From NCBI GenBank assembly GCA_902774845.1, contig CACYJU010000006.1, forward strand, positions 1-64,000: a DNA stretch of 64,000 nt. The letters are read 5' to 3'. The DNA comes from an uncultured Bacteroidota bacterium. Its GTDB lineage: Bacteria; Bacteroidota; Bacteroidia; Bacteroidales; P3. The notes under the pieces are model-generated. The model saw nothing but the letters and a program-made list of their open reading frames with translations. It had not been told where the DNA came from and did not search any database. Shown one piece after another: positions 1 to 64,000 of this stretch; position 1 is the stretch's first letter; every line of letters starts with the position of its first letter. The translations under genes and the position numbers were made by a program.

Positions 1-75
1 ATGGTGTATGGGTGTATGGGTGTATGGGTGTATGGGTGTATGGGTGTATAGGTGTATGGGTGTATGGGTGTTTTC
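1..75. repeat. 8-bp tandem repeat (TGTATGGG)
   Basis: About nine copies of an 8-bp unit TGTATGGG, one with a G-to-A change (position 49-50 region), fill the first 75 bases. The rest of the gap to 147 holds other short repeats (AAACTGTAAACCGTAAACTG type). It lies downstream of dnaJ. Related GTGTAATGG and GTGTATGGG tracts recur at 13.93 and 16.96 kb. Confidence 0.9.
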
Positions 76-147
76 GTTGGTAGCTCAACTATTATCTATT
101 AACTTCTTCCCTCTAAACTTTAAACTGTAAACCGTAAACTGTAAACT

Positions 148-1320
148 TTAATTAAACAGTTCTTTCATCTTATCGAAGAAGCCGCGTTCCTGACGGGTGG
201 GGTTGGGTTGGAAGTTGGGAGACGACTTGAGCTGCTCGAGCAGCGCCTTCTCCTCCTTGGAGAGGCTCTTAGGCACCCAGACGTTGACGCAGACGAGGAG
301 GTCGCCCCTGCCGTAGCCGTTGACCGACGGGAGTCCTTTGCCTTTGAGACGGAGCACCTTGCCCGAGGGGGTGCCCTGCTCTATCTTGACACGGACCTTG
401 CCGTGGAGGGTGGGTATCTCGATGGAGCCCCCCATGGCAGCGTCGGAGAAGGTTATGAAAGCGTTGTAGTAGAGGTTCTGCTCCTGACGTTCGAAGAGCT
501 CATGACGCTGCTCCTCGACGACCACGACGAGGTCGCCCGGCACCCCGCCGCGAGGAGCTGCGTTGCCTTTGCCCGTGATGGCGAACTGCATGCCGTCGGT
601 GACGCCCGCTGGCACCTTGATGGTTATCACCTCCTCTGACTTTACTATACCATCGCCATTACAATCGCGACATTTATCCTTCACCACACGTCCCTCACCG
701 CCACAGTGAGGACATGCCGATTGGGTCTGCATCTGACCGAGTATAGTGCGGCGCACCTCGGTGACCACACCAGTACCATGACAGTGAGGACAGTTTTCTG
801 GCTGGCCAGTACGGGAGCCCGTACCGCCACAGGTCTTGCATTGCACATATTTGGAGACCTTGACTTTCTTCTCTACGCCGTTGTCAATCTCCTCGAGGGT
901 GAGCGGCATCTTGATGCGAAGGTTGGTGCCACGCACCACCCGACGACCTTGTCTGCCGCCACCGAATCCGCCACCAAATCCACTGAATCCGCTGAATCCG
1001 CCGCCGCCACCGAAGAAGTCGCCGAAGAGGTCGCCGAACTGCGAGAAGATGTCGTTCATGTTCATTCCGCCACCGCCGAAGCCGCCGGCGCCGTCGACGC
1101 CCGCATGGCCGAACTGGTCATAGCGAGCTTTCTTTTCGGGGTCGCTGAGGACGCTGTAAGCTTCAGCCGCCTCCTTGAACTTCTCCTCCGCCTCCTTGTC
1201 GTCGGGGTTGCGGTCAGGGTGGTATTTGAGAGCCAGCTTGCGGTAGGCTTTCTTCAGGTCTTCGGGTGAGGCGTTCTTGTCAACGCCCAGAACTTCATAA
1301 TAATCACGTTTTGTTGCCAT
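148..1320 (-). CDS. dnaJ: Chaperone protein DnaJ (Hsp40)
   Basis: Co-chaperone that stimulates the ATPase of DnaK and delivers unfolded clients in the cytoplasm. The 390-residue protein has the full type I layout: an N-terminal J domain with the HPD motif at residues 34-36, a Gly/Phe-rich linker (about 75-125) unusually full of GGGGF runs, four CxxCxGxG zinc-finger repeats ([32 protein letters not shown], about 160-225), and the C-terminal substrate-binding domain. Length is normal for the family. It sits 109 bp downstream of grpE on the same strand, which fits a grpE-dnaJ heat-shock transcription unit as is common in bacteria. The gap between them is filled with 7-8-bp repeats rather than an obvious terminator. 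Confidence 0.98.
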
Positions 1321-1331
1321 CGGGGGGGATG

Positions 1332-1428
1332 TAAGAGGTTAGAGGTTAGAGGTTAGATGTAAGAGGTTAAAAGTTAAAAGTTAAAAGATAATAGATAATA
1401 GTTCAAAGTTCAAGGTTCAAAGTTCAAG
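1332..1428. repeat. Intergenic short-repeat tract between grpE and dnaJ
   Basis: Consecutive short arrays: GAGGTTA x3-4 (7 bp), AAAAGTTA x3 (7-8 bp), TAGATAA x2 and AGTTCAAGGTTCAA-type units. The same words recur in many other gaps of the window. No gene or hairpin was seen in the tract. Confidence 0.85.
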
Positions 1429-1429
1429 G

Positions 1430-2053
1430 TTATACGGCGACGACCACTTTGGGGTGACGGAGGATCTTGTCGTTGAGGTAGTAGCCTTTGAGGACCTCGT
1501 CGATGATATGGTTCTTCTGAGCCGGGGCGGGAGCGGGAATCTGTGTGACCGCCTCGTGCAGCTCAGAGTCGAAAGCTTCGCCTATGGTCTTCATCTGCTT
1601 GATGCCTTTCTGCTGGAGTATAGAGATAAGCTTGTCATAGATGAGTTTTACACCCTCGCGTGATTTGTCATCCTCAGCGAGTGCAGCGAGAGCGCGCTCC
1701 ATGTCGTCGACCACGGGGAGGATAGCCTTCGCCATATCCTTGTGACCGTTGAGCTGGAGGTCGACCATCTGAGCGCTGGTGCGCTTGCGGTAGTTCTCGT
1801 ATTCAGCATAGGTGCGGAGATATTTCTCCTGCATGGCGGCCAGCTGCTCAGCCAGCGGATCGGCCTCGGGAGCGGGGTTGGCAGCAGGCTCATCGGGAGT
1901 CTCAGCGCTTTCGGCAGCTTCAGGGGTGTCGGCGTTTGCGGCCTCCTGGCTTTCGGCAGCAGGCTGCTGCTGCACTTCCTCTTCGGTGCAGGCGGTATTC
2001 TCCACTTCGGGGTTTTCTTTCTTGTTCTTATCCATATTTTTTCTCAGTTTCAT
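1430..2053 (-). CDS. grpE: Nucleotide exchange factor GrpE
   Basis: Exchanges ADP for ATP on DnaK. The 207-residue product has a long N-terminal acidic, Ala/Pro/Glu-rich disordered extension (about residues 10-70), then the GrpE core: a coiled-coil start (LAEQLAAMQEKYLRTYAEYE), the conserved basic stretch NYRKRT, and the C-terminal beta domain ending HEAVTQIPAP...GYYLNDKILRHPKVVVAV, which is close to the family signature. Two in-frame ATG codons are possible, at 2053 and 2035 (MDKNKK). I kept the longer, but the shorter gives a more usual start. It is followed by dnaJ on the same strand. Confidence 0.96.
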   Translation of the reverse strand: MKLRKNMDKNKKENPEVENTACTEEEVQQQPAAESQEAANADTPEAAESAETPDEPAANPAPEADPLAEQLAAMQEKYLRTYAEYENYRKRTSAQMVDLQLNGHKDMAKAILPVVDDMERALAALAEDDKSREGVKLIYDKLISILQQKGIKQMKTIGEAFDSELHEAVTQIPAPAPAQKNHIIDEVLKGYYLNDKILRHPKVVVAV

Positions 2054-2164
2054 TGTATATTATTTGTAAAAAAGGAAGGCAGACAAGTACAATGCCACGT
2101 CACAAGGATATGACAATTTGTCAGTAGCAGCAAGAGCGAGTAGCCGCAAGGAAGAAGGAGAATG

Positions 2165-3718
2165 TCACCAGAGGAAGACGTCGGACCAGAGCTGCGGGCG
2201 GCGTTCGATCTCCCAGCGGAAGCCGACGAGCCGCTGCCACTCCTCAGGCAGCTTGGCGTCGGGATAGGTCTGCATGTCAGGTTTGCCGAAGGCAGAGACA
2301 CGCACCGGCTCGTTGTTGCGGAAGTAGACACGCATGTCGGTGCTCACTCCAGCGTTGACGCCCACGATGCTCTTGCGCGGCTGCTTCACCAGGACGCTGT
2401 CGACGAAAGAGATCACGGTGTCCTCCTCGGTGAGATAGTAGCACATCTGCGCGTTGGAAAGGATGTCGACATAGGAAGGCTCGCCCTTGACGAAGTAAGC
2501 GTCCATATTGCGGCTCTTGACCTGGTTGAAACGACGCGAGTCGAGCCGCTCGATGAGCATGCAGTTGCTGCGCAGGTTGACCAGCTTGAGTCCGGCAGAG
2601 TCGTGGGTGGCGAGTATGGTGTCGGCGGTGCATTGCATACTGTCGTACCAGAGGATGGGGTCGCCGAAGAGAGTCATCAGCGAGTCCTTGACCCAGTAGT
2701 TGCAGGAGTCGCAGAGCGACTGCGAGTCGGCCCTGTAAGACTTCACGTGGCGGAAGACTTTGATGAGCTCAGCCTCGTTGTCGCCGTTGTTGAAGACATA
2801 GATGGTGTCGCCATGCATGAAGAGCGAGTCCTTCGGCTTCTCGGCGTCGGCTTTCACCACGAGGGCGCTGTCGGTGACGAAAGAGAAACGGCGGTGCTGG
2901 TCGGTCTGCCCATAGCGTCCGGTGCAGGTGAGGTTGTTGGCGGTGTCGAAGATGCAGACGTTGCGGATGGCCTCGCCGAAGCGCCGGTTGTCGTCGAAGA
3001 AGAGAGTGTCGCCCGTGAGTATCTTCGAGCCGTTGACCACCCGCGAGCCCTCGTAGGACCAGGATTGGCGGGAGGAGGTGTTGTAGGTGCCGTAGGTGCT
3101 GTAGATGACGGTAGAGTCGCTATAGATGACCGTAGGGCCGACGAACATCGCATCCTCGGTCTTCATGTTGTAGTAGAGCGTGTCGGTGAGCAGGCGCGAG
3201 GAAGAATCTCTTAAAGTCACGTCGTCGTATATCTCGAAGTCCTCGGAGTCGGAGAAATAGAAACCCTTGCGGCTGTCGAGGGTGCGAGAGCCGTTGACGG
3301 TATGGCCCCACCAGAAGTAGGTGGCGCGGTTCTCGTTGCGGTCGTAGGACATCTGCGGGGTTTTGAGTATGGTCTTCCCGTCGACGAGTACCGCCGAGTC
3401 GCCCCAGATGTTGACCACCCTCGTCTGGCCGTCGTAGTACATGCTGTCGCCGGTGATGGTGGTGGTGTCGTTGAGGATAATCTTGATATGGCGGTAGGCG
3501 GTGAAGTCGTTCTTCTTGGTGTTGAGGAGGGCGGAGTCGGCATAGAGCCACATGCCGTCATGCTCGGCCTTGACCTTCTGATAGAGAATCCAGATGTCGC
3601 TGTTCTCGGGATGGCGAGTACCCATGCCAGCCTCGTAGGTGATAAGCTTCTGAGCGTGGGCAGAGAAGCCGAAAGCCAGCATGAAGAAGATGAATATTTT
3701 GAGGTACTTAGAGGTCAT
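2165..3718 (-). CDS. OstA-like (LptA/OstA-fold) envelope protein
   Basis: A 517-residue exported protein whose N-terminal signal peptide (MTSKYLKIFIFFMLAFGFSA, cleaved near HAQ) is followed by repeated short beta-strand motifs of the OstA/LptA type (for example GDSMYYDGQTRVVNIWG, KTPQMSYDRNENRATYF, TLYYNMKTEDAMFVGP). This matches the OstA-like family of Bacteroidota, related to LPS-transport LptA/LptD N-domains, so a role in lipopolysaccharide transport to the outer membrane is likely but inferred. The start at 3718 is chosen over an upstream in-frame ATG at 3748 because 3718 opens a clean signal peptide and the promoter-like TACTTTTG box lies at 3745-3738. It is divergent from the nuclease gene. 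Confidence 0.85.
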   Translation of the reverse strand: MTSKYLKIFIFFMLAFGFSAHAQKLITYEAGMGTRHPENSDIWILYQKVKAEHDGMWLYADSALLNTKKNDFTAYRHIKIILNDTTTITGDSMYYDGQTRVVNIWGDSAVLVDGKTILKTPQMSYDRNENRATYFWWGHTVNGSRTLDSRKGFYFSDSEDFEIYDDVTLRDSSSRLLTDTLYYNMKTEDAMFVGPTVIYSDSTVIYSTYGTYNTSSRQSWSYEGSRVVNGSKILTGDTLFFDDNRRFGEAIRNVCIFDTANNLTCTGRYGQTDQHRRFSFVTDSALVVKADAEKPKDSLFMHGDTIYVFNNGDNEAELIKVFRHVKSYRADSQSLCDSCNYWVKDSLMTLFGDPILWYDSMQCTADTILATHDSAGLKLVNLRSNCMLIERLDSRRFNQVKSRNMDAYFVKGEPSYVDILSNAQMCYYLTEEDTVISFVDSVLVKQPRKSIVGVNAGVSTDMRVYFRNNEPVRVSAFGKPDMQTYPDAKLPEEWQRLVGFRWEIERRPQLWSDVFLW

Positions 3719-3737
3719 TGCAAGAGGAAAGAAAGTG

Positions 3738-3745
3738 CAAAAGTA
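3738..3745 (-). promoter_or_regulatory. Bacteroidota -7 box (TACTTTTG) for the OstA-like gene
   Basis: Reads TACTTTTG on the minus strand, matching TAnnTTTG, about 20 bp before the ATG at 3718. No convincing -33 TTTG was identified. Confidence 0.5.
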
Positions 3746-3789
3746 CACATTTTATCCGACAAAGAGATTGCAAAGTCAAGAGAAATACA

Positions 3790-3797
3790 TATATTTG
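3790..3797 (+). promoter_or_regulatory. -7 box (TATATTTG) immediately before the nuclease ATG
   Basis: TATATTTG ends only 4 bases before the ATG at 3802. If used, transcription would start at or next to the start codon, implying a leaderless mRNA. Confidence 0.45.
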
Positions 3798-3801
3798 CAA
3801 C

Positions 3802-4545
3802 ATGAATCAAATGAAAATAGTCCTTATCACCTTCTTTCTGTGTCTTTCGGCTTGCGTGTCGGCGCAGAGCTGGCTGCCAGACACCACGGGGACGGGATGC
3901 CAGCTGGTGAAGCATGAGGGCTATGTGCTGCTCTACGACGAATATCACGAGCAGGCACGGTGGGTGGCTTACATGTTGACTAGAGAGCGGGTGCACGGGA
4001 CCGTGCCACGCAAGGGGAACGACCGCTTCCTGCCCGACACGACGGTGAGGAGCGGAAGCGCCCTGCCCGAAGACTACAGCGGGAGCGGGTACGACCGAGG
4101 ACATCTGGCGCCGGCGGCGGACATGAAATGGAGCCAGCGGGCAATGCGTGAGAGCTTTCTGATGAGCAACATCTCGCCCCAGGACCATGCCTTCAACGAA
4201 GGGATATGGTGCAGAGCCGAAGAGCTGGTGCGCCGCTGGGCAGAGGAATACGACACGATATACGTCATCACAGGGCCGGTGCTGGAAGGCGAACTGCAGC
4301 AGTTCAGAGGACGGGGAGGCAACGTGATAAGCATACCAGAGCGGTTCTTCAAGGTGGTGTACGACCCCAAACGCAAGCAGGCGATAGGACTGCTGATGGA
4401 GAACCGCAACGTGAAGCGACCGCTACAATCGTTCGCCGTAAGCGTGGAGGAAGTGAAGCGAGCAACGGGGATTGAGTTTTTGAACGAAAACGATAACGAA
4501 AACGAAAAAGAAAAGGGAGTCTGCATCTCTTGCTGGAAGTGGTAA
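3802..4545 (+). CDS. Secreted DNA/RNA non-specific endonuclease (NUC1 family)
   Basis: A 247-residue beta-beta-alpha-metal nuclease that would hydrolyse DNA and RNA in the periplasm or outside the cell. A signal peptide (about residues 1-22, ending SVSAQ) precedes the catalytic motif DRGH at 98-101 within YDRGHLAPAADM; the His is the general base in the family. Downstream are the family features LMSNISPQ and the metal-binding Asn in FNEGIW. I start at 3802 because the extra upstream codons carry no signal peptide. The C-terminus is odd: residues 228-239 (NENDNENEKEKG) are encoded by a 6-bp repeat tract (4483-4518) and the protein then ends in an unrelated GVCISCWKW tail. Confidence 0.92.
   Translation: MNQMKIVLITFFLCLSACVSAQSWLPDTTGTGCQLVKHEGYVLLYDEYHEQARWVAYMLTRERVHGTVPRKGNDRFLPDTTVRSGSALPEDYSGSGYDRGHLAPAADMKWSQRAMRESFLMSNISPQDHAFNEGIWCRAEELVRRWAEEYDTIYVITGPVLEGELQQFRGRGGNVISIPERFFKVVYDPKRKQAIGLLMENRNVKRPLQSFAVSVEEVKRATGIEFLNENDNENEKEKGVCISCWKW
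4483..4518 (+). repeat. 6-bp tandem repeat inside the nuclease 3' end
   Basis: Six 6-bp units (AACGAA, AACGAT, AACGAA, AACGAA, AAAGAA, AAGGGA) in frame, giving Asn/Glu/Asp/Lys codons. The reverse complement of the same motif (TTCGTT/ATCGTT) occurs in non-coding DNA near 10712-10758. Confidence 0.85.
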
Positions 4546-4745
4546 GGGAATGCTTGATTGCTTGATTGCTTGATTGCGTTAGTGGTGCGTGAAACTTGAA
4601 ACCTGAAACCTGAACCTTGAACTATTTATTATCTATTAACATTTAACTTCCTACACCCTTAACCATTAACCCTTAACCTTTAACCATTAAACTATTATCT
4701 ATTATCTATTAACCATTAACCATTAACCCTTACCCCCTCATTCCC
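4546..4745. repeat. Intergenic short-repeat tract before the DUF2461 gene
   Basis: About 200 bp made almost wholly of short arrays: TGATTGCT (8 bp), CTGAAAC (7 bp), TATTATC/TATTAAC, and AACCATT/AACCCTT (7 bp) units. No gene was seen. ATG of the next gene follows directly. Confidence 0.85.
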
Positions 4746-5432
4746 ATGCATCTCAATACCGACACTTTGGCTTTTTTCGATGAGTTGATGGTGAACAACA
4801 ACCGCGAGTGGTTCAACACCAACAAAGAGCGGTGGCTGGCAATCAAAGACGACTTCGAGCTGTTCACCCAAGCCCTCATCGACCGGATGACGCCGCTCGA
4901 CCCGTCGCTGGGCAACCTGCAGGTGAAGAACTGCACCTACCGCATATACCGCGACATCCGCTTCTCACAAGACAAACGGCCCTACAAGACGCATATAGCC
5001 TGCTTCCTGCCCAGCGGAGGGAAGAAGAACCTGGGAGTGCCTGGCTACTACCTGCAGGTGGGTCAGGAGGACTATGGGCTGCACGGCAACTGCTCGCTCG
5101 GAGGCGGCATCTTCATGCCCTCGCCTCAGGCCCTCTACGCCATAAGGCAGGAGATATTCTACTGCGTCGACGAATTCAAGGCTATCATGAACGAGCCGAA
5201 ATACAAGAAATACTTCGGGTCGGAGTTCTTCACCACGAAGAAACTCACACGGGTGCCGAAAGACTTCCCGTCCGACTGGCCCGACGGCGACCTGCTGAAA
5301 TATAAAGACTACACGACAGCATACACCATGCCGAACAAATACCTCTACAGCGACGAGCTCCTCGACCGCGTGGTGGAGGTGTTCAAGGCCAGCGTGCCGC
5401 TGAACCTATTCATACAAAGGGCGATGAGTTGA
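4746..5432 (+). CDS. DUF2461 (TIGR02453) family protein
   Basis: A 228-residue cytoplasmic protein of the DUF2461/TIGR02453 family, whose function is unknown. Recognised by the N-terminal pattern LAFFDELMVNNNREWFNTNK, the highly conserved YRIYRDIRFSQDKRPYKTH block (about residues 66-84), and the later GYYLQVG...GGGIFMPSPQ segment. No signal peptide or transmembrane segment is visible. It converges on the acyltransferase gene with only 8 bp between stops. The start at 4746 follows repeat-rich DNA with no obvious promoter box. Confidence 0.85.
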   Translation: MHLNTDTLAFFDELMVNNNREWFNTNKERWLAIKDDFELFTQALIDRMTPLDPSLGNLQVKNCTYRIYRDIRFSQDKRPYKTHIACFLPSGGKKNLGVPGYYLQVGQEDYGLHGNCSLGGGIFMPSPQALYAIRQEIFYCVDEFKAIMNEPKYKKYFGSEFFTTKKLTRVPKDFPSDWPDGDLLKYKDYTTAYTMPNKYLYSDELLDRVVEVFKASVPLNLFIQRAMS

Positions 5433-5440
5433 CCTTCTTG

Positions 5441-6298
5441 TCAGCCTTCTTCGGGGATGGCGGGCCAGGGGTTCTTCTCGATGCCGGCCATCTGCTCCAT
5501 ACGCTCGTGGGCGACGACACGCAGACGGTCGACCTCCTCCTTGCGCGAGTGTGAGCGGTCGGGCATGATAGGCTCGCCTACATGGATGGTCATCAGCGGC
5601 ACCTCCTGCGGGCCGAACCACTTATGGATGCCCTTGCGCTCGCGGTAGGTGATCATGCAGGGGACCATCGGACAGTTGTACTTGTAAGCCATCGTGAAAG
5701 CCCCCTTGCGGAACGGACGGAGCGGCTGGTAATAATCCCAACGCACCTCCTCGGGGAAGACCAGTATCCACTCGCCCTTGGAGTGATAGTGGTCGAAGGC
5801 CTCGTCAAACTTGCGCAGGCCGCCCATGGTCTCGGGTACGGGGATGCCTCCCACATAACGGACAAACCAGTACTGTCCGCCGTTGAAATGGGGAGCGTAC
5901 ATCGGAATCCAGATATTGCGCAGAGGCTGCAGAGCCTGCTTCACGGCGGCGGCGTCGAACTGGTAGACATGGTTGCAGATGGCCACAGCGCCGCCTTTGA
6001 GCTGCTTGCGGTAGGGACGCAGGTTCTTGCGTCCACGCACACGCAGGCCGTACTTCAGCTTGTTGGCCACGTTGATGACGAACCAGATGAAGAGCGGGCC
6101 GACGAAGTTGCGCTGGATGAGGTAGGAGAAGGAACGGTCGATATAAGGATAGGTCTCGTCAAACTTATACTGGCGCTTGCCCTTCGAGGGCTTGGTCACC
6201 GTGACACGATGCTCGTAGGGGTTGCCGGTGGGATAGTTTTTCTCGGGGTCGAGCGGAATGTAGACGTTAGGCTGGGTTTCGAGTATTCCGTAATTCAT
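5441..6298 (-). CDS. PlsC-like 1-acyl-glycerol-3-phosphate acyltransferase family protein
   Basis: A 285-residue membrane-associated acyltransferase. The catalytic NHx4D block is present as NHVYQFD, followed by the FPEEVRW block that corresponds to the family's EGTR-like motif, and PMYAPHFNGGQYWFVR in the substrate region. A hydrophobic stretch (FVGPLFIWFVINVANKL) before the NHx4D site is typical. It probably acylates a glycerophospholipid or a related acceptor; the exact substrate cannot be told. The N-terminal 60 residues (Pro/Tyr-rich) are an extension relative to minimal PlsC enzymes. A TATTTTTG promoter box lies at 6326-6319. Confidence 0.82.
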   Translation of the reverse strand: MNYGILETQPNVYIPLDPEKNYPTGNPYEHRVTVTKPSKGKRQYKFDETYPYIDRSFSYLIQRNFVGPLFIWFVINVANKLKYGLRVRGRKNLRPYRKQLKGGAVAICNHVYQFDAAAVKQALQPLRNIWIPMYAPHFNGGQYWFVRYVGGIPVPETMGGLRKFDEAFDHYHSKGEWILVFPEEVRWDYYQPLRPFRKGAFTMAYKYNCPMVPCMITYRERKGIHKWFGPQEVPLMTIHVGEPIMPDRSHSRKEEVDRLRVVAHERMEQMAGIEKNPWPAIPEEG

Positions 6299-6318
6299 AG
6301 AGGTAGATATTGAAAGTG

Positions 6319-6326
6319 CAAAAATA
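6319..6326 (-). promoter_or_regulatory. -7 box (TATTTTTG) for the acyltransferase gene
   Basis: Minus-strand TATTTTTG, 21 bp before the ATG at 6298, matching TAnnTTTG. Confidence 0.5.
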
Positions 6327-6376
6327 CAAAAAAAAGTGTGACCGGCAAGGGGTCACAGGGTCAGTAAAAAAAAGAA

Positions 6377-6401
6377 CGGGCAGCAAGAAAGATGCCGCCC
6401 G
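6377..6401 (-). terminator. Rho-independent terminator after the 84-aa lipoprotein gene
   Basis: Stem CGGGCGGC/GCTGCCCG (one mismatch) with a 9-base loop, followed on the minus strand by TTCTTTTTTTT. Confidence 0.8.
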
Positions 6402-6427
6402 ATGTGTGGGATTTCTCTTAAGAATGT

Positions 6428-6682
6428 TTATTTGACCTCCGAGCAGACCGATTTCTGGGTGACGGTTATCTCCTCCCCTTCGAATCCAGGCTGGGTGGTA
6501 GAGTGGTCGGCGTTCAGGTCGTCACATTTCCCCGACTTTATGGTAACAAATGATGTGGTCGTGGAAGCCTCTAACATTTCGGGCGAAGAGGTGGTGACGG
6601 TACACGAACAATCTTTCGATTTGTCGCACGAGACGAACGCGAGCGAAAGGGCGATGCAAGCCAAAAAGAGAAGTTTCTTCAT
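6428..6682 (-). CDS. Small lipoprotein, paralogue of the next gene
   Basis: An 84-residue predicted lipoprotein. The signal peptide MKKLLFLACIALSLAFVSC ends in a lipobox with Cys at residue 19, followed by DKSKDCSCTVTT. The mature part is Thr/Ser-rich with a CxC pair near its start and further Cys residues (SGKCDDLNAD, SVCSEVK). It is a diverged paralogue of the 84-residue protein encoded at 6764-7018: both share the lipobox, CDKSKxCxCTVT, a KGKC/SGKC-D-NA motif and a C-terminal VCxE. Function unknown; a small surface or periplasmic lipoprotein is inferred. A terminator follows. Confidence 0.8.
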   Translation of the reverse strand: MKKLLFLACIALSLAFVSCDKSKDCSCTVTTSSPEMLEASTTTSFVTIKSGKCDDLNADHSTTQPGFEGEEITVTQKSVCSEVK

Positions 6683-6702
6683 ACCTGTATTGTTTTATTC
6701 AA

Positions 6703-6743
6703 AAAAGAAAAAAGGGGAACAGAGTTCCAGCCTTTTTTCTTTT
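6703..6743 (-). terminator. Terminator between the two small lipoprotein genes
   Basis: A perfect 13-bp outer stem (AAAAGAAAAAAGG paired with CCTTTTTTCTTTT) encloses an inner GGAAC/GTTCC hairpin. U-rich on both strands, so it may also stop plus-strand reads. Confidence 0.8.
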
Positions 6744-6763
6744 GTCTGACCTTGGAATAACGA

Positions 6764-7018
6764 TTAGATCTCTTCGCAGACAGCCGTCTGGGTCATCGTA
6801 GCAGGCTCGAAATCGTCATCGCCAGGGATATTCATCGTCTGGGTGGCGTTCATGTCTTCGCATTTGCCCTTCTCGATGGTAGCGGTCTGGGTGGTAACGA
6901 TAGGAGCGCCACCGCCAGGATTGGTCTGAGTGACGGTGCAACGGCAGGTTTTCGATTTATCGCATGAAACGGCAGCGAGAGAAAGAACCACGCAAGCCAA
7001 AAGGAAAAATTTCTTCAT
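6764..7018 (-). CDS. Small lipoprotein, paralogue of the previous gene
   Basis: An 84-residue predicted lipoprotein (MKKFFLLACVVLSLAAVSC, lipobox Cys at 19, then DKSKTCRCTVTQ). I start at 7018 because the preceding in-frame ATG at 7045 would add nine charged residues ahead of the signal peptide. The mature domain (about 65 residues) shares CDKSK-C-CTVT, TIEKGKCEDMNA and a C-terminal AVCEE with the neighbour, so the pair is a tandem duplication. No known family was recognised. Confidence 0.8.
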   Translation of the reverse strand: MKKFFLLACVVLSLAAVSCDKSKTCRCTVTQTNPGGGAPIVTTQTATIEKGKCEDMNATQTMNIPGDDDFEPATMTQTAVCEEI

Positions 7019-7049
7019 ATCTTTATGTTTTAAATTTGTTTCCATACAA

Positions 7050-7080
7050 GAAAAGAGGAGAAAAATCTTCCCCTCTTTCC
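7050..7080 (-). terminator. Terminator after the acidic 64-aa lipoprotein gene
   Basis: Stem GAAAAGAGG/CCTCTTTCC (8 of 9 paired) with A-rich loop, just past the stop at 7105 on the minus strand. Confidence 0.6.
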
Positions 7081-7104
7081 ATTCTGATTTGTTTCGATTG
7101 TAGC

Positions 7105-7299
7105 TTATTCAGCAACAACTTCTTCAGCAGCAGCTTCCTCAACAGGAGCCTCAACTGCGTCCTCAGCAACAGCTTCTTCTTCAACTGCTACTTCTTCGAT
7201 AGCCTCCTCAACGGGAGCCTCTTCAGCGGTCTTGTTGTTGTTGCAAGCGGCGAAAGCGAACATACCGGCAACAGCCATCAGAAACATAACTTTTTTCAT
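7105..7299 (-). CDS. Small acidic repeat lipoprotein
   Basis: A 64-residue protein with a lipoprotein signal (MKKVMFLMAVAGMFAFAAC, Cys at 19) and a mature part made almost only of Glu, Ala and Val in APVEEA / AVEEEAV repeats. Such tiny Glu/Ala-rich lipoproteins are common in Bacteroidales but have no assigned function. A TACTTTTG box at 7385-7378 predicts a leader of about 70 nt. A terminator follows at 7050-7080. Confidence 0.75.
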   Translation of the reverse strand: MKKVMFLMAVAGMFAFAACNNNKTAEEAPVEEAIEEVAVEEEAVAEDAVEAPVEEAAAEEVVAE

Positions 7300-7377
7300 T
7301 GTCTTTAAATTTAAAGGTTAAACGATTCAAATTTAATTTTGGGTCAACACAACTGTGTATCACCGTTTTTCGAGTTG

Positions 7378-7385
7378 CAAAAGTA
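7378..7385 (-). promoter_or_regulatory. -7 box (TACTTTTG) for the 64-aa lipoprotein gene
   Basis: Minus-strand TACTTTTG about 80 bp before the ATG at 7299. The gap between rnfA and this gene (7300-7494) is otherwise AT-rich with no gene seen. Confidence 0.5.
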
Positions 7386-7494
7386 CAACCAATTATAATG
7401 TCGAGTGGAATTTAAAATGTGAAAAAATCTTAATTTTTTGTTAAATTATTTTAACTCAACATCTTACAACCTACTCTACAATGCCGTTTTTTTC

Positions 7495-8082
7495 TTATGG
7501 GAGGGGTACCAAACCGTTGAAACCCATGAAAGCCATAGCCAAAATGCCAGCCGAGACGAGTGCGATAGGCACACCTTTCATGCCCTTCGGGACGCCGGTG
7601 AGCTCAAGCTGCTCACGGATGCCGGCGAAGATGACGAGAGCGAGTGTGAATCCGACGGCGATGCTGGCCGAGTAGATCATGCTCTGGGCGAGGTTCATGT
7701 GTTTAGCCACCACGATGAGGGCGACACCGAGCACAGCGCAGTTGGTGGTGATGAGAGGCAGGAAGACTCCGAGAGCCTGATAGAGGGCGGGGGCGATCTT
7801 CTTGAGCACTATCTCGACCATCTGGACGAGTCCTGCGATGACCAGGATGTAGACGATGGTCTGCAGGTATTCGATGCCGAAGCGGACAAGGATATATTCG
7901 TTCAAGATCCAGGTCACCAGGGTGGCGAGGAGCATGACGAAGAGGACGGCGCCTCCCATGCCGACAGAGCTCTTCACATCCTTAGAGACACCCAGGAAGG
8001 GGCAGATGCCGAGGAACTGGGAGAGGACCACGTTGTTTACAAAGATGGCACCGATGATAAGTGCGAAAATGCTAATTGACAT
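7495..8082 (-). CDS. rnfA: Electron transport complex subunit RnfA
   Basis: A 195-residue polytopic inner-membrane protein with six hydrophobic segments. It is a near-textbook RnfA: VNNVVLSQFLGICPFLGVSK near the N-terminus, LGVFLPLITTNCAVLG in the middle and GLPGF-type AFMGFNGL at the end. RnfA with RnfE forms the membrane core of the Rnf complex, which couples ferredoxin:NAD oxidoreduction to ion transport. The NqrE/RnfA family is shared, but the sequence favours RnfA. In most Bacteroidota rnfA closes an rnfBCDGEA operon; here no other rnf gene is in the window and the gene follows the OadA-like gene by 103 bp of repeats. Confidence 0.93.
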   Translation of the reverse strand: MSISIFALIIGAIFVNNVVLSQFLGICPFLGVSKDVKSSVGMGGAVLFVMLLATLVTWILNEYILVRFGIEYLQTIVYILVIAGLVQMVEIVLKKIAPALYQALGVFLPLITTNCAVLGVALIVVAKHMNLAQSMIYSASIAVGFTLALVIFAGIREQLELTGVPKGMKGVPIALVSAGILAMAFMGFNGLVPLP

Positions 8083-8089
8083 AGTTGTT

Positions 8090-8185
8090 TATTGTGTTAA
8101 TGTGTTATTTCTTGAATGCGTGAATGTGTGAATGTGTTAATGCGTTAGTGCTAACCGTTAACCGTTAACCGTTAACCGCTAACCG
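8090..8185. repeat. Intergenic 7-9-bp repeats between the OadA-like gene and rnfA
   Basis: GTGTTAAT/GCGTGAAT/GTGTGAAT units (8-9 bp) followed by four or five AACCGTT copies (7 bp) that run to the stop codon of the OadA-like gene. Confidence 0.85.
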
Positions 8186-9961
8186 TTACTCAATCCATCC
8201 CAGTACGTCGCCTTTCTTGACCATCTGGCCCTGCTTGACGCAGGTGCCCACGATGCTTCCAGCCTTGGTGGCGGGCACCGACATGATGCCGTACGAAGCC
8301 TCGATGAAGCATACGACGGCGCCGTTGGCGTACTGTGTTCCGGGAGTAGGCGGCACGGAGGTGTCCTTGAAGTCCATCTCCCACATCAGACGGCCCGTGG
8401 CGGTGGCCACGATAGGCACAGCGTTGGGACGGTTGAGGTCGATATAGTTGAAAGCACGCTCCGAAGCCTGAGTGGGCGCCAGCATCGTGGGCCCGTTCTT
8501 CTCGGCACGCAGTTTCTCCACCTCCTTGTAGAAACGGTCTTTAGCCACGCCGCTCTTATAGTCGCGATATTGACGGTCGTGCATGGCCAGCTCGAAGAGC
8601 TCCTCGTCGTCTTCGCCACGATCCCATCCGTTCTGCTCCATCTCCTTGATATACTCAGGCAGCGCGTCGGGATAGAAATCCTGCGGGTTGCCGTCGTAGA
8701 ACTCCTGACCGCTCTGCTTGGCGAGCTCTATGATCTCGGGGGCGAGAGGACCAGGCAGACGGCCCGCACGTCCGAGTATCATGCTCCACGAGTCTTTGTC
8801 TATCTGGCTGAAACGCGGTTTGCCCTGAGCCATCGAGAGGAGGTTCATCACCGCGATATTCTTGGTGTACTGGCTGAAGGGGGTCACCAGCGGAGGATAG
8901 CCCAGCATAGGCCAGATGTGCTCGACCTCCTGGAAGAGCTGTACGGTGAGTTCCTCGAAGGAAACCTCAGGCTTGCCAGCCTTCTTGAGAGCCATATTGA
9001 TGGCGCCATGGACGCCACGCAGGTCGCTCATCATCGAGCCCATCATGCCGCCCGGAAGTCCACATCCCACGAGGAGCGAGGTGCTGATGCGGTTGCCAGG
9101 GTTGATATAGAGACCGAGGAAGTCGTCGACGAACTCTTGAGTGAGACGGCGAGCCTCCATGTAAGCATCCATATTGATGTCCTTCACCAGGAATCCCGCA
9201 TCTTTCAGCATAGCCTGCACCGAGATCACGTCGGGATGGACCATACCCCAGGAGAGAGGCTCCATAGCGCAGTCGATGACGTCGGCGCCCGCTTTCGCCA
9301 CCTCGAGGGTGGAAGCCATCGAGAGGCCAGGGCCCGTGTGACCGTGATACTGCACCTTGATATGCGGATATTTGGTTTTTATCTCGTGTACGAGCTTACC
9401 CAAGGTGGCGGGACGGCCTACGCCGGCCATATCCTTGAGAGCTATCTCGTCGGCTCCAAACTCGACCAGCTTGTCCACCAACCCCATGTAGTACTCCACC
9501 GTGTGGACGGGCGAGTGGGTGATGCTGAGAGCCGCCTGCGAGATCATGCCAGCCTCCTTGGCGTACTTGACCGAGAGCTCGAGGTTGCGGTAGTCGTTCA
9601 ATCCGCAGAACGAACGCATGATGTCCACACCCTGAGCTTTCTTCACCTTGCACATGAGCTGACGCACATCCTTAGGCACGCCGTACATGCGGAGGCCGTT
9701 GAGAGCGCGCTCGAGCATATGGGTCTGTATGCCGGCCTTGTTGAACTCTTTGGTCCAGGCGCGTACAGCCTTATTGGGGTTTTCACCATACATGAGGTTC
9801 ACCTGTTCGAAGGCGCCGCCGTTAGTCTCGATGCGGTCGAAGCAGCCCATCGCCACAATCACAGGAGCGATCTTGGTAAGCTGGTCGACACGAGGCTGGT
9901 ACTTGCCCGACGACTGCCACATATCTCTGTAAACAAGACTGAATTTTATTTCACGTGCCAT
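8186..9961 (-). CDS. OadA/PycB-type biotin-dependent carboxyltransferase, biotinyl lysine missing
   Basis: A 591-residue TIM-barrel carboxyltransferase related to oxaloacetate decarboxylase alpha and pyruvate carboxylase subunit B. The barrel motifs are in place: RDMWQS near residue 12 (the RDxxxQ metal/substrate motif), EIALKDMAG with the active-site Lys, and the metal-binding YHGHTG. The conserved post-barrel domain GLPGGMMGS, GYPPLVTPFSQ and NPQDFYPDALPEY is also there. The last 80 residues look like a biotin/lipoyl domain (VKKGDVLGWIE at the end), but the AMKM-type site is replaced: the expected CFIEAMK reads CFIEASYGIM, so no lysine is available for biotin. The DNA is clear in frame, not a frameshift. 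No beta or gamma Oad subunit is near. A TATCTTTG box is at 10006-9999. Confidence 0.88.
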   Translation of the reverse strand: MAREIKFSLVYRDMWQSSGKYQPRVDQLTKIAPVIVAMGCFDRIETNGGAFEQVNLMYGENPNKAVRAWTKEFNKAGIQTHMLERALNGLRMYGVPKDVRQLMCKVKKAQGVDIMRSFCGLNDYRNLELSVKYAKEAGMISQAALSITHSPVHTVEYYMGLVDKLVEFGADEIALKDMAGVGRPATLGKLVHEIKTKYPHIKVQYHGHTGPGLSMASTLEVAKAGADVIDCAMEPLSWGMVHPDVISVQAMLKDAGFLVKDINMDAYMEARRLTQEFVDDFLGLYINPGNRISTSLLVGCGLPGGMMGSMMSDLRGVHGAINMALKKAGKPEVSFEELTVQLFQEVEHIWPMLGYPPLVTPFSQYTKNIAVMNLLSMAQGKPRFSQIDKDSWSMILGRAGRLPGPLAPEIIELAKQSGQEFYDGNPQDFYPDALPEYIKEMEQNGWDRGEDDEELFELAMHDRQYRDYKSGVAKDRFYKEVEKLRAEKNGPTMLAPTQASERAFNYIDLNRPNAVPIVATATGRLMWEMDFKDTSVPPTPGTQYANGAVVCFIEASYGIMSVPATKAGSIVGTCVKQGQMVKKGDVLGWIE

Positions 9962-9998
9962 AGGTCAAAAGAGTTTAGATGAGGTAAAAATCAAAGTG

Positions 9999-10006
9999 CA
10001 AAGATA
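9999..10006 (-). promoter_or_regulatory. -7 box (TATCTTTG) for the OadA-like gene
   Basis: Minus-strand TATCTTTG, 38 bp before the ATG at 9961. Confidence 0.55.
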
Positions 10007-10179
10007 CATAAAAAATAAGAAATATAAAAAAATAAAAAACGGGGATAATAAAAAACAGACAATATACCGCTTTCTACCGCAGGATTAAAGACAAGAAAGA
10101 GAATGTGTTAGTGGTGTGCCCGCACAGGGCGATATTAAGATTTTGTTAATGCGTGAATGTGTTAATGTGTTAGTGGGTG

Positions 10180-10202
10180 GGACAGGTGCCAGTTCCCTGT
10201 CC
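10180..10202. repeat. Small inverted repeat GGACAGG/CCTGTCC
   Basis: A 7-bp stem with a 9-base loop in the non-coding stretch 10007-10795, within GTGAATGTGTTAATG repeats. It has no T tract, so it is not called a terminator. Confidence 0.6.
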
Positions 10203-10288
10203 AATGTGAATATCATTGTGTTACAATATTACTTCCTTATATAGGGGTGCTTTGAACCTTAAAAAGGTACGAAAAAAAGTTGAAGTGA

Positions 10289-10466
10289 ACTTATGCAGTT
10301 ACCCACTTACCCACTTCGGACATTTGCGTTCTGCAAATGTACAAGAAAGTGTTAAATTATAATTTTATAATAATATAATAATTTTATTATATTATTATAA
10401 GTTTTTAGTTTCTGCAATTTTGAAATTGCAGATGTCAAAAGTGGGTAAGTGCATAAGTGGGTAACT
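10289..10466. repeat. Nested palindromic element in a gene-free region
   Basis: An outer inverted repeat (10298-10316 against 10439-10465, core GTTACCCACTT / AAGTGGGTAAC, with TGCATAAG/CTTATGCA nearby on both sides) encloses three hairpins. These are ACATTTGC/GCAAATGT at 10320-10340, a perfect 36-bp AT palindrome at 10365-10400, and a 10-bp stem TCTGCAATTT at 10411-10432. No coding frame is convincing here. Confidence 0.85.
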
Positions 10467-10543
10467 AAAAAACTTCAAAAAACATGCCGAAAAGTGGCTC
10501 TATGTCGGATTTTTTATGTACTTTTGTAAGCTGATTATAGCGG

Positions 10544-10571
10544 AGACTCCGGAGGTTACGGATGTTCCGGA
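10544..10571. repeat. Small inverted repeat CTCCGGA/TCCGGAG
   Basis: A 7-bp stem around a 12-base loop, between the nested palindrome and the 11-bp array. No function assigned. Confidence 0.55.
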
Positions 10572-10597
10572 GAAGAAATTTGATTGCGTGAATGGGT

Positions 10598-10641
10598 CAG
10601 TGGGAGGTTGATAGGTGTTTGATGGGAGGTTGATGGGAGGT
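10598..10641. repeat. 11-bp tandem array upstream of dapB
   Basis: Four 11-bp units: CAGTGGGAGGT, TGATAGGTGTT, TGATGGGAGGT, TGATGGGAGGT. The remaining DNA up to dapB (10642-10795) holds a CTCCC/GGGAG hairpin and a 6-bp TTCGTT/ATCGTT tract at about 10712-10758, and no other gene. Confidence 0.85.
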
Positions 10642-10795
10642 TCTACCGAATTGCTTAATGGCCTCCCTTCGGGAGTCATTCTGCCTCGGTTCGGAATAAC
10701 AAGCGAGCTGGTTTTCGTTATCGTTATCGTGTTGGTTTTGTATTTCGTTTCGTTTTTATTTACTATTTTTGCAAAACGAAAAAAAAGGTTCTATA

Positions 10796-11533
10796 ATGAA
10801 TATCGCTATAATTGGATACGGGAAGATGGGGCATGCGGTGGAGCGGTGCGCGGTGGAACGTGGACACTCTATCGCCCTCACCATCGACACCCCGGAGGAC
10901 TGGGCCGACAAAGGCTCGAAGCTGAAAGACTGCGACGTGGCGGTGGAGTTCTCGACTCCCGCCACCGCCGTGGAGAACATCATGAGATGCCTCAGAGCGG
11001 GCGTGGCCGTGGTGTCGGGCACGACGGGATGGAACGACCGCCTGGAGGAGGTGAAAAACGAATGCGCCACCCTAGGCGGCACAATCTTCGTGGCGTCGAA
11101 CTTCAGCATCGGCATGAACATCGTGTTCGAACTGAACCGCCAGCTGGCCCGCATGACCAAAGGACTCCCCTCCTACTCTGTCGCCATAAAAGAGACTCAC
11201 CACATACATAAACTCGACGCTCCCAGCGGCACCGCCATTCACCTGGCTGAAGGGATCATCGCTGAACATGGGGGAAATTGGGAATTAGTTGGTAGCAACT
11301 CAAGCAATCACGCATTCAAGCATTCAAGCACTCAAATAATCCCCATCACCGCCATCAGGGAGGGCGAGGTGGCTGGAATACACGAGGTGCGCTATGACAG
11401 TCCGCTCGACACCATCACCCTCATCCACGAGGCTAAAGGTCGCGAAGGACTCGCCCTCGGCGCTACCCTCGCCGCCGAATTCTTGGTGGGAAAGAAAGGT
11501 TTTTTTACGATGCACGACCTTATAAAAAATTGA
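10796..11533 (+). CDS. dapB: 4-hydroxy-tetrahydrodipicolinate reductase
   Basis: Reduces hydroxy-tetrahydrodipicolinate with NAD(P)H in the lysine/diaminopimelate pathway. The 245-residue protein has the N-terminal Rossmann motif GYGKMGH, a shortened cofactor domain typical of Bacteroidota, and the catalytic block KETHHIHKLDAPSGTA, then PITAIREGEV and the C-terminal HEAKGREGLALGA. I start at 10796 (MNIAIIGYGKM); the longer frame adds unconserved residues. Between IIAEH and IPITAIREGEV lies an inserted stretch (about residues 165-181) that is encoded by an 8-bp repeat tract also found between genes. The stop overlaps the next gene's TTG start. Confidence 0.95.
   Translation: MNIAIIGYGKMGHAVERCAVERGHSIALTIDTPEDWADKGSKLKDCDVAVEFSTPATAVENIMRCLRAGVAVVSGTTGWNDRLEEVKNECATLGGTIFVASNFSIGMNIVFELNRQLARMTKGLPSYSVAIKETHHIHKLDAPSGTAIHLAEGIIAEHGGNWELVGSNSSNHAFKHSSTQIIPITAIREGEVAGIHEVRYDSPLDTITLIHEAKGREGLALGATLAAEFLVGKKGFFTMHDLIKN
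11288..11335 (+). repeat. 8-bp repeat tract inside dapB
   Basis: Four 8-bp units (GCAATCAC, GCATTCAA, GCATTCAA, GCACTCAA; 11304-11335) preceded by TTGGTAGCAACTCAA. The reverse complement of this combination is found in intergenic DNA, for instance near 40783-40817 and 61-80. Confidence 0.85.
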
Positions 11534-12504
11534 AATCAAAGAATCATAAAATTCCGCTGTGGGTGGTGATGACGCTGCTGCTGGTGCTCCTGGGGGCGAC
11601 GGCGGTGGCGAGCTCGCTGATGGGTGTGGCCAAGCTGCAACCTTCGGAGCTGCTCCACTCGCAGATATTCCTGCAGCTGAGGCTGCCCCGCATACTGCTC
11701 TGCATCCTCGCGGGCGCGGGCCTCTCGGTGTGCGGCGCCGCGTACCAGTCGGTGTTCCGCAATCCGCTGACCGACCCCTACGTGCTGGGAGTGTCGTCGG
11801 GGGCGTCGCTGGGGGCGTCGCTCGCCATCCTCTTCGGCCTGCAGAGCCACATCTGGGGTATCGGCATCTGTGCACTCGCCTCGGCGCTCTTCACCGTGTG
11901 GCTGGTATACCGCATTGCCTCGATAGGCAACCGGCTGCACACGACCACCCTGCTTCTCACAGGTGTCTGTCTCACCTTCCTCATCACGGCTATGATCTCG
12001 TTCATCATGGTGTTGAGACAGGACAAGATGGACAGCATCATCTTCTGGACGATGGGCAGCTTCGCGAGCTCGTCGTGGTTTGACATAGCCCTCGTGGCGC
12101 CGGTGGTGCTGGTGGGGGTGTGCGTGGTGCTCTACTACGCGAAAGACCTCAACCTGCTGCTCGCGGGAAGCGAGACCGCTAAAAGCCTCGGCGTGGAGGT
12201 GGAGAAAGTCAAACGGATACTGCTCTTCTTCACGACGCTTATGGTGGCTTTCGTGGTGGCGAGCTGCGGCGTCATAGGGTTCGTAGGACTGGTGGTGCCC
12301 CACTGCCTGCGACTGATACTGGGACCAGACAACCGACGCATCGTGCCCTGCACCATCGTCGCCGGCGCCCTCTTCGTACTGATCTGCGACACACTGGCCC
12401 GCACTGTGCTGCAACCCTCGGAACTGCCAGTGGGATCGCTCACCGCCCTCGTCGGCGCCCCACTGTTCATATACCTGCTTTATAAGAATAAGAAACAGTA
12501 CTGA
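11530..12504 (+). CDS. FecCD/BtuC-type ABC transporter permease
   Basis: A 324-residue polytopic membrane permease of the FecCD/BtuC family, which imports iron chelates, haem or cobalamin. Recognised by GAGLSVCGAAYQSVFRNPLT near residues 60-80, DPYVLGVSSGASLGAS and the cytoplasmic loop SLGVEVEKVK followed by GVIGFVGLVVPH, the site that contacts the ATPase. The frame opens with TTG at 11530, overlapping the dapB stop by four bases (TTGA); this suggests translational coupling, though the dapB partnership is not one I expect from pathway logic. The ATPase gene is 344 bp downstream and no substrate-binding protein is in the window. Confidence 0.9.
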   Translation: MKSKNHKIPLWVVMTLLLVLLGATAVASSLMGVAKLQPSELLHSQIFLQLRLPRILLCILAGAGLSVCGAAYQSVFRNPLTDPYVLGVSSGASLGASLAILFGLQSHIWGIGICALASALFTVWLVYRIASIGNRLHTTTLLLTGVCLTFLITAMISFIMVLRQDKMDSIIFWTMGSFASSSWFDIALVAPVVLVGVCVVLYYAKDLNLLLAGSETAKSLGVEVEKVKRILLFFTTLMVAFVVASCGVIGFVGLVVPHCLRLILGPDNRRIVPCTIVAGALFVLICDTLARTVLQPSELPVGSLTALVGAPLFIYLLYKNKKQY

Positions 12505-12529
12505 TAATGGTTAAGGATTAAGGGTTAAG

Positions 12530-12622
12530 GGTTAGAGGTTAAAAGTTAATAGATAATAGATAATAGATAATAGATAATAGATAATAGATAATAGATAATA
12601 GTTAATAGATAATAGTTGAGCT
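12530..12622. repeat. 7-bp tandem repeats after the permease gene
   Basis: GTTAAGG/GTTAGAG units pass into about nine TAGATAA units. The tract splits the permease gene from its ATPase gene. Confidence 0.9.
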
Positions 12623-12655
12623 ACTAACAATAACGTTAACGATAACCTTAATTTA

Positions 12656-12765
12656 TGGTCGGCCTAAAGGCCTCAAAATTATTCGAAAATCTTATTTAAA
12701 ATCCTTCAACTCTTCTTTTTAAAACTTTCTAATTGATTTTTTAATGATTTTGAGCGAAGCGACCC
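12656..12765. repeat. 110-bp direct repeat, copy 1
   Basis: Begins TGGTCGGCCTAAAGGCC and ends TGAGCGAAGCGACCC. It is about 95% identical, over the same length of 110 bp, to copy 2 at 13648-13757. The two copies flank the ABC ATPase gene in the same orientation. The left end holds a GGCC-TAAA-GGCC palindrome. Confidence 0.92.
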
Positions 12766-12848
12766 TTTTTCAATGACGCCGAAGGAGGCAATTAACAAAT
12801 TCACATACTCCCACATTAACAAATTAACGCATTAACGCATTCACAAAT

Positions 12849-13607
12849 TTGTCTATAAACGTTCATAATCTATCGCTTCGGTTTGGCAGGAAGGAGGTGC
12901 TGGCTGGCATCGACCTCGCCGTAGAGACGGGGGGCTTCTATGCTATCATGGGGTCGAACGGATGCGGTAAGACGACCCTCCTGCGCTGCATAGGCGGACT
13001 CCTGGAACCCTCAACAGGCGTGGTGAGGCTTATGGACCGCGACCTGAAGAACTACAACGCTCGCCAGCTGGCCCAGACGGTAGCCATCGTGCGTCAGCAC
13101 GCCTCCACCGACATGGAGTTCTCTGCCTTCGAGATAGTGCTCATGGGTCGCAACCCCTACCAACACCGGCTGGAGAACGAGTCGCAGAGCGACCGCGACA
13201 TAGTGGAGGAGGCCATGCAGATGACGAACACCTGGCACCTGCGGCACTCTAAACCCCACGAGATGAGCGGCGGCGAGCTACAACGTGTCATGCTGGCCCG
13301 CGCCCTCGCTCAGCAGACTCCCATCATGCTTCTCGACGAGCCGACTTCGAACCTCGACATCGCACACCAGTACGAGATCATGTCGCTGCTGCAGGAGTTC
13401 AACCGCACTCAGAAGAAGACCATCCTCATCGTGGTGCACGACCTGAACCTCGCCTACCGCTACTGCCCGGAGCTGATACTCCTCCACGACCAAAAGATCC
13501 TATACCAGGGAGATATGAAAGAGGGCCTCACACCCGACCGCATAAACACCGTCTTCGGAGTGCAAGCCGCCATCACCGAAGGGAATATTGTTACGAGGAA
13601 GAGGTAA
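12849..13607 (+). CDS. FecE/BtuD-type ABC transporter ATP-binding protein
   Basis: A 252-residue ABC ATPase that would power the permease at 11530-12504. Walker A is GSNGCGKTT, the Q-loop region reads VRQHAS, the ABC signature is MSGGELQRV and Walker B is IMLLDEPTSNLD, followed by an H-loop VVHDLN. Architecture and the HDLNLAYRYC context match FecE/BtuD/FhuC proteins. No ATG exists before Walker A, so translation must start at TTG 12849 (or another alternative codon). The gene is bracketed by two 110-bp direct repeats, which is unusual for a subunit normally encoded right behind its permease. Confidence 0.9.
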   Translation: MSINVHNLSLRFGRKEVLAGIDLAVETGGFYAIMGSNGCGKTTLLRCIGGLLEPSTGVVRLMDRDLKNYNARQLAQTVAIVRQHASTDMEFSAFEIVLMGRNPYQHRLENESQSDRDIVEEAMQMTNTWHLRHSKPHEMSGGELQRVMLARALAQQTPIMLLDEPTSNLDIAHQYEIMSLLQEFNRTQKKTILIVVHDLNLAYRYCPELILLHDQKILYQGDMKEGLTPDRINTVFGVQAAITEGNIVTRKR

Positions 13608-13647
13608 TGGTTAAGGGTTAGAGGTTAGAGGTTAGAGGTTCAAGTTC

Positions 13648-13757
13648 TGGTCGGCCTAAAGGCCTCAAAATTATTCGAAAATCTTATTCAAAATCCTTCA
13701 ACTCTTCTTTTTAAAATTTTCTGATTGATTTTTTTAAGATTTTGAGCGAAGCGACCC
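13648..13757. repeat. 110-bp direct repeat, copy 2
   Basis: Same start and end as copy 1 with about five differences, placed 40 bp after the ATPase stop codon. Confidence 0.92.
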
Positions 13758-13772
13758 TCAAAGTTCACAAAA

Positions 13773-13799
13773 AAAAAGCCACTTTTTGAGCGGCTTTTT
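13773..13799. terminator. Bidirectional terminator between the ABC ATPase gene and the tRNA
   Basis: Stem AAAAAGCCAC/GCGGCTTTTT (one mismatch) with a T-rich loop. A and T tracts on each side suit both the plus-strand ATPase gene and the minus-strand tRNA. Confidence 0.75.
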
Positions 13800-13804
13800 C
13801 TTTG

Positions 13805-13877
13805 TGGAGTAGATGGGACTCGAACCCACTACCTTTTGATTGCGAACCAAATGCTCTACCAGATGAGCTACTACCCC
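13805..13877 (-). tRNA. tRNA-Ala (anticodon CGC)
   Basis: A 73-nt cloverleaf. The acceptor stem GGGGTAG pairs with CTACTCC and contains the G3-U70 wobble pair that marks alanine tRNAs. The D arm is GCTC...GAGC, the anticodon stem TTTGG/TCAAA has loop TTCGCAA (anticodon CGC, decoding GCG), and the T arm GTGGG-TTCGAGT-CCCAT is standard. The CCA tail is not encoded. A TATTTTTG box lies upstream at 13901-13894 and a terminator directly downstream. Confidence 0.9.
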
Positions 13878-13893
13878 ACGTTGTTTCGAGTTG

Positions 13894-13901
13894 CAAAAAT
13901 A
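13894..13901 (-). promoter_or_regulatory. -7 box (TATTTTTG) for the tRNA
   Basis: Minus-strand TATTTTTG, 17 bp before the first tRNA base. Confidence 0.5.
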
Positions 13902-13914
13902 CTAAATTAGTTTG

Positions 13915-13975
13915 AATGTGTGAATGTGTAATGGTGTAATGGTGTAATGGTGTAGAGGTGTAAATGCGTTAGTTG
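13915..13975. repeat. 8-bp repeats (TGGTGTAA)
   Basis: GAATGTGT and three or more TGGTGTAA units between the tRNA promoter and the stop codon of the minus-strand chimeric surface protein gene. Confidence 0.85.
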
Positions 13976-13978
13976 TTA

Positions 13979-16360
13979 TTACTGGGCGTCTCTTACCAGG
14001 CGGACGGAGTTGGCGTTATAGTAGCTGTGGTTCCAATCGATCGAGAACTGGCCATCCTCGAAATTGAGCACTCTCGGAAGATAGCCGGTGCCCTCTTCGA
14101 CAAGGCTCACGGTGCTGGTGTAATAGCGACCTATGAGTCCGGCCGAATGGTAATAGTCGGTATCGGTCCTATATCCGGCAGCGGGCAGGAAGATGCATCC
14201 ATTAGCCTCAAGCAACGTCCACTGTGTCGAGTTGTAGGTGTTGGTCGCATAGGTGGTGCTTGTCGCATTGATGCCCGTCGGCAAGGTGACAGCGTCGGGA
14301 TGGTCGTAGACGTCGGGGAAGATGATGAGGCCATTGACACCGTTCACGTTCGCCTTGACAAATCGGGCATTCTCCACGCCGTTTACGGTGGAGGCGCTAC
14401 GAGCGAAATAGAGGTACTCCTGCTCGCTGCGGGTCATAACCCTCCACATGTTGGGTGCATTTCCGCCGTTAGAGATGGCGTTGAAGACACCCCAGTCGGC
14501 ATTCTTATAGGTTCCCGTAAGGTTGTTTCCTGCAGAGCTGCCAGGCCAATAATGGACTCCCGTCGTGCTGGTTGAATAGGGCTGGTAGGCTGTGGCGCCG
14601 CTGTTCCAGCCGCTGGTGCCGAATCCGAAGAGGTCGATCCAGCCAGCGTAAGAGGGCGAGATGGTGCCAGAGGAGATGTAGTCGTACTGATGGTCGGCAA
14701 AACGCCATGTGCCCTCAGCGGTGCCGCCGGTGGCCACAGCGTGGGTTCCGGCGATCTGGTATTGAAGGTTGCCTTTCGAGAAACGGATCTGCCTGCCGGC
14801 ACCCACCGAGAAGAGGGAGGCCGACTCACCTATGGCATCGAAAGGTCCGATGGCCAGATAGAGGGTGTCGACACTCGGGCAGCCATCGCCGTTAGTGTAT
14901 TCGTAGGTGTACCTTCCAGACAGTTCGTAGGTGGTCGAATGCCAAGTGTAGGAGACCTCGGAGGTCGTCATCACCTCGACATTATGAGTGCCATAATACA
15001 TGGTAAGGTTCAGGGTCACCACGCTGTCGCATCCAGCAGCGTTGGTGAGCGTCTGAGTTGCCGAGCTCTCCGAAGCGGTGTATGTGTTGCCGTCGATCCA
15101 GGTAAAGCTATCGCAACCGTTCTGCACGTCGGTGGCGGCGTTGCTGACGTTGATGACCAGATGGAGGGTGTCGGTGCTGGCGCACCCGTCGAGGTTGGTG
15201 TAGTTGTGGGTATAGGTGCCGCTGGCGTTGTAGGTGGTGCCATGCCAGAGGTAGCTGTCGCAAGAGGTCTGGCTCTCAGCGTTATAGGTGCCGCTGTCGA
15301 TGGTGAGATGGAGGGTCAGGATGCTGTCGAAACCCAAGAAGTTGCGAAGGATATGGCGATAGTCGCCCGAGGCGGTATACTCGGTACCGTACCAGTTGAA
15401 CCGATCGCATGCGATAGCCGTAGTGTCACCCTCGCTCCTACCGAGGATAGCGATGATGCTGTCCTGATAATGGACTATCGAATCGTAGACGTGGGTGATG
15501 GAGTCGAACCGATGATTCCAGTCGTTTATCACATCGTTGAGGGTGCGCAGGTTGACCGCATCAAGGTCGTCGGTGGGGTCGCTCACCTGCTTAATCTGGG
15601 TGTTGGCCGCATTGCCGATGGCGGCGACATCGGCGAGCGACTGCGACTCAGAGGTGAGGTATCCAGCATCGTTGTCCAGCTCGCTCACCGCCGTCGGGAT
15701 AGTCGGGGTGTTGATGAGGTCGTTATAGTCGTTGGTACCCCCTATTGCGGGCAACTTCACGAAGCTGCCACCCGTCAAGAAAATAGTGTCGTTGCTGATG
15801 CTCAAAACCTGCATCTCCTCATAGGAAGTGAGGAATCCAGCATCGTTCTCCAGCTCGCTGGTCCTGGTCGGGATGGTCGGGGTGTTGATAAGGTCGTTAT
15901 AGTCTTTATCCCATTCAGTGAAAAGAGGGTCAAGTTCATCAAAGTTGACTCCACTTATAATGCTGTCTGCGACACAAGCCCTCAACGCATAAGGCACGCT
16001 AGTCAGCTGTTGGACTATAGTCAAGGTATAGTTTGACCCACCTGTCGGATCAACCTCACTCTTGATGAAGAAAGGACCTGCCGCCCAGTCGATACCTTCG
16101 AGGCTATTGGACGAAGAGCCTATCGTCACGGTGAAGAGACCGTTGGCGTTGGTGGTCACCGTCTGACGGTCGCTGTAGACAGCCGTCCCGTTCTCGGAAC
16201 CCTGAAGGATGGAGATCTGCACTCCCACGTCGCCGTTGCAGACGAGCCGTCCGGTGGCGTCCCTGACTACAGCTTGATAGGTCATCAACTGCGGCGCCTG
16301 GGCTTTTGCCGACAAACCGCCTAAAACCGCCGCAATTAAAAAGAGCATTACTTTTTTCAT
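13979..16360 (-). CDS. Chimeric secreted protein: tail-fibre-like repeats, CDxxxW repeats, C-terminal FISUMP-like domain
   Basis: A 793-residue exported protein (signal peptide MKKVMLFLIAAVLGGLSAKA; start 16360 chosen because it begins the signal). The N-terminal domain (YQAVVRDATGRLV...LTSVPYALRA) is followed by two copies of a motif like phage tail-fibre linkers, DYNDLINTPTIP...SELxNDAG. A short coiled-coil-like segment comes next, then four repeats of about 40 residues with CDSYLW...GCASTDTLHLVI. The C-terminal 270 residues start FSVGAGRQIRFSKGNLQY and end NANSVRLVRDAQ, resembling domains of Bacteroidota surface proteins near the Fibrobacter major paralogous family. The CDxxxW repeats are shared with both giant proteins upstream. 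No T9SS sorting domain is seen. Role unknown, probably surface interaction. Confidence 0.75.
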   Translation of the reverse strand: MKKVMLFLIAAVLGGLSAKAQAPQLMTYQAVVRDATGRLVCNGDVGVQISILQGSENGTAVYSDRQTVTTNANGLFTVTIGSSSNSLEGIDWAAGPFFIKSEVDPTGGSNYTLTIVQQLTSVPYALRACVADSIISGVNFDELDPLFTEWDKDYNDLINTPTIPTRTSELENDAGFLTSYEEMQVLSISNDTIFLTGGSFVKLPAIGGTNDYNDLINTPTIPTAVSELDNDAGYLTSESQSLADVAAIGNAANTQIKQVSDPTDDLDAVNLRTLNDVINDWNHRFDSITHVYDSIVHYQDSIIAILGRSEGDTTAIACDRFNWYGTEYTASGDYRHILRNFLGFDSILTLHLTIDSGTYNAESQTSCDSYLWHGTTYNASGTYTHNYTNLDGCASTDTLHLVINVSNAATDVQNGCDSFTWIDGNTYTASESSATQTLTNAAGCDSVVTLNLTMYYGTHNVEVMTTSEVSYTWHSTTYELSGRYTYEYTNGDGCPSVDTLYLAIGPFDAIGESASLFSVGAGRQIRFSKGNLQYQIAGTHAVATGGTAEGTWRFADHQYDYISSGTISPSYAGWIDLFGFGTSGWNSGATAYQPYSTSTTGVHYWPGSSAGNNLTGTYKNADWGVFNAISNGGNAPNMWRVMTRSEQEYLYFARSASTVNGVENARFVKANVNGVNGLIIFPDVYDHPDAVTLPTGINATSTTYATNTYNSTQWTLLEANGCIFLPAAGYRTDTDYYHSAGLIGRYYTSTVSLVEEGTGYLPRVLNFEDGQFSIDWNHSYYNANSVRLVRDAQ

Positions 16361-16370
16361 GTATGGATGT

Positions 16371-16458
16371 ATTTTTTTATTGCTTGATTGCTTTATTGCT
16401 TGATTGCCTGAATTCATTTGTCCAATCACTAATCACTAATCACTAATCACTAATCACC
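16371..16458. repeat. 8-bp and 7-bp repeats between two surface genes
   Basis: TTGATTGC units (8 bp) followed by four TAATCAC units (7 bp). Confidence 0.9.
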
Positions 16459-16461
16459 AAC

Positions 16462-16953
16462 TCACATCTTCACTATCCTATAACTGTTTTCAGAGCGACC
16501 CACGGAGAGGCGCAGCACATAGCTGCCCGAGACATAATCCTTCATCTCGATGTTCTGTTCCGACCCTTGGAACCGTCCTTTCTGCAGCAGTTTTCCATCG
16601 ATGCTATAAAGCTCGTAGTTCATATCCTGGACATCGTTTCCTATGCTCACAGTAATCTTGTCGGCGGTGGGGTTGGGATAGACGCTGACGTCGAAATCGA
16701 GAACCTGCACACCGTCAATCTTCAACTCCTCGATGGTATATGTCTGCTGGACACCCTCACGCAGGTTAGCCGCCTTAGCGCTGGCGTTGGTCACCTTGCT
16801 GTATGCGGTCATAACTGCCGGCTGTCCCATCGTGTAGCTCATGCTTCCGTTTGAGCCGCTGACGTCGCCTCCGGCAATCCCGAAGGTCGACTGCGCCATA
16901 AGGCCGACACCCGGCAGTAACAATGCTACAATAAGAAGTGCTTTTTTATTCAT
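16462..16953 (-). CDS. Small T9SS type A sorting-domain protein
   Basis: A 163-residue secreted protein. A signal peptide (MNKKALLIVALLLPGVGLMA) is followed by a short domain with SGSNGSMSYTMGQ, and from about residue 86 by a complete type A C-terminal sorting domain: VSVYPNPTADKITVSI, YELYSIDGKLLQKGRF and YVLRLSVGRSENSYRIVKM. This predicts outer-membrane export through the type IX system and surface attachment. The cargo part is only about 60 residues, so the protein is mostly sorting signal. The SNGSMSYTMGQ domain is frequent in Bacteroidota proteins that precede large surface proteins; its function is not known to me. Confidence 0.85.
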   Translation of the reverse strand: MNKKALLIVALLLPGVGLMAQSTFGIAGGDVSGSNGSMSYTMGQPAVMTAYSKVTNASAKAANLREGVQQTYTIEELKIDGVQVLDFDVSVYPNPTADKITVSIGNDVQDMNYELYSIDGKLLQKGRFQGSEQNIEMKDYVSGSYVLRLSVGRSENSYRIVKM

Positions 16954-16954
16954 A

Positions 16955-17038
16955 ATATGGTGTATGGGTGTAATGGTGTAGGGGTGTAAAGGTGTAAAGG
17001 TGTAATGCGTGAATGCGTGAATGTGTTAGTGTTTTGGA
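16955..17038. repeat. 8-9-bp repeats (GTGTAATGG, GCGTGAAT)
   Basis: Tandem GTGTAAAGG/GTGTAATGG units run into GCGTGAAT/GTGTTAGT units between two surface genes. Confidence 0.88.
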
Positions 17039-17043
17039 TGCGG

Positions 17044-18033
17044 TCACTGTTCACTCTTGTTGACTGGTTCTGTTTCTTCGGGAGCTGGGGTCTGTTCCGG
17101 TTCGCCCTCGGGTTCCTCCTCATCTGAGGCTTCAACGTCCAGGTAGTTCTTCTTTGTTTCCCACGACTCCTCTCCTTTGTTCTTGTCTTTTTTCTTCCGT
17201 TTCGACTTGACCACCTCTTCGTCGTCCTCATCCTCCTCGTCTTCCATAAAGCCGTCGTCCTCATCCTCGTCGTCGTCCAGCCAGAGGTCGTCTTTTTTCT
17301 GATGCTGCATAACATGGCCTATCTCCTTGCCGAAGGGGACACCCATACGCAAGGTCACCTCCAAACCGCGACTCAGACGCTGGTCCAATGCCGGCAGCTG
17401 GTCAAGGCTGGGATTCAGCACGGTGACATCGCCACTCTGCTCCCTACGGGAAAAGCTATTAGAAAAACCCCAGTTGTAGCCCACCTCGCCCGAAAGGATG
17501 ATGGTCCATCCGAAGCCATAAATCGGGTATTCCAAGCCAGCACCACAGAAGATGCCGAAGTCATGCGTCCTCATGCTGCTCCGCGAGAGCTGCATCGCGA
17601 TGTCGCCCGTGTAGTAATCGGTATACTCGACGCCGCCGTCCATCACCACGTTCCATACCGGCGCCGCGATGATGTAAGGCGAAAGCAAGGTCTTCTTTAT
17701 GGTGAAGTTGTACAGCAAGCCCAGACGGGTGTCGATGCAGTTTGCCCTCAGGCGGTAGTGGACATCCTCCCATTCGAGGTCGGCGCCCTTGCCAGCATAA
17801 GCCACCTCAGGTCGGAGGGAGAATCCCACCTTGGTGCGGAACTGAAGCCAGGCACCAGCCACCGCGTTCACGGTCATCTTGTGGTGGTAGACGTAATAGA
17901 TGGGGGCCGTAAGACGGTAGTCACCCATGCTGACGCCAGCCTTCACACCTCCACAGAACATCTGGAGGGGATGCTCCACCTGAGCCGAAGCGCCATAGGA
18001 CAAAAGCATCACGAAGGCCAGAGCGGCCGTCAA
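17044..18033 (-). CDS. PorT-like outer-membrane beta-barrel protein with long acidic tail
   Basis: A 329-residue protein with a signal peptide ending SYGASAQ and then alternating amphipathic strands typical of an eight-stranded OMP_b-brl/PorT-family barrel (FCGGVKAGVSMGDYRL, SLRPEVAYAGKGADLEW, RLGLLYNFTIK, GAGLEYPIYGFGWTIILSGEVGYNWGF). The last 90 residues are not barrel but highly charged: runs of Asp/Glu (DDDEDEDDGFMEDEEDEDDEE), a Lys-rich patch and a Glu/Pro tail. No ATG starts the frame; a TTG at 18033 does, and an in-frame ATA-AAG-TTC nine codons upstream would give a fuller signal (IKFISRFRL). Placed between T9SS proteins, it may anchor or assist them; this is inference. Confidence 0.7.
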   Translation of the reverse strand: MTAALAFVMLLSYGASAQVEHPLQMFCGGVKAGVSMGDYRLTAPIYYVYHHKMTVNAVAGAWLQFRTKVGFSLRPEVAYAGKGADLEWEDVHYRLRANCIDTRLGLLYNFTIKKTLLSPYIIAAPVWNVVMDGGVEYTDYYTGDIAMQLSRSSMRTHDFGIFCGAGLEYPIYGFGWTIILSGEVGYNWGFSNSFSRREQSGDVTVLNPSLDQLPALDQRLSRGLEVTLRMGVPFGKEIGHVMQHQKKDDLWLDDDEDEDDGFMEDEEDEDDEEVVKSKRKKKDKNKGEESWETKKNYLDVEASDEEEPEGEPEQTPAPEETEPVNKSEQ

Positions 18034-18054
18034 CCTAAACCTTGATATGAACTT

Positions 18055-18081
18055 TATAGAATGCGTGATTGCTTGAATGCG
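18055..18081. repeat. Short 8-bp repeats
   Basis: GCGTGATT, GCTTGAAT and GCGTTAAT units before the stop of the lipoprotein gene. Confidence 0.7.
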
Positions 18082-18681
18082 TTAATGTGTTAGTTTGTTT
18101 TCCGCCGACAGTCCGTCGCCGTCTTTAAAGACCCTGTAGCTGTCGGGCTCTATGATGACTCCGTTCTCGTCACGTTTGTCTCGCATCACGATGGCGTACG
18201 AATAGTCTTTTATCCCGTTCTCCTGCTTTATGCCAGAGATGACAGTCACCATATCACAGCTCCAACCCAGAGTTTCGTCCATAGCTTTCTCTATCGTGTA
18301 GACCGTGATCTTCTCCCCCTCCCCTATGACGTGAGCCTCCTTGGTGGCACCCGTCGCGTTATCCTGCCATTCGCTGTAGCTCGCCACATTGCGTCCGTTT
18401 TGGTCAGCCACCACCCACTTCATATCATAGAACTCGCCGGCAAAACCGTCGGAGGCATAGACCAACTTCACAGGCGAAACCATATACTCACCGTCTACAT
18501 TCACCGGCGTGAAGCCTTCGTATATCGGCATATACTGACGCAGAGAATCCTGCTCGTCCAACGACAAGACCCTCTCGGGTATCCTGTCGTTCAATACCGG
18601 CAGCAAGATAGTCTCTCCCGTGTCTTTCATGCACGATGCCAAAAGCAGGCACGCAGCGGCGATATATAGACTTTTTTTCAT
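18082..18681 (-). CDS. Hypothetical lipoprotein in the surface locus
   Basis: A 199-residue lipoprotein: signal MKKSLYIAAACLLLASC with lipobox Cys at residue 17, followed by MKDTGETILLP. The mature part contains beta-rich sequence (MVSPVKLVYASDGFAGEFYDMKWVVADQNGRNV, EKITVYTIEKAMDE) and a SYAIVMRDKRDENGVIIEPDSYRVF segment. No family was recognised. It begins 47 bp after the stop of the 14-kb giant gene and shares its strand and the next barrel gene's, so it may be part of the same surface apparatus. Confidence 0.75.
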   Translation of the reverse strand: MKKSLYIAAACLLLASCMKDTGETILLPVLNDRIPERVLSLDEQDSLRQYMPIYEGFTPVNVDGEYMVSPVKLVYASDGFAGEFYDMKWVVADQNGRNVASYSEWQDNATGATKEAHVIGEGEKITVYTIEKAMDETLGWSCDMVTVISGIKQENGIKDYSYAIVMRDKRDENGVIIEPDSYRVFKDGDGLSAENKLTH

Positions 18682-18727
18682 TGCGGGAATTCGCTATTGT
18701 GTTAATCTGTTAGTGTGTTTGCGTTTC

Positions 18728-21700
18728 TTATCTCAACAGGAGTACCTGACCCACGATCTCGTGAGTCACGTCGGGATAGACCTCGGTGACGTAGATGATG
18801 CGGTAGACGTAGCTGCCCATCTCACAAGGCGTGCCGTTGTGTGCACCATCCCACCATTCGTTGATGTTATCGGTGCGGAACACGAGTGCACCACTGCGGT
18901 TGTAGATATCCATCTTGAACGAGGTGATACCCGTGCCGACAGCACCGAACTTACGGTTGATCTTCAGGTCGGGCGTGAAGACATTGGGTACATAGAGCGC
19001 CTCGCGCAACATCGGAACCACAACACGGGCGGTGTCGGTACACTGTTCGGTACCCACAATCAGCACCACCACCATCGAGTCGTTATCCTCGTTGGCGACT
19101 CCCGAGATCTCGCTCTCGTCGCCATAGAAGAATCCGTCGACATACCACTGACGCCAGGTCTCGGTCTTGGTCTTGTCGACCGCCGACCAGTCAAGCAGTT
19201 CGTGGTAGAGTGCCACCGGGGTGACCTCCATAGTGGCGTCGACAACCGAAACAGGCTCAAGCGAGATGGTGTCAGACACAGCGCACTGCATCAGTCCTTC
19301 ATATCCAGCCAGGACGGTGAAGTGGGTGTAGCGGTCGGGTGTGACAGTTACCGCACGGTTGTTGGCCTGGTATTCCAGATCTGCGAGCGAAGGCACCGAA
19401 CGCCACTGGAAGGCGGTGGCCTGAGTCTGAGCCGTGAGGGTGTAGTTGGCAAGGTTGCAGTCGTATTCGACATCGATATGCACCGGCGGACGCGGCACCA
19501 CCAAGAGGTAGAGCGTTATCACGCTGTCGCATCCGTTAGAGCTGGAGATAGTCTGCTCGTAGGTGCCGGTCGACACAAGCATGCGGTTGAAGAACATATA
19601 GTTCTCACCGTCGCAGATGGTGTCGCCGTAGAAGGTAGCCTGACTGTAGTGGATGGTGAGGTGCAGGTGCAGCAAGCTGTCGCAACCATAGCGGTCGGTC
19701 ATCATGTATTCTGCCTCCGCACTACTGTCGAACGACTGACCGTACCACTCGTAGTGGTCACACGACGAAGCGGTGATGTCGGTCTCCGAAGGCTGATGTA
19801 CGGTGAGCGTGTAGGTGTCGTTGACCGAGCATCCGTTGGCGTCGACGAAGGTCACCATGTAGGTGGTGGTCTGTGCCGGCGATGCCACAGCCGTAGAGCC
19901 GTTGATGGTCAATCCAGTGGTGGGCGACCAGATGTAGTCTTGCTCGCCGTTGGCCGACGAAGCCTGAGCCTCGAGGGTCACCTCCTGACCGAGACACATC
20001 TCGTCCTCCTGGACGGTCTGTCCGTTCTCGTCGCGGCTTACCAGATCCATAGCAATGTATGAACCAGGTATGACGATGTCGACGTAAGCGGTGTCGCGGT
20101 TCTGGCAGGCGTCACGCACGATGAGGCGCACACGGATGATGGTGTCGGTCAGCGGCTGCATGAAACGCTGCAGACTTGAGGGCGACTGCTCGACGAAGAA
20201 GAAGTTGCCAGAGCAGTTCTCGCTAGCCACGTCGGTGGTCACCTGCATGGTTGCTGACGAGAGGTCGGGCATGCTGTACTGGCAGTTGCCCATAGCCACC
20301 GAGTTGGTGACTCCCATGTTGACCAGAGCGTTCACATCAATATGCGGTGCTACTGTATCGTGCACGTTGTAACGGAAGTTCCATTCAAACACCACGCCGT
20401 CGCAGTCGACGAAGTTATACTTGTAGTTTCTCCAACCGTCGCAGTCGGTACCTCCCTGGGTAACCACAGCCGTAGGAGTGGCTATCGGACGTCCACAGAC
20501 ATCCTCGACCGTAGGCACTGGGAAGTTTTCAAGTGCGTCGGCAAAGCAAGCCACGTTGCCCGAAGTCGGAGGTTCGACTCCCACGATATGCGGCAAGGTG
20601 GTGTGGTGCACCACGTAGGTGTAGACCCAGTCGTGGGTGTTGCCTGCACAGTCGGTATAGGTATAGGTGTAGACTATATTACCGTGACAGCTGTTGTTGG
20701 ACACATAGTCAGAGCTGTCGATGGACATCGATACCGGACTCAGGACATCGCCGCACTCGTTGACCACAACAGGAAGTGTGGGCTGCATGGCAGGCGAGTT
20801 GACATCGTAGCACTCGACGGTCTCAGTGGTAGTCACCGTCGGGAAGGTGAAGTCGGGAGCAGACACATTATAGATGTAGTTCCAAGTGTAGGTCTCACCG
20901 TGGACGGTGTAGTGATACTCGTATGTTATCACACCGCAGGTGTCGTTATAGTCGACAGAGTATACGATAGTCGAGTCGTTGTTGAACGGTATCGTCTCGC
21001 CGCATACCACAATGTCAGGACGCTGGCTTGCGGTAGGACGGGTAGCATAAGAGACGCAGTTCACATCGCGGGTGCTGTCGGCAGGAGCCTGGAACGGCTC
21101 GGGACGCACGTCGCAGACATAGTACCAGTCGTAGGTACGACCGTCGCAGTCGGTGTAGCGATAGAGATACGACACATAACCCGAATCGTGGGCATTGAGA
21201 TAGGAGGTGCGGCTTATCGAGTCGGGCACTATCACATCGCCACAGTGGTTGGTCAACGTATCGGGTTGTGGTTGATAATCCATAGCTGCGTTGGCGCAGA
21301 CATAGGAGACGGTGTCGTTGTCCGGCACTATGAGTTCGGGATGGACAATATAACGAGTGTATGTGAGAGTGTCGCTCAACGTACCGGAGCAGTCGGTATA
21401 GACATAGCGGAAGGTGCGGTTACCAGTACAGTTATTCGGGTCACCGTTGGTGTGGGTATCCACCGAATCGATAACTGGGACTAGCTGCACTCCGCAAGCG
21501 TCGACCACAACGGGAGTCTGGTTGGGACGGCCAGCCGAGTCGAAGCAAGGCACCGTATCGTGATCAGGCGAGAAGCCCTGTACCACCGTCGGCATCAAAG
21601 CCTTGTCTATATAATAGGTGAACGACCAGTGGTATACCAACTCGTTGGATGGGTCATCGGTTCCAGGTATGTAGGACGGGTCGTAGTAGTTGTAGTTGTA

Positions 21701-24700
21701 AATAACCGTATCCTTACAGTTGTGGTTGGTCCTCACTATCGAAGAGTCAGCGTAGGGTTCGAGCACTCCTCCGCAGACATCTATCACACGCGGCATCTCA
21801 GGACGCACCACGAGTGTGTCGCAGTTGACGTGTGCTTCAGTAGACACCGGAGGATTGCCCACCTCGGGCGACTGGAACGGGTTGGTGTGACGTACGACGG
21901 TATAGACAAAGTTCCAGTCGAACTCGTTACCCGCACAGTCGGTATATATATAGTGGTACGTGCGAGTGCCGGTCACCGTGTCGTGTGCCGCATTGGCCAT
22001 AGTGTCGGCGTAGGTCACCAGGCGCGGGCTCAACGTATCACCGCACACCGAAACTATCACCGGAAGGTCGTTGCCTGTGATGGTGTCGCCATCGACGAAA
22101 CACTCAACGTTCTCGGTCGTTCTGGCAAACTGGTGAGTAATGGGGTTCTCAACCTCGTAAGGAGCCGTAGTCGGAAGCACCACATGGGTGAAACTCCACA
22201 CCAAGGTATCTCCACCACAGTCGGCATAGGTATAGTTGTATACGATGTTACCGGTGCAGTAGTTGTGAGCCACATAGTCGGAGCTGTCGATAACCAAGGT
22301 CGGAGCGTTAGTCGACGCGGAGTTGATGGTGTCGCCACAGCTGTTGATCACCACAGGCAGTGTGGGAGCCGAGAGCGGCGAGCTCACATCGTAGCACTCT
22401 ATAGTGTCGCGGGTGGCCACATCGGTCGGGAAGCTGAACTCTGGCGGATCTATGGTATAGATGTAGTTCCAGGTGTACTGCTCTCCGTGGATGGTGTAAG
22501 TATAGGTGTAGGTAACCATACCGCAGGTGTCGTTAAAGTCGACCGAGAAGGTGGTGTCAGGATATTCGCCGCTATCCCACATACGGTCTTGCGGTATGCG
22601 CACACCGCAGTCGTCGATGATAGGATACTGAGCGGTGGTAGGCACCGAAGCCTGAGCCAGACAGTTCACCGTACGGCTGCTGTCGGCGGGTGCCTGGAAC
22701 ACGTCGGGACGCACGTCGCAGACATAGTACCAGTCATACTCCTGTCCGTCGCAGTCGGTATAGCGGTAGTGGTACGACACATAACCCGAATCATGGGCAT
22801 TGAGTGTCGAAGTACGCCCTATCGAGTCGGGCACTATCACGTCGCCGCAGGCGTTAGTCAGCGTGTCAGGTGACGGGACGTAGTTCATCGCCGCATTCAC
22901 GCAGGTGTACGACACGGTGTCGTTCTGCGGGATAGTCAGCGCCGGATGCTCCACATAACGTGTATACTCCCACGGAAGTATGTTGGTGTGGGTACAGTCA
23001 CGATAGCGGAAGGTGTATTTCACGTAACCGGTGCAGAGCGGATTACCACCGTTCATGTCATGATGCTCGTCCACGATAGTGTCAAACGGAGTGAGCGTGT
23101 CGTTGCAGGCATCCAGCACCACAGGCATGAGCGTAGGCAGTGTTGCATCGGCAAAGCACTCCACGGTATCCTTGTTCGGATTCACCTCCTGCACTATCAC
23201 CGGCATCTGAGTGCGGTCGATATAATAGCGGAAATACCAGTGATAAGCCAGCTCGTTAGCCGGGTTGTCGACTCCGGCTATATACGATGGGTCATAGAAG
23301 TTATAGTAGTAGGTCACCGTATCCTGGCAGTGGTGGTTGGTGCGCACAACCGACGAGTCGGCGGCAGGAGCCACCGGATTGCCACAGACGTCAACCACCG
23401 TAGGCAACTGAGGACGCACTGCAAGCGAGTCACAGGTCACATGAGCGACCGTGTCGACCAGCGAGGTGGGATTCATCGGGTCTTGCGGCACCTCTGTAGG
23501 ATTGGTGTGACGCGATACGTTGTAGCGGTAGGTCCACTCAAAGCTGTTCTCTCCAGAGCAGTCGGTGTACACATAATGATACGTGCGCGTGCCCGTGACG
23601 TTGTCATGGCTAGCGTCTGTCAGGGTGTCGGCGTAGGTAGGCATCGGAGTAGCCAAAGTGTCACCACAGACAGAGACAATCACCGGAAGGTGAGCGCCCC
23701 AGATAGTGTCGCTGTCGGCATAGCATGAGTCGAAACACTGCACTGCACCGCTGGTCGCAGCATAGTTGCCGGTGTTGATGTCAGGCAGCTCGTGAGGAGG
23801 TGTCACAGGTGCGATGATGTAGATATAGTTCCAGTCACCCGAACGGGCGCAGTCTTCGTAGTGATATGTGTAGATGACGGTGTCCTTACAGCCGTTGCTC
23901 TTGATGGTACGGACCGGACCGGTAGGAGTTATCACAGCATCGATGCCAACACATCCGGTATGAGTGACCACTGGCAGGTCTCCTATGGCAGGAGGCACCG
24001 TGTCGGCTATACACTCAAGGCTGGTATTAGTCACGTCGGCAGGTATGGTGAATGCCGGCGGGTTGTAGATGTATGCGTACGTCCAGGTATAAGTCTGAGC
24101 AAACACCTCATAGGTGCTAGTGTAGGTTATCATGTAGCAGCCACGGTCGGTGTCGACGCTATCGCGCACGAAGTCGCTGAAGACCACAGGCTCGCCACAG
24201 ACAGACTCACTCGGCTTGACAGGAGTCACTATCTGCCCCACACAGGTCACCGCCACTGTGTCGTTGGGATAGCCGTCGAAGGCAGCAGGCTTGATGACAT
24301 GCTTGCGCTGCCAGATATATTCGCGACCCGAGCAGTCAGTATACTTCCAGTTGAAGGTCACAGAACCATTACCCGTTCCGTCGACATTGATGATAGCCGA
24401 GGCGTCGGTCACGGGGTTGCCGCCGCCGTCAAGTATCGGATTACCCGATTCGTCCACCGGTATCGGAGTCACAAGACGTCCGCAAGCGTCGCGCATCTCA
24501 CCACTCGGCGTGTTGAACGACACAGCCTCCAATGCCGAGTTGGTACACGGCAGAGTGTCGACCAAGATGGTCGGATTGCTCATCGCAAGTTCTGGCAGTG
24601 TCACGTTGTATGTGAAGGTCCAGGTAGTGTCGTGACCAGCTCCCGGAGCCTCGCAGTCTTGATAGGTATAGGTGAAAGTGGTGGTATCCATACAGGTGCG

Positions 24701-27700
24701 ACCAGTCATCACCGGTGTCGGTGTGGTGGTCACAGGCACCACGGTATTTCCACATCCATCGGTCACCGTAGGCAGCACTATACGTGTGTATGAGTAGTTC
24801 AATCCCACAGCGCTGTCCACACAGCCTATATTGACACTCGTCGGCACATTGGAGATGGTGAACGAGTGCTGAGGTATATGTACTGATATGTCTTGATATA
24901 CGGAGTCTTTGTTTCCGCAGAGGTCGGTCACCACGTAGTAGCGACGCACCTTGTAGCCGCAGGTCACACTGGCAAAGACGCTGTCGCGGTTGCTTACCGA
25001 CAAATCGTTGATTGGAGTACATTCGTCAGCGAGTGTCAGCGAATAGGGAGCCGCCGACAGTGCAGCCGGGGTAGTAGCTGCCGGATAAAGGGTGGTCAAG
25101 TCAGAGGTACAGCCGTCGAGGTTCACCTCATCCATAACATGGGTGCCGCCAGCTGTGAGTACCGTAGGAGCCGTAGTGTCTACAGCGCTTATGGTCATGC
25201 TGTCGGTCACCGAACAACCATGGTTGTCCATAACAGTCACCCCTACCCTATAATTCACACCACAGTTGTGCGGGATTGAAGCGGTGTCACTAGTGGTACC
25301 GTTGGGTGACACACCAAAGTCGAGTTGTCCACCATAGGTATAGGTGTAGGTCACTGTCGGGTCAGACCCTCCCAATGTAGTGTTGAACGAGAGGGTGTCG
25401 CGGTTCGGACATATCGGATAGGTGTCGGTAGCCAAATCATAGCTGCTGGCAGCAGCATTGGTAAGCGTCGGTGTGGGTACCGTCTGCACGTATATCACCT
25501 TCGACTTAACCGAGGTGCAGCTGCCACGCGTCACACTCACCGTCACAGTCTTGTCGCCTGATGTGGTCCAAGCTACAGTTATCACACGGGTGCCGGCACC
25601 GCTGGTTATGGTGCCGCCGTCGACAGTCCAGACATAGGTCTCGCCTGTCATAGCAGCTGTCTCGCTGATAGTCATCTCACTGTTCGTTAGCGAGGTGGTC
25701 GAGCTGATACAGACGGTGTCCTTACCGCTCACGCCACCCACTTCGGTCACGATGACCGGCACCACGGTGTCAGCCACGTTGAAGGTGACGGTGACACTCT
25801 TCGCATCGCAGACAGGCGACTGGTCGCTCAGTATGTTGAGCACATAGCTGGCGGTGTCCGTAGGATGTCCGGAGATGATGAGTGTGTCGGGTGCGTTGTC
25901 GTGGTGGTGTACATCCACTGTCACGCCACCGTCGGTTATGGTGTTGGTCTCCAGATAGGAGTTCTCGAGCTTTATCTTTATAGGTGTTATCGACTCGCCC
26001 AAGCAGATTGACTGCTCATAGTCGCCAGAACCTGTGGCCTGGCTTATCACCGGGTCGGGATTGAGGACGATATGCACCTTCGCGGTATCGGTACAACCGT
26101 TGCCGTCAGTCACCACCACCTGATAGGTAGTGTCGGGCGTACCTGGGTTGAGTGATAGCGGATAGGTCGGGTCGGTACTGGAGAAGCCAGCAGGCGTCGA
26201 AGTCCACACGCTGTGGGCTGTGCCGCTGGGGTTGTTCACCGTCACCGTAGTAGCCACGCTGTAACCATCGCAGGCCGAAGTGTCAATGATGTTGGAGTTT
26301 GCCGAGAGGTTGGTCGAGATGGTCAGCTTGTTCTGAGGTATGACCACCTGCACGTGCACCTGAGCACTGTCGCTGCAGGTGTCCTTCACAGCAATCATTA
26401 CATCTATCGTATCGTTCTTGAGCGGGTTCTGCAGGTATTCGGTCAGCGCTGCCGGGCTCTGCTCGATGATGCGCAGGTAGGCATCGCTGCAGTTGCCGTG
26501 GGCGTTGGCGAGCACCGTGGCGCTCAGGTCGGGTATGACGTATTTACAATCGCTGTCCTTAGGAGTTGCGGTCACCGCAGCTATGGCGTCGACGGTCGGT
26601 TTGGTCGACGGGAACTGGACGTAAATCTCTTCGTATATCGAATCTTTGTTTCCGCAGAGGTCGGTCACCACATAGTAGCGGCGGATCTTGTTGCCGCAGG
26701 TGACGCCGTTGGTCATCACGCTGTCGCGGTGCGAGAGGGCGAGCTGCGATACCGGAGTACAACCGTCGGACACCGTGACGTTGAGGGTGTCGAGCAGTCC
26801 AGCAGCCGTCTGCACCGTAGGATGCGCTGTGGTCAAAGCCGAGAGGTCGCAGCCGGTCACCGTCACAGGAGCCAGCACGTGGGTGCTGGTCGGAGTGGTG
26901 AAGGTGGGAGCGGTCACGTCTACGGCATGCACGGTCATGCTGTCGGTCACAGAGCATCCGCGGTTGTCGGTAGCGGTCACCCCTACCCTATAGTCTACAC
27001 CGCAGTCGAATGGCACGGCGGCGGTGTCGCTGTTGGTGCCGTTGGGCGAGGTACCAAAGTCAAGCTGTCCGCCGAACTGATAGGTATAACCACCAGGCTG
27101 CACGGCGCCGCTCACCGTAGCGGTGAACGAAAGCGTGTCACGGTTCGGGCAGATGGTCACCTCATCGCCACCACCGGCATAGGAACCCATATCCAGCGTA
27201 GGCACTGCCTGCACATGTATATGTTTGCTCTTCACCGAGGTACAGTTGAGTGTGCTGTGGGTCACTGTGACAGTGACAGTCTTGTCGCCGTCAGAAGTCC
27301 ACTTCACCGTGATCTCTCTGGTGTCGTTGCCGCTTATGATAGAGCCGCCGTCGACAGTCCAACTCCAAGAGTCGCCAGACCCTCCAGCCGTCTCACGGAT
27401 GGTCATCACCGTGTCGGTAAGAGAGGTGGCGGAAGTGATACAGACGGTGTCTCTGTTAGCCACGCCGCCCACTTCGGTCACGATAATCGGCACTATGGTG
27501 TCGGTCACGTTGAAGGTGACGGTTATATTCTTCGAGTCGCATGCAGGCGACTGGTTGCTTATGGCGTTGACCGTATAGCTTCCGTTAGCCGTGGGCTTGC
27601 CGCTGATGATCACCGTGTCGGGTGCGTTATCATGATGGTGTACGTTGACAGAGATGCCGGTGGCAGAGGCAATCTCGCTGGTCGGGTCGTAGGTAGAGTT

Positions 27701-30700
27701 CTCCAACTTCACCTTTATAGGTGTTATCGACTGTCCGAGGCATACATCCTGTTCATAATCGCCGCTGCCAGTGGCCTGCGAGAGCACCGGATCGGGATTG
27801 AGGGAGATATGCACCTTCGCTGTGTCGGTACAGCCGTTGCCGTCAGTCACCACCACCTGATATGTGGTGTCGGGAGTACCCGGTTTGAGCGAGAGCGGAT
27901 AGGTCGGGTCGGTGCTGGAGAAGCCAGCAGGCGTCGAAGTCCATACGCTGTGGGCTGTGCCACTTGGGTTGTTCACCGTCACCGTAGTAGACACACCGTA
28001 GCCGTTGCAGGCAGAGGTGTCGATAGTGTTGGATGTTGTCGAGAGGTTAGTTGCAATGGTAAGTTTGTTCTGCGGGATGATCACCTGTACGTGAGCGTGA
28101 GCAGTGTCACCGCAAGTGTCTCTCACCACAACGGTCACGTCGATGGTGTCGTTGCGGTCGGCACGCTGCAGGTATTCAGCCAGCGAAGCGGGAGTCTGCT
28201 CAATCACACGGAGGCTCGAGTTCTCGCAGCCCGAAGTGCGAGGCAGCACAGTGTCTTTCAGGTCAGGTATGAGGTATTTGCAGTCGCCGTTCTTAGCCAC
28301 AGCCGTCACTATAGGCATAGCCGAGAAGGTAGGTTTGTCGGTCACCAGCCAAGCATGCTTGATGGTATCGGGTGTTGCCGACGTGCCGCAGGAGTTGGTG
28401 TAGCTGGCAGCCCACCAGTTAGAATGGTGACAGCCGTTGACCTCTTCAGTGCCGTGAGTGACGGTAGCTGTAGCCGAGAGATTGCAGGCATCGGTCACCA
28501 CGAAGTTGGCAGCAGTAGGCTCGAAACGCTCATGGGTTGCATCACAACCCCAGTCCTTGTCAGCTTCTACGCCGGTAGCGAGAGCTATTGACGGCGTAGA
28601 GGCCACGGTGATGAAGCTGCTCGGGAATCGTGCGGTACAGTTATGTGTAGTCTCAGTTACGATAAGAGTGTCGGTGAAGGAGTCGCAAGCACCGGTACTG
28701 CGTATACGGGCAGTAGCGGTAGTACCCGAAGATGTCTTAGAGACAAACGAGTGGTCAGAGTGCCATTCGTGAGTGAAAGGACCAGTACCTTCGATAGTGG
28801 CGGTAATCACATAGTCCTCACCGGCGGGCAAAGGACAGCCCAGATCCTGAGTAGGCTGGACAAGCGTATCACCAACAAGGGTGATAGCCGGCACGGTAGA
28901 GGTTATAGGAACATCCACCGTATCAGAACAAGAACCGTATGTGTCGGTTATGATAACCTGATAGTTGCCAGCAGGCACACTGGTGAAGACACCTGTAGTG
29001 TTTGTATCCAGTCCTGGTGCTGCGAAAGTGAAGACGTTTCCGTCTACCGTCTGGGTGGTAGTTGCCGTAACGGTAAAGTCACCGTTAGCCTCACCATCGC
29101 AGATAGCGTTATGATATGATGCCAGAGTTCCGGTAATCTCGTTTATTCCGATATTAACCTGTTCCTTTCTCCAACAACCGTCCTTATCCACAACCAGAAC
29201 CTGATGCGAACCAGCTTCCACATCTCTGAAACGACGGCTTGTTGAAGGTCCTTGTTCACCATGAGGATCCATCGGGTCAATCGGATCATACGGGTCTAAC
29301 GTAAAGCTGAATGGTTGTTCACCTGTGTTTGTCGGGGGAATTTCTATAGCTATTTTACCACCATCACCATCACAGTTAGCAAGAGAATCAGTTATTGCCA
29401 GAATCAGGTTCTTAACAACAAAATTGAAAGGAATATTCTTAGTTCTACGGCAACCGAAATTATCTTCAGTCGTTACATCACAGTTAATTGTTCCTCCAGT
29501 GAAACTTGCAGGGGGTGTTAAAGTAAAATGGTCGTTATATTTTGAACCAGTCCAATCACATGCGGCCCATGTCGAATCCAGTTCTGTTGTATAACTCCAC
29601 ACGTGGCGCAAATGATCTTCACTTAATGACAACTCCCAACTGAACAGCCATCCATTATCATATTTCCAACCATCCTGAACAGTGACTGTCCACTCTCCAT
29701 TCAATGGACAGCCGACCAACTCTTCAAAGCCCTGGTCTGGTTTATAAATTTGTTTTCTCGTTGCAAGTTTAGATGAATCAACTATGTAAACCGACTTATT
29801 ATCAGCAGATCTTCCACTATGAATATTACTCGTATGGTATACTTTCTTAGTTTCATTCGCCCACTGATAGTTCTGATTTGTTGCTGAAGACCAAACATAA
29901 TCCCATCCTATTCCAGGCCTATTGTCATTCTTAGAATCATCACAAACAAAATCGTCGGATTTTCCACCATCGTATGGGTCTATTGTCTTTCCCAACTGAG
30001 CATCCCTCTTATTATTCCCCCAACTATTTATTCCTGTGGCGACACCTGATGAGTTGTACTTATAGTTTGTACCTTCCCATCCTTTCATGTCCTCTGAAAT
30101 CCCTACAAGACACGACGAACTACCACTACCGCTATTCAAAGAGCCATTACTATATTTCATCACCGCCACAGATCTCCTCACGCCAGTAGTCGGATCTGGC
30201 GGACACGTAAGCTTAATAAACAAGTCACCAAGCCAAGAATGCTCCATGTTTATCTTAAGATACTTGATATCATTTTTTGATTTTACATATCCGCGGCTAT
30301 GTTCCAAATCATAATCTTCAAACTGATAAAAACTAACCGATGAGGTGTATGCACAACCTTCTCCACAGTCTATACCATCAGGAAGGAAAATGGTCTCAGT
30401 ATGACCCATCGTGGCTGTTGTCGCTGGCTGAGAACGATCAACACGTACATAATCGTTCTCATCCTTAAGGTAACCCACCGAAATATCAGTCGGCACACCT
30501 GGACATATCAGGAATGGCTCATCACTCCACCATGCCACGCCAATACCGTCCGACACCCTGACACGGCCAGGCATTGTCAAAAGACAAGACCCTGTGGATG
30601 CAGTAAAATTCAAGTCATAACCCACAACACTATCAAATGTCAAGGAATATGGACTTGGTGGTGTAAAGTTACTGCCATTAACCTCAACAGGCATGTAATG

Positions 30701-32947
30701 GTTAGCGTAACGGAATTCATATTTTGCAGTATTCTCCAGATAAGAACATCCTTCTCTAGGTTCAACCTTGACCGTCAAAGCTTGATGCTGACAAATGTCA
30801 AAATTGTAATAACCATCAGGACTACGATGTGCTGTGTCACGCACACCATCACGTGTATAAGTAACTAACAATGCTGAGTCCGCCACACAGCATGGAGAAC
30901 CATAGATAGCATAAAGTGTTGTATCACTCAACAATGGGAATGAACCATTCGGATAGTATGCATCACCCGTTCCATCCTCTTTAGTATTCCACTCCACAAA
31001 CACCTTATTGGCCTCATCACATGTCGGCACATTGTTACTCAGTGTTACGGTAGCCAAACCTGTCTGCTGTGCCGGAGGTTCTGACGCCGTACCAGAACAG
31101 GTGGAAGTTGAAGTTTGGTAAGTCAGTGTTGCATATTGACGAGCACGAATAATATACTGGGCACTATTGGTACAATATGTTGCGTCGGCAGGCAGAAGCG
31201 CTGTAATAATTGCCTCTCCTGTGTGTTCTTGCATTACAACTGTACCATCCGGCTGTACCTGTGCAACAGTCGGATCTGACGACGAGAATTCTACAGTCCC
31301 ACCATTTTCGTTTGTAAACACTGGAGCATTGAACGGCATACCAATAGCATACTCCGCTTCCGTGGCGCTGTAATCAAATTCTCCAGTACGCAATTTGCAA
31401 CAATAAGTGCAGAGGTCAATATTGGGTCGCCAATCACTAATCTCTAACCATCTCTGACCTGCAAGAGGGAACTCCTCCCAATGTCCATCATAATAGCTTG
31501 GGGTCGGCATCTCACGCCATTCATCAGTATAAGCGGCCACACATGTATTTTCAGACGTAGTCGTCTTGGTGAATCCCGTAGGAGCGAGTATACCGTCATC
31601 TCTAATCAGGTCCGTTGAAACAGCCACAACAAGGTTGTCACTGATGTCATAGTCAAAATAGTCCACAATATTAAACTCGAATCTATTCCATCCATTTTGA
31701 ATCGTCAGACGACCTTGATAGACAGGAGTCAACTCCGAAATAGGAATAAAATCAGTCTCGCTATCGAATTTTTCCTTAGATGTACGTCCTAAGAATATGG
31801 TCACAGCACGAGTTGTTGCATTTGATGCAGCTGACTCAAACGAAAGCGAGTGTATTCGACAAGATTGGCCAATCTCCGAGCCTTGGTATATCATCTCAGC
31901 CCAGGTGTAACCTTTCGTGGTCTGAAATGGGAGATATCCTGTTGAGGTACCATCTCCAACAGTATTGCAGTTATCCTTTACATTCAGAGTGTAACTTGCA
32001 AACTCTGCACAATAGGATCCAGAAGCAGGTAACTCTGCCGTTATAACAGTAATACCTACAGCTCCTGTAAGAGATATAGCTCCTGTAGTAGAATTAACCG
32101 TTGCAACGTATGGGTTTGACGAAGTATAATATAACTGAGCACTTGGATTAATCGTATTTCCTGGAGTCGGTGCAGTAAAAGGTTCTCCTGGATCTATAGT
32201 GTATGACGGTTGTGCAAATGCAAAAGTACCAGAACGATGACTACAACTATTTTCATAGAACTTTATGTTAGGTCGAACTGTTCGCATAACCGTTGTCAAA
32301 TCGCTAGCTGAAATTTGAGGCACATTGGAAAGACGCAATGGCACCGTCGCATCCTCATTGAGCGAGGTAACAGCCATCTTGTTAGCATTGTCATTGCAGA
32401 AGAAGAAGCAATCAAGACGTTCTGAAAGACTCAACTGTTGTATCGAAACGGCTATATTTGAAGTACCATCCCAACTAAAAGGCTCATCAAGTTCTATCTC
32501 AATCCATTCCCCAGAGGCGTTAGAAGTTACATTAGAAAAGCGAACATTCTTACTTTGTGCCACTCGTCTCAATCCAGCGGTATAATATCCATCAGCAAGG
32601 TTATCGTGTTCAGCCGGCACAAGCACCATATACATATCAAAAAGAACGTCAAGAGACTGAGGTCCAAAGTATTGAAAGGCTATTTTCGAAATAGGCCCAG
32701 CTGTCATACCTGAAGAAGTCAACTCACTAGCGAGATAGAGTTGCTGTGTATACGGATACTCTGTGTACCAAGTATACACCGGCACCGTGGAGTTTTTCAC
32801 CGATCCACTTCCTACTTGATGCCAGCCCTGAGCTTGGGTTGTTGAGGCTGTGGTCAGTAGCGTCAGTAGCAGCATCAGGAATGCTGTTACTTTGGTTACC
32901 TTCGTTCGTTGGTTTCGAATTCGACTGTAAATAGTAATTATATGCAT
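18728..32947 (-). CDS. Giant T9SS type B surface protein (about 4,739 residues)
   Basis: An uninterrupted frame of over 14 kb. A signal peptide (ending TTASTTQAQG) opens the protein; the first ATG is at 32947 and a TTG lies 21 bp before it. In order: two modules of a GxGTST type with Ig-like BIG2-style strands (about residues 40-370 and 330-560), a Listeria-Bacteroides type repeat (FVEWNTKEDGTGDAYY), and a P-domain-like region (about 850-1110). Next come SprB-like repeats (about 1170-1360), two copies of a 579-residue HYR/PKD-like unit (about 1530-2690) and some 16 CGD-type domains of about 95 residues with a 535-residue higher period (2690-4190). Two CDxxxW repeats follow, then a CHU_C/gliding type B sorting domain (VPNVFTPDLKINRKFG...). 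Likely a surface adhesin exported by T9SS. Confidence 0.9.
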   Translation of the reverse strand: MHIITIYSRIRNQRTKVTKVTAFLMLLLTLLTTASTTQAQGWHQVGSGSVKNSTVPVYTWYTEYPYTQQLYLASELTSSGMTAGPISKIAFQYFGPQSLDVLFDMYMVLVPAEHDNLADGYYTAGLRRVAQSKNVRFSNVTSNASGEWIEIELDEPFSWDGTSNIAVSIQQLSLSERLDCFFFCNDNANKMAVTSLNEDATVPLRLSNVPQISASDLTTVMRTVRPNIKFYENSCSHRSGTFAFAQPSYTIDPGEPFTAPTPGNTINPSAQLYYTSSNPYVATVNSTTGAISLTGAVGITVITAELPASGSYCAEFASYTLNVKDNCNTVGDGTSTGYLPFQTTKGYTWAEMIYQGSEIGQSCRIHSLSFESAASNATTRAVTIFLGRTSKEKFDSETDFIPISELTPVYQGRLTIQNGWNRFEFNIVDYFDYDISDNLVVAVSTDLIRDDGILAPTGFTKTTTSENTCVAAYTDEWREMPTPSYYDGHWEEFPLAGQRWLEISDWRPNIDLCTYCCKLRTGEFDYSATEAEYAIGMPFNAPVFTNENGGTVEFSSSDPTVAQVQPDGTVVMQEHTGEAIITALLPADATYCTNSAQYIIRARQYATLTYQTSTSTCSGTASEPPAQQTGLATVTLSNNVPTCDEANKVFVEWNTKEDGTGDAYYPNGSFPLLSDTTLYAIYGSPCCVADSALLVTYTRDGVRDTAHRSPDGYYNFDICQHQALTVKVEPREGCSYLENTAKYEFRYANHYMPVEVNGSNFTPPSPYSLTFDSVVGYDLNFTASTGSCLLTMPGRVRVSDGIGVAWWSDEPFLICPGVPTDISVGYLKDENDYVRVDRSQPATTATMGHTETIFLPDGIDCGEGCAYTSSVSFYQFEDYDLEHSRGYVKSKNDIKYLKINMEHSWLGDLFIKLTCPPDPTTGVRRSVAVMKYSNGSLNSGSGSSSCLVGISEDMKGWEGTNYKYNSSGVATGINSWGNNKRDAQLGKTIDPYDGGKSDDFVCDDSKNDNRPGIGWDYVWSSATNQNYQWANETKKVYHTSNIHSGRSADNKSVYIVDSSKLATRKQIYKPDQGFEELVGCPLNGEWTVTVQDGWKYDNGWLFSWELSLSEDHLRHVWSYTTELDSTWAACDWTGSKYNDHFTLTPPASFTGGTINCDVTTEDNFGCRRTKNIPFNFVVKNLILAITDSLANCDGDGGKIAIEIPPTNTGEQPFSFTLDPYDPIDPMDPHGEQGPSTSRRFRDVEAGSHQVLVVDKDGCWRKEQVNIGINEITGTLASYHNAICDGEANGDFTVTATTTQTVDGNVFTFAAPGLDTNTTGVFTSVPAGNYQVIITDTYGSCSDTVDVPITSTVPAITLVGDTLVQPTQDLGCPLPAGEDYVITATIEGTGPFTHEWHSDHSFVSKTSSGTTATARIRSTGACDSFTDTLIVTETTHNCTARFPSSFITVASTPSIALATGVEADKDWGCDATHERFEPTAANFVVTDACNLSATATVTHGTEEVNGCHHSNWWAASYTNSCGTSATPDTIKHAWLVTDKPTFSAMPIVTAVAKNGDCKYLIPDLKDTVLPRTSGCENSSLRVIEQTPASLAEYLQRADRNDTIDVTVVVRDTCGDTAHAHVQVIIPQNKLTIATNLSTTSNTIDTSACNGYGVSTTVTVNNPSGTAHSVWTSTPAGFSSTDPTYPLSLKPGTPDTTYQVVVTDGNGCTDTAKVHISLNPDPVLSQATGSGDYEQDVCLGQSITPIKVKLENSTYDPTSEIASATGISVNVHHHDNAPDTVIISGKPTANGSYTVNAISNQSPACDSKNITVTFNVTDTIVPIIVTEVGGVANRDTVCITSATSLTDTVMTIRETAGGSGDSWSWTVDGGSIISGNDTREITVKWTSDGDKTVTVTVTHSTLNCTSVKSKHIHVQAVPTLDMGSYAGGGDEVTICPNRDTLSFTATVSGAVQPGGYTYQFGGQLDFGTSPNGTNSDTAAVPFDCGVDYRVGVTATDNRGCSVTDSMTVHAVDVTAPTFTTPTSTHVLAPVTVTGCDLSALTTAHPTVQTAAGLLDTLNVTVSDGCTPVSQLALSHRDSVMTNGVTCGNKIRRYYVVTDLCGNKDSIYEEIYVQFPSTKPTVDAIAAVTATPKDSDCKYVIPDLSATVLANAHGNCSDAYLRIIEQSPAALTEYLQNPLKNDTIDVMIAVKDTCSDSAQVHVQVVIPQNKLTISTNLSANSNIIDTSACDGYSVATTVTVNNPSGTAHSVWTSTPAGFSSTDPTYPLSLNPGTPDTTYQVVVTDGNGCTDTAKVHIVLNPDPVISQATGSGDYEQSICLGESITPIKIKLENSYLETNTITDGGVTVDVHHHDNAPDTLIISGHPTDTASYVLNILSDQSPVCDAKSVTVTFNVADTVVPVIVTEVGGVSGKDTVCISSTTSLTNSEMTISETAAMTGETYVWTVDGGTITSGAGTRVITVAWTTSGDKTVTVSVTRGSCTSVKSKVIYVQTVPTPTLTNAAASSYDLATDTYPICPNRDTLSFNTTLGGSDPTVTYTYTYGGQLDFGVSPNGTTSDTASIPHNCGVNYRVGVTVMDNHGCSVTDSMTISAVDTTAPTVLTAGGTHVMDEVNLDGCTSDLTTLYPAATTPAALSAAPYSLTLADECTPINDLSVSNRDSVFASVTCGYKVRRYYVVTDLCGNKDSVYQDISVHIPQHSFTISNVPTSVNIGCVDSAVGLNYSYTRIVLPTVTDGCGNTVVPVTTTPTPVMTGRTCMDTTTFTYTYQDCEAPGAGHDTTWTFTYNVTLPELAMSNPTILVDTLPCTNSALEAVSFNTPSGEMRDACGRLVTPIPVDESGNPILDGGGNPVTDASAIINVDGTGNGSVTFNWKYTDCSGREYIWQRKHVIKPAAFDGYPNDTVAVTCVGQIVTPVKPSESVCGEPVVFSDFVRDSVDTDRGCYMITYTSTYEVFAQTYTWTYAYIYNPPAFTIPADVTNTSLECIADTVPPAIGDLPVVTHTGCVGIDAVITPTGPVRTIKSNGCKDTVIYTYHYEDCARSGDWNYIYIIAPVTPPHELPDINTGNYAATSGAVQCFDSCYADSDTIWGAHLPVIVSVCGDTLATPMPTYADTLTDASHDNVTGTRTYHYVYTDCSGENSFEWTYRYNVSRHTNPTEVPQDPMNPTSLVDTVAHVTCDSLAVRPQLPTVVDVCGNPVAPAADSSVVRTNHHCQDTVTYYYNFYDPSYIAGVDNPANELAYHWYFRYYIDRTQMPVIVQEVNPNKDTVECFADATLPTLMPVVLDACNDTLTPFDTIVDEHHDMNGGNPLCTGYVKYTFRYRDCTHTNILPWEYTRYVEHPALTIPQNDTVSYTCVNAAMNYVPSPDTLTNACGDVIVPDSIGRTSTLNAHDSGYVSYHYRYTDCDGQEYDWYYVCDVRPDVFQAPADSSRTVNCLAQASVPTTAQYPIIDDCGVRIPQDRMWDSGEYPDTTFSVDFNDTCGMVTYTYTYTIHGEQYTWNYIYTIDPPEFSFPTDVATRDTIECYDVSSPLSAPTLPVVINSCGDTINSASTNAPTLVIDSSDYVAHNYCTGNIVYNYTYADCGGDTLVWSFTHVVLPTTAPYEVENPITHQFARTTENVECFVDGDTITGNDLPVIVSVCGDTLSPRLVTYADTMANAAHDTVTGTRTYHYIYTDCAGNEFDWNFVYTVVRHTNPFQSPEVGNPPVSTEAHVNCDTLVVRPEMPRVIDVCGGVLEPYADSSIVRTNHNCKDTVIYNYNYYDPSYIPGTDDPSNELVYHWSFTYYIDKALMPTVVQGFSPDHDTVPCFDSAGRPNQTPVVVDACGVQLVPVIDSVDTHTNGDPNNCTGNRTFRYVYTDCSGTLSDTLTYTRYIVHPELIVPDNDTVSYVCANAAMDYQPQPDTLTNHCGDVIVPDSISRTSYLNAHDSGYVSYLYRYTDCDGRTYDWYYVCDVRPEPFQAPADSTRDVNCVSYATRPTASQRPDIVVCGETIPFNNDSTIVYSVDYNDTCGVITYEYHYTVHGETYTWNYIYNVSAPDFTFPTVTTTETVECYDVNSPAMQPTLPVVVNECGDVLSPVSMSIDSSDYVSNNSCHGNIVYTYTYTDCAGNTHDWVYTYVVHHTTLPHIVGVEPPTSGNVACFADALENFPVPTVEDVCGRPIATPTAVVTQGGTDCDGWRNYKYNFVDCDGVVFEWNFRYNVHDTVAPHIDVNALVNMGVTNSVAMGNCQYSMPDLSSATMQVTTDVASENCSGNFFFVEQSPSSLQRFMQPLTDTIIRVRLIVRDACQNRDTAYVDIVIPGSYIAMDLVSRDENGQTVQEDEMCLGQEVTLEAQASSANGEQDYIWSPTTGLTINGSTAVASPAQTTTYMVTFVDANGCSVNDTYTLTVHQPSETDITASSCDHYEWYGQSFDSSAEAEYMMTDRYGCDSLLHLHLTIHYSQATFYGDTICDGENYMFFNRMLVSTGTYEQTISSSNGCDSVITLYLLVVPRPPVHIDVEYDCNLANYTLTAQTQATAFQWRSVPSLADLEYQANNRAVTVTPDRYTHFTVLAGYEGLMQCAVSDTISLEPVSVVDATMEVTPVALYHELLDWSAVDKTKTETWRQWYVDGFFYGDESEISGVANEDNDSMVVVLIVGTEQCTDTARVVVPMLREALYVPNVFTPDLKINRKFGAVGTGITSFKMDIYNRSGALVFRTDNINEWWDGAHNGTPCEMGSYVYRIIYVTEVYPDVTHEIVGQVLLLR
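20400..24000 (-). repeat. Higher-order repeat in the giant gene, 1,605-bp period
   Basis: A block of six CGD-type domains (with VIVSVCGDTL, YYNFYDPSYI, NAHDSGYVSY and ECYDVxSP signatures in the same order) is present twice, 535 residues apart. ATAACCCGAATC-like sequence sits at 21176 and 22781. Edges are approximate. Confidence 0.85.
24870..28350 (-). repeat. Tandem duplication in the giant gene, 1,737-bp period
   Basis: Two adjacent 579-residue units; identical DNA words recur at an exact offset, such as CTGTGGGCTG at 26211 and 27948. Each unit runs from a segment ending DCKYLIPDL/DCKYVIPDL to a CGNKDS block and contains NPSGTAHSVWTSTPAGFSS and HHHDNAPDT. Unit edges are approximate. Confidence 0.85.
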
Positions 32948-33024
32948 ATATATGTATTTTTTCCACAATTAAAATGCTCACTATCACCCTTTCAGGTGGC
33001 AAGCGGACATAATACGAGACACTA

Positions 33025-33032
33025 CAAATATA
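33025..33032 (-). promoter_or_regulatory. -7 box (TATATTTG) for the giant gene
   Basis: Minus-strand TATATTTG about 80 bp before the ATG at 32947. It lies downstream of the terminator at 33143-33173, so the giant gene has its own promoter. Confidence 0.6.
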
Positions 33033-33079
33033 CGGATATTTTTGGACTTGGTTATTTAAAAAAAATTAAAACTGCAAAC

Positions 33080-33096
33080 CTCTTGATATTCAAGAG
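33080..33096. promoter_or_regulatory. Inverted repeat CTCTTGA-TAT-TCAAGAG upstream of the giant promoter
   Basis: A perfect 7-bp palindrome with a 3-bp centre, about 50 bp upstream of the -7 box. It could be an operator; no regulator is identified. Confidence 0.5.
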
Positions 33097-33142
33097 ATTC
33101 GCAACAACAATTTGCAACCATTAATCGGTGTCAAAAAACAAT

Positions 33143-33173
33143 AAAAAAGGGTGCCGAAAAAGCACCCTTTTTT
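33143..33173 (-). terminator. Terminator between the two giant genes
   Basis: Perfect 12-bp stem (AAAAAAGGGTGC with GCACCCTTTTTT) and a 7-base loop, 36 bp after the stop at 33210. Confidence 0.92.
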
Positions 33174-33175
33174 AC

Positions 33176-33209
33176 TATTGTCTATTCACTATTCACCTTT
33201 CACTATTCA
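33176..33209. repeat. Short repeats after the second giant gene
   Basis: CTATTCA/CACTATT units of 7-8 bp between the terminator and the stop codon. Confidence 0.75.
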
Positions 33210-36200
33210 CTATCTCAGCAGTGTCACCGTGCCTATCTGCTTATGCCAAACATCAGGCTCTATCTCGTTGCGGTAACGAGCGATATAGGTGTAGGTGGAA
33301 CGCGGGCACTCAATGCCGTTGTGGTCGCCCCTCCAGCCTTCCTCCAGGTTGGTGGTGTGGAAGACCAGCAGACCCTCACGTGTGTAGATATAGAGTTCGT
33401 ACTCTATGATGCCACGTCCGATGGCGTTGAAGGTCTTGTTGATATTCAGGTTGGGAGTGAACACATTCGGGAACCAGAGCTGGCTCTTGCGCAAATAGAG
33501 AACTGTATCGAGGACATCTGTGCATATACCGTTGACAGCCAAGAGTGAGAAGCGCACGGAGTCGTCGTCACAGAGGGCGCGACCGCTGATGGTGTTCTCG
33601 TTGGAGACCTGGATGTCGTTGACATACCAGGTGACCTGCTGGGTGTTCTGGCTGGTCGAGGTGGCGGTCCAGTCGAGGTCATCACAGGTGAGGAACGGTT
33701 TCTGGAAGGCAATGCCTGCGACAGGCAGATCGAGCGGTGCGAGACGGATGGTGGCCGTGACCTGGCAGAGCATGGCGGTGCCATAGCCTGCATTCAGCGT
33801 GTAGTCGGTTATCTGCGGCGGGTTGACCTCTATCTCAAGGTCGTGACGCTGGTTGAAGAGGTCGGGATCGCTCGGCTGACAACTCCAGATGTGGTTGACG
33901 TCGGCATTGATGCTACCGGTTACGATATAATGTCCGAGTTCACAGGTGTGGTACTCTTCGATATTCACCGTGATAGGCATACGCGGCACCACCTGGAGGG
34001 CAACGATACTGTCGCATCCGTTGGTGGCAGTGATGGTCACAGTGTGGTTACCAGCGGGATAAGCATGACCACGGTAGATGAGCGACTCACCCGAGCATAC
34101 GGTGTCGACATACGAACCGTAGCGCGTGTTGTTGATAGTTAGATGGAGTGTAATGGTGCTGTCGCATCCGGCATGGTTCTGGATGGTCACCTGCGGAGTG
34201 TTGGTAGAGTAGGTATACGTCTGTCCATTCATCGGCCAAGTGTAGGTGTCACAACGGGTGACGGGAAATACCGACGAGGAAGCGTGACTAATGGTCAAGT
34301 GGAGGTAAACCGTGGAGTCGCAACCCACGCTGTTGAGTCCAGCGTAGACATTCGGCGCGTTGGTCGAATAGGTGTAGGTCATGCTGTTCATAGGCCAGGT
34401 ATAGCTGTCGCAGGCGGTATGGGCGTCGATACCCGAAGTGCTGCGGTTGATGGTCAGGTGCAGCACGATGGTCGAGTCGCAACCGAAGGAGTTGCCGTTG
34501 GGCAGTGTTATCGACGGTGTGTTGGTCGAGTTGGTATAGGTCTGGCCGTTGCGATACCAAGTATAGGTGTTGCAGGCGACTTCCTCGTCCACTCCGCTCG
34601 AGGAGTGGTTGATGGTCAGATGGAGAGTGTCGGCTCCGGTGCAGGTACCTATGGTATAGGTGTCCACTATGACGTCGGAGTTGGTACGCGTGTAGCTGTG
34701 ACCACGGATAGTCCAGGTGTAGGTGTCGCAAGCGGTGGCGTAGTGCACCTGATAATCGTTATGGTAGACCGTAAGGTTAAGCGTGGTGGTAGAGTCACAT
34801 CCAGCGGCATTTGTGGTGGTGTAGGTCGGAGTGTTGGTAGACTCGGTGTAGGTCACACCATGCCACTCGTAAGTCTCACAAGCGGTAGTGGTATATATAG
34901 CGTTGTTGGAGTGGTTGACTGTGAGGTTCAAGGTCACTACAGAGTCGCACCCAGCCGCGTTGGTGGTGGTGTAGGTGGCGGTATTGTTCGACGAGGTGTA
35001 GGTCACGCCGTGCCATGTGAACTGATCACAGACGACATAGGTCTCCACGCCTGTCGAGGCCGCACCGTCAACATCGACCGTCACCGACTTCTCAATGGAA
35101 CATTCAGCATCGTCGGTGATGGTAACCGTATAGGTTCCGGGAGCGAGGTTTGAAAGCGAGGTGCCAGTCTGTGAAGTCACGTTGGTGGCACCAGTACCGC
35201 TCGAAGTCCATGCATAATGGTATTGAGGAGAACCGCCGGCCACGCCAGAGAGTGTCACGGTGCCATCGTTGGCACCAGTACAGCTCACATTGGTGTGATC
35301 GAGCTCGTTGGCAGTAAGCGGCTGCGGCACTTTCACCTCCACATCCCAGGTAGCACGGTTGCCACAGTGGTCTTCGATGGTGATATGCACGTCGGTATTG
35401 TCGTCGATATCATTGCCAGGCAGCGGAACTTGTATCATCTCAGCGATGCCGCAGTTGTCGGTGGGCTGCATGAGGGCGATGATGTCAGGTACACGATAGC
35501 GGCAATCATAGCCGAGCACTTCGGCGTCGACATCATCGAAGGTGGTGGTGAAGGCCGGATTGGTGCCGTCGACGGTGCTGAACGAGATGGTAGCGGTGTC
35601 CTTACATCCGTTGGCGTCGGTGAGATAGAGGGTGTCTGCATACTCGGTGCAGGTCCCGTTGGCAGGAATGGTGGCGGTGGCGGCGGTGCCAGTGTAGGAG
35701 TTCTGGTTGCCATGCCACTCATATATATAAGGTGTCTGCGCGTTGGTAATGTTCGGAGTTATGACATAGTTGCCCGACATGCGGGGGCATCCGCCGGCTC
35801 CGTCGGGGGCTGTAAGGGTGAGGTTTGGCTTGGGATAAGCATGGACATGCAGCGAGACGGTCGAGTCGCAGCCGCTGGTGGTAGTAAAATGCTGTTGCAG
35901 ATCGCCAGCCGCCGCAAAATCGCCCCAGTCGCCATGCCAGTTGTTCAGCGGGAAGTTGTCGGGACAGATGGTGGTGTCGAACGTAACCGTTATTTCGTTG
36001 CTTATCGTGAGGTTGAGCGTCACAATGCTGTCGCATCCCATAGCTGTGGTCAAGTTGGCCGTATAGGTGCCCGACTGCGTGTAGGTCTGCCCGTTGGCAC
36101 TCCATGTGTAGGACTCGCAAGCCTGGGCATTCACGGTCTCGCTTACCGATCCAGATATCGAGAGCACCAATGTGGCGGTGTCGGGGCAGCCTGCAGGTGT

Positions 36201-39200
36201 GAGGCCTGCGTCGACATAGGTGCCAGAGGTGGTGTAGGTCTGATTGTTGCGAGCCCAGGTGTAAGGTTCGCACTGTCCGTTGACCTCCTCGGTGCTGTGG
36301 ACGGTGGGATTCATCGTCACTGTCACGATATTCTCATAGGTGCTGGTGCAACCGTATTCGTCGCGGAGGAAGAGGTCACATGATTCGGTGCCGTTGAAGT
36401 TATCCGGTGGGGTGATTTCCATATAGACACCGCTCTTGGTGGAGTTCCAACCGCAGGTAACCCACGAAGAATCGAGGTCAACAGTGTAAGACCAGCTGTC
36501 AGGCAGGAGTTCCTCGTTAAGGCCCAGCTCCCAGTTGAAGATATGACCATTGTCACCACTCCATCCATCAACCACCTCTATAGACCACGTACCGTTCAGC
36601 GGGCATGTTATCAGGTTGTTGAACGTTTCCTGTGGGACGTAAATCTGTGACATATTGGCCAAATCTGATGAGTCAACAGTGCTATTATGCACATTAGCGT
36701 CGTCATAAATCAAACCGGTACCACCGGCATACACATATCCACGATTGGTGTTTTCTGACCAGATATAGTTCCAACCCACACCCAACTCGTTACCAGATGC
36801 CGTCGGGTCGCAACTTGTACTGTTACCAGAGTTAGGTTCACCGAAATTAACCCCATGGTTGCTGGATCCAACTCCATCAACCCACGAATCATATCCTGAG
36901 GGAATCTGTGCGTGGCATGTAGCAGAACCACTACCACACTGGCTCAAAATAACAGAACGCCTTCCACTAGGACAGGTTATAGCTATATAGATATCACCGA
37001 TAAACGTGTGCTCTATATTCAACATTACATAGAGTAGGTCGTTTGCATTTCGTATTGTTGCACCTGCCGAGAAGTCTGAGAATGTAACTGATGAACGGTA
37101 GAAGCAGTTGCCGTTACAAGGTTCCCCATCAGGAAGCAGTATAGTGTCGCTAACACCCAACGTGGTGGCAGCACCACCACTGGGACGTACCACATCAATA
37201 GCTCCGACACCGTCGGTCGACACATATATATTAAAGGGTTCACCATGACAGAGGTTGAAACTGGGTCGTGTGGCAACCTGGAACACACCAGCCACCCTGA
37301 CACGCACTGGTATAGAGATGCAGTCGCTGTTGTTGCGTCTGACCTGAAGCATCACACCATATCCTGCCGTACGGTCGTAGGTGTAGGTAAACTGCGTTCC
37401 GGTGAATTCCTGTATAAGTCCACCAGTAGATGAAGTTAAACGCCATGTGTAGCTGTATGTACCGTTACAGGTGTTCAGTTTCTGCACACGGAGCGTCATC
37501 GGCGTGTTTAGACATACATCGGCATAGTAGTAACCGTCGTCAGCAAGATGCAACGGGAAAGGTTTGTTGTCCTGATAGATGTAGAACGACTCGAAGTCGC
37601 AGCAACCAAGGTTGTTGGCCGTCACCGTCCAGTTGATGGTACGTGTAACGGTGCATCCCATCGCATTGGTGGCGGTAATGGTGAACGAGCCGGAGCCGGC
37701 TGCCGTAGGTGTGCCAGAGAAGGAGCCGTCGCTGTTCAATGTCAACCAAGCCGGCATTCCATTGGCGGTGAAGGTTGCACCCTCATGAGAGCCTTCGGGA
37801 GGATAGCCGTACATAGGTACTCCCACATAACCACTCACAGTGGAAGTCGTGGCATCGTACTGCACATCAAATACATGAACCGTAGCCGGCACACGAGAGC
37901 TGTAGCAATGCTGATCAGTATTGTAAGCTGCCACGTAATAGGTGGTGGTGGCACTCACGTTGGTATGGTAGGAGTAACCCGTGTAGATAGGTGAATCAGC
38001 AAGCACATCGTCAAACCACTGCAGCTGTAGGTTGCCCTCGTCATCACGTACTGTGGCGGTAAGATCGACAGCCTGCGGAGTGCATATTGAAATAGCCTGT
38101 GTCGAGGGAATATGTGCAGGGCAGATAACCTGCAGTTCGTATGAATCGCTGGCCGAGCAGACATCACCGTCTATAGGAGCAAAAACCGAGATAGTGGTAG
38201 TTCCGAGCGAATGAGTGGTGATGATTCCATTCTCATCAACGGTGGCAACAGACGGATCAGATGAAGACCAAGTCAGGACTCCATTATTACCATCGCGATT
38301 AAGAGTAACATTGGGTTGACCTCCAAGGTAACACATAACCATCGAGTTAGAGAAACCGAAATTTACCGGACGCGTATCGCACGGCTCTATGCAAATCTTG
38401 ATATTGGGTCGCGAGGATGTTGTGTATTTAGAACCAGAATAGGAACCTATCGTTGCAGGTATAGCATCGTAGGTGTCACTGTATGAATACAACACGGTAC
38501 TACCCGTGGTAGAGGTATAGTAGAACGATGATGATGCTGTGGAGGTTGCACCACAGTCTACAGCCACAACCAGGTTGTTTATACCAGAATAGGTGAACGG
38601 TTCGGTAAGCTGAATCACATTCCAGCCTGCCACGATATTCCACGTACCGCTATACACAAGCTGCAAGTCGCTTGCAGGCACCCAGTCGGCAGTGGAAGAG
38701 AATGTCGATGCCGTGGTCTCACCAATATAGATGTCGACGACTCTGGCCACACTGTTCGAACTGTATGCGTTAAAACCTATAGCTGTGATAAGTCCAGGTG
38801 TACCGATTTCCTCAGCGGTATATATCATCTGGTCATAGCTGTTCTTGTAATATCCGTACAATGGAGATGCACTCGTAGTACTGGTTCCTGTGCCAATCTT
38901 GCGGCAGCCGTCGCCAGCCTCAATGGTGTAGCGAGCACGCTCTTTGCAGTAACCTGCCATCTCTGAAACCGCAGTTATAGTAACACGTCCTTCAACCCCA
39001 GTGAACGTCACATTTCCGTTTGCATCAACGGTGGCGACAGCGGTGTTACTACTCTCATAACTGATAGTTCCATTACCTGGTGTAAGATTAGCCGACAAAT
39101 TCGGCTCTGCAAAATCACCACTGCCTATCACGTAAGTATATGAGGCAGGACCGTCGAATGCAAAGGTACCAGTGCGATGCGTACAGGCTTCGGAGATACA

Positions 39201-40640
39201 GAATGCGGTATTCACACGACTCGAGCCATAGGAGCCACTAGTTGCCAAATCGTTCACTCCATAGTGGGTACCGTCGCTTTGATAATACCATACGGTATTC
39301 CCTGTTGTGGCTGTATATCTAAAGACATACGAACTTCCATCATAATCGCCTGAGTTATCGTCAACTGCCACCACAAGGTTTCCTCCGTCATAATCAAATT
39401 CCTCATTCAAGTCAAAATAATTCCATGTACCATTACCAGAGCAGTTAAGTGGACCGGAATACACCAACTGCAACCCAGCGGTTATAAACTCAGACGCCGC
39501 ACCGCTTGCAAACGACGAGCGAGAGGTGTTGGCCATGTATATCTTCACATTTGTCTTTGACGTCATCCCTGACGTATATCCGTATTGGAAACCAATCCTC
39601 TCTATTGTGCCACCGCTGGGATATCCTATTTCGTCCGTTGTGAATATCATCTCAACCAAACTGTAGTTGTAGAAATTGTTGACCGGTGTGTTGTATGTTG
39701 TCGAAGTACCAGTTCCCACTTTCACACAGCCATTATTCACGTTGATGGTGTAGGAGGTAGACTTGTCGCAGTAAGTGCCAGAGACAGCCACCGTAGCCGT
39801 AATGGTAACCATACCCTCCTGTCCAGTGAAAGAAACAGCTCCAGTCGTTGCGTTAACGGTAGCAACCGCCGTATTTGACGAGGAATAGGTTGGAGTACCC
39901 GAGGGTGTAAGATTGTTTACAAGAGTAGGAGCGGTGAAGGTATTTCCAATGAGGTGGTTGATAGTGGTAGTCACAGGAGTGGAACCGTTGCGGAACTCAA
40001 AAGTACCAGTACGAGGGGTACAATATCTTATCAGCCTAATATTCGACAAATAAGCGTCAACCGATGTACCTGTTGTAGAGGTACCTGGATCGCTGCTGTC
40101 CTGATGCTTGTACCAGTGCCTACCTGTAACAGATGTGTAATAGCAACTACGACTGCAACCACCACTTGTGCTGCAACCCTTACCCATAACGGCAACAAGG
40201 ATAGCCTTACCCGCAGTATGTTGGAAATCACTGCTGAAATTGAAAGTATTCCATCCTGTGGTTGAGGTAAACGACGTGTTGCGATACACCTGCGTAGCCC
40301 CAGAGGTAAAGGTGGCGAAAGTTGTGCTGGTATTCAATGTGTAGCTGGCATCAACATCCTTCATCCATATCGTCATCTGAGCACCGGTTGTGGTACTGTT
40401 AGATGATACGTTATAGGCAATACCCGTGATTGTGAGGGCGCTGTTCAGCTGTGTCGCATCAGACGGTGTGTAAAGGTAGACATCGTATTGCCAACCATAG
40501 AAACCCGGCAACGGATAATAATTGGTCGACGTACCCGTACCAATTTCAATTGTCTGAGCCTTAGCACTCCCACACATCACCATCATCACCACTGCAGCAA
40601 CCGAAAAAAACGAACTTAAACGTGTAATAATGTTCCTCAT
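33210..40640 (-). CDS. Second giant T9SS type B surface protein (2,476 residues)
   Basis: Signal peptide (MRNIITRLSSFFSVAAVVMM...SAKA) then three tandem modules of about 270 residues, each with a GTGTSTT start and a BIG2-like SSNTAVATVDANGxVTFTG part (about 30-850). A putative Ig domain (VGVPMYGYPPEG...AWLTLNSDGSFSGTP, about 937-997) and a P-domain-like region (about 1163-1373, with GTWSIEVVDGWSGDNGHIFNWEL) follow. Eight or nine CDxxxW repeats (CDTYTWPMNGQTYTYS type, about 1446-2200) are interleaved with HYR/SprB-like parts. The last 90 residues form a type B sorting domain (FPNVFTPNLNINKTFN ... GIIEYELYIYTREG). The C-terminal 350 residues are paralogous to those of the 14-kb gene. Its own promoter box is at 40712-40705 and a strong terminator follows. 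Confidence 0.9.
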   Translation of the reverse strand: MRNIITRLSSFFSVAAVVMMVMCGSAKAQTIEIGTGTSTNYYPLPGFYGWQYDVYLYTPSDATQLNSALTITGIAYNVSSNSTTTGAQMTIWMKDVDASYTLNTSTTFATFTSGATQVYRNTSFTSTTGWNTFNFSSDFQHTAGKAILVAVMGKGCSTSGGCSRSCYYTSVTGRHWYKHQDSSDPGTSTTGTSVDAYLSNIRLIRYCTPRTGTFEFRNGSTPVTTTINHLIGNTFTAPTLVNNLTPSGTPTYSSSNTAVATVNATTGAVSFTGQEGMVTITATVAVSGTYCDKSTSYTINVNNGCVKVGTGTSTTYNTPVNNFYNYSLVEMIFTTDEIGYPSGGTIERIGFQYGYTSGMTSKTNVKIYMANTSRSSFASGAASEFITAGLQLVYSGPLNCSGNGTWNYFDLNEEFDYDGGNLVVAVDDNSGDYDGSSYVFRYTATTGNTVWYYQSDGTHYGVNDLATSGSYGSSRVNTAFCISEACTHRTGTFAFDGPASYTYVIGSGDFAEPNLSANLTPGNGTISYESSNTAVATVDANGNVTFTGVEGRVTITAVSEMAGYCKERARYTIEAGDGCRKIGTGTSTTSASPLYGYYKNSYDQMIYTAEEIGTPGLITAIGFNAYSSNSVARVVDIYIGETTASTFSSTADWVPASDLQLVYSGTWNIVAGWNVIQLTEPFTYSGINNLVVAVDCGATSTASSSFYYTSTTGSTVLYSYSDTYDAIPATIGSYSGSKYTTSSRPNIKICIEPCDTRPVNFGFSNSMVMCYLGGQPNVTLNRDGNNGVLTWSSSDPSVATVDENGIITTHSLGTTTISVFAPIDGDVCSASDSYELQVICPAHIPSTQAISICTPQAVDLTATVRDDEGNLQLQWFDDVLADSPIYTGYSYHTNVSATTTYYVAAYNTDQHCYSSRVPATVHVFDVQYDATTSTVSGYVGVPMYGYPPEGSHEGATFTANGMPAWLTLNSDGSFSGTPTAAGSGSFTITATNAMGCTVTRTINWTVTANNLGCCDFESFYIYQDNKPFPLHLADDGYYYADVCLNTPMTLRVQKLNTCNGTYSYTWRLTSSTGGLIQEFTGTQFTYTYDRTAGYGVMLQVRRNNSDCISIPVRVRVAGVFQVATRPSFNLCHGEPFNIYVSTDGVGAIDVVRPSGGAATTLGVSDTILLPDGEPCNGNCFYRSSVTFSDFSAGATIRNANDLLYVMLNIEHTFIGDIYIAITCPSGRRSVILSQCGSGSATCHAQIPSGYDSWVDGVGSSNHGVNFGEPNSGNSTSCDPTASGNELGVGWNYIWSENTNRGYVYAGGTGLIYDDANVHNSTVDSSDLANMSQIYVPQETFNNLITCPLNGTWSIEVVDGWSGDNGHIFNWELGLNEELLPDSWSYTVDLDSSWVTCGWNSTKSGVYMEITPPDNFNGTESCDLFLRDEYGCTSTYENIVTVTMNPTVHSTEEVNGQCEPYTWARNNQTYTTSGTYVDAGLTPAGCPDTATLVLSISGSVSETVNAQACESYTWSANGQTYTQSGTYTANLTTAMGCDSIVTLNLTISNEITVTFDTTICPDNFPLNNWHGDWGDFAAAGDLQQHFTTTSGCDSTVSLHVHAYPKPNLTLTAPDGAGGCPRMSGNYVITPNITNAQTPYIYEWHGNQNSYTGTAATATIPANGTCTEYADTLYLTDANGCKDTATISFSTVDGTNPAFTTTFDDVDAEVLGYDCRYRVPDIIALMQPTDNCGIAEMIQVPLPGNDIDDNTDVHITIEDHCGNRATWDVEVKVPQPLTANELDHTNVSCTGANDGTVTLSGVAGGSPQYHYAWTSSGTGATNVTSQTGTSLSNLAPGTYTVTITDDAECSIEKSVTVDVDGAASTGVETYVVCDQFTWHGVTYTSSNNTATYTTTNAAGCDSVVTLNLTVNHSNNAIYTTTACETYEWHGVTYTESTNTPTYTTTNAAGCDSTTTLNLTVYHNDYQVHYATACDTYTWTIRGHSYTRTNSDVIVDTYTIGTCTGADTLHLTINHSSSGVDEEVACNTYTWYRNGQTYTNSTNTPSITLPNGNSFGCDSTIVLHLTINRSTSGIDAHTACDSYTWPMNSMTYTYSTNAPNVYAGLNSVGCDSTVYLHLTISHASSSVFPVTRCDTYTWPMNGQTYTYSTNTPQVTIQNHAGCDSTITLHLTINNTRYGSYVDTVCSGESLIYRGHAYPAGNHTVTITATNGCDSIVALQVVPRMPITVNIEEYHTCELGHYIVTGSINADVNHIWSCQPSDPDLFNQRHDLEIEVNPPQITDYTLNAGYGTAMLCQVTATIRLAPLDLPVAGIAFQKPFLTCDDLDWTATSTSQNTQQVTWYVNDIQVSNENTISGRALCDDDSVRFSLLAVNGICTDVLDTVLYLRKSQLWFPNVFTPNLNINKTFNAIGRGIIEYELYIYTREGLLVFHTTNLEEGWRGDHNGIECPRSTYTYIARYRNEIEPDVWHKQIGTVTLLR

Positions 40641-40704
40641 ATCGTTGATTTATTATTAGTTACACAATATTTTTCAATGATATATTTTTACTATTATACA
40701 ACGG

Positions 40705-40712
40705 CAAAATTA
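40705..40712 (-). promoter_or_regulatory. -7 box (TAATTTTG) for the second giant gene
   Basis: Minus-strand TAATTTTG, 64 bp before the ATG at 40640. Confidence 0.5.
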
Positions 40713-40868
40713 GGAATTAGTTTCGACATTTACAAGTTTTTAAGAGATTTTTTTTTATTTTTTAACGAACAGGGAGTATGATTGCGTAAATGCGTGATTG
40801 CTTGAATGCTTGAGTAGTAAATATAATCAATTACCAACAATCACTAAATCAACAAATTACTACCGTCG

Positions 40869-40923
40869 CTTCGATCTAGCTTCGATTTAGGTTCGATATA
40901 GCTTCGAGGTAGCTTCGAATAAG
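40869..40923. repeat. 11-bp array i (CTTCGATxTAG), five units
   Basis: Five contiguous 11-mers: CTTCGATCTAG, CTTCGATTTAG, GTTCGATATAG, CTTCGAGGTAG, CTTCGAATAAG. First of three arrays in the gene-free stretch 40641-41204. Before it (40783-40860) lie 8-bp GCGTGATT/GCTTGAAT and ATCACTAA repeats. Confidence 0.95.
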
Positions 40924-40925
40924 CG

Positions 40926-40980
40926 CCCACCTAACTCCCATTTAACTCCCACCTAACTCCGCACTAACTCCGACTCAACT
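40926..40980. repeat. 11-bp array ii (CCCACCTAACT), five units
   Basis: Five contiguous 11-mers: CCCACCTAACT, CCCATTTAACT, CCCACCTAACT, CCGCACTAACT, CCGACTCAACT. It begins two bases after array i but has an unrelated sequence. Confidence 0.95.
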
Positions 40981-40999
40981 ACGCATTTTCCTATAAGTC

Positions 41000-41126
41000 G
41001 TATAGAACTCGTATACAAACCGTATAGAAGTCGTATACAAACCGTATAGAAGTCGTATACAACTCGTATACAACTCGTATACAAACCGTATACAAACCGT
41101 ATACAACTCGTATACAACTCGTATAG
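41000..41126. repeat. 11-bp array iii (GTATACAAxxC), eleven units plus a partial
   Basis: Eleven 11-mers in an exact frame from 41000 to 41120, alternating GTATACAAACC, GTATAGAAGTC and GTATACAACTC, with a partial unit to 41126. The array ends 45 bp before the feoAB promoter box. Confidence 0.95.
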
Positions 41127-41170
41127 AAAAATCACTACTATTGGGGATTGCCTCGATAAAATTTACTTAC

Positions 41171-41178
41171 TACCTTTG
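41171..41178 (+). promoter_or_regulatory. -7 box (TACCTTTG) for feoAB
   Basis: TACCTTTG, 26 bp before the ATG at 41205, directly downstream of the 11-bp arrays. Confidence 0.6.
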
Positions 41179-41204
41179 CAAATTGAAAGAATCTGACTTA
41201 AATC

Positions 41205-43619
41205 ATGCTACTCTCTGACTTACAGACCGGTGAACGTGGTGTGGTGGTGCGCGTGGCGGGCCACGGAGCCTTCCGCAAGCGTATCATCGAGATGGGCTTC
41301 ATAAAAGGGGTCACCGTGGAATCGGTGCAGAACGCCCCTCTCAACGACCCCATAAAATACCGAATCATGAACTTCGAGGTGTCGCTGCGTCGCAGCGACG
41401 CCACCAAGATAGAGATCGTGGGCGAGCAGGAGGCGGAAAAAGAAATCGTAAACCACGACGACTTCCAACCGCTGGACGCTCCCGACTGCGACGCCATGCA
41501 CCACATTGCCGAAGAACGCGGCAAGACCATCAACGTGGCGCTGGTGGGAAACCCCAACTGCGGCAAGACATCCATCTTCAACATCGCCGCCCACGCCCAC
41601 GAACGGGTGGGAAACTACAGCGGCGTGACCGTGGACGAGAAGGTGGGCACCTTCGAACACGGCGGCTACACCTTCAACCTCATCGACCTGCCCGGCACTT
41701 ACTCGCTCAGCGCCTACTCGCCGGAAGAGCTCTATGTGCGCAAGCACATCATCGAGAAAAACCCTGACATCATACTCAACGTTGTGGACGGAAGCAACCT
41801 GGAACGCAACCTCTACCTCACCACCCAGCTCATCGACATGGACATCACGATGGTGATGGCGCTGAACATGTACGACGAACTGCAACGCAGCGGCGACCAG
41901 TTGGACATCCCTCAGCTCTCCACCCTGCTCGGCATGCCGATAGTACCGACCACAGGCCGCAACGGAGACGGAATAGGGAGGCTGTTTGACAAGATAATAG
42001 AGGTGTTCGAAGGGGCGAATAGGTCGGACTTGTCAGACGGGTCGGACTTGTCGGACAAGTCGGACAGGGGGGTGCACTTCCGCCACATTCACGTCAACCA
42101 CGGCAAGGAGCTGGAGCACCGCATCTCGTCGCTCCGCACTGAGCTGCGTGACCACGGCTTCAGCGACACCCTCTCGACCCGATTCCTCGCCATAAAGCTC
42201 CTGGAGAACGACAAGCAACTGGAGCAGTACGCCGCCGAGCACGACCCCGACGGCAGCGTGCTGAAGATGCGCGACACCATCAGTGCCGAATACCTCAAAG
42301 CCTACCACCAGGACATCGAGAGCGCCGTAACCGACGCAAAATACGCTTTCGTGCGTGGCGCTCTGGCTGAATGTTACGTAAAGAACGAGAAAAGCACGCT
42401 GCACGCCGGCACCGACCGAATCGACGCCCTCGCCACACACAAATGGCTGGGATACCCGCTATTCCTCTGTGTGCTCTTCTTCACCTTCTTCTGCACTTTC
42501 TTCATCGGCCAGTACCCGATGGATTGGATTGAGTCGCTGTTCGGATGGATCGGCTCGCTGGTGGAGAAGGCGATGCCCGCAGGACCGCTGCGCAGCCTGC
42601 TGGTAGATGGCATCATAAGCGGCGTGGGCTCGGTGATAGTGTTCCTGCCGCAGATACTGATTCTCTACCTCTTCATCTCGGTGATGGAGGACAGTGGATA
42701 TATGGCGCGCGCGGCGTTCATCATGGACAAGTTCATGCACCACATGGGGCTGCACGGCAAGAGTTTCATACCGATGATCATGGGATTCGGCTGCAACGTG
42801 CCGGCCATCATGGCGACCCGCACAATCGAGGACCGCAAGAGCCGTCTGCTCACCATGCTGATAATACCGATGATGAGCTGCTCGGCAAGGATTCCGGTAT
42901 ATGTCATTCTCACGGGCGCATTCTTCGGCGGCGTGAAGGCGGCATTCATCATGATGGGGCTGTACCTGATAGGCATGGTCATGGCGGTGCTGATGGCGAA
43001 ACTCTTCAGCCGCTTCTTCGTGAAAGGTGAGAGCCTGCCCTTCGTGATGGAGTTGCCCCCTTACCGCATGCCGACAGCCAAGGCGGTGTTGCGCCACACC
43101 TGGGAGAAAGGTAAGGAATACCTGAAGAAGATGGCCACCATCATACTCGGCGCCAGCATCATCGTCTGGGCGCTGAGCTACTACCCCACCCACGAGGACC
43201 CGCACTATCAGGCTGAACACTCGTATATGGCCAGCATCGGCAAGGCCATAGAGCCTGCCATGCGCCCGTGCGGTTTCGACTGGCGTCAGAGCGTGTCGCT
43301 GCTGGCGGGCGTGGGAGCCAAAGAGGTGGTCGCAAGCACCATGGGAGTACTTTACAGCACCGGGGCGGAGCTGTCTGACCAGTCCGACAAGTCTGACCAG
43401 TCCGACTTGTCAGACCTTGTGCGCAACAACATGACACCGCTTTCGGCGCTGTCGATGCTACTATTCATACTGCTTTATATGCCTTGTGTGAGCACCATCG
43501 TGGCGATAAAGAACGAGAGTGGCAAGTGGAAGTGGGCCCTGTTCACGGTGGCGTACACCATCATCCTCGCCTGGGTCGTAGCGACGGTGTTCTATCAACT
43601 GGGAAGCCTGATAATTTAA
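41205..43619 (+). CDS. feoB: Fused FeoA-FeoB ferrous iron transporter
   Basis: An 804-residue inner-membrane Fe(II) importer with an N-terminal FeoA (SH3-like) domain at about 1-75 joined to FeoB. The G domain has G1 GNPNCGKTS (115-123), G3 DLPG (161-164) and the G4 motif NMYD. The membrane part contains both gate regions, such as MGFGCNVPAIMATRTI and MMSCSARIPVYVIL. FeoAB fusion is the common form in Bacteroidota. Two loops carry 9-bp repeat insertions in frame: residues 274-288 (SDL-SDG-SDL-SDK-SDR) between G and helical domains, and 723-737 (LSD-QSD-KSD-QSD-LSD) near the C-terminus. Likely regulated by iron; the upstream arrays could take part. Confidence 0.96.
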   Translation: MLLSDLQTGERGVVVRVAGHGAFRKRIIEMGFIKGVTVESVQNAPLNDPIKYRIMNFEVSLRRSDATKIEIVGEQEAEKEIVNHDDFQPLDAPDCDAMHHIAEERGKTINVALVGNPNCGKTSIFNIAAHAHERVGNYSGVTVDEKVGTFEHGGYTFNLIDLPGTYSLSAYSPEELYVRKHIIEKNPDIILNVVDGSNLERNLYLTTQLIDMDITMVMALNMYDELQRSGDQLDIPQLSTLLGMPIVPTTGRNGDGIGRLFDKIIEVFEGANRSDLSDGSDLSDKSDRGVHFRHIHVNHGKELEHRISSLRTELRDHGFSDTLSTRFLAIKLLENDKQLEQYAAEHDPDGSVLKMRDTISAEYLKAYHQDIESAVTDAKYAFVRGALAECYVKNEKSTLHAGTDRIDALATHKWLGYPLFLCVLFFTFFCTFFIGQYPMDWIESLFGWIGSLVEKAMPAGPLRSLLVDGIISGVGSVIVFLPQILILYLFISVMEDSGYMARAAFIMDKFMHHMGLHGKSFIPMIMGFGCNVPAIMATRTIEDRKSRLLTMLIIPMMSCSARIPVYVILTGAFFGGVKAAFIMMGLYLIGMVMAVLMAKLFSRFFVKGESLPFVMELPPYRMPTAKAVLRHTWEKGKEYLKKMATIILGASIIVWALSYYPTHEDPHYQAEHSYMASIGKAIEPAMRPCGFDWRQSVSLLAGVGAKEVVASTMGVLYSTGAELSDQSDKSDQSDLSDLVRNNMTPLSALSMLLFILLYMPCVSTIVAIKNESGKWKWALFTVAYTIILAWVVATVFYQLGSLII
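42024..42068 (+). repeat. 9-bp repeat inside feoB, tract 1
   Basis: Five 9-bp units (TCGGACTTG, TCAGACGGG, TCGGACTTG, TCGGACAAG, TCGGACAGG) in frame, coding Ser-Asp-x. Confidence 0.92.
43371..43415 (+). repeat. 9-bp repeat inside feoB, tract 2
   Basis: Five 9-bp units (CTGTCTGAC, CAGTCCGAC, AAGTCTGAC, CAGTCCGAC, TTGTCAGAC) in frame, coding x-Ser-Asp. Related in sequence to tract 1. Confidence 0.92.
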
Positions 43620-43621
43620 GA

Positions 43622-43657
43622 CTAGATACTCTAGAATATCTAGATAAACTAGAAATA
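43622..43657. repeat. 9-bp repeats between feoB and the Cys-rich gene
   Basis: Four 9-bp units starting CTAG (CTAGATACT, CTAGAATAT, CTAGATAAA, CTAGAAATA) fill the 42-bp gap. Confidence 0.88.
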
Positions 43658-43661
43658 CTTG

Positions 43662-43850
43662 ATGGTGCAGAAGATTATAGTAATCCTGATTGTTGTGGGG
43701 GCGGTGGCGTTTGCCATCCGCGCGCTGGTGCGCTCTATAAAAGGAAAGAGCAGCTGCGGCTGTGACTGCTGCAACTGCCCAAAGAGTAGAAGTTCTGGAT
43801 GCTCTAGTGACACTAGGTGTCCCAGGGGCTCTAGTAGTTCTAGAGGCTAA
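43662..43850 (+). CDS. FeoB-associated Cys-rich membrane protein
   Basis: A 62-residue protein placed 42 bp after feoB, as is usual for this family in Bacteroidota. One N-terminal transmembrane helix (KIIVILIVVGAVAFAIRAL) is followed by a Cys cluster (SCGCDCCNCP). It is thought to work with FeoB in iron uptake. I start at ATG 43662; a TTG directly before it is less likely. The C-terminal 19 residues (SSGCSSDTRCPRGSSSSRG) are coded by a 9-bp CTAG-type repeat tract (43791-43844) that resembles the DNA just upstream of the gene. So the tail appears to be repeat-derived. Confidence 0.85.
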   Translation: MVQKIIVILIVVGAVAFAIRALVRSIKGKSSCGCDCCNCPKSRSSGCSSDTRCPRGSSSSRG

Positions 43851-43854
43851 CGGT

Positions 43855-44241
43855 TCACTTATACTTAAACTCCTCTATCTCGCGGCGGTCGCGCTTGGTG
43901 GGACGGCCTGCACCGCGGTCACGGCGCTCGAAGCCGTACTGCCGCACCATCTGTATGCGCTCATACTCCTCCTGCGGGGTGAGGTCTGTCATATAGTCGG
44001 GCACCAGCTTCGCCGCCACCCGGTTATGGAGGAGGGCTTTGACTTCGATGACCTTATGGACCTGCTCGATGGAGAGCTCATACCTCTCTCCCACCCTAAC
44101 GACATGGGAGGCTTTGAGTGCCTGCTCCCCCATCTTCACCTTACCCGCACGGCAGGCATCAGAGGCACTGCTGCGAGTCTTATATAATCGCACCGACCAA
44201 AGATACTTGTCAAGCCGTAAAGGTTCTTGCTCGGTCGGCAT
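43855..44241 (-). CDS. S4-domain RNA-binding protein (Hsp15/HslR-like)
   Basis: A 128-residue cytoplasmic protein with an S4 RNA-binding domain over residues 8-60 (LRLDKYLWSVRLYKTRSSASDACRAGKVKMG) and a basic C-terminus (RDRGAGRPTKRDRREIEEFKYK). This is the Hsp15/HslR family, which binds the 50S subunit carrying a nascent chain after ribosome dissociation. It converges on the FeoB-associated gene and is followed, 5 bp away on the same strand, by no gene but preceded by tonB. Confidence 0.88.
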   Translation of the reverse strand: MPTEQEPLRLDKYLWSVRLYKTRSSASDACRAGKVKMGEQALKASHVVRVGERYELSIEQVHKVIEVKALLHNRVAAKLVPDYMTDLTPQEEYERIQMVRQYGFERRDRGAGRPTKRDRREIEEFKYK

Positions 44242-44246
44242 AAGGC

Positions 44247-45050
44247 TTATCGGTTCACGTAATTGTAACGAATGCGGCCTTTCTGCACTTCAGGCGCATT
44301 AGGATCAGGCTTGAAGGTGGTGCGCTTGGCTGCCGCAACAGCCTCTGCACGGAGCGAGTTGACAGTGTTTGACGACTGCTTATCGACATTGGCTTCCACC
44401 ACCTTGCCTTCGCGATTGACCATGATGACCACCTCTATCCAACCTTCTATGCTCTTGTTCTCCGAGGGACGCGACTTGTTTACAACACTACGTCCAGCAA
44501 GATAATAGGAGTCGCCACTACCGCCATTACCGGTGTAGTTGTTCGAGTTGGGATTGCCGTTAGGTTTGCCCATATTGCCACTACCGTAGGTGTTGCCACT
44601 GCTACCGGGGTTGGTGTTACTGCCAGTGCTCGATGACGAATTCCTGGAGCCCGTAAAGAGTGCCCGCTGGTTAATCTCAGGTTCTTTGGGTTGCTCTTGC
44701 GGCCTGGTCTCCGTGGGAGTTGTAGAGGGCTTCTCGGTAGGCTTGGTCTTTTCGGTCTTCTTTGGTATAGATACAGTCTCCTCGGTGGACTGGGTTGCCA
44801 CGTTCTCCTGCGAGGTGGCGGGTGAGGGTTGCGGCGCCGCTGTGGTGTTCTCGGCTTGCGCCGGCATATTGTTGTCGCCTTCACCGAAGTCGGTATTGCC
44901 TAAGGCGACCTCCACACCACGCTCGGCGATAGGCGGGTCGGGCGGGAAATGCTTGACCAAGATCAGCACCACCACGGTGGCTCCTGTAAGGAAGAGCGTC
45001 ACCACCGCAGCTATTATCTTGTATTTATTATCTTGTAAGTCGAAATGCAT
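44247..45050 (-). CDS. TonB-family energy transducer
   Basis: A 267-residue periplasm-spanning protein with a single N-terminal membrane anchor (IIAAVVTLFLTGATVVVLILV). A long low-complexity linker follows (Pro/Glu/Lys/Thr to residue 115, then Asn/Gly/Ser-rich 130-175). The C-terminal TonB domain carries GWIEVVIMVNREGKVVEANVDKQSS and ends in KGRIRYNYVNR. It transmits proton-motive energy from ExbB-ExbD to outer-membrane receptors. It lies directly downstream of exbD (12 bp) and the exbB gene, so the three form a TonB energisation cluster. Confidence 0.88.
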   Translation of the reverse strand: MHFDLQDNKYKIIAAVVTLFLTGATVVVLILVKHFPPDPPIAERGVEVALGNTDFGEGDNNMPAQAENTTAAPQPSPATSQENVATQSTEETVSIPKKTEKTKPTEKPSTTPTETRPQEQPKEPEINQRALFTGSRNSSSSTGSNTNPGSSGNTYGSGNMGKPNGNPNSNNYTGNGGSGDSYYLAGRSVVNKSRPSENKSIEGWIEVVIMVNREGKVVEANVDKQSSNTVNSLRAEAVAAAKRTTFKPDPNAPEVQKGRIRYNYVNR

Positions 45051-45061
45051 ATATCATTGCC

Positions 45062-45472
45062 TCATTTTGACGCTGTCGCCAATATTACCTTATGCTGGGT
45101 GCCATATTGCTCGTTGATGGCGTTGACGGCGTCGATCACCGTCACGACACACTGCACCGGAACCGTGCGGTCGGAACGCAATACCACACATGCGTTCTGC
45201 ACCGTGTCGATACCGCTGACGATGAGCGGCATCAGGCTCGCCGAATCGGCCGGCACATCGCCCACCTGATAGTTCTGGTTCTCGTCGATATAAACGGTGA
45301 CGTTCTGCTTGGCCATAGTCTTGCTGTTGTTAGCCGTCGGCAGCAAGAGCTTCACCGCATTGGGACTGATGAGCGTCGAGGTTATCATGAAGAAAATCAA
45401 AAGCAGAAACACCAAGTCCGACATCGACGAACTCGACATTTCGATATTGATTTTATTTCTGGATTTTATCAT
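45062..45472 (-). CDS. exbD: ExbD/TolR biopolymer transport protein
   Basis: A 136-residue protein with one N-terminal membrane helix (DLVFLLLIFFMITSTL) preceded by the conserved cytoplasmic stretch, and a periplasmic domain with YIDENQNYQVGD and TASK terminus. The helix contains the Asp that carries protons in this family. It works with ExbB to energise TonB. Located between exbB (51 bp upstream) and tonB on the same strand. Confidence 0.9.
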   Translation of the reverse strand: MIKSRNKINIEMSSSSMSDLVFLLLIFFMITSTLISPNAVKLLLPTANNSKTMAKQNVTVYIDENQNYQVGDVPADSASLMPLIVSGIDTVQNACVVLRSDRTVPVQCVVTVIDAVNAINEQYGTQHKVILATASK

Positions 45473-45523
45473 GGGATAAAAAGTTGATATGTTGATAAGT
45501 TGATATGACGGGAGATTGCCTTA

Positions 45524-46237
45524 TCAACCATTGACGGGCTCGTGGAGGAGGTCCATAAACTCGGTGGCACGGGTTTCAAGGGCAAAGACCACCTTGTTGA
45601 TGCGGGTGATGAGGAGGTTGTAGAGGAAGTAGCAGATGATTCCGACGATAAGACCGCCTACGGTGGTCACCATAGCGGTGTAGATACCCGATGCAAGGAC
45701 GCCTATCTCGATATTGTTGCCAGCTTCGGCCATGTCGCGGAAGGCGACAATCATACCTGTCACGGTGCCGAGGAAACCAATCATAGGTCCCAACGACGCC
45801 ACCGTCGCAACCAGGGAGACCCCCTTCTCAAGACGGGCCACTTCCATCTGGCCTTCATTCTCGATGGCAGCCTGGATGTCGGGCAGCGGACGGCCAAGAC
45901 GCGACAGGCCCTTGTCGACCATACGTCCGATTGGGGTCTGTGTCTGCTTTGCCAACGAACGGGCACCTTCGATGTTGTCCTCGTGTATATACTGGCGGAT
46001 ATTGTTCATGAACTGATTGTCCGACTCGGCTTTCATCGCATTGCGAAGTGCGAGATAGCGCTCAATGGAGATGTAAATAGCCAGAATGAGCAGCAAAACC
46101 AAGACTGCCATAATCCAACCACCTTTCAACGCCATATCCCACATGGATATGCTGCCTGTTTTTTCAGCCGCCTGTGCCACTGCCGTAGCGGTCTCTTCGG
46201 TGGCAACCTGATTAAGAATCAACAAAATAGAGTTCAT
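45524..46237 (-). CDS. exbB: MotA/TolQ/ExbB proton channel family protein
   Basis: A 237-residue inner-membrane protein with an N-terminal helix (IMAVLVLLLILAIYISIERYLAL), the large cytoplasmic loop, and two further helices near residues 150-215 (LVATVASLGPMIGFLGTVTGMI and IYTAMVTTVGGLIVGIICYFL). This is the ExbB/TolQ layout. The start at 46237 (MNSILLILN) is chosen over an upstream ATG at 46273, which would add a charged segment. It heads the exbB-exbD-tonB cluster. Confidence 0.9.
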   Translation of the reverse strand: MNSILLILNQVATEETATAVAQAAEKTGSISMWDMALKGGWIMAVLVLLLILAIYISIERYLALRNAMKAESDNQFMNNIRQYIHEDNIEGARSLAKQTQTPIGRMVDKGLSRLGRPLPDIQAAIENEGQMEVARLEKGVSLVATVASLGPMIGFLGTVTGMIVAFRDMAEAGNNIEIGVLASGIYTAMVTTVGGLIVGIICYFLYNLLITRINKVVFALETRATEFMDLLHEPVNG

Positions 46238-46323
46238 AGTGTATCTTTTAATTTTGACGTAAAAATACATCAAATAAAAAGTACACGACCAATGCTACGG
46301 TGTTTTATTTCAACACTTCAGTG

Positions 46324-47085
46324 TTAAAATGTGAGAGTAAGGCTCAGACCCGGTGCCGAAGGCAGCGGATAGTCGGGCACAGCAAGCATCGTGGGAGAGG
46401 CCCTGAGCGATATATCATCGGATATATCATAATCGAAAAGATGTCCGAAAACGTAGGCATCGATAAGGTTCAGACCATAGAAGGCGGCAGCGATGATGAC
46501 GCTGAGCTGGAAATTCTTGTTGTAGGCCTGATAGAGGTTGTAAATATTTGACGTGGGATAGTTGGCATAGGCTGCCCACTGCGTCGCCCCGTCGTTATTG
46601 ACACGGTAGAGATACTCCTTCTTGAACTTGACCATATTGGTGCCGTTGGTATAGATGAAATACCCCACCCCTGCAAAGGCAGTATATATAATAGGTATCT
46701 TCCACGCCTGATGATTGTAGACCTGACCGGCACCAGGCAACAGCGACCACAACAGGGCTTTGGTAGCCGAATGCTCTTTAGCGACGGTGGTAGAGTGCTT
46801 GGGTGCAACCTGCCTTTTCTGGGTTCTCGGAGACTTCGGAGCATTCGGAGACTTTTGGACAGTCGGGGTAGATTGGCCTTCTTGAACGCCCTGACCTTCT
46901 TGAACGCCCTGACCGTCTTGAACGCTCTGGCCATCTTGGACACTCGCAGCACTTTGATCTTCCTGAACAGATTGAGTACTCGGAACCTCCTCTCCTACCC
47001 TCACCGTATCCTGAGCTTTCACCACACCGCTTCCGGCAATCAAAAACAAAGCCAGAATAAAGACTCTGGCTCTGCTCGTTCTCAT
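46324..47085 (-). CDS. DUF5683 protein with a repetitive linker
   Basis: A 253-residue membrane/periplasmic protein. Signal peptide (RVFILALFLIAGSGVVKA) is followed by a Gln/Glu/Gly-rich repeat stretch (VQDGQGVQEGQ, about residues 37-72) coded by a 4-copy 18-bp repeat, then the DUF5683 core: WSLLPGAGQVYNHQAWKIPIIYTAFAGVGYFIYTNG and GLNLIDAYVFGHLFDYDIS. The family often lies next to ParAB in Bacteroidota; its function is unknown. The start at 47085 (MRTSRARVFIL) is used rather than 47115. Confidence 0.8.
   Translation of the reverse strand: MRTSRARVFILALFLIAGSGVVKAQDTVRVGEEVPSTQSVQEDQSAASVQDGQSVQDGQGVQEGQGVQEGQSTPTVQKSPNAPKSPRTQKRQVAPKHSTTVAKEHSATKALLWSLLPGAGQVYNHQAWKIPIIYTAFAGVGYFIYTNGTNMVKFKKEYLYRVNNDGATQWAAYANYPTSNIYNLYQAYNKNFQLSVIIAAAFYGLNLIDAYVFGHLFDYDISDDISLRASPTMLAVPDYPLPSAPGLSLTLTF
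46878..46950 (-). repeat. 18-bp repeat inside the DUF5683 gene
   Basis: About four in-frame units related to TCTTGAACGCCCTGACC coding VQEGQG/VQDGQS, followed by a further degenerate unit. Confidence 0.85.
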
Positions 47086-47117
47086 TATGTTTACAATCTG
47101 TGCGATATCTAACAAGA

Positions 47118-47999
47118 CTACTTTTTCAACAATCCCATCAGTCTCTGGAAGTCGGCATCGTTGCTAAAGTGTATGGTAAGAGTACCCTTGCCCTTACTGT
47201 TGCGTTTCACTTCCACATCCGACTGCAGGTATTTCTTCAATCCGGAACAAGCCTCTTTATATCCACTCGGAAGGGACACCTTCACCGGCTGCTTCATCAC
47301 AGATTTCTTCTTCCCCGTCTCCTTAGCCAAGATTTCGGTATCATGGACAGAGAGATCTTTTTCTATGATGGTGTTCAGGATATGGTTATGACGTTCCATA
47401 TCGCTCACGCCAGCCAAGACACGGGCATGTGCCATGCTTATCTTATCCTGTGAAAGAGCCAGCTGGGTGGCAGCCGGAAGATTGAGCAGACGCAAATAGT
47501 TAGTGATCGTGGAACGCGACTTGCCCAACTTCTCGCTGAGCTGTTCGTGAGTAAGTTTACATTCTTCCAAAAGAGCATTGTAAGAGAAAGCCACCTCCAT
47601 AGCGTTGAGGTTCTCACGCTGTATGTTCTCAACCAGCGCCATCTCCATCATCTGCACGTCGGTAGCGACCCTCACGTATGCTGGAATCTCCTTTATGCCG
47701 GCAATCTTAGAGGCTCTCAGACGGCGTTCACCTGCAATAAGCTGATACTTGCCGTCGGGCATCTTGCGCACCGTCACCGGAGCTATCACACCCTGCTGCT
47801 TTATCGACTGGGCCAGTTCTTCCAGAGCCGTCTCGTCGAATTCCTTACGAGGCTGGAACGGGTTGGCTTCAATCTGACTTACGGGTATCGACGTTATCGC
47901 TGCCGTCACAGTATTCTTGCTCTGCATGGCATCGATGTCGATGTCGCCCAATATGGATGAAAGGCCTCTGCCTTTAATCGGAGGTTTCTTTGTGGCCAT
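47118..47999 (-). CDS. parB: Chromosome-partitioning protein ParB
   Basis: A 293-residue ParB: the N-terminal CTP-binding/ParB_N fold has QIEANPFQPRK and the signature GERRLRASKIAG. The middle domain holds the helix-turn-helix (TITNYLRLLNLP), and the C-terminus ends in a dimerisation region. It binds parS and loads condensin for chromosome segregation. Its ATG overlaps the ParA stop by one base (TAATG), so the two are translationally coupled. I found no obvious TGTTTCACGTGAAACA-type parS site in the window. Confidence 0.96.
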   Translation of the reverse strand: MATKKPPIKGRGLSSILGDIDIDAMQSKNTVTAAITSIPVSQIEANPFQPRKEFDETALEELAQSIKQQGVIAPVTVRKMPDGKYQLIAGERRLRASKIAGIKEIPAYVRVATDVQMMEMALVENIQRENLNAMEVAFSYNALLEECKLTHEQLSEKLGKSRSTITNYLRLLNLPAATQLALSQDKISMAHARVLAGVSDMERHNHILNTIIEKDLSVHDTEILAKETGKKKSVMKQPVKVSLPSGYKEACSGLKKYLQSDVEVKRNSKGKGTLTIHFSNDADFQRLMGLLKK

Positions 48000-48772
48000 T
48001 ATTTCTTAAGATTGTTTCTTCGCAGTATTTCGTTTGCGAGGTTGATATAGTTGATAGCACCGCTGCAGGTGGCATCGTACATTATGACTGACTTCCCATA
48101 ACTCGGGGCTTCCGCCAACTTAGTGTTGCGGTAGATGAGCGTGTCGAACACCATGTGTTTGAAATGACCCCTCACATCGTCCACCACCTGACGGGCAAGT
48201 CTCAGACGTGAATCGTACATCGTGATAAGCAAGCCTTCGATGCTGAGCTGCGGATTGAGACGGGTCTGCACAATACGAATCGTGTTAAGCAGCTTACCCA
48301 ATCCCTCGAGCGCAAAATATTCGCTCTGAATGGGTATTATCACCGAGTCGCTCGCCGCAAGCGCGTTGAGCGTGATCAGACCCAGAGACGGGCTGCAGTC
48401 GATGATAATAAAGTCGTAGTTGTCCTTTATCGGCTCGATGGCTTTCTTCAAGAAATACTCACGCTGCTTCTCGTTGACCAGTTCCAACTCGGCGCCGACC
48501 AGGTCGATACGTGTCGGAAGCATCGAGAGGTTTGGCGTGTCGGTATCAATGATGCAGTCGTCCGCCGTAGCGTGACCAAGCAAGCACTCATACACTCCCT
48601 TATCCACCGTTTCCGGGTCGATGCCCAGTCCCGAGGTGGCATTTGCCTGCGGGTCGGCATCGATAAGCAGCACCTGGTACTCCAACACCGCAAGTGCGGC
48701 GCTGAGGTTGGTCGCTGTTGTGGTTTTGCCCACTCCGCCTTTTTGGTTCGCTACCGAAATTATTTTACCCAT
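47999..48772 (-). CDS. parA: Chromosome-partitioning ATPase ParA (Soj)
   Basis: A 257-residue ParA with the deviant Walker A motif NQKGGVGKTT at residues 9-18, and the A' motif DADPQANA and B motif IIDCSPSLG. It interacts with ParB to move replicated origins. Its gene precedes parB and the DUF5683 gene on the same strand, the usual Bacteroidota order. Confidence 0.97.
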   Translation of the reverse strand: MGKIISVANQKGGVGKTTTATNLSAALAVLEYQVLLIDADPQANATSGLGIDPETVDKGVYECLLGHATADDCIIDTDTPNLSMLPTRIDLVGAELELVNEKQREYFLKKAIEPIKDNYDFIIIDCSPSLGLITLNALAASDSVIIPIQSEYFALEGLGKLLNTIRIVQTRLNPQLSIEGLLITMYDSRLRLARQVVDDVRGHFKHMVFDTLIYRNTKLAEAPSYGKSVIMYDATCSGAINYINLANEILRRNNLKK

Positions 48773-48866
48773 AGTTTAGTTGTTCTCACGTTAAATTACT
48801 TCTGGCGCTCGTCAAAAACAAAGGTCAACGCGCCGATACCATAAGGCCGACGCGTCGCAAGTCAAG

Positions 48867-49223
48867 TTAGAACGAGAGGTTCATATCGTCGAGTGCGGCC
48901 GATCCGTCGATGTTGACAGGTTCTCCGCGATCTGGACGACGGTCCTCGACCACCACTGGCGGCGGAACGATTCCGGTCTCGATGAACGAGAAGGCGTTCT
49001 CCAATCCTTGTTTGAACTTCTCAAAGTCCTCTTTGTACAGGAACATCTTGTTCTTGTCAATATAGAACTGACCTGTTGCATTGTCAAAAACCTTGCGGCT
49101 TTCGCTTATGGTGATAAACTTGTCGCCTCCGCGAGTCTCTTTCACGTCAAAGAAATAGCGGCGTTTGCCGGCTGGAATCGACTGTGAGTAGAGCTCTTCT
49201 TTTCTGTTTTCTGTGTAATCCAT
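48867..49223 (-). CDS. DUF3276/PUR-alpha-like nucleic-acid-binding protein
   Basis: A 118-residue protein with one PUR-type domain: RYFFDVKETRGGDKFITISESRK and GQFYIDKNKMFLYKEDFEKF, followed by a variable Pro-rich C-terminus. The family binds single-stranded nucleic acids (BpuR in Borrelia is a studied relative). The start at 49223 (MDYTENRK) is chosen over a GTG two codons upstream. A TATTTTTG box is at 49261-49254. Confidence 0.8.
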   Translation of the reverse strand: MDYTENRKEELYSQSIPAGKRRYFFDVKETRGGDKFITISESRKVFDNATGQFYIDKNKMFLYKEDFEKFKQGLENAFSFIETGIVPPPVVVEDRRPDRGEPVNIDGSAALDDMNLSF

Positions 49224-49253
49224 GTTCACTTATTTAAACTATTAATCAATGTG

Positions 49254-49261
49254 CAAAAATA
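49254..49261 (-). promoter_or_regulatory. -7 box (TATTTTTG) for the DUF3276 gene
   Basis: Minus-strand TATTTTTG, 31 bp before the ATG. Confidence 0.5.
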
Positions 49262-49326
49262 ATTATTTTTTTCAACTTCAAACTTCTGTAACTTTTAAAG
49301 ATATCAACAACCGACATTTAGCAACC

Positions 49327-50610
49327 TCAATTCTTCTTGTGGGTCATAATATCCAGCACTATATCGTCGGTCTCGTTCATACCGTCGTGACCCAGGCGAC
49401 CGAGGTTGGAGATGGAGCAATCCACATCACGCTCCGAGAGTCCGTCGGTAGCGTCGACCACTTTGTCGTGACAAGCCAGCTCGGCACTCACAAACGCACT
49501 ATACAGTCCTGTAGACATCTTGAGGGCACAACTCGGCTTGGCTCCATCACATACCATACCTGCGATAGTGTTAATGAGGTTTTTGATGGCATAGCATACC
49601 TGCTCATAACCGCCGCCTTGAAGATAAGTGATGGCCGAAGCGACACCTATGGAGGCGTTAACTATGCCACAGAGTGCTGACAATCGACCTATGCCTTGCT
49701 TGACATATATCGACATAAGATGGCTGATAATCAAGGCACGGATCATGCGTTCCTCATCGACGCCTGTAATCTTGGCATACTCGTAAACGGGCAGCGTGCA
49801 GCAGATGCCTTGGTTGCCTGATCCCGAGTTACTGTATACGGGCATCGTGCAGCCATCCATACGGGCATCGCTGGCGGCTACTGTATTGGAGACAACGGTA
49901 TGAACGGTATCGCCGCTACTGTTCGCCTCCATCAGTATCTTGCCGACACACAGACCATAGCCTTTCTTGCCCTCTTCGGCAGCGGCTGCATTATAGTGTA
50001 CGGTGTCGTAGATGAATCGGAGTTCTTCTATAGGACTTGTGGTAGCAAACTCTAGGACTTTCTCCACCGAAAGCTTGCATGAGTGCACATCGCCGTCACC
50101 ACAGGGGTTGGAGCCCGACTCCTGCATCATGGAATGCTTCTTCACACCGTTTTTCTCAATCAGGGTGAAGCAGGTGTGGCGGCCAGAGATGACGGCACGA
50201 GCCGAGTCGGAGCCCTTGCTGCAGACGCATTCGATATAGAGCTTGTCGCAGATGACCTTGACGCCAATATTAAGGCATTCGGAATGACTTTGCAGCCAAC
50301 GTTTGGCTTTCGCCACCTCATACTCGTCAACATTGAGCACCTCGAGCTGGCGGTCGGAGTCGCCCGCCACGATGCCGATGGCGACAGCGATGGGGAGGCC
50401 GATCATGCCGGTACCCGGTATGCCGACCCCCATAGCGTTCTTGTACACGTTCTTGCTGAGATAGACCTCCACTTTCTCTGGCTCGCGCCCAAGAGTCTCA
50501 CGCGCTTTCGTCACACAGAGTGCGACGGCACCTGGCTCCGTGCATCCGGTTGCCAGCACCACCTCTCGTTTTATGAGGTCAATCAGTTGTCGGCGAGTAC
50601 AGTCGTCCAT
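49327..50610 (-). CDS. L-cysteine desulfidase / serine dehydratase-alpha family protein (CyuA-like)
   Basis: A 427-residue enzyme of the UPF0597/CyuA family: ATGCTEPGAVALCVTKA at the N-terminus, KNAMGVGIPGTGMIGLPIA, SGSGNQGICCTLPVYEYA, and GGYEQVCYAIKNLINTIAGMVCDGAKPSCA. Conserved Cys residues likely bind an iron-sulphur cluster, as in L-cysteine desulfidase and L-serine dehydratase. The reaction would release sulphide, ammonia and pyruvate from L-cysteine. It is not a PLP enzyme. The gene overlaps the upstream deoxyhypusine synthase-like gene by one base (TAATG). Confidence 0.87.
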   Translation of the reverse strand: MDDCTRRQLIDLIKREVVLATGCTEPGAVALCVTKARETLGREPEKVEVYLSKNVYKNAMGVGIPGTGMIGLPIAVAIGIVAGDSDRQLEVLNVDEYEVAKAKRWLQSHSECLNIGVKVICDKLYIECVCSKGSDSARAVISGRHTCFTLIEKNGVKKHSMMQESGSNPCGDGDVHSCKLSVEKVLEFATTSPIEELRFIYDTVHYNAAAAEEGKKGYGLCVGKILMEANSSGDTVHTVVSNTVAASDARMDGCTMPVYSNSGSGNQGICCTLPVYEYAKITGVDEERMIRALIISHLMSIYVKQGIGRLSALCGIVNASIGVASAITYLQGGGYEQVCYAIKNLINTIAGMVCDGAKPSCALKMSTGLYSAFVSAELACHDKVVDATDGLSERDVDCSISNLGRLGHDGMNETDDIVLDIMTHKKN

Positions 50611-51647
50611 TATTTCTCAAATATTTTCTGCCAGTTCTTGTATTCTCTATCCTTCCAAGCTCCGTTGTGATAGACATACGAAGCTATTGCAGGTATGACG
50701 GTGGTACCTTCGGCATACACCATCTGCTGCAGTTCTTCGCTCACCTTGCCCCAGCTGCCGGCCTCGAGAAGAGTGGAGGAAGAGCAGGCACCGTCGCGGA
50801 CGTCGGCGACGGTTATCTGTATGGCATATTTATGCATCGGAACCTCATGTCCCAGTATCTCTGCGCAGACCACCGTGTCTTGTGCGAAGTTCTTAGGCGT
50901 ACCGCCACCCACCATGAAGAGTCCCGTCTGCGGGGCGGCCATCTTGATGCGGGTCAGTTCGACGAAGTCGCATACGGAGTCGATGCTGAGATATTTCTCT
51001 CCTTTGTTGGCACGCTCCCACTGGTGCTTGCCAATGCCGAATCCGGCGCTGCTGTCGCTGAAAGCGGGGCAGAAGATAGGCACTCCGCATTCGTAGCAGG
51101 TCTGTATCAGGCTGTCTTTCTTCACGGCACGTCCGTTGTGGAGCCATTTTCCGAGCTCATAGAGGAACTCGCGGCTGCTATACGGACGAGCTTCCAACAT
51201 GTTCGACAGATCGTAGGTGGCATTGTCGCATGCCTGCAGCTCTTCCTCATCGATGAAGGTGTCATAGATACGGTCGATATAGAGCTCTCTCAGGACTGTG
51301 TCGGGGATGACGTTCTCCTTGGTTCCGACATAGTGTTTGAATCCCAATGCCTCGAAAAGGTCCATATCGATGATGGAGGCGCCAGTCGAGACCACCACGT
51401 CGATCATCTTGTTCTTCACCATATCCACATACACCTGCATGCAGCCGGCTGCGCTGGTCGAGCCTGCGAGAGTGAGGATATTCGTGCAATCATGTTCTTT
51501 GCACATCATCGTCAGGATGTCGGCAGCACGGGCGGTATCACGGCTGGTGAACGACATTCCGCGCATTGCGTCGATAAGTTCTGTCGAGTCGTACTTCTTG
51601 ATGTCGATGTGTTTGATAGTCTCTTTTAAAAGGTCTTTCTTTTCCAT
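50610..51647 (-). CDS. Deoxyhypusine synthase-like NAD-dependent enzyme
   Basis: A 345-residue protein of the deoxyhypusine synthase superfamily. It has the NAD-binding start AMRGMSFTSRDTARAADIL, TLAGSTSAAG, VVSTGASIIDMDLFEALG, FCPAFSDSSAGFG and GGGTPKNFA. The catalytic lysine motif EAGSWGK (Lys about 301) corresponds to the EAVSWGK of the eukaryotic enzyme. Bacteria have no eIF5A, so it probably acts on a polyamine or another small amine. The start at 51647 is the first ATG with a conserved N-terminus. It is translationally coupled to the following desulfidase gene. Confidence 0.88.
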   Translation of the reverse strand: MEKKDLLKETIKHIDIKKYDSTELIDAMRGMSFTSRDTARAADILTMMCKEHDCTNILTLAGSTSAAGCMQVYVDMVKNKMIDVVVSTGASIIDMDLFEALGFKHYVGTKENVIPDTVLRELYIDRIYDTFIDEEELQACDNATYDLSNMLEARPYSSREFLYELGKWLHNGRAVKKDSLIQTCYECGVPIFCPAFSDSSAGFGIGKHQWERANKGEKYLSIDSVCDFVELTRIKMAAPQTGLFMVGGGTPKNFAQDTVVCAEILGHEVPMHKYAIQITVADVRDGACSSSTLLEAGSWGKVSEELQQMVYAEGTTVIPAIASYVYHNGAWKDREYKNWQKIFEK

Positions 51648-51694
51648 TTTTATTGTTGTTTTTTGATTTATTCTGTGGTTAGTTGTGTCCTGTC

Positions 51695-53284
51695 TTAAAA
51701 TGGCGCATCCTCGTCAAATCCTGGCTCGCCGCCTTCTGGTGTGTAACCATCCGGTCCGTCGGGGAACGGTCTGTTGAGTGCCGAATCTATCGTGATTCTT
51801 CCTCCGCCTCCTTGGTCAAACTCTTCGTTCACAGGCATCGCAAAGGGTGATGCTGCTCCTCTCTGCTCATCTTCCGGAAGGTTCTCAAATCTCGCGTACG
51901 CTCCGACAAACCTCAGCTGCACTCTTGCTTGTGCTCCGCTTCTGTGTTTTGCCAGATTCACCTCAGCCAGACCTTCTGTCGAGCGTCCTTGTCCGTCTTC
52001 TTCAAGATGATAGTATTCCGGACGATATATAAACATCACTATGTCTGCGTCTTGCTCTATAGCTCCCGACTCTCGCAGGTCGCTCAGTTGCGGCTCTTTC
52101 GATCCTCCTCGGGTCTCCACCGCGCGGCTCAGCTGCGACAAGGCGAGCACCGGAAGGTTCAGCTCTTTCGACAAGGCTTTCAGCTGCCGCGATATTGTGC
52201 TTATCTCTTGCTCTCGGTTGCCCACTCTCGACATCTCGCCGCCTGCCTGCATCAGCTGCAGATAGTCAATCACCACCATCGAAAGGTCGGGATGCTGCTG
52301 CTTCAACCTTCTGCATTTGGCTCTCAGCTCGAATATCGTCAACTGTGGTGTGTCGTCGATAAACAGCGGCGCGTCGTTCAACGCCTCCACTCTCGCCGCC
52401 ATCACCTCTCTTTCTCTCGCGGTCAGCTGGTCTCCTTTCTTGAGTCTTTCTCCCGATATCTCTGCCGTCGACGATATCAGTCGCATCGCAAGATCCACGC
52501 CCGACATCTCCAACGAGAATACAGCCACCGGCTTCTTGAAGTCCACAGCTATGTTCTTCGCTATACTCAACGCGAATGCCGTCTTACCCATACCGGGACG
52601 GGCCGCAAGGATGATCAGTGTTCCTGGCTGGAACCCTGCCGTCACCCTATCAAGAGCCACAAAACCTGTCTGTTGTCCGCTCACTCCGCCTTCTTTCTTT
52701 CCCAGTTCTTCTATCTGCTTCATGGCGTCCGACACCAACGACCCCACTGGCTTATAGTCGCTCCTGAAGTTCTTGTCGTTGATATCCATCAGCTTCTGTT
52801 CTGCCGAATCCAACAGCCACACCACGTCCGTCGTCTCGTCATACGCCTTCGTTATCGTCTCCGTCGACGTGCGTATCAGCTCTCGTTGTATGTATTTCTC
52901 GCTCAGGATTCTGACGTGATACTCAATATGTGCGCTACTGACCACGTTGTCAGTCAGTTTTGCCACATTGTAAGCACCTCCTGCCAACTCCAGCGTCCCG
53001 CTCTTCTTCAGCCTCTCAACCACCGTCTCCAAGTCAACCGGATAGGAATCCTGGAACAGTTTCAATATCGCATCGAAAACATACTGGTGTTCAGGCTTAT
53101 AGAAATATTCTCGGTGCAACGACTCTATCGACATGTTCAATGCGTTTGAGTCCAGCATCAACGCTCCAAGCACCGCCTCTTCTATCTCGTATGCCTGGGG
53201 TGGTGTCTTCCCGTTGAGGTCAAACACCGTGTTGTAATTCATTCTGTCCTTTTTCCTTACGACTGTAGCTGCACCATTTTCCAT
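51695..53284 (-). CDS. dnaB: Replicative DNA helicase DnaB
   Basis: A 529-residue hexameric helicase that unwinds DNA at the replication fork. The N-terminal domain begins PPQAYEIEEAVLGALMLDSN, and the RecA-like C-terminal domain has Walker A ARPGMGKTA, LEMSGVDLAMR and MVVIDYLQLM. The C-terminal tail (QGGGGRITIDSALN...) is Gly/Pro-rich and variable. Two starts are possible: ATG 53284 and ATG 53242 (MNYNTVF). A TATCTTTG promoter box at 53297-53290 would begin the transcript about at 53284, so the shorter start deserves weight. Confidence 0.95.
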   Translation of the reverse strand: MENGAATVVRKKDRMNYNTVFDLNGKTPPQAYEIEEAVLGALMLDSNALNMSIESLHREYFYKPEHQYVFDAILKLFQDSYPVDLETVVERLKKSGTLELAGGAYNVAKLTDNVVSSAHIEYHVRILSEKYIQRELIRTSTETITKAYDETTDVVWLLDSAEQKLMDINDKNFRSDYKPVGSLVSDAMKQIEELGKKEGGVSGQQTGFVALDRVTAGFQPGTLIILAARPGMGKTAFALSIAKNIAVDFKKPVAVFSLEMSGVDLAMRLISSTAEISGERLKKGDQLTAREREVMAARVEALNDAPLFIDDTPQLTIFELRAKCRRLKQQHPDLSMVVIDYLQLMQAGGEMSRVGNREQEISTISRQLKALSKELNLPVLALSQLSRAVETRGGSKEPQLSDLRESGAIEQDADIVMFIYRPEYYHLEEDGQGRSTEGLAEVNLAKHRSGAQARVQLRFVGAYARFENLPEDEQRGAASPFAMPVNEEFDQGGGGRITIDSALNRPFPDGPDGYTPEGGEPGFDEDAPF

Positions 53285-53289
53285 AACCG

Positions 53290-53297
53290 CAAAGATA
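53290..53297 (-). promoter_or_regulatory. -7 box (TATCTTTG) for dnaB
   Basis: Minus-strand TATCTTTG whose predicted start site falls at the first dnaB ATG. Confidence 0.5.
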
Positions 53298-53484
53298 CAA
53301 CTTTTTTTTCACATATTTAAATAAAACATATCATCTCACCTAACACACTCATTTTCAACTTACTCACCCACTCACAACCGTTTTGGCTATCTTCTGGCTC
53401 CCTTCTCCCTACCTATTTCCTATCACCTTCAGTTTTTTTCCACCCTATCTGGACAGCATCTACCCAGCAGCAGTACCGCCGTTT

Positions 53485-53528
53485 TGTCAGACAAATGTCA
53501 GGAAAATGTCAGATAATTGTCAGGAAAA
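53485..53528. repeat. 11-bp tandem array (TGTCAGxxAAA) upstream of the TPR gene
   Basis: Four 11-bp units: TGTCAGACAAA, TGTCAGGAAAA, TGTCAGATAAT, TGTCAGGAAAA. It lies about 57 bp before the TPR promoter box. The rest of the 53298-53618 gap shows no gene. Confidence 0.92.
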
Positions 53529-53584
53529 AAGCTCCACAATTCTCACCCGAATCAATTTTTATATAAAAAATAAGCTTTTTTTCG

Positions 53585-53592
53585 TATCTTTG
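53585..53592 (+). promoter_or_regulatory. -7 box (TATCTTTG) for the TPR gene
   Basis: TATCTTTG, 26 bp before the ATG at 53619. Confidence 0.55.
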
Positions 53593-53618
53593 CATCTTCA
53601 TTAGTGTGTTTTTTCCAC

Positions 53619-54764
53619 ATGAAAAAGTCGTTCATACTTCTCCTTTTCGCCGCCATCATAGGCTTTTGCCCTCAAGCCCAGGAGGTCGATGTTGTCGACT
53701 CTACCGCCGCTTCTCTGGTCGAAAAGGCTGTGAACGCTGAGAAACTCAAACTCCTCGACCTCGCCCAGCAATACTACGAGCAGGCCGTCGCCCTCGGCTC
53801 CTCCAGCGAACTTCCCTACCTCAATCTCGGCAAGCTCCTCGAACGTCAGGAACACTACGTCCGCGCCATCGAGCTCTTCCGCGAAGCCCTCAACCGCAAC
53901 GCCAACTCCTCCGCCGCCTACGAGCATCTCGCCTACTGCCTCACCGAAATCGAAAACTTTGACGAAGCCGAAAAGATGGCTCAGAAAGCCATCGAGCTCA
54001 ACCCCAAGTCGGCCTCCGCCATGGCCTCTATGGCTCTCGTTTTCAACTCCCGAAACAGCATCACCAACGCCCAGACATGGGTCAAGCGTGCCATCGAAGC
54101 CGACCCCAAGTACAGTCGCGGCTACAACGTGGCGGGCATCATCTCCTACAATCGCGGCAACGACGCCGAAGCCATCTCCCAGTTCAAGAAAGCCATCGCC
54201 GCCGAACCCGAGAACATCGACGCCTACGCCAACATCGGCACCATGTTCTGCATCCGCAACAACTTCGAGTCGGCCCTCATGTACCTCAAGAAAGGCCTCC
54301 AGCAGGAACCCAACTCTCTCAAGATATACTACTGCATGGGATGGGCCTACCGCCTCAAGAACGACAAGGCGAAAGCCATCCAATGCTACGAGACCATCAT
54401 CTCCCACGACAGCCTCTACGTCAAAGCCTACAACCGACTCGGCGAAATATACAACGACAAAGCCGACTACGACCGCTCCATCGCCTACCACAAGAAAGCC
54501 ACTCGCATCGCTCCCAACGACCCCAACGGCTTCAAAGGCATGGGCAAGACCTACTCCGACAAAGGCGACTATCCCAAAGCCCTCCACGCCTACCAGAAAG
54601 CCGTCCTCATCAACGACAAAGACCACGAAACCTACTGCCTCATGGCCGAACTCTACCAACGTCAAGGCAACTCCCAGCGCGAGATGAACTCCTATAAGAA
54701 AGCCGCCAAACTCGGCAACAAGAAAGCCCAGCAATGGCTCGTAAAACGCGGCGCCACCTGGTAA
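53619..54764 (+). CDS. Secreted tetratricopeptide-repeat protein
   Basis: A 381-residue protein with a signal peptide (MKKSFILLLFAAIIGFCPQA) followed by about nine TPR units from residue 40 to the end, with the typical A-x-x-x-x-x-x-A-L spacing (for example YLNLGKLLERQEHYVRAIELFREAL and YNVAGIISYNRGNDAEAISQFKKAI). TPRs bind other proteins; the partner cannot be told. Codon use is strongly C-ending, which also creates long but unreal frames in other phases. Start 53619 begins the signal peptide; upstream codons lack support. Confidence 0.85.
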   Translation: MKKSFILLLFAAIIGFCPQAQEVDVVDSTAASLVEKAVNAEKLKLLDLAQQYYEQAVALGSSSELPYLNLGKLLERQEHYVRAIELFREALNRNANSSAAYEHLAYCLTEIENFDEAEKMAQKAIELNPKSASAMASMALVFNSRNSITNAQTWVKRAIEADPKYSRGYNVAGIISYNRGNDAEAISQFKKAIAAEPENIDAYANIGTMFCIRNNFESALMYLKKGLQQEPNSLKIYYCMGWAYRLKNDKAKAIQCYETIISHDSLYVKAYNRLGEIYNDKADYDRSIAYHKKATRIAPNDPNGFKGMGKTYSDKGDYPKALHAYQKAVLINDKDHETYCLMAELYQRQGNSQREMNSYKKAAKLGNKKAQQWLVKRGATW

Positions 54765-54781
54765 ACCACCCAAACCAACCC

Positions 54782-54866
54782 TAATTCAAAATTCCCGACA
54801 GAACCAAGCGACAAAGCCAATATCGAAATCCAAATTTCGAAATTCAGAATTCAAAATTCGAAGTTA
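54782..54866. repeat. Dispersed inverted element, copy A
   Basis: A core at 54796-54822 (CGACAGAACCAAGCGACAAAG...) flanked by TTCGAAATT/GAATTCAAAATTC runs. Its reverse complement resembles copy B at 63529-63554 (about 20 of 25 bases). Confidence 0.65.
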
Positions 54867-54872
54867 AAAAAG

Positions 54873-56180
54873 ATGCCCAACATAGTAGCAATAGTAGGAC
54901 GCCCCAACGTCGGTAAATCCACCCTCTTCAACCGACTCACCGAAAGCCGCAAGGCCATCGTCGACAGCGTGAGTGGCGTCACCCGTGACCGTCAGTATGG
55001 TCACAGCGACTGGAACGGAAAACGGTTCTCCGTCATCGATACCGGCGGCTATGTCGTGGGCGGCGACGACACCTTCGAGCAAGAGATCCGTCGTCAGGTC
55101 CAGCTCGCCATCGAAGAAGCCGACGTCATCCTCTTCCTCGTCGACGTCCGCGAAGGGCTCACCCCTATGGACGAGGATGTGGCCGACATGCTGCGCAAAA
55201 CCACAAAGAAGGTCTTGCTCGTCGCCAACAAGGTCGACGACTCCAACATGATCGACAACATCGCCGAGTTCTACCAGCTCGGCTTAGGCGACATCTACCC
55301 CATCGCCGGCATCAGCGGAAGCGGCACCGGCGACCTCCTCGACGAAGTGGTCAAAGATTTCGACGAAGGCGATATCGACACCCACGACGACCTCCCCCGC
55401 ATCGCTGTGGTAGGACGCCCCAACGTCGGCAAGTCCTCCTTCATCAACACCATAACCGGACAACAACGCAATATCGTCACACCCATAGCCGGCACCACCC
55501 GCGACTCCATCTTCACCCACTACAACCTCTTCGGTTTCGACTTCAACTTCGTCGACACCGCAGGCCTCCGCAAGAAAAGCAAAGTCGAAGAAGACCTCGA
55601 GTTCTACTCCGTCCTCCGTTCCATCCGCTCCATCGAGAACAGCGACGTCTGTATCCTCATGATCGACGCCTCCCAAGGTCTCGAACAGCAAGACCTCAAC
55701 ATCTTCTCCCTCATCACCCGCAACAACAAAGGCGTCGTCATTGTGGTCAACAAATGGGACCTCATCGAGAAAAACAACAAAACCCACACCGAATTCGAAC
55801 AAGTCATACGCGAACGTATCGCCCCTTTCGACGACGTGCCCATCATCTTCACCTCAGTCATCAACAAGCAACGCATCTTCCGCGTGCTCGAAACCGCCAA
55901 GCAGGTATACGAAGCCCGCAGCCGTCGCATAAGCACCGCCGAACTCAACGACCAGCTTCTACCCATAGTGAAAGAACAGAACCCACCACCCTCAGTCAAG
56001 GGAAAGTGGATAAAAATAAAATACATCACCCAACTTCCCACCGCCTACCCGCAATTCGTCTTCTTCTGCAACCTACCGCAGTATATACGAGACCCTTACC
56101 GCCGTTTCGTAGAGAACCGGATGCGCGAACTTTGGGACTTCCACGGAGTACCCATGACGATTTATTTTAGAGAAAAATAA
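54873..56180 (+). CDS. der: GTPase Der (EngA)
   Basis: A 435-residue ribosome-biogenesis GTPase with two G domains. The first has GRPNVGKST at 9-17 and the second GRPNVGKSS at about 180, and both have DTGG/DTAG switch motifs and NKVD/NKWD. The C-terminal KH-like domain ends in [11 protein letters not shown], a recognisable Der tail. It is needed for 50S assembly. Gene order around it here (TPR protein, der, sigma factor) is not one I can tie to a pathway. Confidence 0.97.
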
Positions 56181-56232
56181 AAAAAGTTGCAAGTTTTTTA
56201 AACTAAGTAGTACATATAATACGCAAAGGTCA

Positions 56233-56766
56233 GTGAGCGAACAACAACTCATAGAAGAAATCCTGAATGGCAAAACCTACCTGTTTGCACAAATCGTGGA
56301 GGAGAATCAGACGAATGTGTCGGGGTTGTGCTACAAGTTATGCGGCAACAGGTTGGACATCGACGAGGTAACTCAGCAGGTATTTGTCGAACTCTACACA
56401 GCATTGCCACGCTTCAGGAACGAGTCAAAGTTGAGCACCTTCATCTACAAGATCACCCTCAACGTAGTCTCCAAAATGCTCTCACGCGAAAAACGCGTAC
56501 TCCCAAGAGAAAGCACCGACCTCGTCTTCGAACGCAAAAGCGAAGACCGCAACATTGAAGAAAGCATCATATACGACGAGAAGATAACACAACTGCAAAA
56601 CGCAATACAAAAACTTAAAGAAGACCAGCGAACAGCCATCGTGCTCTACACCTTCGAAGAGAAATCCTACAACGAAATAGCCGCCGACATGGGCTGGAGT
56701 CTGGCAAAAGTGGAATCACTCATATTCCGCGCAAAGAATAACCTCAGAAAAATGCTTGTAAAATGA
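56233..56766 (+). CDS. ECF RNA polymerase sigma factor
   Basis: A 177-residue sigma-70 family ECF factor. Region 2 spans about 15-90 (CYKLCGNRLDIDEVTQQVFVELYTALPRF) and region 4 about 120-177 (QRTAIVLYTFEEKSYNEIAADMGWSLAKVESLIFRAKNNLRK). The start is GTG at 56233. Its last four bases overlap the next gene (ATGA), so sigma and its probable partner are coupled. No -7 box was found directly upstream. Confidence 0.93.
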   Translation: MSEQQLIEEILNGKTYLFAQIVEENQTNVSGLCYKLCGNRLDIDEVTQQVFVELYTALPRFRNESKLSTFIYKITLNVVSKMLSREKRVLPRESTDLVFERKSEDRNIEESIIYDEKITQLQNAIQKLKEDQRTAIVLYTFEEKSYNEIAADMGWSLAKVESLIFRAKNNLRKMLVK

Positions 56767-57125
56767 AATACACTGAAACAGAACTCGAAAACACTCTCCA
56801 ACAACTGGCCTCAATCGAATGCCCCCACAAGGTCGACGTGGTCGACTCCGTGATGGGTAGCCTGCAAGCTGCTCAACAGAAAGAACAGTTCTCCATAAAG
56901 AAAGAACGCCGCATACGTTGGACCATCGGAACCATGAGCCTCGCTGCCGCCTCTGTAGCACTCCTGCTCTTTATCGGCAACACCAACTCCTCACAGGCTC
57001 AGAACGAGAACGACACCGTCGCCAAGTTCATCTCCGAAGTCTACAACCAGCAGCACCAGGCCGACGTAGTCTTCTACACCCCCGACTATATCGACATCCT
57101 TCTCGGTGTCGACGAGAGTCTCTAA
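56763..57125 (+). CDS. Short single-pass membrane protein, probable anti-sigma factor
   Basis: A 120-residue protein with a soluble N-terminal part (about 1-55, KVDVVDSVMGSLQ), one transmembrane helix (WTIGTMSLAAASVALLLFIGN, about 57-77) and a short extracytoplasmic tail (DTVAKFISEVYNQQ). It overlaps the sigma gene by four bases. Position, size and topology fit an anti-sigma factor that holds the sigma factor at the membrane; no zinc-binding HxxxCxxC motif is present. Function is inferred from context. Confidence 0.65.
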   Translation: MKYTETELENTLQQLASIECPHKVDVVDSVMGSLQAAQQKEQFSIKKERRIRWTIGTMSLAAASVALLLFIGNTNSSQAQNENDTVAKFISEVYNQQHQADVVFYTPDYIDILLGVDESL

Positions 57126-57155
57126 ATCAAAAAAAGAACGCCAGCTCACAAAGAG

Positions 57156-57608
57156 ATGAAAAAAATAATTGCAATCATTCTGCTCTGCGTCACAGCCTCT
57201 GGCCTGTCGGCGCAGTCGGAGTATGATAACGCATACACTCTGCCCGACATCACCCAGTTCGTCAGCACGCTCACCAAGCAGCAACAACAGGAGCTGAAGA
57301 GCATCACCGTCGAAAGCAGAAAGACCCTCGAAGGATACCGCAAGCAACTCACCGACCTCCATGCTGAGATACAGCACTACTACGGACTTCCCGGCGACCG
57401 TAGCTCCGACCTCTTCCCTATCTACGCACAACGCTCTGCTCTCTACGCAAAAATCGACCAAGCCAAATACGAAACAAAGATGCGTATAGACAAAGTGCTG
57501 ACCGATGAACAACAGAAAGAGCTACGCGACAACCTCGAACTCGAACGCAAGAAACGCGAAGTGAAAAGACAGCTTACCACCTTCCTCCACCCCACTACCC
57601 AGAAATAG
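57156..57608 (+). CDS. Periplasmic Spy/CpxP/CnrX-like helical protein
   Basis: A 150-residue secreted protein with a signal peptide (MKKIIAIILLCVTASGLSA) and a long helical hairpin of charged/Leu residues (LTKQQQQELKSITVESRKTLEGYRKQL and KVLTDEQQKELRDNLELERKKRE). The LTxxQ-like LTKQQQQEL and LTDEQQKEL phrases match the Spy/CpxP/ZraP group, whose relative CnrX senses metal for an ECF sigma. It ends the sigma/anti-sigma operon and is followed by a terminator at 57651-57682. Confidence 0.6.
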   Translation: MKKIIAIILLCVTASGLSAQSEYDNAYTLPDITQFVSTLTKQQQQELKSITVESRKTLEGYRKQLTDLHAEIQHYYGLPGDRSSDLFPIYAQRSALYAKIDQAKYETKMRIDKVLTDEQQKELRDNLELERKKREVKRQLTTFLHPTTQK

Positions 57609-57650
57609 ACAACACTTGACAGAAACACACATCCACATAACAAAGAATCC

Positions 57651-57682
57651 AAAGAGGACAGTAACACCTGCCCTCTTTTTTA
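57651..57682 (+). terminator. Terminator after the sigma-factor operon
   Basis: An 11-bp stem (AAAGAGGACAG with CTGCCCTCTTT, one mismatch), loop TAACAC, followed by T residues. Confidence 0.85.
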
Positions 57683-57722
57683 TCTCCAATACTTATAAAA
57701 CATCTTGTACTTTGACTCATCT

Positions 57723-58343
57723 ATGAAACAAGAACTCAATCCAGAAGACAGCCCTCGCGCAAAAGCATTCTCCCTTTGGATGAGCTCACCTATGCCGATG
57801 GTGACTCTCACGAAAACATTTGACGTAACCCACATCTACAAACTGAGCAAATGGCATAATTTGAAATTCAACATGCTCCTCTGCTGGTGTATCGGCAAGG
57901 CGGCAAGCGACAATAACCTGTTCTACACCATTCCCGAACAAGGCAAACTGTTCCGTTTCGACGACCTCGCCATAAACGTCATCGTGAACAACCGCAATGG
58001 CGACATCAACTCCTGCGACATTCCATTCAACGACAACATTGAGATCTTCAACCACGACTACACCTCACTCACACGTCAGGCAGCCGACACCTGTCAAAGC
58101 AACTACCTTCCGAATTATGCCGTAATCGGAACTTCAGCAATGATAGCGACAAAACTCGACTGCATTTTAAACCAATATACCGACCAGTTTTGCAACCCGA
58201 TGGTCACATGGGGACAATACCGTAAAGGCTTATTCAAAGTCACCCTTCCCGTCAGCTTCCAGTTCCATCATGTGCAGATGGACGGAGGGCACGCAGCCAG
58301 CTTTCTGGAAAAGCTGCAGGAGACAATAAAGAACGGACTTTAA
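57723..58343 (+). CDS. CatA-like acetyltransferase (chloramphenicol acetyltransferase family)
   Basis: A 206-residue trimer-forming acyl-CoA-dependent acyltransferase. The catalytic motif HHVQMDG (182-188) contains the two His residues and the Asp-Gly of the CAT family, and VTWGQYRKG precedes it as in known members. The N-terminal SPRAKAFSLWMSSP is also typical. It may acetylate chloramphenicol or another hydroxyl compound; resistance cannot be inferred from the sequence alone. I start at 57723 rather than at the TTG 57705. Confidence 0.8.
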   Translation: MKQELNPEDSPRAKAFSLWMSSPMPMVTLTKTFDVTHIYKLSKWHNLKFNMLLCWCIGKAASDNNLFYTIPEQGKLFRFDDLAINVIVNNRNGDINSCDIPFNDNIEIFNHDYTSLTRQAADTCQSNYLPNYAVIGTSAMIATKLDCILNQYTDQFCNPMVTWGQYRKGLFKVTLPVSFQFHHVQMDGGHAASFLEKLQETIKNGL

Positions 58344-58360
58344 AAGACGGACCTTATTTT

Positions 58361-58951
58361 TCAGACGGACTCCGTTTCCTCAACTATCGTCTTATGATAC
58401 ACCACACATCCCGCTTCGGTAGGATGGTCATAGATTAGCGTATCAGATGGTTCGTTACGTATTTCCCACATTATCATTATGTCGCCTATTGCGCATACGA
58501 TAAAGATAACCCCAAACACAAGCCAAAACACACTTCCTATCACAATCGACACAACCGTCGGAATTATCCCCAACAACAATAAAGGCATAACCGCACCTAT
58601 TATATAAGGACGTTTTTTCATCGGGACGTCGATGTGGCAGTAAACAGCACCTGCCATAGTGCCAAAAGAGAGATGTTTGAACGACTGTCGGGTAACCACC
58701 ATCCAAGTGAACCCGTGTATGAGCTCATGCACGACAATACCCACAACAATAGCGACGCCCAGCCAGAGCGCATTTTGAACTCCATTCCATTCAAACGAGT
58801 GCCACACCTTGTAATATATCCAGATTGACAGGAACCCCACGACAAGCATGAATGGAATGCTTATGAGGTTGGCCTTCATAATGCTGATAGTTTTCATCTC
58901 CGGCTCATAGCCATCGACCACGGGTATCGGTTCGGCTTGTTTTGTACGCAT
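58361..58951 (-). CDS. DUF3267 membrane protein with HELIH motif
   Basis: A 196-residue polytopic membrane protein with the metalloprotease-like motif HELIH at residues 75-79 in VVHELIHGFTW and three to four hydrophobic segments (LISIPFMLVVGFLSIWIYY, ALWLGVAIVVGIV, IGAVMPLLLLGIIPTVVSIVI). It belongs to the DUF3267 group of putative zincins; the activity is unproven. A promoter box lies at 59000-58993. It is convergent with the acetyltransferase gene. Confidence 0.8.
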   Translation of the reverse strand: MRTKQAEPIPVVDGYEPEMKTISIMKANLISIPFMLVVGFLSIWIYYKVWHSFEWNGVQNALWLGVAIVVGIVVHELIHGFTWMVVTRQSFKHLSFGTMAGAVYCHIDVPMKKRPYIIGAVMPLLLLGIIPTVVSIVIGSVFWLVFGVIFIVCAIGDIMIMWEIRNEPSDTLIYDHPTEAGCVVYHKTIVEETESV

Positions 58952-58992
58952 GGTAACGAGTATTAAGAATTAATGTAAAACCTATTCACTTG

Positions 58993-59000
58993 CAAAAATA
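58993..59000 (-). promoter_or_regulatory. -7 box (TATTTTTG) for the DUF3267 gene
   Basis: Minus-strand TATTTTTG, 42 bp before the ATG at 58951. It is divergent from the lipoprotein promoter at 59008-59040. Confidence 0.45.
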
Positions 59001-59007
59001 CAAATTA

Positions 59008-59040
59008 TTTGCAATGTATGTAGAAAAATGCTTATCTTTG
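59008..59040 (+). promoter_or_regulatory. Bacteroidota promoter (TTTG-N21-TATCTTTG) for the lipoprotein gene
   Basis: The best full promoter in the window: -33 TTTG at 59008-59011, 21-bp spacer, then TATCTTTG at 59033-59040. The ATG is at 59077. Confidence 0.7.
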
Positions 59041-59076
59041 CACTCATATATTAATAACCAATAAAACAAACACATC

Positions 59077-59664
59077 ATGAAAAAAACATTTTATGCATTA
59101 GTTTGCATTATGGCAGTTGTAGCCCTTACCCTGAGCGGCTGCAAGAAAGACCACGATGACGACGACAACGGCGGTGGCGGCGGCAACACAAACATCTTAA
59201 ACGGATACATTGATGTCGATGCCAACGGCAATGCTGTACACAACGGTTCTGGTACAGTGACCATAGACGGTGTGGAATACGCCATCAATGTTGTACAGCT
59301 TCAAGACTATGCCTACGGCGAAGAGAGGAACTCCGTCGTGAACCTGTACACAGAGTATGCCCCGAACGCAAACTCCTATCAGGGAGTACGCGTCACCTTG
59401 CAATTCGACAATACGAATGCGGTTTCGGGCGATTACATATCGGATGACAACGGCAATGTTTATCTTACGGTTGAACTTGCCAACCCCTATAAGGGATACG
59501 TGTTCAGCAACGAAATACACTTCACGCGCAACAGCAACAATAGCCTAACGCTTGAGGCCTCGCAGGAAAACGTTCCCGGAACTAACGCAGAGGGCAACCC
59601 CATACAGGCGAATGTCAGCGTAAACTACAGCGGCCCCTGTTATTATAGAAGTTGGAGCTACTAA
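59077..59664 (+). CDS. Hypothetical lipoprotein
   Basis: A 195-residue lipoprotein (MKKTFYALVCIMAVVALTLSGC, Cys at 22, followed by KKDHDDDDNGGGGG, a short Asp/Gly tether). The mature domain is beta-rich with VNLYTEYAPNANSYQGVRVTLQFDN and ends NVSVNYSGPCYYRSWSY. No family recognised. A strong bidirectional terminator follows. Confidence 0.75.
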   Translation: MKKTFYALVCIMAVVALTLSGCKKDHDDDDNGGGGGNTNILNGYIDVDANGNAVHNGSGTVTIDGVEYAINVVQLQDYAYGEERNSVVNLYTEYAPNANSYQGVRVTLQFDNTNAVSGDYISDDNGNVYLTVELANPYKGYVFSNEIHFTRNSNNSLTLEASQENVPGTNAEGNPIQANVSVNYSGPCYYRSWSY

Positions 59665-59690
59665 ACCTTTTCGGTGGCAATACAAAGAGA

Positions 59691-59717
59691 GCGCCCCGTG
59701 CCGACGGCACGGGGCGC
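59691..59717. terminator. Strong terminator after the lipoprotein gene
   Basis: Perfect 12-bp GC-rich stem (GCGCCCCGTGCC with GGCACGGGGCGC) and 3-base loop. Followed by TTCTTG on the plus strand; it separates the lipoprotein gene from convergent ilvE. Confidence 0.9.
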
Positions 59718-59743
59718 TTCTTGTTTATGTGGCCGCAGATGGA

Positions 59744-60757
59744 TTAATCCATCACGGTGTTCCAGCCATGCTTGTCTTCGGCTTCGCCGAGCTGGATGGC
59801 GCGGAGGGCATGATAGAGCTTGGTGCTGATAGGACCGGGCTCTTTGCCGAAGTTGTAGGACTTGCCCGTCTCGGGGTCGTCAAGACGCTCGATGGGGCTG
59901 ATGACGGCGGCAGTACCGCAAGCACCTGCTTCCTGGAAGGTAGCAAGCTCCTCAACGTCGATAGGACGACGCTCAACCTTCATGCCCATATCCTCAGCAA
60001 GCTGCATAAGGCTCTTGTTGGTGATAGAAGGAAGGATGGAGGTTGACTTCGGAGTCACATAGACACCGTCCTTTATGCCGAAGAAGTTGGCAGCACCAGC
60101 TTCGTCAACATACTTCTTCTCCTTTGCATCGAGATAGAACTCGCATGCATATTCGCCACCGTGGCAAGCCTCAACGTGTGCACGGAGGGAAGCAGCGTAG
60201 TTGCCGCCGACCTTGTAAACACCGGTTCCGAGAGGAGCCGAACGGTCGTATTTGCGAGTGATAACGTAGGGGTTGGCCTTGAAACCGCCCTTGAAGTAAG
60301 GTCCCACGGGTGTTACGAAGATCATGAAGAGATACTCGTCGGCAGGTTTCACACCCACGGTGATACCGGTACCGATAAGCAGCGGACGGAGGTAGAGGCT
60401 TGCACCGGTGCCGTAAGGCGGGATGAAACGCTCGTTAAGCTTCACCACCTTTTTGCACATCTCGACGAATTTCTCTGTCGAGAGTTCAGGCATCATGATA
60501 CCGCGGCAGGTGCTCTGCAGACGCTCAGCGTTGGCTTCGGGACGGAAGATGCGGATCTTTCCGTCTTTACAACGATAGGCTTTCAATCCTTCGAAAGCTT
60601 CCTGGCCATAGTGGAGGCTGGAAGCTGCCATGTGCATCTCTATATGTTCGGATGAAGATACTTCCACTTCACCCCATGCGCCGTTACGATACCAGCAGCG
60701 TACGTTGTAATCCGTTTTTACATAACCAAACGGGAGGTTTTGCCAATCTATATTCAT
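59744..60757 (-). CDS. ilvE: Branched-chain amino-acid aminotransferase
   Basis: A 337-residue PLP fold-type IV enzyme that interconverts branched-chain amino acids and their keto acids. Motifs: HYGQEAFEGLKAYRCKDG, FRPEANAERLQSTCRGIMMPELS, VYKVGGNYAASLRAHVEA (the Lys likely binds PLP), and EAGAANFFGIKDGVYVTP. The length matches the mammalian-type BCAT group common in Bacteroidota. A TACCTTTG promoter box is at 60809-60802. Confidence 0.95.
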   Translation of the reverse strand: MNIDWQNLPFGYVKTDYNVRCWYRNGAWGEVEVSSSEHIEMHMAASSLHYGQEAFEGLKAYRCKDGKIRIFRPEANAERLQSTCRGIMMPELSTEKFVEMCKKVVKLNERFIPPYGTGASLYLRPLLIGTGITVGVKPADEYLFMIFVTPVGPYFKGGFKANPYVITRKYDRSAPLGTGVYKVGGNYAASLRAHVEACHGGEYACEFYLDAKEKKYVDEAGAANFFGIKDGVYVTPKSTSILPSITNKSLMQLAEDMGMKVERRPIDVEELATFQEAGACGTAAVISPIERLDDPETGKSYNFGKEPGPISTKLYHALRAIQLGEAEDKHGWNTVMD

Positions 60758-60801
60758 GTTTTTTAATTTGTTAGGTATTAAACAAAGATTAATGATAATC
60801 G

Positions 60802-60809
60802 CAAAGGTA
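60802..60809 (-). promoter_or_regulatory. -7 box (TACCTTTG) for ilvE
   Basis: Minus-strand TACCTTTG, 45 bp before the ATG at 60757. Confidence 0.55.
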
Positions 60810-60879
60810 CAAAAAATATTTGATACAGAAAAAAATGTTGGTTGTCTTATTTTATAAAAACAGGTAATATTTTTTTTCG

Positions 60880-60887
60880 TAACTTTG
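60880..60887 (+). promoter_or_regulatory. -7 box (TAACTTTG) for valS
   Basis: TAACTTTG, 44 bp before the ATG at 60932, in AT-rich DNA. Confidence 0.55.
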
Positions 60888-60931
60888 CATCGGTTTATTA
60901 TGTATTAATAATTATTTAACTACTGAGATTC

Positions 60932-63508
60932 ATGGAAATAGCGTCGAGATACAATCCGGCTGCCGTTGAAGAAAAATGGTACTCCTTTTGGCTGGAGAAG
61001 AAAATCTTTCATTCGGAACCCGACAACCGTCGTCCTTATACCGTTGTGATACCACCTCCAAATGTGACGGGAGTATTGCACATGGGTCACATGCTGAACA
61101 ACACCATTCAGGATGTCTTGGTGCGTCGCGCCCGCATGATGGGCAAGAACGCCTGCTGGGTGCCTGGCACCGACCACGCATCCATCGCCACCGAAGCCAA
61201 GGTGGTGAATATGCTGAAAGAGCGTGGCATCGACAAGCGCGACATTGGCCGCGATGAGTTTATGAAGTATGCGTGGGAATGGAAAGAAGAACACGGTGGC
61301 ACCATCTTGAAACAGCTGCGCAAGCTGGGAGCCAGCTGCGACTGGGACCGCACCGCCTTCACCATGGACCCCATACGCTATGAGAGCGTGATACGAGTGT
61401 TCTGCGACCTCTACAACAAAGGACTCATTTACCGCGGCGTGCGCATGGTGAACTGGGATCCGAAGGCTCTCACCGCCGTCAGCGACGAGGAGGTGATATA
61501 CAAAGAGAGTCACGGAAAGCTGTTCTACCTGAAATATTTTGTTGAGGGCGAAGACCGCTACATCGTAGTCGCCACCACTCGTCCCGAGACCATCATGGGC
61601 GACACCGCCGTGTGTGTCCATCCTGAGGACGAGCGCTACCAGTGGCTCAAAGGCAAGAAAGTGATAGTACCAGGCGTAGGACGCGTGGTGCCAATCATCA
61701 TGGACGAGTATGTCGACCGCGAGTTCGGTACCGGCGCACTGAAGATCACCCCCGCCCACGACATCAACGACTACAACCTGGGCATGAAATACAGCCTCGA
61801 GTCGATAGACATCTTCAACGACAACGGCACGCTCAACGAACATGGTGGCAAGTATGCCGGCATGGATCGTTTCGCCTGCCGCAAGCAGATTGTGAAAGAC
61901 CTTGAGGAGGCTGGCTTGATTGAGAAGATCGAGGACTACACCAACAAGGTTGGTCATTCAGAGCGTACCGACGCCGTCATCGAACCCAAACTCTCTGCCC
62001 AGTGGTTCATGAAGATGAGCGACATCGCCAAGAAAGCCCTCGAGGTGGTCGAAGACGACACCATCCAGTTCCACCCCGAGAAATTCAAGAACATCTACCG
62101 TCACTGGCTGGAGAACATCAAAGACTGGTGCATCAGCCGCCAGCTGTGGTGGGGACAGAGAATACCCGCATACTATGTGGATGTGAACGGAAAGACTGAG
62201 ACCATAGTGGCGGTGAACGACGAAGAGGCGCTGAAACTGGCTCAGGAAAAATACGGAGTGAACGATATGTCGAAGCTGCGCCAAGACGAAGATGTGCTCG
62301 ACACTTGGTTCAGCAGCTGGCTCTGGCCTATATCACTTTCCACCGACGACCTCATCACCGCTCCCGACATCATCTTCTTCTGGGTAGCACGTATGATTAT
62401 GGCCGGCGAGGAATACCGCAAAGAGGTACCGTTCAAGCATGTCTACTTCACCGGCATCGTACGCGACAAGCTGGGACGCAAGATGAGCAAGAGTCTCGGC
62501 AACTCGCCCGACCCCATTGAGCTTATTGACAAATACGGTGCTGACGGCGTGCGTATGGGCATGCTTCTCACCGCTCCCGCTGGCAACGACCTGCCTTTCG
62601 ACGAAAGCATCTGTGAGCAGGGACGCAACTTCTCCAACAAGATCTGGAACGCACTGCGTCTGGTCAAAGGATGGGAGGTAAGCGACGAGCTGAAGCAGAA
62701 TGCCGACAACGAAGCCAGCGTGCAGTGGATGGAACAGCGCATGGCCTGCGTGCTCGAAGGCATCGAGTACGACTTCCAGCACTACCGTCTTAGCGAAGCT
62801 CTGATGAAGAGTTACAAACTGGTGTGGGACGACTTCTGCTCCTGGTACCTGGAGATGGTCAAGCCCGCATACGGATCTCCCATCGACCGCGAAACCTATA
62901 TGGCGACGCTGGGCATATTCGAACGACTGATGTGCATACTGCATCCATTCATGCCATTCGTCACTGAAGAGATATGGCACACGCTGAAAGAGCGTTGCGA
63001 AAGCGCCACCATCATGCTGCAGCACATGCCACAGAGCGTGTTCTACGACCAGCGTATGCTCGACGACTTCGCCAACACCCAGGAAGTGATTGCTGGAGTA
63101 CGCGGCACACGCAACACCAAAGGACTTTCACCGAAGGAGACTCTTGACCTCTACGTGCGTGGCGAGCACGCCAGCCGCTTCAACGGCCTGATAAAGAAGT
63201 TGGCCAACGTGGGCAAGATTGAAAGCACTTCAGAGAAGATGGAAGGCACCACTTCGTTCATGGTCGGCACCACTGAGTACTACATCCCGATGTCTCAAAA
63301 TATTGACGTAGCCGCCGAACGCGAGAAGCTGGAAGCTGACCTGAAATACATGGAAGGGTTCCTCAACAGCGTGATGAAGAAACTCTCAAACGAGAAATTC
63401 GTCAACGGAGCACCCGAGAAGGTGGTGAACGTAGAACGCCAGAAGAAAGCCGACGCCGAACAGAAAATTGAAGCTCTCAAAGCTCAGCTGGCAGCACTGG
63501 GAAACTAA
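60932..63508 (+). CDS. valS: Valine-tRNA ligase
   Basis: An 858-residue class I aminoacyl-tRNA synthetase that charges tRNA-Val. The HIGH-type motif is HMGH in [16 protein letters not shown] and the KMSKS motif is in [10 protein letters not shown]; the CP1 editing domain ([21 protein letters not shown]) and a C-terminal coiled coil ([16 protein letters not shown]) are present. Length is normal. It is followed by an FKBP-like gene 68 bp downstream. Confidence 0.98.
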
Positions 63509-63511
63509 TTC

Positions 63512-63575
63512 TGAATTTTGAATGTTGTTATCGGCTTTGCCGCTTGGCTCGGCCAAAAATTTTGAATTTCGAATC
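63512..63575. repeat. Dispersed inverted element, copy B
   Basis: Core TATCGGCTTTGCCGCTTGGC at 63529-63548 (extends to 63554), flanked by TTTTGAATTTCGAAT. Opposite in orientation to copy A at 54796-54822. Confidence 0.65.
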
Positions 63576-63576
63576 G

Positions 63577-64000
63577 ATGAAGAGATTATTTGCAACGATA
63601 CTTGCTTTGGGGCTCGGCTGGAGCCTATGGGCTCAAGGACAGCAGGAACGTCCGTTCAACATCACTGAAAGCGGACTTATGTACCGTTTTGAGAAATCTA
63701 ATCCAGCGGCACAGAGTGTGCACCGCGGCGATGTGCTTGTGGGCGAGATGACCCTCACCTTCGAAGGTGACACCATCATAAGCAACGCCGGCAATCCCCA
63801 GCGTATAATTCAGGTGGGCGAACGCGCTTTCCTCGGTGACCTCTCAGATGCATTGGTGATGATGCACAGGGGCGATGTAGCTGTCTTCGGCATCCTCGCT
63901 GACGAGCTGGCGAAGTTCCTCGATGACAAACAGATGCCCAAATCCTACGTCAAAGGCAAAGGCATGCGTTTCTTCTACACTGTGAAGGTTGACGACGTGA
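63577..64000 (+). CDS. FKBP-like peptidyl-prolyl isomerase family protein (truncated by window end)
   Basis: At least 141 residues, running off the end of the window. A signal peptide (MKRLFATILALGLGWSLWA) precedes a beta-rich FKBP-type start (GLMYRFEKSNPAAQSVHRGDVLVGEMTL) and a pocket-like stretch VGERAFLGDLSDALVMMHRGD. The protein would be periplasmic and could act in folding; catalytic activity is not shown. No stop is reached, so the C-terminus is unknown. Confidence 0.7.
   Translation, partial: MKRLFATILALGLGWSLWAQGQQERPFNITESGLMYRFEKSNPAAQSVHRGDVLVGEMTLTFEGDTIISNAGNPQRIIQVGERAFLGDLSDALVMMHRGDVAVFGILADELAKFLDDKQMPKSYVKGKGMRFFYTVKVDDV

Follow-up and report, generated by a model that had tools for sequence, protein, structure and literature searches.

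We report here that the six minus-strand open reading frames (ORFs) found between positions 13,979 and 40,640 of the window (the whole stretch analysed, 64,000 nucleotides of a 2.38-Mb assembly) make up two unrelated neighbouring modules: a resident pair of giants with type B domains, and a cassette of four genes (13,979 to 18,681) that encodes a lipoprotein, an outer-membrane barrel, a small type A protein of the type IX secretion system (T9SS) and a chimeric fibre. The object of interest is this cassette, together with a phylum-wide pair of mini-protein and fibre genes, rather than the giants. The ORFs, of 2476, 4746, 199, 329, 163 and 816 aa, lie at the positions and have the sizes given by the original prediction, and its description of a surface locus made of T9SS substrates was borne out. 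Its further claim, that the six genes are one system, holds for the four genes that it had called accessory, which are truly syntenic, and fails for the giants, which stand outside the set. The features are listed in Table 1.

Table 1. Features of the cassette, its fibre gene and the flanking genes in the window
Feature	Position	Strand	Remarks
tRNA-Ala(cgc)	13804..13877	-	left edge of the cassette insertion site; directly adjoins giant 2 in G054
Cassette gene 4: chimeric fibre	13979..16360	-	793 aa from ATG; the 816-aa ORF opens at GTG 16429; signal peptide
Fibre C-terminal tip	13982..14845	-	end related to FISUMP (Fib_succ_major) domains
Fibre CDxxxW beta repeats	14846..15409	-
Fibre shaft	15401..15994	-	NTPTIPT/SELxNDAGFLT repeats; helix 15485-15559
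Fibre N-terminal Ig-like domain	15995..16297	-	Bdello_MAT_N-like
Cassette gene 3: type A mini-protein	16462..16953	-	163 aa; signal peptide, head of ~65 aa, type A T9SS sorting domain
Cassette gene 2: outer-membrane beta-barrel (OMP_b-brl_2)	17044..18033	-	329 aa; acidic tail; only a TTG start available
Cassette gene 1: lipoprotein	18082..18681	-	199 aa; Cys17 invariant; predicted calycin-like beta-barrel; no Pfam family
Giant 2	18728..32968	-	15 HYR_4C domains, CHU_C; outside the cassette
Giant 1	33210..40640	-	2476 aa; Ig-like, P-domain, CDxxxW repeats, CHU_C; outside the cassette
FeoB	41205..43619	+	right flank of the giant pair; kept in G054 and G110

The four cassette genes are a true syntenic unit. 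Of the family's 190 genomes, 42 contain the barrel, 40 the lipoprotein and 39 both, with up to four cassette copies per genome (four in G024). At 42 of the 45 family loci carrying lipoprotein and barrel genes, the four genes follow exactly the order lipoprotein, barrel, mini-protein, fibre, all of them on the same strand; the other three loci hold the lipoprotein and barrel only, without mini-protein and fibre genes. The search for synteny in relatives thus bore out the four-gene set and left the giants unlinked to it: a type B protein occurs within 5 kb of the cassette in the window only and at none of the 44 other loci, some of which are shortened by contig ends. An alignment scan with the lipoprotein gave rumen Bacteroidales MAGs, which are the nearest named relatives, and a scan of genome contigs with the barrel as a single-protein query gave no matches. 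At four loci (L138, L141, L143 and L144) one mini-protein gene is followed by two consecutive fibre genes of ~1100-1160 aa.

The giants carry CHU_C (PF13585) type B domains scoring 33.8 and 36.5 bits (Pfam cut-off 27); the corresponding TIGR04131 matches, at 28.1 and 22 bits, fall under the NCBIfam cut-off of 35. Giant 2 measures 4746 aa from a TTG start and 4739 aa from its first ATG. Only four other genomes (G024, G027, G054 and G110) yielded close orthologues of giant 1, and both giants occur together, with the cassette absent there, in G024, G054 and G027. In G054, contig C15 is collinear with the window through DapB, FecCD, an ABC ATPase, tRNA-Ala, giant 2, giant 1 and FeoB as far as the ParB region, and the 4.7-kb cassette is missing between tRNA-Ala and giant 2. 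The gene comparisons therefore point to giants that are independent of the cassette, as judged from few genomes. Three further arrangements were seen around relatives of giant 1. In G027 (L084, contig C26, 9470-13212), the giant 1 relative adjoins a run of three genes, coding for 384-430 aa, that match only the tip-type domain of the fibre. In G000 (L086, contig C10, 6650-14689) there is a second relative of giant 1, of ~2310 aa, and after it comes a 345-aa protein that has CDxxxW repeats and a type B C-terminus; G024, G110 and G054 keep this arrangement. At L079 (G024 contig C35) there are three tandem giants, of which the third, of 2074 aa, precedes the pair and has the C-terminal 724 residues of giant 1 in common with it at 62% identity. 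Arrays of an 11-bp repeat (TCGTATACAAC, 11.6 copies) lie outside called genes between giant 1 and FeoB, at window positions 40868-41129.

A single six-gene surface system, in which barrel and lipoprotein would serve the giants in place of a PorP/SprF protein, would agree with the common strand of all genes, with the 47 bp that separate the end of giant 2 from the lipoprotein gene, and with the CDxxxW repeats common to the large products. As a conserved system this arrangement is refuted by the 44 cassettes without a type B neighbour and by the intact giant pair and flanks of G054, and as an explanation for the window it is highly improbable. The CDxxxW repeats are real, with motif counts of eight in giant 1, one in giant 2 and three in the fibre against shuffle means of at most 0.055. 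Across the genome, however, the array has 32 matches, mostly in ORFs on other contigs; it is therefore a common module, and the argument that shared repeats betray co-evolution of the three large products was rejected. The proposal that the barrel replaces PorP/SprF was likewise abandoned. No match to PF11751 (PorP/SprF) was found in the barrel, and the giants of G054 have tRNA-Ala and FeoB as neighbours and no barrel gene. The window's genome has three PF11751 genes of its own, on contigs C12, C4 and C3, and across the whole genome none of them adjoins any of the 18 CHU_C matches; the missing PorP neighbour is therefore the rule here. The giants are probably served by one of these unlinked PorP/SprF shuttles, and orphan shuttle-substrate pairs have been described in F. 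johnsoniae (PMC12618676). Giants 1 and 2 resemble giant type B proteins such as SprB in being very large, repetitive and CHU_C-ended, and differ from them in having no adjoining PorP/SprF gene, which is true of all type B proteins of the window's genome. One PorP/SprF gene (L180, G000 contig C3, 5823-6836) adjoins TsaD; both G054 and G024 keep the gene in this place, at a distance of a few kb from their PurL-site cassette.

Presence and absence of the cassette were observed at two sites. The nearest relatives of the window cassette, in G054 and G024, lie beside PurL, and the window lipoprotein groups with these PurL-site copies in the tree (100/100 support). The PurL site of the window's own genome has the same neighbours with a 225-bp gap and no cassette. 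The simplest reading of this pattern is relocation of the cassette as one block; independent gain and loss events at these sites would look the same. Neither a recombinase nor a terminal repeat was recognised for the cassette. The tRNA was rejected as a general integration site, since none adjoins the other cassettes that were tested; the one exception is an unrelated tRNA-Ser at a distance of 5 kb in G024 contig C6. Scans for promoters and terminators gave chance-level results only. Many arrays of 7-8 bp repeats, mostly intergenic, were seen in the window (1-71, 12547-12615, 13918-13963, 16424-16457, 16957-17023 and 33174-33213), with units such as GTGTAATG, AATCACT and TAATAGA. Three of them adjoin or separate cassette genes, and they are possible sites of slippage or phase variation.

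The mini-protein matches the type A sorting domain TIGR04183 at 39.1 bits (cut-off 23); its signal peptide was read from the sequence. Together with the fibre gene it forms a pair that extends far beyond the family. The fibre N-domain was detected in 103 of 395 sampled Bacteroidota genomes (65 of 171 genera), and a gene for a short type A protein immediately precedes that of the fibre in 30 of the 39 loci compared outside the family (17 among the 19 best and 13 among 20 further loci). The same test gave no upstream mini-protein gene at the other nine, and at three of the 20 further loci a type A domain lies elsewhere next to the fibre. In the window's genome about six of 40 type A matches fall in ORFs shorter than 300 aa; assuming ~2,000 genes, the chance of such a neighbour would roughly be well under 1% of genes. 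No barrel was detected with the pair outside the family, and relatives of the lipoprotein in other families are mostly orphans, with the cassette absent. Lipoprotein and barrel thus look like additions made by this family to a phylum-wide pair, of which no description was found in the open-licence literature.

The fibre itself has a recognisable base, a shaft and a variable tip. Bdello_MAT_N matches were obtained in all 11 family fibres (best 1.1e-10); the window fibre scores 35.4 bits, under the NCBIfam cut-off of 60. No T9SS sorting domain was found in the fibre. The monomer model has a mean pLDDT of 58. It predicts an Ig-like base with fair confidence (residues 25-120), then a shaft of pLDDT below 50 with a helix (268-292), beta repeats (320-505) and a partly confident tip. 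The last 57 columns of a FISUMP template align to the end of the tip with 94.9% probability, against at most 2.9% for shuffles, in an alignment that excludes the row itself carrying FISUMP domains. Fibres of G054 and G110 compared with those of G024 are 87-100% identical in the shaft and then 55, 75, 48 and 34% identical toward the tip, and the G024 C23 fibre has an entirely different tip. A conserved shaft with a diverging tip would fit the pattern of receptor-binding fibres. Diversification of the tip by a DGR was rejected, as the genome's single reverse transcriptase is on contig C4 and the cassette on C6. The best Foldseek matches of the fibre model were to the Aureispira grappling hook GhpA (9flp and 9flw; E 3.8e-6 and 4.4e-4), at TM-scores of only 0.12-0.14 and 12-15% identity. 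These may reflect only tandem beta-domains; phmmer and profile searches gave no match, so that sequence lends no support to homology with GhpA. In a second look, the best structure matches covered the base only (Z of at most 7.4).

A domesticated phage tail-fibre module or a part of a contractile injection system would account for the 37.5% match of shaft residues 177-287 to a Synechococcus phage protein, but this was the sole match among 50,697 phage records. In the window, the genes annotated around the cassette are concerned with metabolism, transport and the chromosome, and the partners of the fibre are secretion and outer-membrane proteins; either origin is very unlikely.

The barrel matches PF13568 (OMP_b-brl_2) at 40.4 bits, a generic family that does not single out PorT. 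An OmpA peptidoglycan-binding domain is present in 31 of the 45 barrels; those of the window clade are without it and have acidic tails or none. In the barrel frame (17044-18081) there is no ATG near the signal peptide and only a TTG at 18033, from which the predicted signal peptide is without Lys/Arg; the true start may therefore lie upstream and be non-canonical. The lipoprotein model is a calycin-like barrel (pLDDT 91) whose fold matches are tied and middling (best Z 8.8), and this predicted fold says little on function.

Could the barrel be a dedicated translocator that exports the fibre, with the type A mini-protein acting in capping or processing? At all 42 complete loci the barrel and lipoprotein genes come before those of mini-protein and fibre, and no T9SS signal was found in the fibre. 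The barrel domain has only ~220 residues, however, and the mini-protein and fibre pair occurs outside the family with no barrel detected; a barrel is therefore not a general requirement, and we regard a translocator as unlikely. Somewhat less likely still is a fibre that stays in the periplasm or outer membrane in a structural, non-adhesive role. The signal peptide is the only export signal found in the fibre, and OmpA domains and lipoproteins are frequently structural. A purely structural part fits poorly with a tip that diverges sharply on a conserved shaft, as in receptor-binding fibres, and with a partner mini-protein that bears a T9SS signal. The MAT relatives of the fibre, moreover, are surface adhesins (the Bdellovibrio mosaic adhesive trimer, PMC10769870).

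We consider it reasonably probable that the four genes are instead a relocatable cassette, separate from the resident giants, which displays an adhesive fibre. The signal peptide would take the fibre into the periplasm, where it may trimerise via shaft and helix. Having no T9SS signal of its own, it would be kept on the cell surface by the type A mini-protein encoded with it, itself exported and fixed to the surface by T9SS/PorV; type A signals serve for static anchoring or for release via PorV (PMC12618676, PMC9143113). In this family, barrel and lipoprotein would provide an outer-membrane base, which in most barrel homologues the OmpA domain would tether to peptidoglycan. The variable tip would be lectin-like and presumably adhesive.

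Two known systems offer comparisons. Bdellovibrio MAT fibres (PMC10769870) likewise have an N-terminal domain, a shaft and variable C-terminal tips that include C-type-lectin folds, and several copies occur in some genomes. They differ in that the cassette fibre matches MAT_N below the cut-off and that its gene is paired with one for a type A T9SS protein, plus barrel and lipoprotein in this family. In the PorE-PorP-PG1035 and SprF-SprB systems, an outer-membrane barrel and a peptidoglycan-binding part also anchor a surface protein, PorE linking PorP to peptidoglycan (PMC9143113); the cassette differs in its OMP_b-brl_2 barrel, its type A T9SS partner and a fibre in which no sorting domain was found. 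By analogy, the cassette would most likely work like PorE-PorP-PG1035 with other protein families.

More tentatively, and with some doubt, we propose that throughout the Bacteroidota MAT-type trimeric fibres without a sorting domain may be displayed in trans by a dedicated tiny type A protein whose gene lies immediately upstream. Display of this kind would be a new T9SS-dependent mode; in rumen Bacteroidales it would travel as a cassette of four genes, able to relocate and equipped with a barrel-lipoprotein base of its own. For type B giants and their neighbours, the present case means that relatives should be checked before such genes are read as one system. The cell-surface anchor of Bdellovibrio MAT fibres has been stated to be unknown (PMC10769870), and with a MAT-like base domain that has constant gene partners the anchor becomes directly testable. 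If the fibre is carried or held in trans by the mini-protein, a displayed protein would need no sorting domain of its own for T9SS-dependent display.
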